Assembly: GCA_963682175.1 (NCBI GenBank)
Contig: OY821782.1
Coordinates: 32,385,741-32,449,740 of the forward strand
Direction: 5' to 3'
DNA length: 64,000 nt
Source of the DNA: Triglochin maritima
Lineage: Eukaryota > Streptophyta > Magnoliopsida > Alismatales > Juncaginaceae
The notes below the pieces were generated by a model, which was given only the letters and a program-made list of their open reading frames with translations, made no database searches and had not been told where the DNA came from. A program made the translations under genes and the position numbers. Shown one piece after another: positions 1 to 64,000 of this stretch. How positions within the stretch are numbered: the stretch's first letter is position 1; each line of letters begins with the position of its first letter.

Positions 1-303
1 CAGGTAAACCGGGCCTCCCCCCTCCACCCTACGCTCCTCGGGGTCGGGTCTCGGGGGACAGTTGAGGGATTCCTTCTGCCGGGAGGTGAGGAGCCGGTCG
101 CCGACGAGGTACCGGGTCTCGACTTGAGTCGGGTGCTGTTTTAGGGTCTCGGAGATGAATTCGTCGGGACGGGGGAGGGAGGCGGTGATGGGGCGGCGGC
201 GGAGGGAGGTGGGGAAGAGGAAAGTAGGGCGGAGGGGGAGGGGGAGAGGGGTTTGGAAACGGAGCGAAACCCTAGAGGAGAGGAGGAGGTCGCCGGAGCT
301 CAT
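1..303 (-). CDS. 5' part of a nuclear gene, possible plastid-targeted protein, runs off left edge
   Basis: Reading the minus strand from an ATG at 303-301, the frame stays open for 101 codons to the first base of the window, so it lacks a stop here. The start MSSGDLLLSSRVSLRF, followed by stretches rich in Leu, Pro, Ser and Arg (residues 1-45) with no acidic residue after Asp5, looks like a chloroplast transit peptide. From about residue 46 the composition changes to a normal soluble, charged protein (DEFISETLKQHP, then ETRYLVGDRLL). Third codon positions are strongly G/C, unlike the AT-rich DNA to the right, which is typical of first exons of many plant genes. I do not recognise the family. 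The plus-strand ORF across 155-379 is its shadow. Plastid targeting is inference. Confidence 0.6.
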   Translation of the reverse strand, partial: MSSGDLLLSSRVSLRFQTPLPLPLRPTFLFPTSLRRRPITASLPRPDEFISETLKQHPTQVETRYLVGDRLLTSRQKESLNCPPRPDPEERRVEGGGPVYL

Positions 304-1500
304 CTCGCCGGCGACGGAGACGGGGAGGGTGGGACAGCGATGGAGGGGTTTATCCGGAGAAAGAGTGGGAGCTGGGTAAAATGTGATTTAAAATAGAGAC
401 TCATACGGGGCTGTCAGATCTGCCAAGGGTTGATTGCTTGATACTCGCTTGGTTTTGTTCAAATGGTTACTCAAATCAATTAGTAACAAGTCCAAAGAAA
501 TTTGCTCTGACTTACTAAACAAGCCGAACACTAACAAACTTCTGCTCGCTCGATGTCGTTGTCCACTCACTCATTCAAATTCATTTTATATATCTACTAT
601 CCAAATATTTAAACCCAATTATTCCAACTAATTACGCATTTACACAACTCATATAGGTATCTAATTATCTAAACCCTAATCTTTTGGGATGATCTACTAT
701 TATAGGTTTGTACCAAATTATGTTGGTATTACCCTCAACATGTGACACATACTCATGTGTAGAATGTAATTAAATTCAAATTAGGGATGAGTATAAAACA
801 TGGGTATTGTGTTTATCAAAGACAGTAGAAACCACAAAACTTAGTGAAAACTTGTAATAACAAATCCTTAGAATTAACTTTTGTATTGTCTTTTATGAAA
901 AATTAAAATATCTTGTTTATTTTGATTATATAGATGTTATTTTTTAATTTCCGAAGACTATAACTTTATTTAGTATGTTTTATATTTGGGAGAATAAATT
1001 AAAAAGTCAAAGTATAGAAGTCAAATGTTTTATAAAACCAATCACTTTAGCAATTCTTTTGGGGTCATAAATTTAATATTTTTTAATTCATTTTCAAATT
1101 TATCCCTAAAATACCCCCATTACCTCCAAAAACATTACAACACAGCATCATCCCCTTATCCCAAACAAAATCACCAAATCCTCCACATTCCAAAACCAAA
1201 TCTCAAACATTTCAACAATGCCGACAATCCCACCCCCTCCTCTTGGACCACCGTCTTTGGTCTTTATTTCGGATCTTGAGCTCTTGTTCAAGTTCAAATT
1301 TGAGAAATTTGGTGCTTCTAGTTTGGGAATTTGGGGTTTAATTTTGATGGTTTAAGTGTCTTCTCTTAGTTGTTGTAATTGTTTTTTTGTTGAACATCAG
1401 TTAGATGTTTATAATTCTTGAGAAACTTCTTTCTTGTAGCTTTATTTTTTACGAATACAAGTGTTTGTTTCCCGTGTTGGTATGTTCTCTTTTATTTAAT
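304..1500 (-). promoter_or_regulatory. Upstream region of the left-edge gene
   Basis: About 80 bp of GC-rich sequence next to the ATG (likely 5' leader) passes into AT-rich DNA. A TATATAAAA on the minus strand at 584-592 is a possible TATA box about 280 bp upstream of the ATG. No transcript evidence is available. From about 640 to 1500 I see only AT-rich non-coding DNA. Confidence 0.3.
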
Positions 1501-1700
1501 TTATGTTTTGTAAAAAAGTAGATGATTACCGATGAAACATCGGTTGACGAGCAATTGTCCATGGTGAAGTCCAGCACCTCGTTGCGTACCTATGTGGAGG
1601 ATTTAGCGAAGCTTTGGAACTACTCTTGGGGGCTAAGATACATTTAACCTACATTCATAGATGCAGTTGTATTCTTGTACTAGGTTAATTAAGTTGCAAC

Positions 1701-1902
1701 GACGCAGCTCGTTTCGACCGAATGACCCAGCTCACTTTATCGAACGACCCAACTTGTTTTGATAGAACAATGAAACTCATTTGGTCGAACGACTTAGCTT
1801 GTTTAGTGAAAACAAGTCAGCTCGTTTGGTGAAAATGACCAACTCGTTTGGTCGAATGACAAAGCTCGTTTGGTGGAAACAAGCATTCTCGTTTGGTGAA
1901 AA
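1701..1902 (+). repeat. 22-23 bp minisatellite, about nine degenerate units
   Basis: The unit reads roughly GACcagCTCGTTTGGTcgAA(T/C). The core CTCGTTTGGT or a near variant recurs about nine times, with a sub-variant in which GTCGAA is replaced by GTGAAA. The units drift, so it is old. It is not coding in a conserved way, although short ORFs cross it. Confidence 0.7.
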
Positions 1903-1949
1903 GTACCCACGGTGGTGTAGAGAAGGTGAGCCAGTTTTTTGTTATTTGG

Positions 1950-2012
1950 ACATGTCTGTCCCTCGCGGGGACAGAGGCGTCCCGCGAGAAATGTACAGTC
2001 CCGCGAGGGACC
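1950..2012. repeat. GC-rich palindrome array (GTCCCTCGCGGGGAC type)
   Basis: Three close copies of a TCCC-GCG-GGGA palindrome: GTCCCTCGCGGGGAC, CGTCCCGCGAG and GTCCCGCGAGGGAC. Looser relatives (GTCC with TGAGAGGG or GGGACAC) lie at 11277-11299 plus 20067-20160 and at 48940-48962 plus 51947-51985. In other elements here such arrays sit upstream of LTR TATA boxes, so this may be the remnant of another LTR family; that is inference. Confidence 0.5.
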
Positions 2013-2119
2013 ATTTCTTCCCTAGCATTGTTATTTGATATTCTCTAGTTTTCAGAAACCAAAGTTGTACTTCCAGCCCACAAAGTGTAGAGTTGGAACT
2101 TTCGAAAGAGAGAACAAGG

Positions 2120-2198
2120 ATGACTGACGGCCAAAAGGTGGCATTTAGAATGACCCATTCGCGTACTTTCTAGATATGGAACCGATGTCAATGGTGGA
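2120..2198 (+). pseudogene. Decayed plant-mobile-domain-like ORF, left part
   Basis: Left of element A a frame reads LDMEPMSMVDN up to the target site GTGGA and continues in frame on the other side of the element as DIVEFLVSNYDD. A frameshift lies upstream near 2160. See the right part at 10815-11135 for the family argument. The piece shows that element A split an already coding-like sequence. Confidence 0.35.
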
Positions 2199-3612
2199 TG
2201 ATTGAACGTTTTAATTAAACCGCAAGTGCACGGCCGCGATGAAGCGGTGGCAAGTACGGGTCGTCCTCAGGGAGGTGAGCAGCCTCTTGCTTGTGCAAAA
2301 TCAAGTGGAAAAAATAGGGGGAGAACGATGTTTATGCTACTCTACTCTATACTACGCTAAGAAGTACGAAATATGAAAGAAGCAAACAAACGATGAAATA
2401 AGAACTAAGCTAAGAACAAAACAAGAATGCTGGAATTTCAGGAATGGAAAAACCCCTAAGGGGTGGAGTGAGTGCACACATGCAAAGAGGTGGGTGTAGA
2501 ATACATTCTTTAAGCACATGAAGGTGGTGTTTATCAAGCATAGGAAGTGTCTAAATGTTATGGCAAAACCTGTCAATCTATTCACCAACTTAGTTGATTA
2601 ACATTTACATATGCAAGATGTTTATTTCAGAACCTAAACAAGCATGAGAGGTGTCTAATCATTTTTGGCAAAACTCATCAAGTCATAAATTCTATCCTAA
2701 ACAAGCAAGCATACATTCATGTTTTATCAACACATCAAAAATAAAGCATTCATCCCATTCTCTAATGCATGTATGTACATCTACTCCACCCCCCAAAGGG
2801 GATGAAACTACTCACTAAACATTACACTAATTATTAAACTAAGCAAAGAAAGCATATTAAAACTAAGCTAGAAATAAAAGACGATTAAACTAAAACATGC
2901 ACAAACAATAAAAGAGGCATAAACAAACAATGAAAGAAACACAAAACTTTATTGATAAAATGACTCACATTAAAAGTAGCATCCTCCTACTTTAGTGTGT
3001 GCTTTAAGGCCTCACTTCTAGTAGGAGGAATAGCCACTTAAAATATGGAGTGATTACAATGGAAGGTGAAGAGTTCTATTTATAGGCATGGAAAAAGCTA
3101 ATCCGGGACAATCCCCCGATGTGAGACTAAACCAATACAAAAAATACACTAAGCATACACTAATACACGTGCTACAGAAAACTAAACGGATTCTGGGCCA
3201 TCTGGACCGCCAATTGGCGGTTCCAGACCGCCAATTGGCGGTCTATATGGTTTAGATCCGTTTGGTTTTCTTTGTGGGCTTTGCTTGAAGTGTTTGTTGG
3301 TCTTGGATGCATCTGGTTGGTTTGTTGGAGCTCCGACCCGAATCCAATTGCTAAAATACTCCCCATGATGGTGTGAAGTATTCTGTTTTGCTCTTAGGTC
3401 CTTCTGTCTTGCGTTCAGGTCCTTCTCCCTTGCATCTTGATCCCCAGATCTCACAATCCAGTCCTTTTTCCCAGCTTTTGGGTCCTTTTATGCTTCATCT
3501 CTTCAAACCTCATTATTCCTGAAAACTAAACATAAAACTCGTAACATAGCATTGTTTAGGTGAAAGATAATGGATATAAGATACAAATATGAGCATGAAA
3601 TGATGTCAATCA
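2199..3612 (-). repeat. Element A 3' LTR
   Basis: 1414 bp, starting TGATTG and ending CAATCA. On the minus strand the promoter TATA (CTATAAATAG) is at 3085-3076. Two copies of the perfect palindrome ACCGCCAATTGGCGGT (3206-3221, 3227-3242) lie about 120-165 bp upstream of it. The right LTR has only one copy, so a 21-bp unit was gained or lost. Confidence 0.93.
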
Positions 3613-3630
3613 AATACCCCCACACCTAAC
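3613..3630 (-). promoter_or_regulatory. Element A polypurine tract
   Basis: Read on the minus strand, GTTAGGTGTGGGGGTATT abuts the 3' LTR. The same GGTGTGGGGGTATT occurs at the same place in element B, and with one change in C, which fixes the orientation and the plus-strand priming site. Confidence 0.85.
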
Positions 3631-5227
3631 TTTTGCTAGTCCCGAGCAAAACAAAGAAAGAGAAAAGCATGCGAAAAACAAGAAATCCTAACTCACTTTC
3701 GTAGGAATCACGATTGCACTTAGCACGTGCAACAAGCCGTTAAACCTCCTTGTTGCCAAGGAGGAGGAGTGTTGTCTCCTGAGGGTTTTCAGCGGATATA
3801 CCCACAAAATCCGAACAAGATGCATTAATCAATCTAGCTACACGACTCGTTGGACTTATTTTGTCGATCATGGGACGCGGTAATACTACGGGTCGACTCT
3901 ATATATGTAATCCGTCCACACCTAGCCTAATGAGTTATTCGTGAAAGTTAGTCAAGGACTTAAGTGAAAGACATGGGCAACCTTAACTTCTGAGTGTGAT
4001 ACAATGTGTAAAGTCGATTTTGGTTCTTATTTGACTCTTTTTCTTTTTCTTCTTCTTTTTCCTTTTTTCTTTTTTTTTCTTTTTCTTTGGAGCATTTTAT
4101 TGGTTGGTGTTTGATTCTCCCAGGGTCAGGTTTCGTGCATCATTGCCTATGAGGAGTTACACTATCACGTACACCTTCCCTCAAATCTCCACATAGGGCG
4201 ATCCCTACCACCCGTGTAACGGGGGTTCGGTCGGTGCATCCCAAGTCAGATGACTCGAAAGCACCAGGCACAAAGTCCCCTCAGACCTACTTTCCCGAGT
4301 GAAAGGAGTCGTGCGAGAAGAGAGAACACCACTTATTTATTTATCTACATGGGAACCAAAACCCCTACACATAAGTTTCACAAAAAGAGATTAAGGGCCC
4401 TTGACTACGACAAACTTCCTTATACTAACAGACATGAATTATTTGACTCACTAGGTTCAGGGTGGACTTCTTTAAATGTTTGAGTGCTGAAACCCTATGA
4501 TTACACGCCCCCCAAGGGAAAACCAGGGTGCATCCTAACGACTCGATAAGACCTAAAGCCAGTAAACTAGAAATCCTAATGCATCAAGTTCAAGACAATT
4601 TTGGGAGCTTTCTTTTTACTTTGCCTCTCAGCGGTTTTGCACATGCTAAACACACGCAAAACCCACAAAAACATTTTCTTTCGCAAACACATGAAGATTT
4701 TGAAAGAAATCTGAAAATTTTAAAGCATTAGGCAAGCAAAAGAAGACAAGTCACCCAAGGATCATGGCAAGCAGATATATCGATATTAAATGCGACACAC
4801 TAACATGACCCTAACAATGCACACAAAAGAAAACAAAAAATCAAAAGAAAAGACTCGACTATGTACACACGTAAAACACCCCCCCCACACCTACTTCATG
4901 CATTGTCCTCAATGAATGTGAACAAGATACTACATGTAGATATGCATGAAAAATGAAAGATCTCACCAACATGAAGTACAAAGGGACGTTCAAGGTCATG
5001 TTGATGGACACAAACCCAAATTCCCTCAAAACCTGTGAGAAGCTGAAGAAGGGAGATAAATACGTGAAGAGATTGGGCCCAAGTACACAAGGGTTGGGAC
5101 CCACAACAATCGATGCTCACTGAAGGAGTCTTTTATTACACATTTTTTTCTTTTTTTTCTTTTTGTTTTTTTTTGCTTTTTTTTACAAGTTATATACATC
5201 AACCAAGATATTCTCATAATCATTTGG
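3631..5227 (-). other. Element A 3' non-coding region
   Basis: No supported gene. On the minus strand it contains a conserved block (4914-4878) with CATTGAGGACAATGCATG followed by AGTAGGTGTGGGGGGGTG, a second polypurine-like site about 1.27 kb before the 3' LTR and shared with B and C. The 3640-3800 part matches the region before the 3' LTR in B and C. Pyrimidine tracts (purine-rich in element sense) lie at 4036-4088 and 5141-5186. Confidence 0.7.
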
Positions 5228-5740
5228 TCAAGGAACATCAAATGAGAACATCAAGTTTTGAGGACCACAGACTTGCCGAGATGGGGAAACTTCACTGGTA
5301 CTCTGAGGTGTCATGAGGGGTAAAAGGTCAAAGCTGAAAGGCTCAAACCCCTCATGATATTGGTCGGGAGTAGGCAACATGAAAGAGTGAAGATGTGTTG
5401 CCTCACTAGGGTTTAGTTGCTCATCGAACAAAACCCTCCAACCAATAGGTGGGTGCACCAGAATGAGTTCCTCAAGCTCATTCGATGGATGCAGCAGACC
5501 TGCATCACGAAGAATGGGGCTTCTCCCCAAGTCATCCAGCAAGGACCTCCCACCATCATTTAGATCATCAAGCATAAGCTCGGTCATAGGTGGGTCCTTG
5601 TTGGAGTCAAGATGAAGCTCAAATGGATCAGTGGCCAAGGGACATGAGATAGAGACACCTTCTGGTATAGGCATATGATGAGGTGTCTCACTCACTAGTA
5701 GTCTCAACTGAATCATGCAACGAACACTCCCTTTGGACAT
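5228..5740 (-). CDS. Hypothetical ORF in element A downstream of protease
   Basis: A 170-codon frame rich in Leu, Pro, Asp and Glu, with acidic segments such as DLNDGGRSLLDDLG. It sits where pol would begin in an autonomous relative but has no RT, RNase H or integrase motif. It may be the distal end of the gag-pro polyprotein, a residue of deleted pol, or noise. I do not recognise it. Confidence 0.35.
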   Translation of the reverse strand: MSKGSVRCMIQLRLLVSETPHHMPIPEGVSISCPLATDPFELHLDSNKDPPMTELMLDDLNDGGRSLLDDLGRSPILRDAGLLHPSNELEELILVHPPIGWRVLFDEQLNPSEATHLHSFMLPTPDQYHEGFEPFSFDLLPLMTPQSTSEVSPSRQVCGPQNLMFSFDVP

Positions 5741-5804
5741 TCATGTTCGAGACCAGCTCACTTTGTTGCATTGCGAAGACAGGCAATGAGTTTTCGCTGG
5801 GCCC

Positions 5805-6875
5805 TCAAACATTCTCAACGGGTTGCATTGGGGTTAGGGGTGTTCGTTGATTTTGTGGTGCTTTCTCCAATTGGCGGATGAGATTTAGATTTAAAGGTTC
5901 ATCCATGGGTTCTTGTTGCTTACCAGAGTTGAACACATGAAACTCGGCACTCATGTTACCGAATGAGAGCTTCATGAGACCATTTCTACAATTAATCAAG
6001 GCATTGGAGGTTGCCAGAAATGGTCTACCCAAAATCAAAGGTATTTGAGAGTGGGTGTTTGCAACAGGATTGGTATCGAGGACAACAAAATCGACTGGAA
6101 ATATAAAATCTCCAACTTTGATAAGCACGTCCTCGATAATCCCCATGGGAATACGAATGGATCTATCCGCTAATTGGAGGGTGATCTTAGTTGGTTTCAA
6201 TTCTCCCAAGTTCAACTGTTGATAAACAGAGAATGGGAGGAGGTTGACCGTTGATCCTAAATCAAGCAAAACATTGCTCATTCTAGTGTCCCCTGTCGTA
6301 CACTGAATAGTAGGACACCCCGGGTCCTTGTATTTTGTGTAGGTGGGATTGGACAAAAGTGAGCTGATATTTGCAGCCAAGAATGCTTTCTTAGGAACAT
6401 TGGTCTTCATCTTGGTTGTGCAGAGATCCTTCAATACTTTGGCATATTGAGGTATTTGTTGGATGACATCCAACAAGGGGATGTTAACCTTTACTTGCTT
6501 AAACACCTCTACTATCTTGTCCATGTTGTCACTCTGCTTTTTGGTTAACCTACTTGGATAAGGAGTTTTTGGCAGGTAGGTTTTCTGCGGTGCCTGAGAA
6601 GAAAGCTTTGGTGTATTACCCTCACCCTCAGCTTCTTCTTCACCACCATTCCCACTGAGGGGCTGCATAGATGGTGGTGGGTGTGACAAGGAAATGTGAT
6701 TGTCAACCTGTTTTCCATTCCTTAAGGTCACAATGGAATTGACATGGTGAACAGGTTCCTCCACATGGTTCACTTGCCTCCCCCGAGGTACCACATTCTC
6801 ATTTTGCATTTGTTGTTGTTGGTACATGCGGGGGTTAGCCTCAGGCTGGCTAGGAAAAGACCCTCTCTCTCTCAT
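5805..6875 (-). pseudogene. pro: Element A gag C-terminus and aspartic protease
   Basis: 356-codon frame. The first 130 residues are the Gln/Pro/Asn-rich gag tail (GSFPSQPEANPR near the start). Then comes the Athila-type linker (LTKKQSDNMDKIVEVFKQVK) and the retropepsin-like domain with LLDLGSTVNLLPFSVY, where DLG replaces the usual D-T/S-G as in Athila relatives, and the distal ILGRPFLATSNALI. It would mature Gag. It overlaps the end of the upstream gag frame in a different phase. The change falls in a GA repeat at about 6870, so the shift is probably a 1-nt slip rather than programmed frameshifting. Confidence 0.85.
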
Positions 6876-8361
6876 GTACAGACTGAGCCAATTGGCCCAT
6901 CTGAAGCTCTAGAGATTTCATGGTCTGCTGATTTGAAGTGAGAACTTGACTTGTGGTAGACATAAAAATTTTCATTGAGTTTTCAAGTCCACGAGTCAAG
7001 GTCTCAAGCGAATTGAATCGGGTTTCCATATTATTGGAATTTGGGAAACCCGATTGATTGGTGGTTTGTGCTTGGGGTGGCTGATAGGAATGTGCATGCA
7101 TGGGAGGTTGGTGTGATTGGTAAGGTGGTCTAGAGGAGTTTGGAGGACCACCCGGGGCATTAGTTTGGTTCCATGAAAAATTGGGATGGTTCCTCCATCC
7201 AGGATTATAAGATGATGAGTATGGGTCATTCCTGGCTCTATCATAGACGGCGTTGACACGCTCCATCTCAGGAGGAATGGACTCACACTCGCTTTCTACA
7301 TGACCTATCCTACCACATGAATGACAGGAAACTGGACCAGATGTGGACATGTGAGGTGCACTTTGTTGGTTTTGGAGCTCAATCGAATCCATACGGCGCA
7401 TTAAGGCCGCCATGCGTGCCTCGGTGGCCGTAGTGGTATCGATAGCAAATGTGGCACCCGATCTAGTCGAGTTTGCATTCGCGATCCTCGCTCCTATACT
7501 AGATGATGCAGGTGGTTCCCTCACACTCTCCCACTGCATGGTTTTCTCAGCGAGGTCTTCTAGGAAGGCCCATGCCTCCCTTTCATCCTTTCCCAAGAAC
7601 TCTCCTTGACACATGGACTCAAGGAGCGTTCTGGACGGGATGTGAAGACCCTCATACACAATCTGACAAAGACGCCACAACTCAATGCCATGGCGAGGGC
7701 ACGAGGATAGTAGCTCTTTGAACCTCTCAAGATATGCATGAAATGGTTCGATCTCATGTTAATAGAACGAATTGATTTCGTTCCTCAATTTTTGAGTCTG
7801 ATGATTAGGAAAGTACTTCTTGAGGAATGCAGATTGAAACTCATCTCAAGTCCTAAAGGAATTCGCATGGTTGCTGTACAACCACTTCTTGGCATCATCC
7901 TTTAGTGCAAAAGGAACGAGCCTAAGATGGATGGAGTCTGTGCTAAGTTGTTGCAGCTTGAACATAGCACATACCTCCTCAAATTCCCTGAGAAAGCTAT
8001 AGGGGTCACCTTCCCCAGTGAAATGAGGGAGCATGGAAATGAATTGAGGTTTAACCTCAAAATGGTTCCCATTAGCCTCTGGTAATACGATGCATGAGGG
8101 TAGAGCGGTACGGCTCGGGTAGTATCGATCACGAAGAGGTATGGGAACGACAACTGGAAACACAGGTGGAACAGGTGGGTCCAGCAACTGCTCCTCCTCA
8201 CGGAAATTAGCAGCCATTGAACCCAAACTGCGTGCAACACGAGAGGAGGAAGGTGTCGAGAAATCAATGACCGAAGCCGGATTGACAACGCTCCTTGTCA
8301 AACGACCACTCTCGTCTCGTGTCCACGAAAGCATGCACAAAGGTGCACACACAAACCACAA
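6850..8361 (-). pseudogene. gag: Element A gag, interrupted by two in-frame stops
   Basis: The frame opens at 8361, with a more family-like start at an internal Met (MAANFREEEQLL). It reads through the retrotransposon gag domain (FLREFEEVCAMF, ALKDDAKKWLYS) to a stop near 7846, resumes in the same phase (FLKKYFPNHQTQKLRNE), meets a second stop near 7759, and continues to 6850. The zinc knuckle CHSCGRIGHVESEC is an intact CX2CX4HX4C. The product would form the capsid and bind RNA. The two stops make this copy non-functional alone. Confidence 0.88.
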
Positions 8362-9392
8362 CTCTTTTTTTTAAGAAAGAATGTACGTAGAAGAGAAGAC
8401 GAGGGAACACAGGATAGAAAGAATGACTCAGGAGAGAAGGGAAGAAGTCCTTAAGCTACGGCGGATGGGTACAGGTAGAAGCACACAAGCAAACAAGGCT
8501 CAAACAATCCTAAGGTCGCTATAGGTCCTTACAGCTAGACGACGCCTAACTGCGAGGTCACACGGCCTCAACACGCCTCACCTCCCTACGACGAGGACCA
8601 CAAAGCCCAGCAAGTGAGTCAAGATCTGGAGATCTCGTCTCTCCTACTATCGACAAAGTGGGCAACGCCGATCAGGTCATGACGGTCGGGACCGGATCAC
8701 TCTCCTAATGCGTCCAAGATCCTTAGGGCCAATGTCTACTTGATTTTAAAATTAGGCTCTTGATTAGTGTGGTTTTTGGGGCGAAGGAAAGGGTGATGAA
8801 ATCCCCCACCTTATCTTTTACGGGACAGCCCCTCCTTAGTAGCGTTTTGGAGTCCTAAATCTAGCAATCAACTCTCCAAACAATGCTCAACTCACACTTG
8901 TTGCAATGCACTTCCTACTAACTAATGCATGTTCATACGAAATGCATGAATGAGAGTAGAAGGTGCGTACCTCACGCCAGCTCTCAGCAACAGAAAATAA
9001 AGCTAAGATAATCTAAATGCCTAAGTCACATGATGCATGGCTTAAACAAAAAGAATGCCTAATCTTTTGCTTTGAGTTTTAGGGTCCAAGTTGCTTAAAG
9101 GAGGTTGATTATGGATCTGGGAACAAACTATAAGTCCAAACATGCCAAATTAAATCCCAGATCACTACATCAATTATGAAAACCAACCAAAGAAATACGA
9201 GACAAAACTGAGCTTACCAGACCGCCAATTGGCGGTCTCAGGCCGCTGATTGGCGGTCTTAAATGCTCAGATTCACTCAAAACTTCTCAAGGCGTTCCTC
9301 CTAATGACTCCAAGTCTCCTGAAACAAGGAAAAACTACACAACACAAATTAAATTCACTCGAATCGTCCAAACAAGAGTCTGGACTGGCACC
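8362..9392 (-). other. Element A 5' leader with palindromes
   Basis: About 1 kb between primer site and gag with no convincing ORF. At 9220-9237 lies the perfect palindrome GACCGCCAATTGGCGGTC, and at 9241-9258 a variant. This is the same motif as in this element's LTR, here about 135-175 nt downstream of the primer site. Confidence 0.7.
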
Positions 9393-9410
9393 TCCCCGGC
9401 AACGGCGCCA
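9393..9410 (-). promoter_or_regulatory. Element A primer-binding site, tRNA-Asp
   Basis: Minus strand TGGCGCCGTTGCCGGGGA, complementary to the 3' end of plant tRNA-Asp, separated from the 5' LTR by six bases. Confidence 0.93.
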
Positions 9411-9416
9411 AAAACT

Positions 9417-10809
9417 TGATTGAACGTTTTAATTAAACCGCAAGTGCACGGCCGCGATGAAGCGGTGGCAAGTATGGGTCGTCCTCAGGGAGGTGAGCAG
9501 CCTCTTGCTTGTGCAAAATCAAGTGGAAAAAATAGGGGGAGAACGATGTTTATGCTACTCTACTCTATACTACGCTAAGAAGTACGAAATGTGAAAGAAG
9601 CAAACAAACGATGAAATAAGAACTAAGCTAAGAACAAAACAAGAATGCTGGAATTTCAGGAATGGAAAAACCCCTAAGGGGTGGAGTGAGTGCACACATG
9701 CAAAGAGGTGGGTGTAGAATACATTCTTTAAGCACATGAAGGTGGTGTTTATCAAGCATAGGAAGTGTCTAAATGTTATGGCAAAACCTGTCAATCTATT
9801 CACCAACTTAGTTGATTAACATTTACATATGCAAGATATTTATTTTAGAACCTAAACAAGCATGAGAGGTGTCTAATCATTTTTGGCAAAACTCATCAAG
9901 TCATAAATTCTATCCTAAACAAACAAGCATACATTCATGTTTTATCAACACATCAAAAATAAAAGCATTCATCTCATTCTCTAATGCATGTATGTACATC
10001 TACTCCACCCCCAAAGGGGATGGAACTACTCACTAAACATTACACTAATTATTAAACTAAGCAAAGAAAGCATATTAAAACTAAGCTAGAAATAAAAGAC
10101 GATTAAACTAAAACATGCACAAACAATAAAAGAGGCATAAACAAACGATGAAAGAAACACAAAACTTTATTGATAAAATGACTCACATTAAAAGTAGCAT
10201 CCTCCTAATTTAGTGTGTGCTTCAAGGCCTCACTTCTAGTAGGAGGAATAGCCACTTAAAATATGGAGTGATTACAATGGAAGGTGAAGAGTTCTATTTA
10301 TAGGCATGGAAAAAGCTAATCCGGGACAATCCCCCGATGTGGGACTAAACCAATACCAAAAATACACTAAGCATACACTAATACACGTGCTACAGAAAAC
10401 TAAACGGATTCTGGGCCATCTGGACCGCCAATTGGCGGTCTATATGGTTTAGATCCGTTTGGTTTTCTTTGTGGGCTTTGCTTGAAGTGTTTGTTGGTCT
10501 TGGATGCATCTGGTTGGTTTGTTGGAGCTCCGACCCGAATCCAATTGCTAAAATACTCCCCATGATGGTGTGAAGTATTCTGTTTTGCTCTTAGGTCCTT
10601 CTGTCTTGTGTTCAGGTCCTTCTCCCTTGCATCTTGGTCCCCAGATCTCACAATCCAGTCCTTTTTCCCAGCTTTTGGGTCTTTTTATGCTTCATCTCTT
10701 CAAACCTAATTATTCCTGAAAACTAAACATAAAACTCGTAACATAGCATTGTTTAGGTGAAAGATAATGGATATAAGATACAAATATGAGCATGAAATGA
10801 TGTCAATCA
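9417..10809 (-). repeat. Element A 5' LTR
   Basis: 1393 bp, TGATTG to CAATCA. It carries one palindrome ACCGCCAATTGGCGGT (10424-10439) upstream of the minus-strand TATA. Apart from the missing 21-bp unit and a small number of substitutions it matches the other LTR. Confidence 0.93.
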
Positions 10810-10814
10810 GTGGA

Positions 10815-11135
10815 CAATGACATCGTGGAGTTCCTCGTCTCGAATTACGACGACAAAGAAGAAGGGTTCAAACTTGGCACAAAGTGCTAAGCCTGAAGGT
10901 CTCCGATGTGGTAGTGATATTTGGTCTGCCTATAGGAGAATTTTGCACGACAACTAGCGGATGCAAGTAAAATAAGAGACAACGAAGAGTTCGTGAAGGT
11001 CATGCTCTTTTTGTTGTTCAATAGATTGCTATTCTACGACGGTTCATCCAAAGCAAAGGGATGGTATGTTCCTTTAATCAAAATCCTAGAGGGAATGAGG
11101 AATTATGCAAGGGGGAGATGGTTTTTGAAGAATTG
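10815..11135 (+). pseudogene. Decayed plant-mobile-domain / DUF1985-like ORF, right part
   Basis: Following the target site, the frame reads DIVEFLVSNYDDKEEGFKLG to a stop at 10888. With frame changes it continues LKVSDVVVIFGLPIG (about 10892-10940) and then NEEFVKVMLFLLFNRLLF, GWYVPLIKILEGMRNYARGR (10980-11120). The order 'll..lv..yd..fklg', 'dV..ifGLP.G' and 'FvklllflL' followed by a W-Y-V-P-block is the pattern I associate with plant mobile-domain/DUF1985 proteins carried by plant transposons. The match is by eye only. Multiple stops show it is dead. Confidence 0.42.
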
Positions 11136-11294
11136 ATTATTGGCATTAAAAAGCCAATAGAAATTTGACCAAGAAGAAAAACAAAAACACCACTACAGGC
11201 AAGAGAACGAGCAACATTGACGGTTGTGTAGCGTACTCCAGGTCAGATTTCTATCATATTCTTCTTGTTTTTAAATCGTCCCTCCTGAGACACC
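11136..11294. other. Unassigned flank between element A and element B
   Basis: Short AT-rich stretch continuing past the decayed ORF to the element B target site TCCAT (11295-11299). Nothing recognisable. Confidence 0.4.
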
Positions 11295-11299
11295 TCCAT

Positions 11300-12497
11300 T
11301 GATGCATTGCATACATTGCATCATATGTCTTTCATTTAGATTAATTTTATATCAATAAATGCTACTAAGGTATGTGTTTAGTCTTATTTACATAATGTAG
11401 GGACCTGAATGCAAATTACCCATATCCCGAGCATAAATGCGTGCAAGAGACTCATTCCTGTCATAAAGACCAAGTTCAAGATTATCGGGATTCAAATGGA
11501 AGTTCATCCAAGCATAAAAGCATTCAAGACCTAATTACAAAAAGGACAAAGACTTAAGCACAAAAGGAGTTAGGGACTTAATTGCAAAAAGCCAAGGACC
11601 TAATTGCAAATTACGAGTAGCTTTTATTATTATGGAGAAAGTCTAAAGAAAAATCAATGTGGATCTCCAAATATATAAAGAAATAAAGTCGGAGCTCAAA
11701 AGAAAGGAAAGAATCAATCCAGATTCGCAAAGGAGGATTAAATCATACACACAGCAAAAATCCGGATCCAATCAGAGCATATTGTTCGGCGATTTAGCCG
11801 CAAGTTACATGTATTGTGCGACGATTCCGCCGCACCCCTGTCGATCCGCGCCTCCGAATTTTGTCAAGTCGTGGTGTGACGCGTGTACTTTCCAATTTTA
11901 TACTTAGGTCCCTTGTATCAGCTATAAATAGCCCCGAGAACGATGTTGTGGGGAGTTCTTGTTTTGATTCATTATTTTAGCAATAAAATTCTGTTGGTTT
12001 ATTTTGTGTTTTTACTTTTCTTTCTTAGTTTCTCTAGGACCCCTTCTCCTCCTCTCCATCCATGAGTTTCTAACTCTCTCCAAAGGGTGGGGGTGACGGA
12101 TTTAGGCTGATGAGAAGAAGAATAATGTTATTATTTTAATTTCGTGTTAGTATATTTTGATTACTTGAGTTTATGTTGAATCATTTATCATGTAATGCTT
12201 TATAAGTAATGTGATTTATTATAAGTTTCAGACTTCTCTAATCTAGACCCGATATCTAAACCTCCACCCACTGGACTCCCATCCTTCTTTGCTTTATTTT
12301 TAATTTGCTTTTGTTGTTCTTACTTTAGAAATTAATTAAAAAAATCAAAAATCTCAAACCAAACTTATTTCTCTCTCTCTCTTTCCTTAATCGAAAATCA
12401 CAAAAAATAATAATATCTCTCCCTCCTTGTGTTCGACCCGTACATGTCACGTCTTCATTGACGCCGTGCACTTGCGGTATAAATTTAATTCTCATCA
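11300..12497 (+). repeat. Element B 5' LTR
   Basis: 1198 bp. Palindromic motifs CGGCGATTTAGCCG (11787-11800) and GTGCGACGATTCCGCCGCAC (11816-11835) lie 90-130 bp upstream of the TATA CTATAAATAG (11922-11931). AGCAATAAAATTC, a likely poly(A) signal region, follows at about 11970. Confidence 0.93.
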
Positions 12498-12503
12498 AGT
12501 TTT

Positions 12504-12521
12504 TGGCGCCGTTGCCGGGGA
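12504..12521 (+). promoter_or_regulatory. Element B primer-binding site, tRNA-Asp
   Basis: TGGCGCCGTTGCCGGGGA, six bases after the LTR end. Perfect complement of the tRNA-Asp 3' end. Confidence 0.95.
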
Positions 12522-13889
12522 GGCGACGAAGATTTTGTTTACTTTTGTTGATTTCGATTATATTCTGTTTATCGTGTGCGCGATCTAACTATCTGAGTTT
12601 GCGTTTCAGGAGACAGCATAGTGCGCGGGGCAAACTGAGCACATTTGGAACAAAACGAGCGGCGAAAACGCCGCATCTCAAGAGCAACTTGCGGCGAATC
12701 AGCCGCACACCTGAAGCATCTGAGCTTCAAATTTTTCTGGGACGCAACTCATCTCTGGGTGGACGCTTAGAGCTACTGGAAATTTTCGATAGCGGGCGGC
12801 GAACCCGACTGAGCGTGCTTAGGTAACCTTTGTTGCCTTTTTCATCGTAATTTCTAGTTTCGTAAAATTTCCTTTTCGTAGAACTACACGTGTTAGGCTC
12901 AAATTCCATAATTGGCAATAATTCAACTCTGACCTAAAAATTGGCAAAATTAGAAGGACTTAATGCATGCATCATATAGTGTTTTGTTTGCATTATTTTT
13001 GCTAAATTCTTGCAAATTAATTCTTGTTGAAGAGTGTTGGAGGCAAGGTAAGTGTGCGGTTTTATCGATTGCATTTAAGCATATAAATTAGTTTGCATAC
13101 AACCTTGCAATTGTCCCCCAATTAAAGACCAATGTTTGACTATCTTTGCTAGATTTAAGTTAAACTATCTTAAGGGCAACTCCGTAGGAAAAGATACGCT
13201 GGGGATTTCATCACCCTTCCGTGGCCCACAAATCACAATCCTAAAGCATCACCCAAGCCTTAAAATTAAAATCAATTAGACATTGACCCCTAAGGATTCA
13301 GACTCAATTAAGGAGAAGATTGGTTTGACTTGCTATGACCTGAAGCTGATCGAATTTAATTTGGTGTCTAGAAAGTGTTTTTGTGTTGACGAAAGTCTTC
13401 CAAGCGAAGTGGTTGTCTAATTGACACCGACTATGTCGGAAACGCCCCCATTAGCTATACACTGCCTGGCCAATTTGGTTTCATTAGTGAGGGAGGTGAA
13501 TCAAGCGAATCAATTCGACTCAACCAGTTATGAGTCGTCTAGATTTAAGCGACACTAGGTCTAGGATTGTTTGAACCGTGCTTCCTTAGGAAATTTCTGA
13601 CCGACCCTCTTTTCTATCTTTAGAGTTAAGTTTCCCTTCTCATCTGAGTCTTCTTTCTCTTCTCATCTCAATTCTCTAGATTAGAATTCTTTTCTCATCT
13701 TTCCCCATTTTATTGTTTGTTTCCATTTTTGAAAGAAAAAAAATTTAAAAATTTTTTTAAAAAAATGATTCAAATCGGTGCACTCAGATTTGGATTCGGG
13801 ACTTAAGTAATCGACTCTCACGAGTTCATCTAGATTCCAGTCTGGAGCTTAGCTCCAATCCACCTTTTGCACCACCTCACCCAGATCCA
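12522..13889 (+). other. Element B 5' leader
   Basis: Non-coding leader of 1.37 kb. Two palindromes, GCGGCGAAAACGCCGC (12659-12674) and GCGGCGAATCAGCCGC (12691-12706), begin about 138 nt after the primer site and resemble those in the LTR. The stretch is collinear with the leader of element C (34843-36157), so it is conserved between families although it does not code. Confidence 0.75.
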
Positions 13890-15306
13890 ATGGGTGAGAA
13901 TGTAGTGGAACCGCCTGTTGCACCACCTATGACTCTGATGGATCAGTGCTACCCAACGATGGATGCTCAGCCATCGTGCATCGTTATGCCCGTCATACCG
14001 GGTCGCGACTTCGAACTGAATGCACAATACATGAGTATGTTGCCCAAGTTCACCTCTAGGGAAGACTCATATCTCTTCCTTAGAGAATTTGAGGAAATCT
14101 GCTCTTTTATGCAATACCAGCATATCTCTGAGGAGGCAGTACGTCTGAAATTCGTGCCTCTAGCACTGAAGGACGACGTTAAGAAATGGCTATATAGTCT
14201 AGCCGAAAGATCTATTAGGAGTTGGGCCGAGTTTGTTCAAATTTTTTTAAAGAAATATTTCCCCAACCATAAGACTATTAGGATTAGGAATGAAATTGTT
14301 GCATTCGTTCAATCTGAGAGCGAGCCGTTCTATTCCTATTTAGAAAGATTTAAAAGTCTGTTGACCCAATGCCCTCATCGTGGAATTCCAAGATGGCAAT
14401 TGTGCCAAATTATCTATGAGGGATTGACACCCACATCTAGGGTTATGCTAGAATATGTAAGCCAATGAAGCTTTATGTCCAAAAATGAGAATGATGCCTG
14501 GACTTTTCTTGAGGATTTGCTAAAAACAGTATGCAATGGGACAATGCTAGAGCACCGCTTAACCCGAGTATTGGATCTAGAATAACAAGTCAACCCAAAC
14601 CAGGTGTCTTAGCTGTAGATGTCAATATAGCGGCTGAAGCAAAACTAGCTACCCTTATGCGCAGAATGGAAAGTCTAGAGCTGCAAAACCGACCCCGAGT
14701 GAATCAAGCCTTGTCTATCCCTTGCTTTAGATGTGGTCAGACTGGTCATTTAATGGAGGATTGTGCGGACTGGGAACAAGTTAATGCCACGTTTAAACAT
14801 GCTAGAAATGACCCATACGCATCAACCTATAACTCGGGTTGGCGTAATAATTCCAATTTCTCATCAAGCCAACAAGGTCAACCTCCTAGACAACAACTAA
14901 ACCCGTATAACCAAAATAATACATCATCTGGGTTTAGTAACAATGGAGATTATGATGTTAGATTGACAAGCTTGGAAAATTTGATGAAGACTTTTATACA
15001 AACAACCAACCAGTCCTTCCAAAGGCTAGAGACACAAGTCAGCCAACTCGCACAAATTGTAGGTGCAAGAGAAAAGGGGCAGTTTCCAAGTCAACCTGAG
15101 GTGAATCCTAGATCTAATAATCAATATCAGCCCTATCAACCACCTCTAGGAAGTAACAACTCGAGACCAGTTCAAATGGTTAATGAGGAAGGACCGTTCC
15201 AACAAATAAATGCAGTAGTATAATTACGGTCTGGAAGACAAGTTGATAACAATGTGGTAAATCTTAAAACATCTAATCAATCTAGCAATCAAGCAACCAC
15301 ATATGA
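13890..15306 (+). pseudogene. gag: Element B gag, with stops and a frameshift
   Basis: Starts at ATG 13890 (MGENVVEPPVAPPM), aligning with an internal Met of the element C gag. It contains the gag core (FLREFEEICSFMQYQHI, FLKKYFPNHKTIRIRNE, SYLERFKSLLTQCPH) and a full zinc knuckle CFRCGQTGHLMEDC. A TGA at 14466-14468 replaces a Gly codon of C. A 1-nt loss at about 14515 moves the frame, which continues from 14531. A TAA at 15221-15223 precedes the tail. The solo LTR at 15307 separates gag from protease. Confidence 0.88.
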
Positions 15307-16717
15307 TGTTGAACGTTTTATTTAAACCGCAAGTGCACGGCCGCGATGAAGCGGTGGCAAGTATGGGTCGTCCTCAGGGAGGTGAGCAGCCTCTTGTTTA
15401 TCAGAAATCAAGTGGCAAAATAGGGAAGAGAAAGATTGATTATGCTAACCTACGCTACACTACGCTAAGAAGTATGAAATGTGAAAGAAGCAAACAAACG
15501 ATGAAATAAGAACTAAGCTAAGACCAAAACAAGAATGCTGGAATTTCAGGAATGGAAAACCCCTAAGGGGTGGAGTGAGTGCACACATGCAAAGAGGTGG
15601 GTGTAGAATACATTCTTTAAGCACATGAAGGTGGTGTTTATCAAGCATAGGAAGTGTCTAAATGTTATGACAAAACTTATCAATCTATTCACCAACTTGG
15701 TTGATTAACATTTACATATGTAAGTTGTTTATTTCAGAACCTAAACAAGCATGAGAGGTGTCTAATCATTTTGGCAAAACTCATCAAGTTATAAATTCTA
15801 TCCTAAACAAGCAAGCATACATTCATGTTTAATCAACACATTGAAATTAAAGCATTCATCCCATTCTCTAATGCATGTATGTACATCTACTCCACCCCCA
15901 AAGGGGATGGAACTACTCACTAAACATTAGACTAATTATTAAACTAAGCAAAGAAAGCATATTAAAACTAAGCTAGAAATGAAAGACGATTAAACTAAAA
16001 CATGCACAAACTATAAAAGAAGCATAAACAAACAATGAAAGAAACACAAAACTTTATTGATAAAATGACTCACATTAAAAGTAGCATCCTCCTACTTTAG
16101 TGTGTGCTTCAAGGCCTCACTTCTAGTAGGAAGAATAGCCACTTAAAATATGGAGTGATTACAAAAGGAGGTGAAGAGTTCTATTTATAGGCATGAAAAA
16201 AGCTAATCCGGGACAATCCCCCGATGTGGGACTAAACCAACACCAAAAATAGCCTAAACGAACATTAATACAAGTCTAGGAGAAATTTGAGCGCATTTGG
16301 GCCAAAATGGACCGCCAATTAGCGGTCTTGGACCGCTAATTAGCGGTCTACAGTGTCTGGATCTCTCTGGAATTTCTTGTGGGCTTTTCGGGAAGGCTTT
16401 GTTGGTATTTAATGCATCTATTTTGCATGTTGGAGCTCCGACCCGAATAGAATTGCCAAAATACTCCCCATGATGGTGAGGAGTATTCTATTTTGCTCTT
16501 AGGTCCTTCGGTCTTGCATTCAGGTCCTTCTTCCTTGCATCTTGGTCCACAGATCTCACAATTCAGTCCTTTTTCCCAGCTTTTGGGTCCTTTTATGCTT
16601 CATCTCTTCAAACCTATTTATTCCTGAAAACTAAACATAAAACTCGTAACGTAGCATTATTTAGGTGAAAGATAATTGATATAAGATACAAATATGAGCA
16701 TGAAATGATGTCAATCA
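15307..16717 (-). mobile_element. Solo LTR of family A inside element B
   Basis: 1411 bp, beginning TGTTGAACG (TGATTG in element A) and ending CAATCA, flanked by TATGA at 15302-15306 and 16718-16722. It carries two palindromes of the form ACCGC(C/T)AATTAGCGGT near 16311-16347. No internal sequence remains, so the element was removed by LTR-LTR recombination. It inserted after B did. Confidence 0.93.
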
Positions 16718-16722
16718 TATGA

Positions 16723-17731
16723 CCTAACCATTGAACCTGACGTCCAATCTGAAACGCCCAACCCACCTACTCAACCTGAACCCATAGCTCAACCTGAGCG
16801 AGTCTATGTTCCTAAAGCTCCATTCCCCAATAGACTTAAGAAGAACTCAAGTGCACAAATGGAGAAAATCCTGGAATTATTTAAGCAAGTTAAGGTGAAT
16901 ATTCCACTCCTGGATATGATTCAACAAATACCTGCTTATGCTAAATTCTTAAAAGATCTGTGCACTAAAAAGAGAAAAACAAATGTACCAAAGAAGGCTT
17001 TCTTAACTGCAAACATAAGCTCTATTCTGTCCAACTTATCTCCTATAAAATATAAGGACCCCGGGTGTCGCACAATTTCATGTGCAATAGGAGATACTTT
17101 TATCAACAAAGCTCTTTTAGACCTTGGTGCTAGTGTTAACCTACTCCCGTTCTCTGTCTACGAGCAACTCAACCTTGATCCACTAAAACCCTCTAAGACA
17201 ACTCTTCAATTTGCTGACTGCTCTATTAAGAAACCAAGAGGTGTAGTCGAGGACGTTTTGATCAAGGTGGGTGACTTCATTTACCCAGTGGATTTTGTCG
17301 TACTAGATACTGCACCTGTTGTAAATCCTAATAGACAAATCCCTGTAATACTAGGCAGACCCTTTTTAGCCACTTCTGAAGCATTGATAAACTGTCGAAA
17401 TGGGCTCATGCAATTATCTTTTGGGAACTTAAAAGCTGAATTTAATATCTTTCATGTTGATAGTGAGCGAGAAATAATATGCAATCAAAGTGATGTTGTG
17501 ATGAGAGCACGTATCTATAAGATTTCTGAATCAAATAAATCATCACAAAATCAAAAAGAAAGTGCGAAAAAGGGGAGTAAGTCATCTACCCAACCACAAT
17601 CACTCGAACAAACAAGAGAATCAATACATGTGAGAGGTGTGGAACCTTTACCTCAGGGCAACATGGGGAACAATTCAACTGGATACATGCACCAACATGG
17701 TGACATTCAATCCAGTTCTGATTATGGTTGA
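16723..17731 (+). pseudogene. pro: Element B protease region, end of gag-pro
   Basis: Open from the insertion site, with a clear frame from 16859. It has the linker MEKILELFKQVKVNIPLLD, then the protease with LLDLGASVNLLPFSVYEQL and VILGRPFLATSEALINCRNG, then a Ser/Gln-rich tail ending at 17731. It is in the same phase as the second gag segment, so gag-pro was one polyprotein before the solo LTR entered. No RT follows. The domain itself has no stop. Confidence 0.85.
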
Positions 17732-18864
17732 CTCTGAACAAATTCCATCCCTCCACCGCATTTCACCCAGGTAATAAGTGCATTTGCTTTATATTTGCAT
17801 ACATTGAGGACAATGCATGATGTAGGTGTGGGGGGGTGTTTATCTATATATCTATATATTCTATTACTTTTGTTGTTTTTGTTCCTTATTATATAGTTCT
17901 GCTTGTAGAAGAAAAAAAATCAATATTCCATGACATAGCTTAAGATTGAACCGCCAAAACCCGTGTACAAAATGCATTAAGTTTTTGTTCCTTATTATAT
18001 AGTTTTGCTTGTAGAAATTATGACATAAATCTAAGTTCCAAAGAAATAACCCATTACCCTTTAAGCATGTATGCACTTAAATTGGATGAATCAAATCTTT
18101 GAAGTGGTTGATAAAAAGCAGAGGTTGTGGAAAATATACCGGGAAGTGTGGACTTCTAATAGCAATTAAGCCTTGAGGAAAATAAAAGTAAAAAAATAAA
18201 TTAAATAAAGGAATAAAGTGAGGAAAACACATTTTGCAAAATGATTACAAAAGCCCAAGCCTTAGAGTCACTGGTCCGTAGGTGTATCTTAAAACCCGGT
18301 AACTTGAGTCTGCCAGCTCGAGATTATCGACCAAACTCGCTACACGAATGCAAAAAGGGTAAAAGTGTCAAAAAAGCCAACATGTTGAATAACGGGAAAA
18401 AAAATACTTTAAGATACTCAATGCCCAAAGCTAAAAGAATGATCCATGCCATGGTTGATCCGAATGATACTTCACTACCAGAGGAGGCGTGCAAAATAAT
18501 TTAAGTGATAACATGTGTAGAAGGGTTAATGGTGTGAATGTGGGAGGAACAAAGACCAAGTCAGATTCTTTATGAGTTAGACTTATATAATAAGCATGCA
18601 AGAATTCTAAGTAAGATGTATAAGGTTGATGTGGAGATATTGAGAGCTATTAATGAAATGTTGAATTAAGACTTTGTGGGTGTGTCAACTGAAAACCCTC
18701 ACGAGACAAAACTCGTCCTCTAAGGAAACTTCGGGGTTTAAAGGCTTGTTGCACATGCTAAGTGCAACCGTAATTCCTACAAAAGTGAGTTAGGATTTCC
18801 CTGTTTTCATTTTCCTTATATTCTGTTTTGCTAGGGACTAGCAAAATCTAGGTGTGGGGGTATT
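17732..18864 (+). other. Element B 3' non-coding region and polypurine tracts
   Basis: No gene. A conserved block at 17802-17838 (CATTGAGGACAATGCATGA then GTAGGTGTGGGGGGGTG) lies about 1.03 kb before the 3' LTR. The LTR-adjacent polypurine tract AGGTGTGGGGGTATT is at 18850-18864. The sequence between is collinear with 42774-43757 of element C. The 87-codon ORF at 18241 lies in this conserved non-coding part and is not supported. Confidence 0.75.
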
Positions 18865-20061
18865 TGATGCATTGCATACATTGCATCATATGTCTTTCAT
18901 TTAGATTAATTTTATATCAATAAATGCTACTAAGATATGTGTTTAGTCTTATTTACAGAATATAGGGACCTGAATGCAAATTACCCATATCATGAGCATA
19001 AATGCGTGCAAGAGACTCATTCCTGTCATTAAGACCAAGTTCAAGATTATCGGGATTCAAATGGAAGTTCATCCAAGCATAAAAGCATTCAAGACCTAAT
19101 TACAAAAAGGACAAGGACTTAAGCACAAAAGGAGTTAGGGACTTAATTGCAAAAAGCCAAGGACCTAATTGCAAATTACGAGTAGCTTTTATTATTATGA
19201 GAAAGTCTAAAGAAAAATCAATGTGGATCTCCAAATATATAAAGAAATAAAGTCGGAGCTCAAAAGAAAGGAAAGAATCAATCCAGATTCGCAAAGGAGG
19301 ATTAAATCATACACACAGCAAAAATCCGGATCTAATCAGAGCATGTTGTTCGGCGATTTAGCCGCAAGTTACATGTATTGTGCGACGATTCCGCCGCACC
19401 CCTGTCGATCCGTGCCTCCGAATTTTGTCAAGTCGTGGTGTGACGCGTGTACTTTCCAATTTTATACTTAGGTCCCTTGTATCAGCTATAAATAGCCCCG
19501 AGAACGATGTTGTGGGGAGTTCTTGTTTTGATTCATTATTTTAGCAATAAAATTCTGTTGGTTTATTTTGTGTTTTTACTTTTCTTTCTTAGTTTCTCTA
19601 GGACCCCTTCTCCTCCTCTCCATCCATGAGTTTCTAACTCTCTTCAAAGGGTGGGGGTGACAGATTTAGGGGGATGAGAAGAAGAATAATGTTATTATTT
19701 TAATTTCGTGTTAGTATATTGTGATTACTTGAGTTTATGTTGAATCATTTATCATGTAGTGCTTTATAACTAATGTGATTTATTATAAGTTTCAGACTTC
19801 TCTAATCTAAACCCGATATCTAAACATCCACCCACTGGACTCTCATCCTTCTTTGCTTTATTTTTAATTTGCTTTTGTTGTTCTTGCTTTAGAAATTAAT
19901 TAAAAAAATCAAAAATCTCAAACCAAACTTATTTCTCTTCCTCTCTTTCCTTAATCGAAAATCACAAAAAATAACAATATCTCTCCCTCCTTGTGTTCGA
20001 CCCGTACTTGCCACGTCTTCATTGACGTCGTGCACTTGCGGTATAAATTTAATTCTCATCA
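18865..20061 (+). repeat. Element B 3' LTR
   Basis: 1197 bp, same ends as the 5' LTR, followed by TSD TCCAT. Same palindromes and TATA. Confidence 0.93.
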
Positions 20062-20066
20062 TCCAT

Positions 20067-20637
20067 CCCGAGCAGTACACCTGCATCCCATTCGGGACAT
20101 TTGCGTCCTGAGAGGGTTCAATACTGTCTGATCAGGACTCCTGCGTCCTGACTAAGACAGATGATTTCCCATTCGTTGAGCACCTAAACTAAAGTGCTCA
20201 ATTTCAAATAAATTAATCGAAATATGCACAATGTTGATGGGGGTATGGTTCCTGAGAAGATAAACCTAGTAAATGGGCTGAAACCATGTGTCTCATTGGT
20301 GAACTGGTGGAGCACTTTTGTTGGGACAAGAAAGATGCTAACTGTGATGGAAATGTGGACATATAACTCTACCAAAAATAGCCAGGGGAGAAGTGGAGCT
20401 GGACGAGGAAGAGGAGCTACTACCATATGGAAATGTGGAGTCTTTGGACAATTGTGATGAAGACAAACCAGTGGAGCAAGGGACGCCGCACCAAATGTTA
20501 TTGTTAAGGTGACTCGAGGTCCACCACAGGACGTCCTGCCTAAAATGACAATGATTGGTGCTCAACACACTGAGGGTGTCACCATGGATAATGGTCCGTC
20601 TTGGAGTCAGCTTCTTAGAGAAGAGGTCGACAAATAT
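20067..20637. other. Unassigned DNA between elements B and D
   Basis: Begins with a loose GTCC/GGGAC palindrome array (to about 20160) that continues from 11277-11299 once element B is removed. The rest has short frames with many stops. No family recognised. Confidence 0.4.
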
Positions 20638-21355
20638 TGTACGATCATGTGGGTCTATGGGTCCACAATTAAGGCTAATTACCTACTTGTTTAAGCAATC
20701 AAGATATGCACATCGGAATTAAATAAAACAAGCAAGTAAAGGAAAGTAATGCAAACCACAATCACATGGGGGATTTTTATAGAGGTTCGACACCCCACTC
20801 GGGTCCTAGTCCTCTCTTGTAAGCTCCGCTCGACTCCGCGAGCTCCGCCTACGTCTTCACTAACCACTCCCCGTTCCGAGCCGGGAGAGAACGCCTTTAC
20901 ACCACAAGCACCGCGAACAACCTCGCTTGCTTGAATTCTTCCTCCCACAATCCGAGAGGGACACTTCGGGCTTTCACCAAAGTCCTTACTTCCTTTGACA
21001 AACAATTGAGTGGAGCAACACTCTCTAATTCTTGAGCACACTTGAGTAGGATTGGAATTATGACTAAAGTGTGGAAGGTTTGAAGATTTGAGTGTTTGGG
21101 ATTCTCTCTAATGTATTGGACAAGTTTGTAGTGGGAGAGTTGTGTTAAAATGTGTTTTACAACTCCTTATATAGGCATTAGAGAAAATAGAGTCGTTGGG
21201 ATTGATTGGGTGTGAGTTGAAGTGTGATTACACAAAACAGAAACTGCAGGACCCAATTCTGGATAAAATCAGTCGACCGAAATGGGAAGAATGGTTGACC
21301 GTTTGGCAGTTTTGCACAAGGTTCGGTCGACCGGTAAGGAAACGGCCGACCGCCC
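20638..21355 (-). repeat. Partial copia LTR, left edge of element D
   Basis: Starts TGTACGATCATGTGGG and is nearly the same as 25931 onward, but breaks off after GACCGCCC, halfway through the palindrome region, where another LTR begins. It has the CGGTCGACCG-type palindromes (21270-21350) and the minus-strand TATA in CCTTATATAGG near 21165-21175. Confidence 0.8.
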
Positions 21356-22842
21356 TATTGGATCGTGTGGGGGTATGGGTCCACAATTAAGGCTAATCCT
21401 AATTCTCTACTTGATTAAGCAATGAACATAAGCAGCGGAATAACAAACAAAAGTAGAGAAAGAAAGATAATGCAAACCACAATGGAAGTCGTAGGATTTT
21501 TATAGAGGTTCGACACCCCACCCGGGTCCTAATCCTCTCTTGCAAGCTCCGCTCGTGACTTCACTAACCACTCCCCGTTTCGGGCCGGGAGAGAACGCCT
21601 TTTACAAAACAAACTCCGCGAACAACCTCGCGAGCTTGACTTTCTTCTCTCACAATCCGAGAGGAACACTTTGGGGTTTCACCGAAGTCCTTGCTTCTTG
21701 AACAAACGAAATCTTGAGTGGAACACACTCTCTAAACTTGAGCACACTTGAATGAGATTGAAATTGATTCTAAGTGTGGAAATTTGAGGCTTTGAGTGTT
21801 TGGGATTCTCTCTAATGTTTGGGACAAGTTTGTAGTGGGAGAGTTGTGTTAGAATGTGTTTTACAACTCCTTATATAGGCATTAGAGAGAATAAAGTCGT
21901 TGGGATTGATTGAGTATGAGTTGAAGTATGATTACACAAAACAGAAATTGCAGGACCCAATTCTGGATAAAATCGGTCGACCGAAATAGGAAGAACGGTC
22001 GACCAATTGGCAGTTTTGCACAAGGTTCGGTCGACCGGTAAGGAAACGGTCGACCGCCCAACGCTACAACTTAGGTACACTTAAGTTATCGGTCGAACAC
22101 CTAAAGGAGAACGGTCGACCAATTTGTACCAGGCACTTTGGGGTTGACAAACAATTGGATATTCGGTCGACCGAAACAGGTCTAGCGGTCGACCATTTTT
22201 CAACAGGTGATTCGGGTTTGTCAAGAGATGGACAAACGGTCGACCAATCTTGGTCCTCAGTCGACCGATACATGAAATGTAGTTGGGGTATTATTGTTTT
22301 AATACGAATACGACCGTTGGGTATATACGACAAAAATAACGGTCGGAAAATTAAGTTCAAACGGTCGACCGAAAGAGAAGGTGTGGTCGACCGAAACTGG
22401 ACAGGGAAACACAAAACAGAATACTTGATCATCCGGTCGACCGAACGGCCTGTTGCAGTCGACCAATTGTGGGCAGACAGTTAGGGTTCAGGTTTAGTGT
22501 TTTCCGGTCTAAGTTTGGGTGATCTACTGAAGTCCAAATTATGTGAAATTTTGTGTGTGACTTCTATAAGGAACCTAGTGTGTGTTTAAGTTGATTTTAG
22601 CTCAAGTATGCTCAATATACACAAGTTCCTAAATACTCAAAGAAATGCAAAATGCATGTCTTCAAATGAGCTTGATTACATGTCTTGACTTGATTTCCTT
22701 TCTTCCTTGAGTCTTGATCACCTGTAGAAGTTAGCACAAGGCAATATATATGAAATGCAATATGTGTGCTACTTTACATGATTATAATTAAGATTAGGTT
22801 GATTAAATCATCAAAACATAGATTAAGGCCAAAAAGCCAACA
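21356..22842 (-). repeat. Full-length copia LTR of a second subtype
   Basis: 1487 bp, from TATTGGATCG (terminal G to A change) to GCCAACA. It contains about a dozen CGGTCGACCG-type palindromes between 21975 and 22480, upstream (on the minus strand) of the TATA near 21870-21880. Its first 700 bp are clearly diverged from the neighbouring partial LTR. Confidence 0.85.
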
Positions 22843-22856
22843 ATCTCCCCATTTTT
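22843..22856 (-). promoter_or_regulatory. Element D polypurine tract
   Basis: Minus strand AAAAATGGGGAGAT directly before the LTR start TGTTGGC. Confidence 0.8.
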
Positions 22857-23484
22857 GATGATGGCGACATATATCTTAGCTATATCTTAATACATGGAAT
22901 TTGTATTACGTAAACTATGCATAATAATGCTCCCCCTATTTATGTGCATAGTTTTTGTTCAATTTTATTACAAAATTCCAAGTTACCCCTTAATTATCTC
23001 CCCCCTTTGACATCCATCAAAAATTGATATTAATAACACAAATATTATACAATTGAAGGCAATTGTGGATGTCTTGTAATGAAGTTGCTCCCCCTAAATT
23101 TTGCACTTCATTACTCTAATAAAAGATATAACATATAAGCTCCTCCCATCAATAAGGCTAGATGGAAACTATGAGTATGATTCAATTTAAGTTTAATTTA
23201 GTTTCAATTTAAGCCTTATTCTAACATCCAATTAAAATTTGACATTTATAATCAATGGTGTGATATATGATTTGCAATGAATAGGGTATATGATTTGCAA
23301 TGAATTAAACTTCTAAAGATATGACAATTAAGCATATAGACTAGATTAGAGCTAAATTTTCAGAAATTTCAAAGATAGAAATTTATACCAAACTTGAATC
23401 TTGAATAGCTCAAATCTTGACTTGGTGATGCAACCGGATTCAAATTTGACGCTTTGGCTCACCCGGTCACCACCAATCTCCTCC

Positions 23485-24436
23485 TCAAGCTCCTACAAGT
23501 GTAGACGTTGGTACCCATTTTTGCTTGGGTCCATTAAGTTTAGCTTTTGGTACCCAAATCCAAGTTGATTTTGGTACCTCAACACTTACTTTCTTTTTCA
23601 TGGCAAAATTATGTTTAACATTAATTTGAATAGGAAAGTTTTTAACATAAAAATTGTTTTTATTGCCATGTGTGAACTTATGCAATTTATTTGACAAATT
23701 TTCATTTAAGGCATTAAGTTCACTGTTTTTAGTTGCTAGAGATTCATTTAAGCAATTTAGATTTTTAATCATAAATGTGTGCTTTGCATTCATGTTAAGC
23801 ATGTGAATCTCTAAATTTGCAACCTTTTCATTCATGTAATTCAAGTCATGTAATAATTGCTTGCTTTCTAAATGAGATTTATCAAGTTTAATAAGCAAGT
23901 CATTAGTATCAATTTCTAGCATATGACTATCAATTGCATGAAATGATGTATTTTTAACATTTACATTTTCTTCCTTCAAGCATGCATTCTCAAAAGTTAG
24001 AACTTCAATTTTAGCAAGCAAATCAACTTTATCATCTAAGATAGATGCATTTTGACATTTAAGATCATGGATTTGCTCATTTGCTACTTGATTAGTCTTG
24101 TGAAGTTCTTTATATTTTTCAAATAATCTTTGAAATGTATTTTGTAGTTCATTAAAATCATGGGCATTATCTTTTGAACTACTACTTGAAGAAGAGCTAG
24201 AAGATACCTCATCTTCACTTTCTCCATCGGATGAGCTTGATGATGATGAAGATGTTGAGTTAATCTCCATTTTCTTTGCTTGAGCTACATCCTTCGGATT
24301 TGCTTCTCCCTTCTTCCCGGTTGGTGAATCTCCTTCACCAAAATTATTTTCTAATGTTTGCCATATAGAATGAGCACTATCACATGAGCAAACAAGATTA
24401 AAAAGTTCATCTCCTAATGCACAAAATATGACATTC
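23485..24436 (-). pseudogene. gag: Element D gag, C-terminal part
   Basis: Continues the gag frame across the solo LTR: the codons at the TSD join without a shift. After NVIFCALGDELFNLV and SIWQTLENNFGEGD the protein jumps to a Lys-rich piece and serine runs (SSSSSSSSDGESEDE), then a long coiled-coil-like segment (FEKYKELHKTNQ to LSNKLHKF) and the Sirevirus gag tail with repeated W-V-P motifs. Compared with the intact gag at 57532-59253, the middle of gag and the CCHC zinc knuckle are missing. The frame is otherwise open. Confidence 0.85.
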
Positions 24437-24441
24437 ATAGC

Positions 24442-25661
24442 TGATGGGAATTAAATTTATACCGCAAGTGCACGGCGTCAAAGAAGACGTGGCAAATACG
24501 GGTCGAACACAAGGAGGGAGAGATTTGTTATTAGTGTGATTTCGATTTGGGGAAAGAAGGAGAGAAGAAATAAATTGGGTTTTGAGATTTTTGATTTTTA
24601 ATTTCCTAAAGCATGAAACATGAACAAATAAAACTAAAGCAAGAACAAAGAAGTGAATTCCGTTGGGTGGAGGTTTAGATTTAGGGTTTAGATTAGAGAA
24701 GTCAGAAACTTATAATAAATCATGTTAGTTATGAAGCATTACATGATAAATGATTTAACATAAACTCAAGTAATCAAAATATACTAATCACGAACTTAAA
24801 ATAATAACATTTATTCTCTTCTCTTCACCCTAGATCCGTCACCTCCACCCTTTGGAAAGAGTTAGAAACTCATGGAGGGAGGAAGAAGGGGTCCTAGAGG
24901 CATTACAAAAGAAAAGTAAAACAAGAAATAAAAGACAGAATTTTATTACTAAAATAAAGACAAATAAAAACAACTAAAAACTAGGTCTAAGGCCAAGGAC
25001 CCTTCTAACATCGTTCTCAGGGCTATTTATAGTTGTTACAAGACACCTAAGTATAGAATTGGAGAGTACACGTGTCCAGACACGACTGGACAAAATTGGA
25101 GCACACGGATCGCCAAGGGGGCGGCGTTTCCGCCGCACAATGCATGTAATATGCGGCGATTTCGCCGCATAATCTCCTCCGATTTAATCCGGATTTTTGT
25201 TGTGTGTTTATGGTATGATTTGATCCTCCTTTGCGCGTCTGGATTGATTCTTTCCATTCTTTTGAGCTCCGGATTAATTCCTTCATGTATTTGGAGATCC
25301 ACATTGATTTTTCTTTAGATTTTCTCCAAGATAATAAAAGCTACTCGTGATTTGCAATTAGGTCCTTGTCTTTTTGCAATTAAGTTCCCGACTACTTTTG
25401 TGCTCAAGTCCTTGTTCTTTTTGTAATTAGGTCTTGATTGCTTTTATGCTTGGATACATTTACATTTGAAACCCGATAATCTTGAGCTTGGTCTTTATGA
25501 TAGAAATGAGTCTTTTGCACGCGTTTATGCTCGGGATGTGGGTAAATTGCATTCAGGTCCCTGTATTCTGTAAATAAGACTAAACACATACCTTAGTAGC
25601 ATTTATTGATATAAAAGTAGTCTAAATGAAAGACATATGATGCAATGTATGCAATGCATCA
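24442..25661 (-). mobile_element. Solo LTR of family B inside element D gag
   Basis: 1220 bp, reverse orientation of the element B LTR (TGATGGGAATT at left, GCATCA at right), with ATAGC duplicated at 24437-24441 and 25662-25666. It carries GCGGCG palindromes (about 25122-25165) as in B. Only one LTR and no interior. Confidence 0.93.
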
Positions 25662-25666
25662 ATAGC

Positions 25667-25879
25667 CTTAGCATTTAGGGATGCATTTTTCTCATCTTCT
25701 AAACTCCATTTACTAATATGACATCTAGGTGATTCATATGGAGTTTGAATCATAAACCACATGTTAATGTTCATGGATTTAATAAATGACATCATTTTAC
25801 TTTTCCATGAAACAAAATTATTTCCATCAAAATATGGTGGTTTACAAGATTCTAAAGGGGTGGATGCATTAAGAGTCAT
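25667..25879 (-). pseudogene. gag: Element D gag, N-terminal part
   Basis: From ATG at 25879 (MTLNASTPLESCKPPYFDG, then NNFVSWKSKMMSFIKS), the typical Sirevirus gag start with a W-K core and MNINMWFMI. It runs into the solo LTR at the duplicated ATAGC. Before that insertion N and C parts formed one open frame. Confidence 0.85.
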
Positions 25880-25916
25880 GTTAATTTATCGGTTAAGAAC
25901 AAAATTAACGAACGAG

Positions 25917-25928
25917 GCTCTGATACCA
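25917..25928 (-). promoter_or_regulatory. Element D primer-binding site, tRNA-Met
   Basis: Minus strand TGGTATCAGAGC, the standard Ty1/copia primer site, two bases from the LTR end. Confidence 0.92.
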
Positions 25929-25930
25929 AA

Positions 25931-27398
25931 TGTAGGATCGTGTGGGTCTATGGGTCACAATTAAGGCTAATTACCTACTTGTTTAAGCAATTAAGATATG
26001 CACAGCAGAATTAAATAAAACAAGCAAGTAAAGGAAAGTAATGCAAACCACAATCACACGGGGGATTTTTATAGAGGTTCGGCACCCCACTCGGGTCCTA
26101 GTCCTCTCTTGTAAGCTCCGCTCGACTCCGCGAGCTCCGCCTACGTCTTCACTATCCACTCCCCGTTCCGGGCCGGGAGAGAACGCCTTTACACCACAAG
26201 CACCGCGAACAACCTCGCTTGCTTGAATTCTTCCTCTCACAATCCGAGAGGGACACTTCGGGCTTTCACCGAAGTCCTTGCTTCCTTTGACAAACAATTG
26301 AGTGGAGCAACACTCTCTAATTCTTGAGCACACTTGAGTAGGATTGGAATTATGACTAAAGTGTGGAAGGTTTGAAGCTTTGAGTGTTTGGGATTCTCTC
26401 TAATGTATTGGACAAGTTTGTAGTGGGAGAGTTGTGTTAAAATGTGTTTTACAACTCCTTATATAGGCATTAGAGAGAATAGAGCCATTGGGATTGATTG
26501 GGTATGAGTTGAAATGTGATTACACAAAACAGAAACTACAGGACCCAATTCTGGATAAAATCGGTCGACCGAAACGGGAAGAACGGTCGACCGTTTGGCA
26601 GTTTGCACAAGGTTCGGTCGACCGGTAAGGAAACGGTCGACCGCCCAACGCTACGACTTAGGTACACTTAAGTCATCGGTCGAACACCTAAAGGGGAACG
26701 GTCGACCGATTTGTACCTGGCACTTTGGGGTTGACAAACAATTGGATATTCGGTCGACCGAAACAGGTCTAGCAGTCGACCGATTTTCGACAGGCAATTT
26801 GGGGTTTGTCAATAGATGGACAAACGGTCTACCGATCTTGGTCCTCGGTCGACCGATACATGAAATGTATTTGGGGTATTATTGTTTTAATACGAATATG
26901 ACCGTTGGGTATATACGACAAAAATAACGGTCGGAAAATTAAGTTCAAATGGTCGACCTAAAGAGAAGGCACGGTCGACCGAAACTGGACAGGGAAACAC
27001 AAAACAGAATACTTGATCATCCGGTCGACCGAACGGTCTGTTGCGGTCGACCGAATGTGGGCAGACAGTTAAGGTTTAGGTTTATTGTTTTCTGGTCTAA
27101 GTTTGGGTGATCTATTGAAGTCCAAATTATGTGAAATTTTGTGTGTGACTTCTATAAGGAACCTAGTGTGTGTTTAAGTTGATTTTAGCTCAAGTATGCT
27201 CAATATACACAAGTTCCTAAATACTCAAAGAAATGCAAAATACATGTCTTCAAATGAGCTTGATTACATGTCTTGACTTGATTTCCTTTCTTCCTTGAGT
27301 CTTGATCACCTGTAGAGGTTAGCACAAGGCAATATATATATGCAATTCAATATGTGTGCTACTCTACATGATTATAATTAAGATTAGGTTGATTAAAT
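25931..27398 (-). repeat. Element D right (5') LTR, truncated
   Basis: Starts TGTAGGATCGTGTGGG. Palindromes run from 26560 to 27055. The homology to the left LTR stops at GATTAAAT (27391-27398), about 35 bp before the expected GCCAACA terminus. ATATGTGTGCTA occurs both inside the LTR end and just after the break, suggesting microhomology at the deletion. Confidence 0.85.
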
Positions 27399-28597
27399 AT
27401 GTGTGCTATAGAATACTCCATCCGAAACTAGAAAAGCTTGTATGGGTACCTAGATTGTACCTAGTATACCAAGTCAGTCAGGACTTCTTAGGAGGAGATT
27501 AACGAATGTGGGTCTGAAGACACACTAACAACGCCAACATATGGTGTCGACACTTTTTAGATGTCACAGTTGCATGGTGTCGATACTTTGTAAAGTATTG
27601 ACTTTTTTCCTTTTAACTTTAGGGGTCATTTTGATATTTCCCCCCATTAGCTTAATTATATTTGGAGTTCTCTAACCCTAGGTTTTGTTTTGCCCCCTTT
27701 TGGTGGTGAATAGAGTATGGGTGGAGGAGAGAAAAAGACCTCACTGGATGGTCACCGGAGCTTGAGGAGCCTCACCGGAGCTAGTCGTTGGTTCACCAAA
27801 GCTCATTGGGAAGTTTCATCGGAGTTTATATCAAGTTTGGAGAGGAGTTTGTCGGGTTCTCTCCTAAGGTATACCTAGGGCTCACTAGAGTCAACCTCTT
27901 CTTGGTTTCTTGATTCAAAGGAATAGATCTTAAAGAAGCTTTGGAAGTTCTTATACCTTGGATTTCAAGTTGAGAATGGGTTCTAGCTTAGTAAAATGAA
28001 GACTTGGTTTTGGTGGTCGATTTTCTTATCAAGTAAATATGCAAGAGAGGTAATGACGTTGGAATCCATGGGATGACCTTTACATGTTTTTTCTTTGTGA
28101 GTTTTGTGGATGAGAGGAGACATAACAACCACATCGTGTTCTTTGTTTGGAACGACACCATTAGCATGGAGTTTAAGCCTTTTGGTCCATCTGACCCTTG
28201 TGTGTTGATTTTGTGTTGTGTATGCATTTGGATCTTGGTTTTAGACTTTGATTGGGTTGGATTTGATAAACCATTCAGCCTTAGTTGATGACCTTTAGTT
28301 TTTCCAACATTTAAACGATAGGTGTAGCTATGCTTTGTAATCCACTTTTCGTTTGCTAACAAGGAAGCCTGTGTAAGTAGATTGTCTATGTAACTTAGTT
28401 TGCTTAATATGCACAAGTCTTGACTTATGAAGATAACTTGTTTTGCCTTCAATTAACTCAATCCAATAGACTATGTGAGTAATGACCAAACTCATGTCCA
28501 TATGGAACCTATTTTAATCTACCACTCTTGACTTCGTGCAACAACTTCATGATAAAACATGTTAAAGAAGTCTTTAAGTGCTTAAGTTACAAAAGTT
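27399..28597. other. Unassigned DNA between elements D and J
   Basis: No supported gene. A short piece near 27430 translates to a W-V-P-R motif like the gag tail of Sireviruses and may be retroelement debris. CACCGGAGCT-type words recur at 27750-27830. The ORFs at 27988-28452 and 28073-28288 overlap on opposite strands without family features. Confidence 0.4.
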
Positions 28598-28602
28598 GCA
28601 AT

Positions 28603-30736
28603 TGTAGGATTTCATGTTTAATTACACATATATATTTTCGAATTTTTCTATGTATAATAACGATCAATTACAATTTTCTACGATTTATTTCATGCATGTA
28701 TCGGTTTGTTTTAATAACTAGTTTCAAAAACATATTAAAACAAACACAAGGGACTCCGAAATTCATACCTAGAAGTTCTCTAAAACTTCTTGATGTTCCA
28801 GAGACGTTGAGGAAGACGATCATCGCTTCTCGTTGCGCCGGATGCCTCCGAGTGTTCACCGAAACCCTAAACAAGGTTGGAGAGAAAGGAGCTAGCCAAT
28901 CAATCTCCAAACTAGCTTAGAATCTAGCTACAAACCCCTTCCTTAATCTCTGAGATTTCTCCTTCCAAAGACTTAGAAAACTAAGAGAATTTTCATGGAT
29001 TTTTGTGGTGAATTAGAAGAGAAAATATTTAGCAAACTTCTAACATAATTAAGGAGAATAATGACCTATTTATAGGCTCCAATCTTACTCTCAATCATGG
29101 CTATTCTTAAGCCAAGTTCTCTTGACATTTTCTCTCACAAACTAATTCAATAATTCATTACATGCATCCACAAAACGTTTGACCAAGTTTGGAGCTAATC
29201 CAACCATCGATCAATTTAATCTCTTAATTATCAATGGCAGAAAATCGATCGGGCTTCGGTTTACCGAGACATACTCGGTTAACCGAATACGTCACGTTCG
29301 TATTACTGTGCACTTGACGGATGACCGATTCTTAAGGATAAAAATTCTCCTTAACCGATCGGACGAATTCTCGTCTAAGACCGAGTGCCATTCAGTTAAC
29401 CGAAAATATCGGAACTGGACATTGTTCGGTCGACCGTTTCTGGTTCGGTACACCGTACCAGAGTTCCATGCACTTTGGTCAAGTTCGGTCAATCAACTAT
29501 GACTATCCGTTCCACGTTCGGTTGACCGATCCATAGATCCTTCGGTCGACCGAACCATAACGAATTACCGAACTTTTACCCGATTTTGCCTTTTCAAAAT
29601 TTGGATTTATTTCCAACAAAATTTGAACTTTTGGGGTTTTCAGCAAATTCACAACTTATGCAATATATTATCCTATGCAATAATAAATTATTGCACCCCA
29701 TAATATATGCATCTCATATGAATTTATCATGATTCTAATTATGTTATATACAACATAATTGATTTTACTTGTTCACCACATGTGTCATATTTTCCATAAG
29801 AAACCCGACACATCATATGAACCAAAAATCAAGCTTCTTGTTTCCTGGTTTTTGCGGTGTGACCTATGGGATGATCTAGACTAAGTTGGCAGTGATATTA
29901 ACAGCTTAATATCACAAGCTATAAGCGGTATCTAGCTACACATTATAGCTCCCAATTAGTTAGATGTCTTAATTCCACTCGAACCAAAACCCGATCCATT
30001 TAGTGATGGAGTGCACCACTTGTGTCCGTCCCTTGCCTCATGATATTAAGAATACACACAAAGTAGTATTGTGTCATCTTTGTGTTAGTATTCATTTCTT
30101 GATCTCTTTAAACTACTTATAAATATGTGACTTAACTCAAATCACATTGTGCACATTATAACTTTGCTTTATCAAGGAGCCCACTAATATCATCACTCAA
30201 TTAAGAGGGGCAATGATAATCTTTTGACTAACTATCTTCTCCAACAAAAGTCATACTTAACCAACCAATGCCTTTACACTACACTCATCGACAGCTCAAG
30301 ACACTAGTCTAATTAAGCAATTCTTAAGTGATCGGATATAAGTCTCATATCAAAGAACCAAAGACATAGTAAAACATTAATGACACAGAAAACACAATTC
30401 TATAATGTTTTACTTATTAGGTCTATTCAGTATACAAAAGTAATATTTTCCTCTTTTGTGTACCCGTGTTGTCACTCACTTGCAGAGCTACAATGATCTA
30501 TGACCAACACGACAATCTTAACTCGGTAATTAATGTCCCACGTTAATTACCATGATTGCGAATATCTTTTGTTTTATGTAAACCAATAACTTTTAGAGCT
30601 CTACGATTAAGGACCAAGAGCCTCTTCCTTAACACTTCTAAAAGACGAATAACATAAACAAGGAACAAAATGATTTCTCATTCAATTCATAATAATTGGC
30701 ATTTAAAAGTAAAACTTTTAGAACACATTCCCCTCA
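28603..30736 (-). mobile_element. Solo LTR J, long copia-type LTR
   Basis: 2134 bp, reading TGTAGGATTTCATG at left and ending CCCCTCA at right (element sense starts TGAGGGGAATGTG). Flanks GCAAT (28598-28602) and GCACT (30737-30741) match at 4 of 5 bases, an aged TSD. CGGT-NN-ACCG palindromes (29250-29560) lie upstream on the minus strand of the TATA within CCTATAAATAGG (29076-29065). The plus-strand ORF at 28528-28920 lies in its transcribed half and is not supported as a gene. Confidence 0.75.
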
Positions 30737-30800
30737 GCACTTGCACTGGTTTATTTTCTTTTGATTAGAACTATATATTATTAATTTTATATTATGAAAG

Positions 30801-31706
30801 TAGGGGTGTCAACGGATATGATATAGGTATATCCATATTCGTATCCGCATGAAATTTACGGTTTCAGATACGGATATGGATTGTTTGTTGATATGAAAAG
30901 TCTATATCTGTTCTGATATTTGACAGATTCAGAGCAGATACGACTAATATCTGCGTCCGCAAACATAATTCCCCACCTTATAACATTTTTCATTTTCACT
31001 TAGACAAATTCTTATACGTAGTCACATTTATAACTTTATTTGTTTCAAATATTAATTTACTTTATCTTAACTTCTAACTCCATATTCTGAAAATCATAAC
31101 AATATTCAATGCTTGATTAAATGTGTTCAGCAGATGTATTTTTATTTGAATAAATAAATTTAAACTATATATTCAAAATATAATCACACAAGGTTGAAAT
31201 ATGAATACTTCTAGGTATAATAATGTATTGCATAAGTATATGATACAAATATGGATACGGATGTTGAAATACAAATATGTAGTTCTGAAGTGGATATTAT
31301 TCGGATCGGATACAACAATATCCATATTCACCCCTCAAATTGATGGATATTCCATTCTGGATACGAACACGGATTTTGGATATAATTTTTTCCATATTAA
31401 GTTACAATTAATTTCCAACTATTTACAAATTATAAAATTTTAATAAATATATACACATATATGTTATGTATGATATTGAGAGAATATGGATACATATACG
31501 GATATGGATACAGATCTTATAATACAGATATTCAATCTCGGATTGGATGTTATACGGATCACATGTATCAAAATCTATATTCGCTCCGCGACTTCCCGAA
31601 TATCATGTTTTGGATACGAATACGATTTTATGGATGATGGATTCTCGGATAAAATGAATACGACCCAGACGGATTCTCAGATTTCAGACATCCACTGACA
31701 CCCCTA
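30801..31706. mobile_element. Non-autonomous hAT DNA transposon
   Basis: 906 bp. The ends are TAGGGGTGTCAACGGAT and, inverted, TAGGGGTGTCAGTGGAT (15 of 17 matching), the usual plant hAT terminus. A perfect 8-bp target duplication TATGAAAG is at 30793-30800 and 31707-31714, the length made by hAT transposases. Inside are dense subterminal repeats of GGATA(T/C)GGATA in both orientations and no transposase frame. It needs a transposase from elsewhere. Confidence 0.93.
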
Positions 31707-31714
31707 TATGAAAG

Positions 31715-33049
31715 TGAAGGTCACTCAACAATGATTCACATGAACCAAAATTGGTCGTTTTCTCTTCTTCAACATTGCACCTAGTATCATTTGTCATCTT
31801 GAATTTCAATTATTTTGTAATTTATATGCTCACAACCGTATATTTTTAACATTTGTATAGTGACTTCAAAGCATGAACTTTGATGAACTTGCTTCTTCAA
31901 CACTGCACCAATTACAATTTATTCAATATGAAGTCGATAATACTAATAAAAATACACGAATTACAAATACGATGATTAAAACAAACTTACAAATTTACAA
32001 GATTCTTTAAGGATTCCATTGGTTTAGTCAACCCAAAGGATCAAACCAATATGCTGAATTAGTTTCGGGGCATAGAACGACAAGCATCCAATGAGCTATG
32101 TTTATATATAATTAGAAGTTTATTACGAAATCAAATTCCACTTACTTTGAATTAACAAATTTACCTATCATTATAAGGGATCGGATAATATCTTTTGCCT
32201 TCTTCCTTCATCATATTTTGCAAACTTGCTACCAGTCTTTTTTGTTTTTGTTTTAAACATGCTAGTAGAGGATAAACTCCATAAAACCCCTTTCTAAGAA
32301 ATGAAACATTTGCAACGCGACCTCCTGTTCACAAGTTAGATTTGATACAGAAACAATGATGTACGAAACTACACTTCAGATTCAACACACATATGGGCCA
32401 TCTCAAGAAGTAGTTCAATTACTGGTCAAAGAGTTTAAAGTTCAAACACTTAAGATCAGGCTGAGCTCAACCTATTACGCTCCAAAACCAAATAACAACC
32501 AATTCAATCCTCAAACATGCAAAATTACAATCTTGGAGAAAGTGAGAGTTACCCTAACGTTGAGGTTGTCGAAGGCGTCAGCGTGGCTGTGTTGTTAGAA
32601 GACAAAATTAATCAATTAATGTGCCTTATGAAAAACAAAAACATAGTCATGGAGTGCGAGGAACATCACTTTAGAAAACACAAAACATAAAAAATGTAGG
32701 AAAGAAAGAAAGAAAAAACAGACGAGGATTTTGGCGACGAGGGAGTGGGATGTCATGTTCACAAGTCACGGAGGAGAGGGAGTGGGGCGACTTCGATGAC
32801 CTAATCACAAGTCACAGAAGTGGTGTTTTGGTCAGAGAACGGACCGGTCGTGGAAGGGTGAAGGAGGGGGGTCTTGGAGGAGGGTGATCGAAGTCGTGGA
32901 GGTGGTTGTGGTGGCGGAGGAAGTCGTAGAGGTGCTTTTTTGGTCGGAGGAGAATGGTCACCGACTAGGGTTTAGTCGTGGAGGTTTTGTTGGAATAAAT
33001 GAAAAAAACAAAATAACCACGTTCTCGGAGGAAAATGAGATCATGTTCA
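31715..33049. other. Unassigned DNA, AT-rich then G-rich
   Basis: No gene supported. From 32690 to 32990 there is a purine-rich stretch with GTCACGGAGGAG and GTCGTGGAGG words. The 80-codon ORF at 32356 shows no family features. Confidence 0.4.
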
Positions 33050-33054
33050 ACCAA

Positions 33055-33165
33055 TAGACGTCGGTTGTAGTGTATGACCGACGTCTATGGGTCGACGTCT
33101 ATGGGGTGGAAAATAATCGTTGGGGTATAGACGTTGGTTAAAATGGGTACTCAACAACCGACGTC
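33055..33165. repeat. TAGACGTCGG repeat array, possible CACTA subterminal region, left part
   Basis: Repeats of (A)TAGACGTCGG and its reverse CCGACGTCTAT, with TTGTAGTG at 33065-33072, which would be the inverted CACTACAA end of a CACTA (En/Spm) transposon. The array continues beyond LTR E at 45994-46190. No transposase is visible. CACTA assignment is inference from the motif style. Confidence 0.4.
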
Positions 33166-33554
33166 TAAAGTGTTGGCTTTTTGGCCTTAATCTATGTTTT
33201 GATGATTTAATCAACCTAATCTTAATTGTGATCATGTAGAGTAGCACACATGTTGCATTGCATATATTTCTTTATGCTAACCTCTACAGGTGATCAAGAC
33301 TCAAGAAAGAAAGGAAATCAAGTCAAGACATGTAATCAAGCTCATTTGAAGACATGTAATTTGTTTTTTTTAGTCTTAGGAACTTTGTGTAATTAAGCAT
33401 ACTTGAGCTAAAAATACTCAAACACACACTACGTTCCCTATAGAAGTCACACACGGAATTTCATATAATTTGGACTTCAATAGATCACCCAAACTTAGAC
33501 TGGAAAACACTAAACCAAAACCTAAACAGTCTGCCCACATTCGTATTATCTCCA

Positions 33555-34818
33555 TGATGCATTGCATACATTGCATCATATGTCTTTCATTTAGATTGTT
33601 TTTATATAAATAAATGATACTAAGGTATTGTTTTGAGCAATTATGCAGCATTCAGGAGTTACAATGCAATTTACCAATATTCGAGCTAAATCGCTTGCAA
33701 TGGACTCAGATGGATCACAAAGACCAATTAGCTAGAGATTCAAGCTCAAGTTGAAGTCCAATTGATTGCATAAGAAGCCAGGGACCTGATCGCACATTAG
33801 AAGAACTAAAAAGTTATTTTGGAGGAGTATTCAAGAAGAAATCAAATTCGGATCTCCAAAGATATGCAATAATTGATTTATACGCGTGGAGGTCACCTAC
33901 AACATACCAAAAACACACCCGCAAAAGCACAAATTAATCTGGAGCATCCATGCGGCGATTCCGCCGCATCTGACGATCAATGTGCAGCGGAATCGCCGCA
34001 TGGGTTGCGATCCCTGCCTCCTATTTTCGTCCAATTGTGTAATAACACGTGTCCTTCCTGATGCATACTTAGGGTTTCTTGTATCGGCTATAAATAGCCC
34101 CGAAATATTGTTGTAAGAGGAACTTTGTATTTCCATTCTATAAGCAATAAAATTCTGCCCTTTTATTTCTCCATTGTCTTTGTCTTTTGTAAGCTTAGTT
34201 TTAGATTAATGTTTCATGTTCTTAATTCCAGTAGAGTAATTTAGTTGTTCTTTATTCTTCTCTTAGAATAATTTGTTGCATGCTTAGAATAATTGAATTT
34301 GTTTTCGTAGATCGTAGTTTAGTATAATACTTCTTTTTTTCGTAGTCTCTCGATGATCTCCATGACCCCTTCTCCTCATCTTCTCCCCATGGGTTTCTAA
34401 AACCATCCAAAGGGTGGGGGTGACGGATTTAGGGTTAGAGAAGAGAGATCGTTTTTATTTTAATTTCTTGTTAGTGTTTTGATCATATGAGTTTTTGTTA
34501 AATCAATTATCATATGATGCTTAATATCTCACTTGATTTATAATAATTTTCGTGATCTCTAATCTAACTCAAAGATTCATAACTCCCACCCGTTGGACTC
34601 ATCCTTATTTGTTTCTTCTTAGTTTTTGTTTTTGTTTTTGTTGTTCTTGCTTTAGAAAAATTAAAAATCCAAAAATCTCAAACCAACCCTATTTCTCTCT
34701 TTCTTTCCTTAATCAAAAATCACAAAAAGATAAGAATCTCTCCCTCCTTGTGTTCGACCCGTACTTGCATCGTCTTCATCGACGCCGTGCAGTTGCGGTA
34801 TAAATAAAAATCTCAACA
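33555..34818 (+). repeat. Element C 5' LTR
   Basis: 1264 bp. Palindromes TGCGGCGATTCCGCCGCA (33951-33968) and TGCAGCGGAATCGCCGCA (33983-34000) lie about 90-140 bp upstream of the TATA CTATAAATAG (34088-34097). AGCAATAAAATTC near 34142 resembles a poly(A) signal region. Confidence 0.94.
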
Positions 34819-34824
34819 AGTTTT

Positions 34825-34842
34825 TGGCGCCGTTGCCGGGGA
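34825..34842 (+). promoter_or_regulatory. Element C primer-binding site, tRNA-Asp
   Basis: TGGCGCCGTTGCCGGGGA, six bases after the LTR end. Confidence 0.95.
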
Positions 34843-36157
34843 GGCGACGAGAATTTCAAGTTTTTTTGTGATTTTTGTTTGTTTTGTTTGGATCTTGTTT
34901 TTTCGCGATCTAACGTTTTCTCTGTGCTTTTTAGGAAGTATTAGAGACGACGCAAAAATCCGGACGCAATCCAAGCTGACCAAGTGGCGACATCGCCGCT
35001 CCAGAAGTGTAGTTTGAGGCGGAACGCCGCACGGGTTGGACATCTGGGTGTGCAATTTTTCTGAGACGCGACTCATCTCTAGGTGGACGTGTAGAGCACT
35101 GGAAATTTTCGAGAGCGGGCGGCAAACCCGACTGAGCGTGTGTAGGTAACCTTTGTTGCCTTTTCCTCGTAATTTCCATCTTCGGAAAATTTCCTTTTGG
35201 GTAGAATTTCATGTGTAGGGCAAACTTCCATAATTGGCACTAATTCAACTTGTGACCTAAAATTTTGCAAAATTAGAAAGGCCTTAGTGCATGCATCATT
35301 TAGAGATTTTCTCGCATTATGCATGCTAAATTTTGCAAATCAATTCATTGTTGAAGAGTACTGGAGGCAAGGTACGTGCGCGGTTTTTATCGATTGCATT
35401 TAAGCATATAATTTAGTTTGCATACAACCTTACAATTGTCCCCCACTAAAGACCAATGTTTGACTATCTTTGCTAGATTTAAGTTAAACTATCTTAAGAG
35501 CAACTCCGTAGGAAAAGATATGGTGGGGATTTCATCACCCTTCCGTGGCCCACAAATAACAATCCCAAAGTGTCACCCAAGCCTTAATTTAAAATCAATT
35601 AGACATTGGCCCTAAGGATTCAGACTTAATTAAGGAGAAGATTAGTTTGACTTGCTATGACTTGAAGCTGATCGAATTTAATTTGGTGTCTAGAAAGTGT
35701 TTTTGTGTTGACGTAAGTCTTCTAAGCGAAGTGGTTGTCTAATTGGCACCGACTCTGTCGGAAGCGCCCCCACTAGCTATACACGGCCTGGCCAATTTGG
35801 TTTGATTAGTGAGGGAGGTGAATCAAGCGAATCAATTCGACTCAACCAGTTAGGAGTCGTCTAGACTTAAGCTACACTAGGTCTAGGATTGTTTGAACTG
35901 TGCTTGTTTAGGAAACTTCTGACCAACCCTCTCATCTATCTTTTAGAGTTAAGTTTCCCTTCTCATCTGAGTCTTCTTTCTCTTCTCACCTCAATTCTCT
36001 AGATTAAGATTCCTTTCTCATCTTTTCCCCTTCTATTGTTTGTTTCCATTTTTGAAAGAAAAAAATTATTACAAAAAAAATAAAAAATAAAAAACCAATT
36101 GATTCTTGAATTTGAAATTTAAATTTCGAATTTGAATTCAAAAATTAATTCAAACCG
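34843..36157 (+). other. Element C 5' leader
   Basis: Non-coding, collinear with the leader of element B. Palindromes of the LTR type are at 34983-35000 (AGTGGCGACATCGCCGCT) and about 35015-35030 (AGGCGGAACGCCGCA), starting 141 nt after the primer site. The small ORFs here are not shared with B and are rejected. Confidence 0.75.
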
Positions 36158-38263
36158 GTGCACTCAGATTTGGGTTCGGGCAATCGACTCTCACGAGTTC
36201 ATCTAGATTCCAGTATAGAGCTTAGCCCCAATCCACTTGTTGCACCACCTCACCCGGATCCAATGGGTGAGAATGTCGTGGACCCACCTGTTGCACCACC
36301 TATGACTCTGAGGGATCGGTGCTACCCAACGATGGCTGCTCAGCCATCGTGCATCATTATGCCCACCATACCGGGTCGCGACTTCGAACTAAAGGCACAA
36401 TACCTGAGTATGTTGCCCAAGTTCACCTCTAAGGAAGACCCATATCTCTTCCTTAGAGAATTTGAGGAAATCTGCTCCCTTATGCAATACCAGCATATCC
36501 CTGAGAAGGCAGTGCGTCTTAAATTCGTGCCTCTAGCACTGAAGGACGACGCTAAGAAATGGCTATATAGTCTAGCTGAAAGATCTATTAGGAGTTGGGA
36601 TGAGTTTGTTCAAGTGTTCTTAAAGAAATATTTCCACAACCATAAAACTATTAGGATTAGAAATGAAATTTGTGCATTCGTTCAATCTGAGAGCGAGCTG
36701 TTCTATTCCTATTTGGAAAGATTTAAGCACCTGCTGACCCAATGCCCTCATCATGGAATTCCAAGATGGCAATTGTGCCAAATTATCTATGAATGATTGA
36801 CACCTACATCTAGAGTTATGCTAGAATCTGTAAGCCAAGGAAGTTTTATGTCCAAAAATGAGATTGATGCTTGGAGTTTTCTTGAAGACTTAGCTGATAA
36901 TAGTATGCAATGGGACACGGCTAGGGCACCGACCAACCCGAGTATTGGATCTAGAATAGCAAATCAATCAAGATCAGGTGTCTTAGCTGTAGATGCTTCT
37001 ATAGCTGCTGAAGCAAAATTAGCCACCCTTATGCGTAGGATGGAAACTCTAGAGCTTCAAACCCGACCCCTAGTAAATCAAATCTCTTCTGTTTGTTGCT
37101 CTAGGTGTGGTCAAACTGGTCATGTTTTGGAGTGTGCACACATTTCTTTGGACACGGAACAAGTTAATGCTGCGTTTAATTGTCCTAGGAACGACCCTTA
37201 TTCGTCAACCTATAATCCAGGTTGGCGCAACCATCCCAATTTTTCATGGAGCCAAGGGAATTCAAATCATGCACTCATGCCCCAGGAAGGCCAACCACCT
37301 AGACAACAAATGTACTCAAACAACAACAACAATAATAGTGATGTCCGATTAACTGATTTAGAAAACCTAATGAAAACATTTGTTCAAACAACTAATCAAT
37401 CTTTTCAAAAGCTAGAAACTCAAGTAAGTCAATTAGCACAAGTTGTTGGTGAAAGAGAAAAAGGAAGATTCCCAAGCCAACCCCAGGTGAACCCAAGAAT
37501 TAACAATCCACATAATCAACATATGACATATCAACCACATCAACATATGCCATATCAACCACCTCAACCATTTAATCCTCAATCATTCAATCCTCAACAA
37601 ATTAGGCCTCCACCCAATGTACCACATAATGCACCACCTCCTAATATGAACAATAATAACAGACCAGTTCATATGGTTCAAGAAGAAGAGCAAAATCAAC
37701 ACATTAATGCTATACTTACATTAAGATCTGGAAAATATGTTAATAACAATGTCACTCACCCTTCGGTTAATGAACCTAATAATTCTGTCACACCTGAGCC
37801 ATCTAATGAGCCACCAATTCAATCTGAGGAACCAATTGAAATTGAAACAACTGAACCTGAAAGAGTATTCATTCCGAAAGCACCATTCCCTAATAGACTT
37901 AATAAGAATCATACAAATCAAATGGAGAAAATGTTGGAAGTTTTTAAGCAAGTAAAAGTAAACATCCCTTTATTAGAAGCTATTCAACAAATTCCACCTT
38001 ATGCAAGATTCTTAAAAGACTTATGCACCAAGAAAAGGAAAACACAAGTACCAAAAAGAGCCTTCTTAACTGCAAATATAAGCTCTGTGTTAACCCAACC
38101 CACACAAATCAAATATAAAGACCCTGGTTGTCCAACTATTTCATGTGTAATTGGTAACACCTTAATCAATAGGGCCTTGCTGGATTTGGGTGCTAGTGTT
38201 AATCTGCTTCCTTACTCTGTGTATAAAGAATTGGATATAGGAGACCTTAAACAGACTATATAG
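36158..38263 (+). pseudogene. gag: Element C gag and N-terminal half of protease
   Basis: From ATG 36158 the frame has the gag core (FLREFEEICSLMQYQHI, FLKKYFHNHKTIRIRNE) and a stop TGA at 36794-36796 where element B has a Gly codon. It then continues in the same phase to 38263. The zinc knuckle reads CSRCGQTGHVLEC, one residue short between His and the last Cys compared with the CX2CX4HX4C of A and B. A Pro/Asn/Gln-rich tail follows, then the linker MEKMLEVFKQVKVNIPLLE and the protease start with LLDLGASVNLLPYSVY. A small insertion near 38256 shifts the frame. Confidence 0.9.
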
Positions 38264-38276
38264 GACCACACTCCAA

Positions 38277-38534
38277 TTGGCTGATAGATCTGTTAAGATT
38301 CCTAGAGGTGTGGTTGATGATGTTCTGATCAAAGTGGGTGAATTCATATTTCCTGTGGACTTTGTTGTCTTAGACACGGAGCCTGTTACTAACCCTAGCA
38401 ATCAAATTCTTGTGATCTTAGGAAGACCTTTTTTAGGCACTTCCAATGCCCTAATCAATTGTAGGAATGGATTGATGAAATTGTCATTTGGAAATTTGAC
38501 TGCTGAGCTAAATGTTTTTAACTTAGGGAAGTAA
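38277..38534 (+). pseudogene. pro: Element C protease, C-terminal half
   Basis: After the frameshift at about 38256 the protease continues with ADRSVKIPRGVVDDVLIKV and VILGRPFLGTSNALINCRNG, matching the distal protease of A and B, to a stop at 38534. It is in a different phase from both gag and pol, so the protease of this copy is broken. Confidence 0.85.
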
Positions 38535-38727
38535 CCTGGAATTTTCTCTGATGAACCGAGTGAATTGAATTATATTCAGGATTGTAGTGAGGATGATTTG
38601 ATTTCGGATTACTTAAATTTCACCCAATTGATGAAGTTGATTTTCAAAAGAACCTGAGTGGAGAGGCCACAATTTGTGACCAAATCAATCATATAGGTTC
38701 CAATCGATCTTCACCCAATTGGTCAGC

Positions 38728-41692
38728 CTTAGGTGGACTTTTAGCCGAACCAAGACCTCAAGCCAAACCCTCACTACAAGAACCACCATCACTAGAGTTG
38801 AAGCCTCTCCCTACTACACTTAAGTATGCCTTTTTAGGACCCTCATCCACCCTCCTTGTTATCATAGCATCGGATTTGACCCCCAATCAAGAGAAGGAAT
38901 TGTTGAGAGTCCTCAGTAGGAATAAATAAGCTATTGGATGGACCATGGCCGATATCAAGGGTATTAGCCCATCTATGGTCCAACATAGGATCCATTTGGA
39001 GGATAATACTCAACCTCGTAGGGATCCGCAAAGGCGACTTAACCCGGTCCTAACTGAGGCGGTCAAAAAGGAAATACTTAAGTGGTTGGACAATGGAATT
39101 ATATACCCTATATCCGATAGTGCTTGGGTTAGTCTTGTTCAGGTTGTCCCTAACAAATCTGGAGTCACTGTAGTTGAGAATGAGCAGAATGAGTTAGTCC
39201 CGACCCATATCCAAACCGGTTGGCGGATTTGTATTGACTATAGGAAACTGAATTTTGCAACCCGTAAGGACCACTTCCCTCTTCCTTTCATAGATCAAAT
39301 GTTAGAGCGGTTGGCCGGACATGAGTATTATTGTTTTCTTGATGGATATTCCGGCTATAACCAAATTCCTATCGCTCCTGAGGATCAGTAGAAAACTACC
39401 TTCACGTGCCCATTCGGCACGTTTGCTTTCCATCGCATGCCCTTTGGCTTATGCAATGCTCCTGCCACATTTCAGAGATGTATGGTGAGCATCTTCTCTG
39501 AAATGGTGGATAACTTCACGGAAATTTTCATGGATGATTTCTCCGTCTTTGGTCCCACTTTTGCCAATTGTTTGAACAATTTGGAATTAGTACTACTAAG
39601 GTGTAAGGAGAAGAACTTGACCTTAAATTGGGAAAAATGTCATTTCATGGTTAAGCATGGAATTGTACTTGGTCACATTGTGTCTAAGGATGGCATTCAA
39701 GTGGATAAAGCCAAGGTGGATTTGATTAAGCATCTCCCCCCACCAACAAATGTCAAAGAGATTCGTTCATTTTTAGAGCATGTCGGATTCTATCGAAGGT
39801 TTATCAAGGACTTTAGTAAGGTGGCTAGACCATTGACTGAATTATTAGCGAAGGATTCTAAGTTTGAATTTTCTGATAAATGTTTGGAGTCTTTTAACCA
39901 CCTTACGAGGGAATTGACGTCAACACCCATTATGCATTCACCCGATTGGACCCAACCCTTTGAGATAATGTGTAATGCATCGGATTACGCCATAGGAGCG
40001 GTGTTGGGTCAGAAAATTGAAAAGAAACCTCACGTGATATATTATGCTAGTAAAACATTAAATGATGCCCAATTGAACTATACGGTAACCGAGAAAGAAC
40101 TTCTAGCAGTCATTTTTGCCTTGGAAAAATTTCGACAATATTTGATAGGCACACATGTGATTATTTACACAGATCATGCGGCAATAAGATATTTAGTGAA
40201 CAAAAAGGATGCCAACCCGCGGTTATTGTGTTGGATCTTACTACTGCAAGAATTTGATGTCGAAATTTGTGATAAAAAGGGTTGTGAAAATGTAGTCGCC
40301 GATCACTTGTCTAGAATTTCTCTCATCCCAGTGAATAACACACCAGTGAATGAGAACTTTCCGGATGAACAGATTATGGTTGTGTCTGGCGAACCATGGT
40401 TCGCCGATATAGTCAATTTCTTAGTAACTGGTGTGACCCCGACTGAATGGTCTAAGAACGATCAAGCCAAATTTAGGTCCCTAGAGAAATTTTTTTATTG
40501 GGATGACCCATTTCTTTTCAAGTATTGTTCGGATCAAATCATTAGGAGATGTGTTCCTTAGGAGGAATTTGCAAGTGTTCTATCTTTTTGTCATGACCAC
40601 GCATGTGGAGGACATTTTGGAGCTAAGAAAACTGCGACCAAAGTTTTACAGTGTGGATTTTATTGGCCCACCCTGTTTAAGGATGCATTTGCATTTTGTA
40701 ATTCTTGCTCTAGATGTCAAATGCTAGGAAAACTCTCTCGTAGAGACATGATGCCTCTGCACCCTATTCTCATAGTTGATATCTTCGATGTTTGGGGCAT
40801 CGATTTTATGGGACCGTTTCCAATGTCTTTTGGGAAGGAGTATATCTTGCTAGTTGTGGACTATGTGTCCAAGTGGGTTGAGGCTATTCCCACAAAATTG
40901 AATGACAACAAGGTTGTTGTAAAATTTCTGAAGGAGAATATTTTCTCCCGATTCGGTACTCCACGTACCATTATCAGTGACCGGGGTACTCATTTTTGTA
41001 ATCGATCATTTGAAGCTTTGATGAGAAAATATTACATAACTCATAAGTTAACTATCGCGTATGACCCTCAAACAAGTGGACAAGTTGAGGTTTCCAATAG
41101 ACAAATCAAGGAAATTCTGGAAAAGATGGTTAATGCCTCACGTAAGGATTGGTCTGTAAGAATTAATGATGCATTGTGGGCCCATCGGACCGCTTTCAAG
41201 ACCAATTTAGGAATGTCCCCTTACCGGTTAGTCTATGGAAAAGCATGCCACTTACCGGTCGAATTGGAGCATACAACCCTTTGGGCTATTAAGCAACTGG
41301 ATATGGATCTAGAGGCAGTCGGTAATGCTCGAAAATTGGATTTAGTTGAGCTTGAGGAAATAAGAAATGAGGCTTATGAGAATGCTTAAATTTATAAGGA
41401 AAAGACCAAGGTTTTTCATGATAAATCCATCGTTAGGAAATCTTTTTCTCCTGGACAGTTGGTCCTTCTCTATAACTCTCGCCTTCATCTCTTTTTCGGT
41501 AAACTCAAGAGTCGTTGGACCGGCCCTTTCATAATCAAAACCGTTTTCCCTCACGGAGCAGTCGAGATCAGTAATCTGGAGAACGATGAAAACTTTAAAG
41601 TTAACGGGCATCGATTGAAGCCCTACTTAAATCGTCCCTCCAATGTTGCAGAGGAAGTCGTGTTTTTACACGCAATTCCTCATTCTGATTAA
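38728..41692 (+). pseudogene. pol: Element C pol: reverse transcriptase, RNase H, integrase
   Basis: One phase throughout, interrupted by stops at 38927-38929, 39389-39391, 40559-40561 and 41387-41389. [44 protein letters not shown] and the catalytic FMDDFSVFG (about 39525). RNase [36 protein letters not shown]. Integrase: HHCC finger ([11 protein letters not shown], then CNSCSRCQ; 40590-40720), core with [19 protein letters not shown] and a typical [12 protein letters not shown] in which the catalytic Glu is present. The C-terminal part ends in [11 protein letters not shown]. It copies and inserts the element, but with four stops it cannot be made as one protein. Confidence 0.95.
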
Positions 41693-41822
41693 GTTTTAGT
41701 TTATTTCTCAAAAACAAAACGAAAAACAAAATTTGGTACATGACTTATTTTGGAAAACGGTGGAAGTACATGACTTATTTTTCTAAATCTAACGTATACC
41801 ACTTTAGCAGCATTCTATCACC

Positions 41823-42695
41823 ATGGTGTTTCCCGAGAAGAACTACCACCCGTTGCTTGTTAGTGATCAATATGGCACCCACTTCTACGACGAAATCATA
41901 GCACAGAGTTGGAGCTACTTGGTCCATAATAACAATGATGTTTACTGCCCTAGCTTAGTGGAGGAGTTCTATAGCAGTATCACTAACATCGACCTGGACA
42001 GTGGGTACATTTTACTAAATTGGAGAAACAAAGTCTGGACGATTGACCTCCACATCATCTCCAACTTGACTTACATACCACAAGGGGCCTCCACTTTGCC
42101 GACCGAGGAACTCAGTTTCTATCGGTCACTCGTGGGACCAGATTGTGTGCTTAGCCGTGATCGGGGTATCAAGGGTACATCCATGTACCAGAATGTCTTT
42201 ACAGCATGTAGGTGGGCATGCCAAAATGTCACGAGTAATACCCACAACACTTCTTTTCGCACCGTTGAGATGGGCATCGTTCACTCCCTGATGACCTGTG
42301 ATCGCACTTACTGTATGTGCCGACGGCTTTTGACTACCATTGGAGGACACCAACGCAGCTCCCAACCTCTGCCATGCCTGGTCACCACTATCTGCAAGCA
42401 CTTCATGGCCTATGAGTCTTTCTGGGTGTACGAAGCCGACATGCTCCCTTGTACGGTGGAACGAGAGACATCCTCCTATCGTCCCACCATAGCGGACCTG
42501 TGGACACCTCCAGAAATGGAGGATGCTATGCAATCAAGTGAGTCGTCTGAAGACTCCGCAACATTCTGGGCTCAGTCAACCCCAGAAAACTCTGACGAGC
42601 ATAGGTCCCGAATGTGGGGCGGGATGAAGCGCCTCAATAGCAAACTGAACAAAGTACTCTCCGACCGTGGAGAGTCGTCATCCCGAAGGCGGTAA
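41823..42695 (+). CDS. Third ORF of element C, envelope position, plant-transposon-protein-like
   Basis: 290 codons from an ATG shortly after pol, on the sense strand, with no internal stop although gag and pol are broken. It lies where Athila elements carry their envelope-like gene. The N-terminal half has VEEFYSSI, then ISNLTYIPQGA, resembling the FY..L and I(T/L)GLP pattern of plant transposon-associated domains. The C-terminal third is acidic and Ser-rich (SSESSEDSA), ending in SSSRRR. I see no signal peptide and no clear membrane segment, so a membrane glycoprotein role is not supported. Function unknown. Confidence 0.65.
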   Translation: MVFPEKNYHPLLVSDQYGTHFYDEIIAQSWSYLVHNNNDVYCPSLVEEFYSSITNIDLDSGYILLNWRNKVWTIDLHIISNLTYIPQGASTLPTEELSFYRSLVGPDCVLSRDRGIKGTSMYQNVFTACRWACQNVTSNTHNTSFRTVEMGIVHSLMTCDRTYCMCRRLLTTIGGHQRSSQPLPCLVTTICKHFMAYESFWVYEADMLPCTVERETSSYRPTIADLWTPPEMEDAMQSSESSEDSATFWAQSTPENSDEHRSRMWGGMKRLNSKLNKVLSDRGESSSRRR

Positions 42696-43757
42696 CTTTA
42701 TTATTTCTTGCATTTCCTATATTATTTAATTGTGCATACATTGAGGACAATGCATGAAATAGGTGTAGGAGGTGACTAGTTATCTACCTATATGTTTTAT
42801 TTTTATCTCCAAAAAATAATAATAATAATAATAAATCAATGTTTCATGACATAGCTTAAGATTGAACTACCAAAACCCGAGTACAAATTGCATTGAGTTT
42901 TTGTTCCTTATTATATAGTTCTGCTTGTAGAAATTATGACATAAATCTAAGTTCCAAAGAAATAACCCATTACCCTTTAAGACATGTATGCACTTAAATT
43001 GGATGAATCAAATCTTTGAAGTGGTTGATAAAAAGCAGAGGTTGAGGAAAATATACCGGGAAGTGTGGACTTCTGATAACAATTAAGCCTTGAGGAAAAT
43101 AAAAGGGGAATAAAAGTGAGGAAAGCACATCTTGCAAAATGATTACAAAAGCCCAAGCCTTCGAGTCACTGGTCCGTAGGGATATCTTGAAACCCGGTAA
43201 CATGAGTCTACTAGCTCGGGATTATCGACCAAACTCGCTACACGAATGCAAAAGGGTAAAAATGTCAAATAAAGCAAATATGTTGAATCTCGGGGAATTA
43301 TTACTCAAGGCCCAAAGTTGAAAGAATGATCCATACCATGGTTGATCCAAATGATACTTCACCACCAGAGAAGGCGTGCAAAATAATTTAAGTGATAACA
43401 TGTGTAGAAGGGTTAGTGGTCTGAATGTTGGAGGAACAAAGACCAAGTCAGAATTTTTATGAGTTAGATTTATATAATGAGCATGCAAGAATTCTAAGTG
43501 AGATGTATAAGGTTGAGGTGGAGATATTGAGAGTTATTCATGAAACATTGAATTAAGACTTTGTGGGTGTGTCAACTAAAAACCCTCACGAGACAAAACT
43601 CGTCCTCCAAGAAAACTTAGGGGTTTAAAGGCTTGTTGCACATGCTAAGTGCAACCGTGAGTCCTACGAAAGTGAGTTAGGATTTCTGTGCTTTCATACT
43701 TATATTTCTCATGTTTTGTTTTGCTCGAGACTAGCAAAATCTAGGTGTAGGGGTATT
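42696..43757 (+). other. Element C 3' non-coding region and polypurine tracts
   Basis: The conserved block CATTGAGGACAATGCATGA followed by TAGGTGTAGGAGGTG is at 42739-42773. The LTR-adjacent tract AGGTGTAGGGGTATT is at 43743-43757. An AAT microsatellite is at 42818-42835. The stretch is collinear with the same region of B. Small ORFs here are rejected. Confidence 0.75.
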
Positions 43758-45015
43758 TGATGCATTGCATACATTGCATCATATGTCTTTCATTTAGATT
43801 GTTTTTATATAAATAAATGCTACTAAGGTATTGTTTTGAGCAATTGTGCAGAATTCAGGAGTTACAATGCAATTTACCAATATTCGAGCTAAATCGCTTG
43901 CAATGGACTCAGATGGATCACAAAGACCAATTAGCTAGAGATTCAAGCTCAAGTTGAAGTCCAATTGATTGCATAAGAAGCCAGGGACCTGATCGCAAAT
44001 TAGAAGGACTAAAAAGTTATTTTGGAGGAGTATTCAAGAAGAAATCAAATTCGGATCTCCAAAGATATGCAATAATTGATTTATACGCGTGGAGGTCACC
44101 TACAACATACCAAAAACACACCCGCAAAAGCACAAATTAATCTGGACCATCCATGCCGCGATTCCGCCGCATCTGACGATCAATGTGCGGCGGAATCGCC
44201 GCATGGGTTGCGTTCCGTGCCTCCTATTTTCGTCCAATTGTGTAATAACACGTGTCCTTCCTGATGCATACTTAGGGTTTCTTGTATCGGCTATAAATAG
44301 CCCCGAAATATTGTTGTAAGAGGAACTTTGTATTTCCATTCTATAAGCAATAAAATTCTGCCCTTTTATTTCTCCATTGTCTTTGTCTTTTGTAAGCTTA
44401 GTTTTAGATTAATGTTTCATGTTCTTAATTCCAGTAGAGTAATTTAGTTGTTCTTTATTCTTCTCTTAGAATAATTTGTTGCATGCTTAGAATAATTGAA
44501 TTTGTTTTCGTAGATCGTAGTTTAGTATAATACTTCTTTTTTTCGTAGTCTCTCGATGATCTCCATGACCCCTTCTCCTCATCTTCTCCCCATGGGTTTC
44601 TAAAACCTTCCAAAGGGTGGGGGTGACGGATTTAGGGTTAGAGAAGAGAGATCGTTTTTATTTTAATTTCTTGTTAGTGTTTTGATCATATGAGTTTTTG
44701 TTAAATCAATTATCATATGATGCTTAATATCTGACTTGATTTATAATAATTTTCGTAATCTCTAATCTAACTCAAAGATTCATAACTCCCACCCGCTGGA
44801 CTCATCCTTATTTATTTCTTCTTAGTTTTTGTTTTTGTTGTTCTTGCTTTAGAAAAATTAAAAATCCAAAAATCTCAAACCAACCCTATTTCTCTCTTTC
44901 TTTCCTTAATCAAAAATCACAAAAAGATAAGAATCTCTCCCTCCTTCTGTTCGACCCATACTTGCCACGTCTTCATCGACGCCGTGCACTTGCGGTATAA
45001 ATAAAAATCTCAACA
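43758..45015 (+). repeat. Element C 3' LTR
   Basis: 1258 bp, TGATGCATTG to TCTCAACA, same palindromes (44153-44202) and TATA as the 5' LTR. TSD CTCCA follows. Confidence 0.94.
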
Positions 45016-45993
45016 CTCCATATACCCCAAATACATTTAGTGTATCAGTCGACTGAGGACCCTGTTCGGTCAACCGAACTTAGAAGACTCAACAAACCAG
45101 AAGTGCCTGTCGGTTTTTGGTCGACCGTGTTCCTTGTTTCGGTCGACCAAATATGATCTTTTTTGTCAACCTCAAAGTGCCTGGTGTGAACCGGTCGACC
45201 GAACCTATCTCGGTGTTCAACCGATCACTTAAGTGTACCTAGATTATAGCCTTTGGCGGTCGACCATTCTTTTACCAGTCGACCGAACCGAGTTCTAAAT
45301 TGCCAAACGGTCGACCGAACAACCCGATCTGGTTGACCAAACTTACTCAGAATTGTGTCCTGTCAGTTTCTGTTTTTGTGTATCTTACATAATCTTTACC
45401 CAATTCATCCCCAACGGCTATAACTCTTTTGGAGCTTATAAATAGAGTTGTAAACAAATTTTAACACAACTCTCCCACTACTATTTGTTCCCTACATTAG
45501 AGAGAGCTTCAAACACTCCAAGCCTCAAACATTCCACACTTTAGTCTTAAATCCTATTCTCGCTCAAGTGTGCTCAAGATTAGAGAGTGTTGTTCCACTC
45601 ATTGTTTGTTCAAGAAGCAAGGGTCTTGGTGAAAGCCCAAGACACGAGTATAGACTTCGGTGAGAGCCTAAAGTGTCCCTCTCGGATTTTGAGAGGAGGA
45701 GTCAAGCTCAGCGAGGGTTATTCGCGAGTTTGAAGATTGTAAAGGCGTTCTCTCCCGTCCTGGAACGGGGAGTGGTTAGTGAAGTCGTGAGCGGAGTTTG
45801 CAAGAGAGGACTAGGACCCGAGTGGGGTGCCGAACCTCTATAAAAATCCCCCGACTCCTTGTGGTTTGCATTTTCCATTCCTTTACTTGCTTGTTTAGTT
45901 TTAAATTCCACTACATATCTTTGATCGTTAAACAAGTAGGTAATTAGGGTTAAAAATGATTAGAATTAGAGACACTCACAATCCAACATAGAG

Positions 45994-46190
45994 GACATCA
46001 TAGACGTCGTTTGTAACAATAGCTGACATCTATGGGGTGGAAAATAAACGTCAGGGTATAGACGTCGGTTAAAATGGGAACTCAAACAACCAACGTTGAG
46101 AGGACATCATAGACGTCGTCTGCAACAATAGCCGACGTCTATACCTATAGACGTCGACCATATAGGTGACTGACGTCTATGAGGAGATGA
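45994..46190. repeat. TAGACGTCGG repeat array, right part
   Basis: Two near-identical units of about 100 bp (GAGGACATCATAGACGTCG start), plus further CCGACGTCTAT copies in both orientations. Removing LTR E joins it to 33055-33165. Confidence 0.5.
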
Positions 46191-46195
46191 CTATT

Positions 46196-47827
46196 TGTTG
46201 GCTTTCTGGCTAAATAATCGCTAATCCATTTTGATGATTAACTAACAATAAACATATGTAATCCATTAATATCATCTTATGCATATATTGTATTTGTAAC
46301 ATTTCAGGAACCAAGTATGGATCAAGACAAGAAATGAAAATTAAGAGTAGATAGGTTTACATTTCTTGTACTTTGGCTATGATGTAACTTGACACTTGAA
46401 ATTTTGATGAATTGCACTGCATGACCCCTAGGTAACCTATATTAGTCTTACAATTAAGTCCATATCAATTTGACTTCAATAAGAAATCGACGAAACATAG
46501 AAATTCCCTTAGAACATGATTTCTGGGAGATACCGGCCGATCGGTAGGCTATCTGGTTCGACCGAATCTCAACAGATAACTTTTCCTTTTTCCAAACGGT
46601 CAACTGGACCCTCATTTAGTTCGACCGTTTCTTATATCTTGTTTCCCCGTCTAAATCGATCGACCGAAACCTTTCCTCGTTCAACCATTTCATTTTGTCA
46701 ACTGTTTGTACCCATTTCGACCGATACAAATTTTACTCACTCATCATATGATGACTCGTGTCCTGGCTAGAGTGGACACCGGTCGACCGAAACTTATGTT
46801 TTGTTCGACCATTTGCATTTCCAATTTTGTCTTTAATATGACCGTTATACTTGTTGTATTTACCAACGGTCGTATACATATACTCCACCTGACCCTCTTT
46901 TAGATTTGGTCTGTCGGTCGACCGAAACCTTAGCAATGGTCGACCGATTCATGAAACACTCCAGTTCCAGCACCTACTGCTATTTTTGGTCGGACGACAT
47001 CTCTATCTTGTTCGACCGTTATCTTATTTGCACAGTTTATCTTGACCAAATTCTTTAAACGGTCGACCGAATCTTATCTTCTATTTGACTGTTCACTTAA
47101 GTTCTAGCCCAGTTGGTTTGACCGCCCTCTGTTCGGTCGACCGTTTATTTCTGGCACTTTCTGTACTGTCTCCAGTTGACCGTTAAGCTTGTTTTGGTCG
47201 ACCGAATTTATCCCAAACAATGTCTTGTCATTCTCTATTTTGTGTATTCTTACACAACTCTTTACCAATTTAATTCCAACGGCTAGATTGAGTTTAGAGC
47301 TTATAAATAGAGCTGAAACACATTTCTAAGGTTATCAATCATTCTCCAAGCTCAAATCTTCTTACTACTCTCAAACTTGTTCTAAACATCTTTATGTTCA
47401 CATCTTCCCACTTGAAACTAGTTCATTGATTGCATCATTCATTTCAAGTGCCCAAGAATAGTTTGTTAGAGTTTTCCTTCAAGAGTTGTACTAGCTTCCG
47501 GAGTGAAGCTCTTCTCGAATTGTGAAAAGTTGGTCTAAGTTTGGCGAGGGTGTTTGCAAAGCTTGTGGTATAAATGCTTGATCTCGGTCTGCAACGGAGA
47601 TCAGACTAGTGGAGGACGCAAAGTTGCTCGAGAAAGAATAATTCATAAGAGATGACTAGGATCAGGGGGTTGGATCCAAACCTCTATACATCCTTATTGT
47701 GGTTTGCTTATCTCTCCCTCATTTTTATTGTTCTAGCTTTTAATTTGCATTAATTTTAAAAGAACTTAATTAGTCTATTCACCCCCCCCCCCCTTTAGAC
47801 TAATATTAGGCCCTGTTAGATCCTACA
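46196..47827 (+). mobile_element. Copia (Sirevirus-type) solo LTR F
   Basis: 1632 bp, TGTTGGCTTTCTGG to GATCCTACA, flanked by CTATT (46191-46195) and TTATT (47828-47832), a TSD with one change. Palindromes of the CGGTCGACCG type run from 46530 to 47220, and the TATA TTATAAATAG is near 47300. The LTR end has TCTATTCACC followed by a C run and CTTTAGAC, as expected for this lineage. Confidence 0.85.
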
Positions 47828-47832
47828 TTATT

Positions 47833-48961
47833 TCACTCTTCTGCACTAGTGTTTCTTTCTCTCAATCCATTTAAATGATGTTTAAAATAGTCGGTTTTTG
47901 GATCATGAGTAGTTGGTTGGTTACCTTATTGCAATTGTGAATGCTTAAGTTTTCTAGATGATTCCAAAATGTGTTAATGATTGTTCCATAAATTTACAAT
48001 AATCGGTATTAAAGTATTGTATATGGTAAATTATGGCCTTTCACACTATTGTAAGTCTTCGGAGTATGGGGCCCGATGAGGCAACTAACGGATGTAGAAC
48101 CGCGGAATACAGATATGTTATCTATCGTATTGACACAGGTTGATGTATGGAACGAAAATTAAAATGATTTATTGATTGAGGGTGGGGACGTAGCATACAT
48201 TAACTGGAAGACCGCACGTGCCAGCGGTGAGAATTCTTTGGAATTCTCGATACATTTAATGTGCCACTAATGAGGAAAAAACAAATCAAAATGAAATCAA
48301 ATTGTAACTGAATTGACAAAAATTGTATACTCCTTGGTTATAAAGTTTTATTTGAACTATCCGGTTGTGTTTATTGAATGAATTTTGGATAGTATATTTT
48401 AATTACTAATGCCAATTGCTCACTTGGTTTGCAAGATTGTTTTCAGCTCATTTATTGTTAGTAGCATTTACATTTCCCGAATGTTATTGATGATATATTT
48501 CGTTGAATCATTTAACCAATTGTTTTTGGTTCTAGAGTGGACATTTGGCATATTGAATTGTATAAACTCATGTTGGTGTGGCCTATATTTTGTAGGAAAC
48601 CGCCAGAATTCAGTGGTTATGGCTTAACAAAAAAATTGGCATGTAGTTACATGGTGGTCATATTGTTTTTGTTGTTGTATCGTAAACACGAGAAATGTAG
48701 GTGCAGTCATACTTGTTTCCTTTTTGGAACTCTTGTAAACCCATTTGGGTATAGATGTGACTATCTCATCGTGATCGAATTCTTGTTTTCAATTCTAATC
48801 CTTACTTTAATGGAGTTTCATTTCCTCTTTTATTGTTCCTTGAAAATCATTGCTTGTGAATGTCCCTTTCTCGCGAAATTTCTTTCTCTTTTATGATATC
48901 CAGCTTCCACTTTGTTGTGCGGAATGGGACGTTACACACTTAAGTCCTGAGGGGGACACAT
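47833..48961. other. Unassigned AT-rich DNA between LTR F and LTR G
   Basis: No element ends or protein family recognised. The overlapping ORFs at 48409-48896 are hydrophobic because of T-rich sequence and show no conserved motif. The right end (about 48940) has the GGGACAC words shared with 51947-51985. Confidence 0.4.
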
Positions 48962-48966
48962 GAGCC

Positions 48967-51941
48967 TGTAGGATCGTGTATGGCCCTAATTAATCTAAAC
49001 AATTTTGCATAGTCTCTACTTAATACTATAAGATGCAGTGGAAATGATAAATTAAAATCAAGTAAAGAAACAACAATGCAAACCACAATGGAAAACGATG
49101 CGATTTTTATAGAGGTTTGGTCTGTTGGCTTTTTGGCCTTAATCTATATTAATTTTGATGATTAATTAAACTAATCTTAATCAATCAACTTAATCAATCA
49201 ACTTAATCAATCAAAGTGAGCAAACACGATTACATGCATTGCATATATGTTTGTATACTTGCAATTATCTTAATAGGTTGATCAAGACAATCAAGGAAAT
49301 GAGCGTTGGGACAAGGACATCAAGACTCAAGACTTGTAATCAAAGCTTTGGACCAAGACATGTAACTTTATATTTATTGAGTCCATAGGATTTCATGTAA
49401 ACTTGAGCACTAGGATTCTGTCCCGTCATTTCTCGGTAAACCGAACTTATTTCGGTTAACCGAGCTCTACCTAGTTCGGTCCACCGAACACCTGTCGGAT
49501 AGCCGAATACTTCCCAACAGTGAAACTTAGGTGTTCTCTGGAATTGCCCCAACGGAAGACCGAAACACCTTCGGTCGACCGAATTAGCCTGGACCGGTTT
49601 TGGACTTTGCTCCAACGGTCGTATTTAAATCTTGACCTAAAGCCCAATTGACTTATCCATATTCGATACACCGAACTTCATTCGGTCAACCAAATCATAT
49701 TGCTTTAGGAGCCCAACGGCTATTTAACTTGATCGTTATTGGTAAAACAATTTCCCACGCATTGTTAGCGTAAAACCCGTGCTAACTTCGGTCTACCGAA
49801 GTATAGACGGTCAAACGAACTAGACATGAACATAGCCCAATCAATTCTACTGTCCACCTTGGAACGGTGAACCGAACTTAATTAGGGCTAAATAGATAAA
49901 AGCTACTGGAGGTTGGTGAACGGTGATCCGATACTTAATCGGTCAACCGAGTGCTTAGTTCAGACCAATGTTTCGGACTACCGTGTGGATAATGGTCGAC
50001 CGAATTTGTCTCGATTTCTGGACGAACTTAAGTCACATCTTGCTTTCTCATTGGTCCATTCACCACCAACTCCCAAACGGCTATATGAGCTTGAAGGCTT
50101 ATAAATAGGACCTCATTTGGTTGCTTTGGCTTTCTTGAATACTTCCTATCTATCCAATACTCAAAGCCAAATCCTCTCCATCTTGAAGCTCTCAATCCAC
50201 AACACTCAAGCCTAAACTTCACCACTTGCATATCCAATCCAATATCATATCCAAGTGTGCTCAAGTATAGAGTGTTAGTTAGAGTGTGATTCAACTTCCA
50301 TATCAAAGAATCAAAGAGTTGTAAAAGCTTTGAGGAAGCTCCCTCTCGGGTTGTGAGAGGAGACACGAGCGAGGCGAGGTTGTTCGCGAGGCTTGGTGTT
50401 GTAAACGGTGTTGGTCTCGGCCCGGAATGGAGATCGGTTAGTGGAACCATAAGCGAGGCTCGGGGGATCGAGCGAGGCTTGCAAGGAGGACTAGGACCCG
50501 GGTGTGGGTGTCGAACCTCTCTAAACTCCGGTGTCGACGATTTGTCGTTTGCATTGTCTCTACTCCTTAATCCTTCGCTTAATATTTTTAATTCCGCATT
50601 TTTCTAAGCGATTAGAGAGCCATATAAAAGTTACATTTTTATAGAGGTTTGGTCTCCCGCCTACTTCCTTTCTTGCAAGCTCCGCTCAACTCTGCGACTG
50701 AGATTAAGCATTTACAACTTCAAACTAGCGGACAACCATCGCTGAGCTCGGATCCTCCTCTCACAACCCGAGAGTGACACTTCGAGCTTTCACCGAAGTC
50801 TTTACAAGTTGCCTTGGGCTTTCACCGAGACCTTTGCTTCTTTGACAACAAGGTTGAGTGGATCACAACACTCACTAACTTGAGCGCACTTTGAGTATGA
50901 GTAAGATTTGATAACTAAAGTGTGGAAGTGTAAGCTTGTGAGTGTAGGATTTGGGATTTGAATATTTGGAGAAGTCTCTCTAGTATGTGGAGCAATTGGA
51001 AGTGTGAGAGATGTGTAAATAAGGTGTATGGACACCTCTTTATAAGCTCCTAGAGAGATAGCCATTGGGGAAGAATTAGGTGAGTTGTGTAAGATACACA
51101 AATCAGAAATTGAAGTTCTACAATTTTGTCCCTCAACGGTCGACCAAATCGGGAAGAACGGTCGACCGTTTCCTTAAGTATAATGAACTGTTTGAACCAT
51201 ATAAAGCTTCGGTCAAACCTATTTGGTTTATGACTTAAGTGATCGGTCAACCGAAAATGGGGCGATCGACCGAAATCACGGTTTTGGCAAGGTTAAATGA
51301 TATATCGGTCCACCACAAAAGGAAGGTCCGGTCGACTGAAAATAACAAGCACTTATGGTGTCTCGAAATGTTTATATTCGGTCGACCATTTCTAGGTCGA
51401 CGGTCGATCGGTGACCAAATGTATTTTCGGGGTTAGATGAAAAATAGGAATACGATCGTTGTATAAATACGACAAGAATAATGGACATATGAAAATATGG
51501 GTAATCAGTCGACCGAACCAAGGTTAAAGTTTGCACAGGTCAGCCGGTCGACCGGATGACTGTCGGTCGACCGTCTAGGTGCAGACAACTATACAACTTG
51601 GTTATCTTATGGAATTGGGTTGCCTATTCAAGTCAGATTGATATGGAAGTTTGTATGTGACTTCTATATATTCCCTAGAGTCTATATGAATGGATTTTAA
51701 CTCTTGTATGTTCAAGTTGACATAAATTCCTAAGATCAAAATGGAAACAAAATTAGATGTCTTCAATAGCTTGATTACATCTCTTGACTTCAATTCCATT
51801 CTTCCTTGAGTCGATTACTTGTAGATGTTAGCACAATACAATATATCTTCTATGCATAATGTGTGCTACTCTAAATTTGATTGTGATTAAGATTATGTTA
51901 ATTAAATCATCAAAATATAGATTAAGGCCAAAAGGCCAAGA
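48967..51941 (-). mobile_element. Copia solo LTR G, split by LTR H
   Basis: Left end TGTAGGATCGTG, right end GGCCAAGA (consensus CCAACA, one change). GAGCC is duplicated at 48962-48966 and 51942-51946. LTR G sequence is 48967-49122 and 50655-51941, about 1.44 kb. Palindromes at 51130-51580; minus-strand TATA within CTCTTTATAAGC near 51037-51048. Confidence 0.85.
49123..50635 (+). mobile_element. Copia LTR H nested in LTR G, with an odd 20-bp flanking repeat
   Basis: Begins TGTTGGCTTTTTGGCC and ends near AAGTTACA. CGGT..ACCG palindromes are at 49435-50010 and the TATA TTATAAATAG near 50099. The flanks share 20 bases (49103-49122 and 50635-50654) instead of the 5 bp expected for copia. Only an LTR is present. 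The right boundary is less certain than the left. Confidence 0.75.
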
Positions 51942-51946
51942 GAGCC

Positions 51947-53383
51947 TCTTGAGAGGGACACATGCGTCTCAAGGGGGACACATGTAATATCCTAAATCCA
52001 AAGCCTTGGTTGAGAAATATAAGGTGTTGTTTTACAATAAATGCAATTTGTAATCTTTTGCAGGGTTATTTAGCAAATGTTCCCACCCCAATCTTCTTCT
52101 TCAAGCTAGTATCCATCCCTCTCCATCTCGATGGCACCTTGTTGCTTGAAGAAATGTGGGTAGGGGGACGATGACGCCGAAGATCCATTTTCTGGTCCTC
52201 CTCCGTCCACTACAAGCTTCTCCATGGATCTCTGGCTTCTTTGAAACTCCCAACCATAGATCCACTTCCTAGACCTCACACTCATGCCAACCACAATCGA
52301 GGGGCAACAAAAAAAAGGGAAATCGGTGTTGAGCACGACGTTGCCACGACGAGTCCAACGGATCCAACTTTCGATGCAATAGGTGGAGAAAGGTGACTCA
52401 TGTGTGCTAGGTTTGGATGGAGGTATGTAATTGGATGTACTTACTCAAACTTCTTATCAGCCATCCTAATCTTCATTAAAATCTCAGTGTGAATGTTTGA
52501 TGGTTGGTTTTTTCACTCGAAATGTGTTTAGACCCATTGAACACAATGGAGATCATGTCACTATTTTGGGTTGCCTTGATTGATGTTTTGAAGTGGGTTG
52601 TTTTATGCCCACAAGGTGTATGATGAAATGCTAGGTTAATGCTCCCATTGGTTGTTTTATGGCATAAGTCTATGCATCGATGTATTTTGCCATTTGAGCT
52701 AAAATAAGATTTCTTATGACCACTTCATTTTCATTTTGTAATATTTTTGTGCAAGATAGTAATGGAATTACAACCGTCGCATGTCAATGTTTACCCTTTC
52801 ACATTGTAGTGGAACAATTGAAAGGTCATCATTATCGGTTTCATGTGTTTTGAATAATGTAGAATGATTGAGTTGTCAAATCAACCTATTAGTTTGTTAT
52901 GGATTGACACAAGAGTTTACCTTTCATTACCTTTGCCTTGGATAATAAGAATGATTTGGGGCAAGTGGACTTTTAGTTTGGGTAGAGTGGAGACAAGCAT
53001 ATAGGAAGCATAACCATCACTATTTCAAATTATAAGACGCATGTTAGTGTCCGAGATCAGGAAGACATGTTTGTAACCAATGACTATATCATGATTATGC
53101 AAATCCCTTAGTATTCATGTGTAGAAGTCATTTGTGCGGGTTTAATGAGGTATAATTGGTTATCACCAATTTCATCGGGGTAAAAAGGATTATGATTGTG
53201 ATTGTCATTGTCATCTTGAGTTGTACTGGACATACAAAGTAAATGATGGAATTCATGTCAATATTCATGACTTCATACTCCTCTGTGGGGAGTAGAATTG
53301 CAATGATTTTCATTTATAGTTAAGCACTTCTATGAAATTTAGGATATATCGAAGTTGTTGTAGTCATAATAAACTAAGGTGAT
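51947..53383. other. Unassigned DNA between LTR G and LTR K
   Basis: Opens with GAGGGACACATG and GGGGGACACATG repeats (51950-51990). The remainder is AT-rich without a supported gene. Nothing else recognised. Confidence 0.4.
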
Positions 53384-55155
53384 TGATGAAGTTTTAATCT
53401 CACTATGTCATGGTAGGTATTTATGTTGGTATTGTGACTCTTAGTGAACTAGAATAATAATTTGGTGGTTAAATGCTTGGATTGTGTTTTCCACTTGAGC
53501 CTACTTATGCATGGTCACCAATAAGTGAGTGTCTAATGTCCTTAAAACCCAATCATGTAGATGACCAATCAATAGTGATTAGTAGCATATCATACATTGT
53601 ATTCATGCTAAATCATTTATTTGATGTGTTTCAGGGTTTAGGCAATAAAAAAGAGAAAATGACCTAAACGCAAGAAGAATGAACTAATTTGGAAGGTTCT
53701 GGACTAGTTTGTAATACCCAAGGATTGGATTGTAACTCAGGAAGGACCCAAGTGAAAACCCGGAGGGACTTAAGTGTAAAGGAAATATGTTGGTTGCAAA
53801 AATCTAGAATCTCCTGAACCTGAGGAGTAATTCGACAATTAAAGCCAAATAGGCTCGAACCAACCGCTCCAAGCGCACCCCACGTGTTTATAATGTCAAC
53901 AAAACTTGTGGTAAAAATTTTAAGGTGATTGGAGAAAAATATTCCACCAGTGGCGGATTAAAATCCGTCACTAGCAGATCCGGTTAAGCATTTGGCAGCC
54001 GTATTTCTATGGTGGGTCGGTTTCTCGGGTCAGAGCAATATGCAACATCCATATCTTATTTACAATCGTCCAATCGCGCCGAGAATCATCGAGACCCTCT
54101 AATCTTCTATAAATACACTTGTAATGCCTCCTTTATTCTCCTTCCTCCCTCTCCTCCTTAGGTTAGTTTCCTTTCTTGTTTAGTAGAGTATGCTTTATTT
54201 CATGTTTAGTAGAGTATGTTTTATTACTTGTTTAGTAGTGTAAAGGATGAGAAGATGAGCAACTTTGTAAGCTTTCATTTTAATATAGTTTAGTCTTGTT
54301 CTTTATCTTGTTGTCTTTCCTTTGATGTCATTTCCTTTGTGCTTGTTTTCCTTCATCTAATTTCCTGAATTTTGCATTATGGTTTTGGGTTGTTTTATGC
54401 TTTCTTTAGTTTAGAGATGGGTATAGAGTAGTCCATCCCCATTGGGGGTTAGAGAAGAAGGTGTTATGATTATGTGATGTATTAATGTGTGTATTAATCC
54501 TAGATTTGAATCTCACATGAGTTTCATGACCATCTAATGAGATTTTCACTCTTATCATTGATGTGCTAATGCTCTTGAGTGAAGCTTAGCACATGCTTAG
54601 ATTAGTGGGCCTATTTATGGGGAATGATGAGGTGAGGATAATGATGAAATGGAAAAAGTAAACATGACGTGTTTATGCATGTGCTCATGTTGGCATCATC
54701 CTAATTATTGTCTTGTATGTTTTAATGATTAAGTCAAATCTTATTTCATGTGGAGAAAAGGTTGGATGTGGTCATTTTACATGTGTCACATTAGCCTTAT
54801 TTCAATTATTGTATTGCATGCTTTAATGATAATATTTTATCTTATATCATGTAAAGGCAAAGTTGGATTTGGTTTAGGGATTTCATGTATTACATGTTGT
54901 GATGAGCACAATTGAACACGCACACTACACATATTTTTCATTTCCGCATTCTTTCTCTACCCCCTTAAGGGGTTTTATTTTATCATTTGTTTTTATTTCA
55001 CTCGCATCGTAGTTTAATTCAGCTCGCATTCCTCTCTCTTCTTCTCCCCCACTCGAGTATTGTAGACTAAGACTCGCGTGCGCTCCCTGTGGACTCGACC
55101 CATACTTGTTGTGTCTTCACCGATGTCGTGCACTTGTGGTAGTATAACTTCATCA
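53384..55155 (+). mobile_element. Ty3/gypsy LTR K, 5' LTR of a destroyed element
   Basis: 1772 bp with matching inverted ends TGATGAAGTT and AACTTCATCA. TATA TCTATAAATAC is near 54105. A 24-nt imperfect palindrome (53949-53972, AGTGGCGGATT paired with AATCCGTCACT, one mismatch) lies about 135 bp upstream. The LTR end (CTTGTGGTAGTATAACTTCATCA region) resembles the end of B and C LTRs, and a decayed tRNA-Asp primer site follows. No coding interior remains. Confidence 0.75.
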
Positions 55156-55165
55156 ATTAAGTTTT

Positions 55166-55183
55166 TGGGGTCGTTGCCGTGGA
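55166..55183 (+). promoter_or_regulatory. Decayed tRNA-Asp primer-binding site of LTR K
   Basis: TGGGGTCGTTGCCGTGGA matches the TGGCGCCGTTGCCGGGGA of A, B and C at 15 of 18 positions, at the same distance from the LTR end. Confidence 0.75.
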
Positions 55184-55212
55184 GCCATTTTTGTAGTCGA
55201 ATATGAGCATTA

Positions 55213-55740
55213 TGGTAGAGTATGTTTTATTACTTGTTTAGTAATATGGCAGAGGCAAATAGAGCTTTTGCACATTTTCGTTAATCCATGAACAAGATCC
55301 ATATAGACACATAGATCCATGGATCCATACATCTCGATCGGAAAAGAATCAATAGAAAAAGAATCAGAATTGATCAAGATCTTTCTCGAAACAAAAAGGA
55401 AAAGGAAGATGAAAGATAAATCATGAATCAACCAAGCCAAGCCCTCTCGGGGGCTTGCTTAAGAAAGGAATCTTATGGAAATATCATGGAATAAGGTTTC
55501 ATTTTAATATAGTTTAGTCTAGTTCTTTAGTAGAGTACAACTTAAATGGAAGCGCACGCGCTCCCTGTGCATGCTCAATTGTGCTCATCACAACATGTAG
55601 AGGAGGACAAGATGAGCAACTTTGTAAGGTTTCATTTTAATATAGTTTAGTCTAGTTCTTTAGTAGAGTATAACTTAAATGGAAGCGCATGCGCTACCTG
55701 TGGATTTGGTTTATGGATTTCATGTATTACATGTTGTGAT
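55213..55740. other. Scrambled filler DNA made of LTR K fragments and a foreign insert
   Basis: Pieces of LTR K recur out of order. 55213-55241 repeats 54207-54235. 55493-55569 and 55626-55702 are direct copies of each other and partly match 54270-54300. 55573-55599 is an inverted copy of 54891-54917. 55703-55740 repeats 54863-54903. Between the first two pieces lies a stretch of different character (about 55250-55492). Such mosaics arise by template switching in double-strand-break repair. Confidence 0.75.
55250..55492. other. Possible organellar (plastid-like) insert
   Basis: The stretch has the look of plastid intergenic DNA: AATCCATGAACAAGATCC, an A-rich GAATCAATAGAAAAAGAATC segment and a short GC hairpin AGCCCTCTCGGGGGCTTG (55438-55455). 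It matches nothing else in the window. The assignment rests on general resemblance and memory, not an alignment. Confidence 0.35.
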
Positions 55741-57471
55741 TGTTGGCTTTTTGGCCCTTTAATCTTAATTTTGATGATTAACAAACTAATAGTATGCATA
55801 ACTTCAATTACAACATCACACACATCATATTATCAAATTGCATAGATATTGTGTATTCCTAACAATGTAGGTGATCAAATCAAGGGACTAATCAACTTCA
55901 AGATCAAGGCTCAAGACTTGTAATCAAAGCTCAAGGACTTCATATGTAATTTTCCATTTATTTGAGTTGTAGGATCAAATGTACACTTGATGCACAAAAG
56001 GATAAACCCGTCTGCCGCGGTCGACCTTATCCACATCGGTTTACCGAACAAGGTTCCCAACGGATAACCGAGTGTCTCTCGGTGAACCGTTCCTTATAGA
56101 GTCAGTAAACCCTTGATCTCCTGGAACCCTTGTGTCGGTATACCGAACCTTATTCGGTCAACCGTTCCCTATAGAGTCAGTAAAACTTGATCTCCTGGAA
56201 TCCTCGTTTCGGTGTACCGAAAGTTGTTCGGTCAACCGTCTTCTTAGAATCAGTAGAAAACTTGATCTCCTGGAAACATTGTTTCGGTGTACCGAACCTT
56301 ACCCGGTCGACCGTGTCCCTATTCCCAGTAGCTTCGAATACTTCTCTGGACATCTCTATTCGGTCTTCCAAAGAGAACTCGGTCATCCGAACTTCTATGT
56401 GTCTTTAGGCCTAAACCGACTTCATCTTATTGGCCCACGTGGCACAACTAACTCCACCAGACTTATATTTTGTCGTTTAGCCACATCTTTGAAACATCCA
56501 TATCGGTCTACCGATGGATTGTCGGATTACCGAGTTGTTCTTAGATATAAGATCGTAACGGCTATTTTTCCACGTAATATTTCGACCGTTATCGATAAAC
56601 CAATTTCACACACTATGTCAGCCGAAAATCCGCACATGTATCGGTCAACCGAACATATCACGGTCTACCGAACATGTTCACCGAGTCGCACCAAATCTTT
56701 ACTGTCCACTCTTGAACGGTGCACCGAAGTGATCTCGGTCAACCGAAGTTAATTATCCGATATTAGGAAAAAGTTACTGGAAGTTGGTAAACGGTTATCT
56801 GACCTATATTCGGTTAACCGAGTTCTTGTTTCTGACCACTTCTTCGGACTACCGTGTTTCCAACGGTCGACCGAATATGTCTCGATTTCTTCCCGAGCTT
56901 AAGTCACATCTTGTTTTCACTTGGTCCACTCCTCACCAACTTACCATAACGGCTCTATTTGTTTTGAAGGCTATATAAGCTTCACTTAAGAGACACATTC
57001 ATAACCTTACTTGCCAAATATCAATCCTACTCTTGTGCTCTCAATCTTCAAGCCTTCAAAGCTCCACCAACTCTCATACTTCCACTTAATTCACTCCAAG
57101 CCTAAATCATATCCTTGAGTGCATTCAAGTTAGAGTTCAACAACCACATTCAATTTCCATTGTGTTGTAAAGCTTCGAGGAAGCACCCTCTCGGGTTGTG
57201 AGAGGAGATCCGAGCAAGGCGAGGGTGTTCGCAAGGCTCCGATTGTAAGAGGGTTTATCTTCGACCCGGAACGAAGATAATAGTGAATTCTCGAGTAGGG
57301 ATCGGAGGATCGATCGGAACTTGAGGAGATGACTAGATCACGGTGGTGTGATCGAACCTCTATAAATCTCCAGAGTCATCTTGTGGTTTGCATTCTTTCC
57401 CTTATTGTTTTAATTGTGCAATAGTATAAGAAAATTAGGAGATAATCTATTCACCCCCCTCTAGATTAGTG
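55741..57471 (+). repeat. Element I 5' LTR
   Basis: Begins TGTTGGCTTTTTGGCCC. Palindromes CGGTNNACCG and CGGTCGACCG run from about 56018 to 56880, the TATA CTATATAAGC is near 56970, and the end region TCTATTCACCCCCCTCTAG is at 57446-57464. The exact 3' end is uncertain because the usual CCTACA end plus primer site is missing and replaced by partial repeats of AACTTAGAGAAG (57479, 57499, 57551). The several plus and minus ORFs within the palindrome part are by-products of the repeats. Confidence 0.85.
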
Positions 57472-57531
57472 ACCGATTAACTTAGAGAAGCACTAATAAA
57501 CTTAGAGAAGGATTATCTAATCCATTTAGCC

Positions 57532-59253
57532 ATGGAGAGTAGCACTAATCAACTTAGAGAAGGATTATCTACCACTAGACCCCCGTTGCTTACCGGAAAT
57601 AATTATGCAAATTGGAAGAATAGAATGAGAATCTACATCCAATCAATTTCCTTAAAAATGTGGATATTCCTTGGTAGTAAATATGTTCCACCCACTAGTG
57701 AACAATTAGCAACATTAACCGATGATATAATTGCTAATGCCGAGATGAATGCAAAACTCATGAACATATTTGCTTGTGGAGTAGATACTCAAGAATATGG
57801 TAGGATTAGCGGATGTGATACCGCTTATGAGATATGGAAATTACTTGAATCTCATCATGAAGGATCATCTAGAATGAAAGAAACTAGGGTTGACATATTT
57901 GTGCGTAAATATGAATTATTCTCTATGCAACCCGGTGAAAGTATAAGCGAGATGAACACTCGCTTCACCGAGATTACTAACAATTTGAAAAATCTTGGTA
58001 AGAAGGTAAATGAAGGTGACAAGGTGAGAAAGATTCTTCGATCTCTCTCAAACGATTGGGAGAAAAAGACAACCGCCATTGAGGAAGCTCAAGATCTCAA
58101 CACATTATCGATGGAGGATCTCATCGGAAGCCTTATGGCTTATGAGATTCAAATGAATGGGAGAAAAGAGATGGAGAGCTCGAAAAAGAAAGAAAAAGTC
58201 ATTGCTCTTAAGGCCAACCTTGAATCCGAAAAATCGGATGACGATGAGAGTGATGAAGAGCTTGCAATGATGGTTAAGAGATTCAAGAAGCGATGGATAA
58301 AAGACAAATTTCAAAGAAAGAGAAGAGATGATGGAGAAAGCTCAAAAGGTCCTATTTGTTATGGATGTGATAAAATTGGACATATAAAGAAAGATTGTCC
58401 CTTGATCCAATCCAAGGAAAGGAAAGTGAAAAAGGGAAGAGAGAATGAAGAAAAGGAAAGGAGATTCAAAAGAAGAGAGAAGAAGTATAAGGAGAAGAAA
58501 AAGACCCTCAAAGCAACTTGGGATGGATCATCTGAGTCATCCTCCGGCTCTTCAAGTGAGTCGGAAAATGAAGAAGCCCATCTATGTCTCTACACTCAAG
58601 AAGAAATCGATGGAGAATTAGATGGTGCATCTTCGTCAAGCAAGCAAGACAAACCCAACACTTACAATGTCGCCAAAGATGGAGAAAATGAGGTAATCTC
58701 AACTCATGAATCAAACTCATATGATGAATTACTAGATGCTTTTCATGAATTGCTTGAAAAATGTGACATACTAAGGCATAAAAGTAAATTATCTAGGAAA
58801 GCTAATCATGATCTAGCTTGTATAAATGAATCATTATCAAATGAAGTTGATAAGCTTGTGTTAGAAAATAAAAGCTTAAAAGAACTCAATGTTGAATCTC
58901 ATGCTAAAGAAATACATGATCTTAGAGAATGCAATAAGCAATTAAGAATTGATCTTGAGAAATTCACCAAAGGGAAGAAGATGCTAGACATGTTACTTGG
59001 TAGTCAAATTCAATCTTTAGAAAAGCATGGTTTAGGATACATGAATCAAAAGAAAAACTCTAAGAGTTATTTTGTGCATGCTTTAAATGGTATAGTGAAA
59101 AAGAATTTCTTTTTAAATGTTTGGGTACCTAGAACCAAACAAGTTTGGGTACCTAAAGCTAACCCCAAAGGACCCAAACAAATATGGGTACCAAAGTTAT
59201 CTTCTTCTTCTTTGAATGTAGGTGAAAAAGAAGGGGAACTGGATCGTAGATAG
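57532..59253 (+). CDS. gag: Element I Gag polyprotein
   Basis: 573 codons, no interruption. The N-terminal gag core (residues about 20-230) has [28 protein letters not shown] and [13 protein letters not shown], typical of copia gag. The zinc knuckle [14 protein letters not shown] (about 275-288) is an intact CX2CX4HX4C for RNA binding. It is followed by a Lys/Arg/Glu-rich segment, Ser-rich acidic stretches, a coiled-coil-like region (about 400-490), and a tail with three W-V-P motifs (about 530-560). It packages element RNA into particles. The frame overlaps pol by 32 bp in another phase. ATG 57532 was chosen as the first Met with a good context after the LTR. Confidence 0.93.
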
Positions 59254-62200
59254 CGGATGTTCGAGGCACATGACGGGAGACCACTCTATGTTCAAAACAT
59301 TGAAATCAAAGAAAGGTGGAACCGTCACATTTGGGGATAATTCTAAAGGTCACATTATTGGCATCGGCGATGTTGGTAATGACTCTACTACTCAAATTCA
59401 AAATGTGCTTCTTGTTGATGGTTTAAAACATAATTTACTTAGTGTTAGTCAATTAACCGATAAAGAATTCTTAGTTGTCTTTGATCAACACATCGTATAC
59501 ATCATTTCTAAAGCTACTTTGAAAACCACTTTTAAAGGATATAGATATGGAAATGTTTATGTTGTGCATGTCGATAGCATTGACTCATTTTCTAAGGAAA
59601 CATGCTTAGTTGCTTCAAATGACGAATCTTGGTTATGGCATAAGAGGTTAGGCCACATTAGTATGAGCCAACTTCATAAACTTGCTAAATTTGACTTGGT
59701 AAGAGGATTGCCCAAATTGGATTTCAAGAAAAATAAACTTTGCAATGCTTGTGAATTTGGAAAACAATTCAAAAGTTCTTTCAAGTCTATTAACATGGTT
59801 TCTACTTCAAAATCTTTGGAAGTCTTGCATATGGATCTCTTTGGTCCATCTAGAACGTTAAGTCTAGGTGGCAAGAGATATGCATTTGTCATCATTGACG
59901 ATTTTACTCGATTTACTTGGGTGTTGTTTCTTGCAAATAAGAATGAAGCTTTCAAGCAATTTGAAAAATTTACAAAACGAATTCAAAGAGAAAAAGGGCC
60001 TTTGATTTTCAAAATTCGTAGTGATCATGGTGGTGAATTTGAAAATGAAGGTTTTGAGGAATTTTGTGATTCTAATGGTATAGAACATACCTTTTCTTTC
60101 CCAAGAACTCCTCAACAAAATGGGGTAGTTGAAAGGAAGAATAGAACTCTTCAAGAAATGTCAAGAACAATGCTTTGTGAAAATGGCCTACCAAAGTATT
60201 TTTGGTGTGAAGCGGTTAACACGGCTTGTTACATTCTTAACCGTGTTTTGATTAGACCAAATTTAAACAAAACTCCATTTGAACTTTGGTTTGGAAAACC
60301 CCCAAAAATTTCATATTTCAAAGCTTTTGGTTCTACATGTTTTGTTCTCAATACCAAAGATAATTTAGACAAATTTGATGCCAAATCCGATGAAGCAATA
60401 TTTTTAGGATATTCAAGTAGAAGTAAAGCATATCGAGTTTATAACAAGAGAACTAGTTGTGTAGAAGAATCCATGCATGTTCACTTTCAAGAAGAACCAC
60501 GTAAGAATAATTCTAACATTGATGATGAACTTATTGACCATATTCATGATATCACAACTCAAGAACAACCAAATGAAACATCTCAAGAAAAACAACAGTT
60601 TCCAAAAGATTGGCAATATAAGAAGGATCATCCTAAGGATCTCGTAATTGGTGATGTATCAAAAGGAATTATTACTAGGTCTAATGCTCTTGTTATATGT
60701 GACTCATATGCATTTATATCTCAACTTGAACCTAAGAAAATAGAAGATGCATGTGATGATGAATTTTGGTTATTAGCTATGCATGAAGAGTTAAACCAAT
60801 TCATTCGTAATGATGTTTGGGAGCTTGTTCCGAGACCCAAAGATCAAACGGTAATTGGCACCAAGTGGGTTTTTCGAAACAAACTTGATGAATCCGGGCA
60901 AGTGGTTAGAAACAAAGCTCGATTGGTCGCTCAAGGTTACAACCAAGAGGAAGGTATCGACTTTGATGAAACCTATGCTCCGGTAGCTCGATTAGAAGCA
61001 ATTAGAATGTTATTAGCATATGCATCATACATGGATTTTAAACTCTTTCAAATGGATGTTAAAAGTGCATTTTTAAATGGTTTTATTATGGAAGAAGTTT
61101 ATGTTAAACAACCACCCGGTTTTGTGAATGAAACATACCCGGATCATGTTTTCAAGCTTAAGAAGGCTCTTTATGGGCTTAAGCAAGCTCCTAGAGCTTG
61201 GTATGAAAGGTTGAAGACCTTTTTGCTTGAAAACGGATTCATCATGGGAAAAGTTGACACCACATTATTTACTAAGACCAAAGATAAAGATTTATTAATC
61301 GTACAAATATACGTTGACGACATTATCTTCGGTTCTACTAATGATTGTCTATGCCAAGAGTTTTCTAAGTCTATGCAAGGTGAATTTGAAATGAGCTTGA
61401 TGGGTGAACTCAACTTCTTTCTTGGACTCCAAATCAAGCAAACCTCGGAGGGAAACTTCATCAACCAAACCAAATACACAAAAGAATTACTCAAACGATT
61501 TGGATATGAAGATAGCAAACCTCACAATACTCCCATGAGCACAAGCTTGAAATTGGATAATGATGAAGAAGGCAAAGAAGTTGACATTAAAAAATATCGA
61601 GGTATGATCGGTTCACTTCTTTATTTAACCGCTAGTAGACCCGATATTATGTTTAGTGTTTGTCTTTGTTCTCGTTTTCAATCTTGTCCTAAAGAATCTC
61701 ACATGCATGCATTGAAAAGAATTTTTCGATATTTGAAAGCTACTTGTGACTTTGGATTGTTTTATCCCAAGACTCGATCTTTTGATCTCATTGCCTATAG
61801 TGATGCCGATTATGCCGGATGCAAATCCGATCGGAAAAGTACTAGTGGGACATGCCAATTCTTGGGAAAATCTTTAGTTTCTTGGTTTAGTAAGAAACAA
61901 AATAGTGTTGCACTCTCAACAACAGAAGCCGAGTATGTGGCCGCCGGATGTTGTTGTGCACAAATCCTTTGGATGAGGCAAACCCTCAAGGATTTGAGAC
62001 TTGAGTTTCAAACTATACCCATTTTTTGTGATAATACAAGTGCTATAAACTTATCTAAAAATCCAATTCTTCATTCAAGAACCAAGCATATAGATGTTCG
62101 CCATCACTTTCTTAGAGATCATGCTCTTAAAGGTGATATTGAATTACAATTTATTTCAACACATGATCAATTAGCGGATATATTCACTAAACCATTGAAT

Positions 62201-62263
62201 GTTGATCAATTTGATAAAATTAGACAAGAACTAGGGATGTGTAGTGCAAAAGAAATATTATAA
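59222..62263 (+). CDS. pol: Element I Pol polyprotein: protease, integrase, RT, RNase H
   Basis: 1013 codons, intact. Protease [14 protein letters not shown] with D-S-G at residues 10-12. GAG-pre-integrase ([10 protein letters not shown] about 137; CNACEFGKQ about 173). Integrase core with [18 protein letters not shown] and [13 protein letters not shown] giving the D,D,E triad (about 204, 267, 304). RT from WVFRNKLDE with [22 protein letters not shown] and the catalytic YVDDIIFGS (about 696). RNase H with YSDADYAGC (about 859), STTEAEYVA and CDNTSAI, ending near the conserved TKPL. Pol is in the +1 phase relative to gag with a 32-bp overlap, so expression needs frameshifting or re-initiation at its own Met. 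Confidence 0.96.
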
Positions 62264-62309
62264 TTCATCTCATTTGCTTAAAATTCATTGCATTGTTTGC
62301 TGTGTTTGT

Positions 62310-62790
62310 CTGTCCGCACAAAACGGATGACCGAACATGGTTCGGTAAACCGGATTGTGTCTGGACAGGGATTCGGACTTGGTCTGGATTCTCTGTTTCG
62401 GTACACCGTGCCTTACACGGTCGACCGACCGTTTTGCTGTGCTTTAATTAGAATTCTTCCCTGTTCCGAATCTATCGGTTATCCGAACCCTGTTCGGACG
62501 ACCGCGTCTCTTGGATGATTTTTGAATTCTTCGTTGACCCCTTTTTAAACGAATCTTATTTTTTGAATTCTTGGGTATCCGATTTTTAATCGGATGACCG
62601 TTGTGGAAAGATTCTCCCACAACGGACGTCCGAACATGTGTCGGTAATCCGTTCACCTGTTGCAGTAGAGCTTTGATACTTACTGTTATCTTTGTGATGG
62701 TATACCGACTCCTGTTCGGTCGACCGAGAGGCGACATTTTCTAGCCGTTGGAACTGGTCCAACGGTCTTCCGAGGCAATTATGGATGACC
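62310..62790 (+). promoter_or_regulatory. Internal palindrome array between pol and the envelope-like ORF
   Basis: Motifs CGGTNNACCG and CGGTCGACCG, plus variants such as TCGGATGACCG, occur many times (for example near 62335, 62398, 62418, 62477, 62590, 62640, 62700, 62718). It is the same motif class as in the LTR upstream of its TATA. A TATA-like CTATATTTTT lies at about 62838, 140 bp before the next ORF. An internal promoter role is inference. The ORFs on either strand in this spacer are repeat by-products. Confidence 0.6.
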
Positions 62791-62976
62791 GTTGGACATG
62801 TTTTTTCAAGTTTGCACACCCCTTTATTCTCCCATCTTCTATATTTTTGGCTACCCTCTTTCATTTCTATCATCCCCAAAGCCAAAAATCTTCCTAAGCA
62901 CATTTTTGCTTCCTCCTTTCTCGCTTCAAACCCTTTCCAACTTCAAAACATTTCATCACTTCCTCCATTCCTCTTC

Positions 62977-64000
62977 ATGGGTCCAAGAAAAATTTGCACT
63001 TCCAAGAAGGCGGTGGAACCACCGACGAAACCAACAACTAGGAGAGGAAAGAAACCCGCTCCACCGGCAAAGAAGACAAGGCTCAACCCCAACATACCAT
63101 TTTCTTCTACTAATCCAGCGAGTGAACCCGTCGACGAGTATCTTCGGCCCTACAACAAAGGCATCTTCTACAATCAAAAGGCGGTGGAGAACTACTACAC
63201 TATTAGTGGTGCAAATCCAATTACGGAGCGAAAGATCATCCTAAAAGATTTCGAGTCGATTGGTCTATCCACCTATTACATGGTTGATAATCTTGGCATC
63301 TTCTTTCATGACAAACTTCCGGTCCCTTTCTCCACGGAAGCTTGTCGTCAATTTTATGCAAATCTCCGGGAGACCACCGCTCTTGATGGTACTCAAACGG
63401 TGCTAACGACCCAAGTCGATTCCATCTCTTTCACTCTCACCGCCTCTCTCCTCTCGGAGATCACCGGACTTCCTAGCGCCGGGGAGGACATCTACAATCT
63501 TTCTTGGGAGAATGTTTGTGGCTCTATGAGTCAATTTCTGGAGGTGACTCAACCGGAAGTTCCTCACGATGGCAAGCTTTCCATTCCTCATCTTCCGGTT
63601 GTTCGCCGTATTCTTTGCCGCTTCATTTCCACCAACCTTTTTGTGCGCAAAGGGCACCTCGACGAGCTTGGACATCAAATGATGAAGTGCCTTTTCAACC
63701 TCTCTACCGGAACACGCACAAATTGGCCCTTGTTTATCATCAATCACATGATATACATTTCCCGGAAGAAGTGTAACTTTCTCCCTTTCCCCATGTTGAT
63801 TTCACTGGTCATCGATCACTTCAACATCCAATTCGACCGCGATCTCTTCAAATCATCCAAGACGGTCATCGACAAATACACTCTCAAAAGGATACGCTCG
63901 GGGAAGCAAGCACATGTCGAAGAAGAAGTGGAAGACGACTCCTCTGAAAATGAGGATGATGATGTCTCTACCGATGCTCCACGTTGGTCTCCTCCTCCAT
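62977..64000 (+). CDS. Element I envelope-like ORF, incomplete at right edge
   Basis: From ATG 62977 (MGPRKICTSKKAVEPP) the frame is open for 341 codons to the window end. The N-terminus is basic and Pro/Lys-rich (RRGKKPAPPAKKTR), like a nuclear localisation signal rather than a secretion signal. The core (about residues 75-300) has ACRQFYANLRE, LLSEITGLPSAGE and NWPLFIINHMIYIS, the pattern of the plant transposon-protein domain found as the 'envelope-like' gene of Sireviruses. An acidic tail (EEEVEDDSSENEDDD) follows. I see no signal peptide or clear membrane anchor in this part. The 150-codon ORF at 62792-63244 is in another frame and is rejected. Confidence 0.75.
   Translation, partial: MGPRKICTSKKAVEPPTKPTTRRGKKPAPPAKKTRLNPNIPFSSTNPASEPVDEYLRPYNKGIFYNQKAVENYYTISGANPITERKIILKDFESIGLSTYYMVDNLGIFFHDKLPVPFSTEACRQFYANLRETTALDGTQTVLTTQVDSISFTLTASLLSEITGLPSAGEDIYNLSWENVCGSMSQFLEVTQPEVPHDGKLSIPHLPVVRRILCRFISTNLFVRKGHLDELGHQMMKCLFNLSTGTRTNWPLFIINHMIYISRKKCNFLPFPMLISLVIDHFNIQFDRDLFKSSKTVIDKYTLKRIRSGKQAHVEEEVEDDSSENEDDDVSTDAPRWSPPP

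Follow-up and report, generated by a model that had tools for sequence, protein, structure and literature searches.

The paired inverted repeats (dyads) that occur in gypsy-type retrotransposons of Triglochin maritima, both upstream of the TATA box in U3 and in the leader downstream of the primer site, seem to be copies of a duplicated module of double-stranded DNA, which a candidate symmetric protein would bind at sites two or three helical turns apart; a probability of about 0.6 is assigned to this reading. In most elements, an ancestral module of ~140–150 bp would be present twice, in U3 upstream of TATA and in the leader ~160 bp from the primer site. Each copy would comprise two symmetric protein sites, two turns apart in one dyad type (A) and three turns apart in the other (B), and an AAATTT box frequently lies 30 bp past the second dyad. 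The candidate reader, which would act on duplex DNA at both modules, is a symmetric protein, probably a dimeric transcription factor of the host. A single factor would then hold both the promoter in the LTR and the beginning of the transcript, in activation, in looping or as a shield against silencing.

Dyads in the Window

The window, that is, the whole stretch of 64 kb that was analysed, contains three elements, A, B, and C (Table 1). Type A dyads have the form GACCGC-N6-GCGGTC, with CCG preceding CGG, and type B dyads the form GCGGCG-N4-CGCCGC, with CGG preceding CCG. A sequence-only reading had described palindromes of three family-specific kinds in the LTRs and leaders of the three elements, with the leader copy starting about 135–141 nt after the primer site. 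All of these palindromes were found where they had been placed, and the distance from the end of the primer site is 135 nt in A, 138 nt in B, and 141 nt in C. There are two types instead of three because B and C form one family group, being 84–88% alike over long stretches and having leaders that fall into one cluster. Moreover, the sites are tandem pairs, except for the single dyad in the 5' LTR of A; the 3' LTR of A and a third copy of this LTR, located inside element B (15305-16724), carry a tandem pair.

In a stem scan of the window (6-bp arms with at least 5 G/C, loop of 3–8, overlapping entries each counted), 22 entries were obtained vs. 1.4 from block-wise Markov resampling, 21 of them inside LTRs or leaders of A, B, C, and close relatives and the exception at 39405. 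Outside LTRs and leaders, no A- or B-type dyad was present among the stems scanned. A domain search detected an aspartyl protease in those ORFs of A and B that were covered, and RVT_1 and RT_RNaseH domains, which are presumably of the kinds found in Ty3 elements, in element C only, where an ORF at 41823-42695 also matches PF20167 below threshold (21.2 bits vs. a cut-off of 45).

Table 1. Elements, primer binding sites, and dyads located in the 64-kb window.
Feature	Position	Strand	Remarks
Element A 5' LTR	9417..10809	-	97.2% identity to 2199-3612
Element A 3' LTR	2199..3612	-	97.2% to 5' LTR
A-type U3 dyad, single, 5' LTR of A	10423..10440	-	TATA at 10302, 129 bp from dyad centre
A-type U3 dyad pair, 3' LTR of A	3205..3243	-	Centres 21 bp apart
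A primer binding site, tRNA-Asp type	9393..9410	-	
A-type leader dyad pair of A	9220..9258	-	Centres 21 bp apart
A-type dyad pair, third A LTR copy	16310..16348	-	Centres 21 bp apart
Element B 5' LTR	11299..12497	+	97.7% to 3' LTR
Element B 3' LTR	18864-20061	+	97.7% to 5' LTR
B-type U3 dyad pair, 5' LTR of B	11786..11833	+	Imperfect; centres 32 bp apart; TATA of this LTR at 11923
B primer binding site	12504..12521	+	
B-type leader dyad pair of B	12659..12707	+	Centres 32 bp apart
B-type U3 dyad pair, 3' LTR of B	19350..19397	+	First dyad from sequence by eye
B-type dyad pair, related minus-strand LTR (24442-25663)	25121..25168	-	
Element C 5' LTR	33555..34818	+	97.9% to 3' LTR
Element C 3' LTR	43758-45015	+	97.9% to 5' LTR
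B-type U3 dyad pair, 5' LTR of C	33951..34000	+	Centres 32 bp apart; TATA of this LTR at 34089
C primer binding site	34825..34842	+	
B-type leader dyad pair of C	34983..35031	+	Second dyad imperfect, spacer 3 nt; centres ~31.5 apart
B-type U3 dyad pair, 3' LTR of C	44154..44203	+	Centres 32 bp apart

Occurrence among Loci with the Same Primer Site

Eighty loci, all from one genome and one contig, were picked solely by the 18-nt primer site, which we take to be a tRNA-Asp match, among 100 matches listed out of a genome total of 9,560. GC-rich inverted repeats lie at +145..+205 from the start of the primer site in 71 of the 80 loci (2.0 expected), and the U3 repeats form two clusters, represented in 52 and 19 loci (1.9 and 1.1 expected). 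Such repeats were absent at -600..0 in all 80 loci (0.9 expected) and were found in a single locus each at +18..+145 (2.0 expected) and at +205..+700 (3.2 expected). Each LTR contains one or two dyads and each leader mostly two, and the leader and U3 dyads are of the same type in all 75 loci that have both, seven of which show an additional weak match of the other type. Nearly all sampled loci keep the leader copy as well as its spacing, features on which the sequence-only reading had made its proposal depend; one locus (L074) has the U3 dyad and lacks the leader dyad, and another (L084) has neither. In L087 and L088, two contigs that share this primer site, neither dyad type was seen in the sequence examined (for L088, 1.1 kb upstream only), and a search of viral contigs for relatives in other plants found none.

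Spacing and Position Relative to TATA

Dyad centres are 32 bp apart in type B pairs and 21 bp apart in type A pairs, equally in U3 and leader. In the 80 sampled loci, this spacing is kept by 55/56 neighbouring pairs in B leaders, 56/59 in B U3, 16/16 in A leaders, and 14/17 in A U3, the six exceptions in U3 being matches 157–746 bp apart. Genome-wide, 6,379 perfect B pairs were counted at 18–47 bp (gap 2–31) vs. 13 at 33–62 bp, and the 50 distinct perfect B pairs among the matches listed (all on C1) have a spacing of exactly 32. The distance to TATA is similarly constrained: for U3 dyads that have no more than two mismatches and lie at most 260 bp from a TATA, it amounts to 97, 129, or 150 bp in 139 of 148 cases and differs by 1–2 bp in the other nine. 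B dyads are found 97 bp (55) and 129 bp (54) before TATA, and A dyads 129 bp (18) and 150 bp (12) before it. The three distances correspond to phases of 0.24, 0.29, and 0.29 of a 10.5-bp turn, helical phasing depending on few independent values, namely, 21, 32, and the TATA distances.

In 39 of 42 loci, the U3 dyads and TATA lie in an interval of constant length (189 bp), and in 38 of 40 the same is true of the leader interval with the dyads (143 bp), while 9 of 12 other intervals of at least 28 bp vary at 0.5–2.7 indels per 100 bp and three are constant. For A loci, this test yielded a table too messy for use. A scarcity of indels within young families could also cause the fixed spacing. A coding cause of the fixed leader length was rejected, since the three frames have stops in 42, 44, and 35 of 53 loci. 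Beginning exactly 30 bp past the centre of the second dyad, the AAATTT box is found in 11 of 17 leaders and 5 of 14 U3 regions of type A and in 27 of 56 leaders and 15 of 57 U3 regions of type B.

Conservation and Descent of the Two Copies

Among distinct copies, the arms are 0.95 and 0.91 identical vs. 0.62 and 0.53 for the linkers. When leader and U3 are compared, the arms are 0.93 identical, and loops and linkers 0.45 and 0.46. The half-sites are conserved, and partner bases change mostly without compensation. Because the spacings are fixed at 21 or 32 bp, the TATA distances are constant, and the half-sites are kept without compensation, a shared DNA-binding site fits best among the interpretations offered by the sequence-only reading, and its proposals of RNA dimerisation, packaging, and 5'-3' contact gained little.

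The U3 and leader copies are ancient paralogues in which the half-sites are conserved and the lengths fixed. Their dyad-free flanks are alike in register in 6/6 comparisons per side (column shuffles did as well in 0–94 of 5,000 cases), and a less restricted search backed only the comparison of B leader with B U3, on the left flank. The idea that gene conversion is still going on between U3 and leader was rejected, as loops and linkers together gave 0.421 within vs. 0.417 between elements (716 of 2,000 permutations as high), and a tree splits 49 leader from 52 U3 modules without exception. Leader-like U3 linkers were observed in six loci (L020, L032, L033, L035, L078, and L083), in which an exchange of small patches is possible. 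The flank trees do not settle whether the duplication came before or after the split between A and B, favouring no order firmly. In a tree of 64 rows, with B restricted to the first 18 distinct rows of each kind, the leaders were grouped (95/86) and the AU test rejected neither alternative (p 0.16); with 125 rows, the values were 92/20, with AU 0.46 and 0.52 and one alternative slightly better. That both copies changed type together is therefore inferred from the corresponding positions of the sites in the A and B lineages and not from the tree.

Alternative Explanations

The leader pair could function as RNA, forming two hairpins between the primer site and gag for dimerisation or packaging of genomic RNA, with the U3 pair having a promoter role of its own. 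An RNA role is possible at the leader because it is transcribed, yet this explanation as a whole is considered unlikely. Retroviral dimer and packaging signals are located after the primer site, and the leader palindromes share this placement, whereas the module studied here also lies upstream of TATA and displays no detectable covariation, its arms varying little. RNA folding, which the sequence-only reading had suggested examining, was better than in shuffles for the leaders of A (much better, z -5.5) and B (z -2.9), and reached z -1.7 in C. Moreover, C-to-T changes, the direction tolerated by RNA pairing, exceed G-to-A changes in the B leader arms (12 vs. 5, binomial p 0.14), and U3 arms have 15 of each (leader-U3 contrast, Fisher p 0.23). 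Nevertheless, covariation in the leader stems does not clearly exceed that of shuffled data, with one cell in 432 altered in both partners and an equally high value in 32 of 500 shuffles, in a test of low power because the arms vary little. Leader RNA alone would also leave unexplained the U3-like spacing, the AAATTT register, the fixed leader length, and the dyad type common to U3 and leader. A contact between the 5' and 3' ends of genomic RNA through complementary leader and U3 hairpins is highly improbable. The arms of both sites are complementary by construction, and the commonest first leader loop, GAAT, complements the commonest first U3 loop, ATTC, but the reverse-complement match of loops within elements is 0.534 vs. 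0.545 when shuffled (749 of 1,000 as good). Kissing loops and end-to-end contact were rejected, since leader and U3 loops are uncorrelated within elements, on the same strand or as reverse complement; the co-variation between U3 and leader anticipated by the sequence-only reading was negative for loops and linkers, and the arms vary too little for this comparison.

The dyads could also represent an address code of the element itself, read by a lineage-specific and perhaps element-encoded putative DNA-binding protein. This protein would recognize one dyad type, with its helical spacing, both at the promoter and in the leader and tie the two together, and a shift of its specificity between the A and B lineages would have switched both sites in type and spacing together. 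The corresponding positions of the sites in the two lineages point in this direction; the code itself seems quite doubtful. Passive inheritance from one old duplication, with dyads alike through shortness of time, would agree with the paralogy of the U3 and leader copies and has very little probability, as the arms have remained so much more alike than loops and linkers between leader and U3. Methylated CG sites mutate fast, and the arms stay alike although they are rich in CG sites. Finally, by analogy with the Su(Hw) cluster, which lies in the 5' untranslated region of Drosophila gypsy, the leader copy might act as a boundary or insulator with which the U3 copy pairs via the same protein, a rather improbable function. 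A gypsy leader with a cluster of sites for a single DNA-binding protein is known, with 12 Su(Hw) sites in 340 bp (PMC2374998), and putative protein sites are likewise clustered in the Triglochin leader; however, there are just two sites per module, the consensus differs, and no matching U3 copy is seen in the excerpted gypsy account (PMC2374998).

Comparison with Known Systems

In the literature as excerpted, the closest known relatives of the paired palindromes are the LTR palindromes of Sireviruses. These Ty1/copia elements have repeated motifs in the form of family-specific palindromes upstream of TATA, with at least eight copies per element and a CGG-CCG core in 12 of the 13 elements listed, and those with an envelope gene have a second internal set, mostly before env (excerpts of PMC2829016). 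The Triglochin dyads similarly lie upstream of TATA in U3, are type-specific, and have a second internal set. In contrast, their hosts read as Ty3/gypsy-type, each site has one tandem pair, the internal pair is located in the leader and not before env, and a constant spacing of 21 or 32 bp is kept. Type B keeps the order of the Sirevirus core and type A reverses it, and the Met-type primer 9-mer of Sireviruses (PMC2829016) differs from the present primer site. In maize Sireviruses, the palindromic regions of the LTRs are targets of small RNAs (Bousios 2016, cited in PMC10760457); the Triglochin LTR palindromes could also fold in RNA, but are accompanied by a leader copy with set spacing. An 18-nt tRNA-Asp primer site is shared with the Athila lineage of Ty3/gypsy, and leader palindromes in Athila-type elements were not found in the titles and abstract openings listed from the open-licence literature. 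As for a possible reader, GCGGCG is the LBD-box, and LOB-domain dimers are said to discriminate palindromic DNA (excerpts of PMC10118128 and PMC12461856). Type B dyads, when perfect, consist of two inverted copies of GCGGCG and are, thus, candidate sites, whereas the half-sites of type A differ and point the other way.

Arrays of LTR palindromes in plants are known from Ty1/copia Sireviruses, and the dyads of Triglochin represent a stricter, gypsy-type version, with a leader copy, a set helical spacing, and agreement in type between the two sites. Whether they act as a DNA site or as an RNA structure becomes a directly testable question, for which one genome offers thousands of natural variants, 6,379 perfect B pairs and 14,237 exact palindromes of type A among them. 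Were the dyads read by an LBD protein or another host factor of this kind, the promoters of these retrotransposons would be linked to a family of plant developmental regulators.

Elements and palindromes of the window

The window, 64 kb out of a 1.06-Gb genome (167 contigs), contains nested LTR elements, among them A, B, and C. Reverse transcriptase and RNase H domains lie in one ORF of C, while A and B have ORFs with an aspartyl protease domain. The three elements are presumably Ty3/gypsy and Athila, on the strength of these domains, of a primer site of tRNA-Asp type, and of an additional ORF in C. Judged by their 84–88% identity across long stretches and their single leader cluster, B and C are one family group. 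Long open frames at 57532–62263 look, by eye, like Ty1/copia gag and pol.

LTR retrotransposons carrying the palindromes
Element	LTRs	LTR identity	Strand
A	9417–10809 and 2199–3612	97.2%	minus
B	11299–12497 and 18864–20061	97.7%	plus
C	33555–34818 and 43758–45015	97.9%	plus

A stem scan of the window (6-bp arms, at least 5 G/C, loop 3–8, overlapping entries counted separately) gave 22 entries vs 1.4 from block-wise Markov resampling, and 21 of them are located within LTRs or leaders of A, B, C, and close relatives, the exception being at 39405. The palindrome sites consist of dyads in tandem pairs, of type A (GACCGC-N6-GCGGTC) or type B (GCGGCG-N4-CGCCGC). The centres are 21 bp apart in A (U3 of the 3' LTR, a third LTR copy, and the leader) and 32 bp apart in B, in the U3 of C, and in a related minus-strand LTR; in the C leader, where the second dyad is imperfect, the distance is ~31.5 bp. 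The A 5' LTR contains just one dyad, so that the A LTRs (10423–10440 vs 3205–3243) are unequal by one 21-bp unit, a difference consistent with slippage between tandem dyads. In several leaders of A and B (12604 region of the window), a splice-acceptor-like pyrimidine stretch ending in CAGGAG lies ahead of the dyads, at roughly +95 to +105 counted from the primer site.

Dyads in loci chosen by primer site

Exact copies of the 18-nt primer site number 9,560 genome-wide (4,759 on one strand, 4,801 on the other). The sample consists of 80 loci among the first 100 listed, all on one contig, each taken with 2,000 nt of upstream and 700 nt of downstream sequence; positions are numbered from the primer-site start, and expectations come from local Markov resampling. 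GC-rich inverted repeats are found at +145..+205 in 71 of the 80 loci (2.0 expected), at −900..−600 in 52 (1.9 expected), and at −1250..−980 in 19 (1.1 expected), compared with none at −600..0 (0.9 expected) and a single locus each at +18..+145 (2.0 expected) and +205..+700 (3.2 expected). The sequence-only reading, that palindromes occur in both U3 and leader, is confirmed and extended to this sample. Its count of three families was not upheld: two dyad types carry the argument, B and C being one family group. All positive cases are from a single genome.

When up to three arm mismatches are allowed, type B is present at both leader and U3 in 57/80 loci (with a weak extra A match in U3 in six) and type A at both in 18/80 (with a weak extra B match in one). 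The types agree in 75/75 loci with dyads at both sites; these are not 75 independent events, since the elements within each of the two clusters, A and B, are related. Single-site loci have A in U3 only (L016, L074), B in U3 only (L031), or B in the leader only (L037); according to their leader sequences, L016, L031, and L037 appear to be interrupted by other sequence. L074 combines a type A U3 with an unrelated, dyad-free leader and is perhaps a derivative element whose internal region was replaced. One locus, L084, belongs to a different family and has dyads at neither site.

Two contigs from elsewhere with the plant-type primer site and LTR-like sequence, L087 (BMWJ01000030.1) and L088 (NZ_JABGCI010000027.1), are filed as Streptomyces clavifer and Blastococcus endophyticus and are probably plant contamination. 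Neither shows A- or B-type dyads in the stretch sampled, which for L088 reaches 1.1 kb upstream; L088 has a repeated palindrome, TCTCTCCA-ct-TGGAGAGA, on the LTR side of its primer site, at −594 and −362.

Spacing, phase, and length

Across the 80 loci, neighbouring B dyads are 32 bp apart in 55/56 leader pairs (one at 34) and 56/59 U3 pairs (the remainder 410–746 bp apart), and neighbouring A dyads 21 bp apart in 16/16 leader and 14/17 U3 pairs (the remainder 157–420 bp apart). Genome-wide, perfect B dyad pairs with a gap of 2–31 bases number 6,379, the spacing being 32 at all 50 distinct places, all on the sampled contig, among the matches listed; those spaced 33–62 number 13 (six at 33, four at 34, and one each at 37, 39, and 55). 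For the exact type A palindrome GACCGCCAATTGGCGGTC the genome has 14,237 matches, and in four loci examined it stands 129 or 150 bp ahead of TATA (three) or 182 bp after the primer-site start (one).

Distances to TATA were taken in the 80 loci and the three window elements for U3 dyads with at most two mismatches and TATAAA[TA]A within 260 bp downstream, dyads lacking such a TATA being dropped. Among the 148 dyads, B lies at 97 bp (55) or 129 bp (54) and A at 129 bp (18) or 150 bp (12), the remaining nine deviating by 1–2 bp; for a helical turn of 10.5 bp, the phases of 97, 129, and 150 bp are 0.24, 0.29, and 0.29. Where B loci have two leader dyads, the first is centred at +159 to +163 in 50/54; in A loci, the first is centred at +160 to +162 in 18/18.

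Interval lengths between anchors were compared in 53 B loci with both pairs; A loci offer few usable anchors. A single length is kept by the interval of U3 dyads plus TATA (189 bp, 39/42 loci having both anchors) and by the leader dyad interval (143 bp, 38/40). Nine of the 12 other intervals of at least 28 bp vary, with 0.5–2.7 indels per 100 bp, and three are near-invariant: 93 bp just upstream in U3 (0.13 per 100 bp), 37 bp near the LTR end (0), and 30 bp of leader (0). The leader stretch cannot be coding, its three reading frames being interrupted by stop codons in 42, 44, and 35 of the 53 loci, respectively.

Origin of the two sites

When anchored on the dyads alone, the flanks of the four kinds of site (leader and U3 of A, leader and U3 of B) are alike in 6/6 pairings on either side, with between 0 and 94 out of 5,000 column shuffles scoring as well; a freer local search gave a weaker result, B leader vs B U3 alone exceeding the null, on the left flank. 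AAATTT starts exactly 30 bp past the second dyad centre in 11/17 A leaders, 5/14 A U3, 27/56 B leaders, and 15/57 B U3, with a background of 207/2,490 tiles of 67 nt. In a tree built from 101 distinct B modules, the 49 leaders and the 52 U3 copies form separate groups with no exception (local support 0.933); flank trees separate all four groups and are compatible with either order of duplication and A/B split. Matching positions and register make a single early duplication of the module the simpler reading; in that case, dyad type and spacing would have changed together at both sites. The U3 linkers between dyads of six loci (L020, L032, L033, L035, L078, L083) match a leader linker at 13–14/16, above other U3 copies, and patch exchange between leader and U3 is possible there.

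RNA signal or DNA site

An RNA signal had been proposed, for dimerisation, packaging, or 5'–3' contact. Pairing was scored in 36 distinct modules of the B leader: 97.5% of cells are paired and both sides are changed in 1/432, matched by 32/500 shuffles; departing cells comprise 1 compensated, 11 G-T, and 11 broken in the leader, and 1, 14, and 27, respectively, in U3. Inner bases of type A are mismatched yet conserved (C-A in leader dyad 1 in 13/16 and T-G in U3 dyad 2 in 11/12 distinct copies). The anticipated co-variation of U3 and leader failed to appear in their loops, which are uncorrelated within elements. Leader folding energies have z values of −5.5 (A), −2.9 (B), and −1.7 (C). In B leader arms, C-to-T exceeds G-to-A by 12 to 5 (binomial p 0.14; vs U3, p 0.23), which hints weakly at an RNA role.

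The inverted half-sites kept as sequence with loose middle bases, the pairs 2 or 3 turns apart, the constant TATA phase, and the constant flank lengths match what would be needed by a symmetric protein on DNA. Among distinct copies, identity is 0.946 in the arms of 36 leaders and 0.914 in those of 37 U3, compared with 0.723 and 0.494 in the loops and 0.621 and 0.530 in the linkers.

According to the available portions of the literature, Sirevirus repeated motifs are family-specific palindromes ahead of TATA, with a second internal set in env-bearing elements (PMC2829016), small RNAs are in excess on Sirevirus-type palindromic regions (PMC10760457, citing Bousios 2016), and the Drosophila gypsy insulator has protein sites in the gypsy leader (PMC2374998). 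The two-site, fixed-phase arrangement described here is absent from those portions of the accounts of Sirevirus motifs, palindromic regions, and the gypsy insulator. The type B half-site is the LBD-box GCGGCG of plant LOB-domain (LBD) proteins, whose dimerisation is described as serving cooperative binding and palindrome discrimination (PMC10118128) and whose dimers are said to favour two motifs with a spacer (PMC12461856). The type A half-sites, GCGGTC when read outward, do not fit this box. Of the two interpretations offered by the sequence-only reading, the RNA signal gained little support, and the sequence supports the dyads well as a putative DNA site, which a symmetric protein may read in both U3 and leader.
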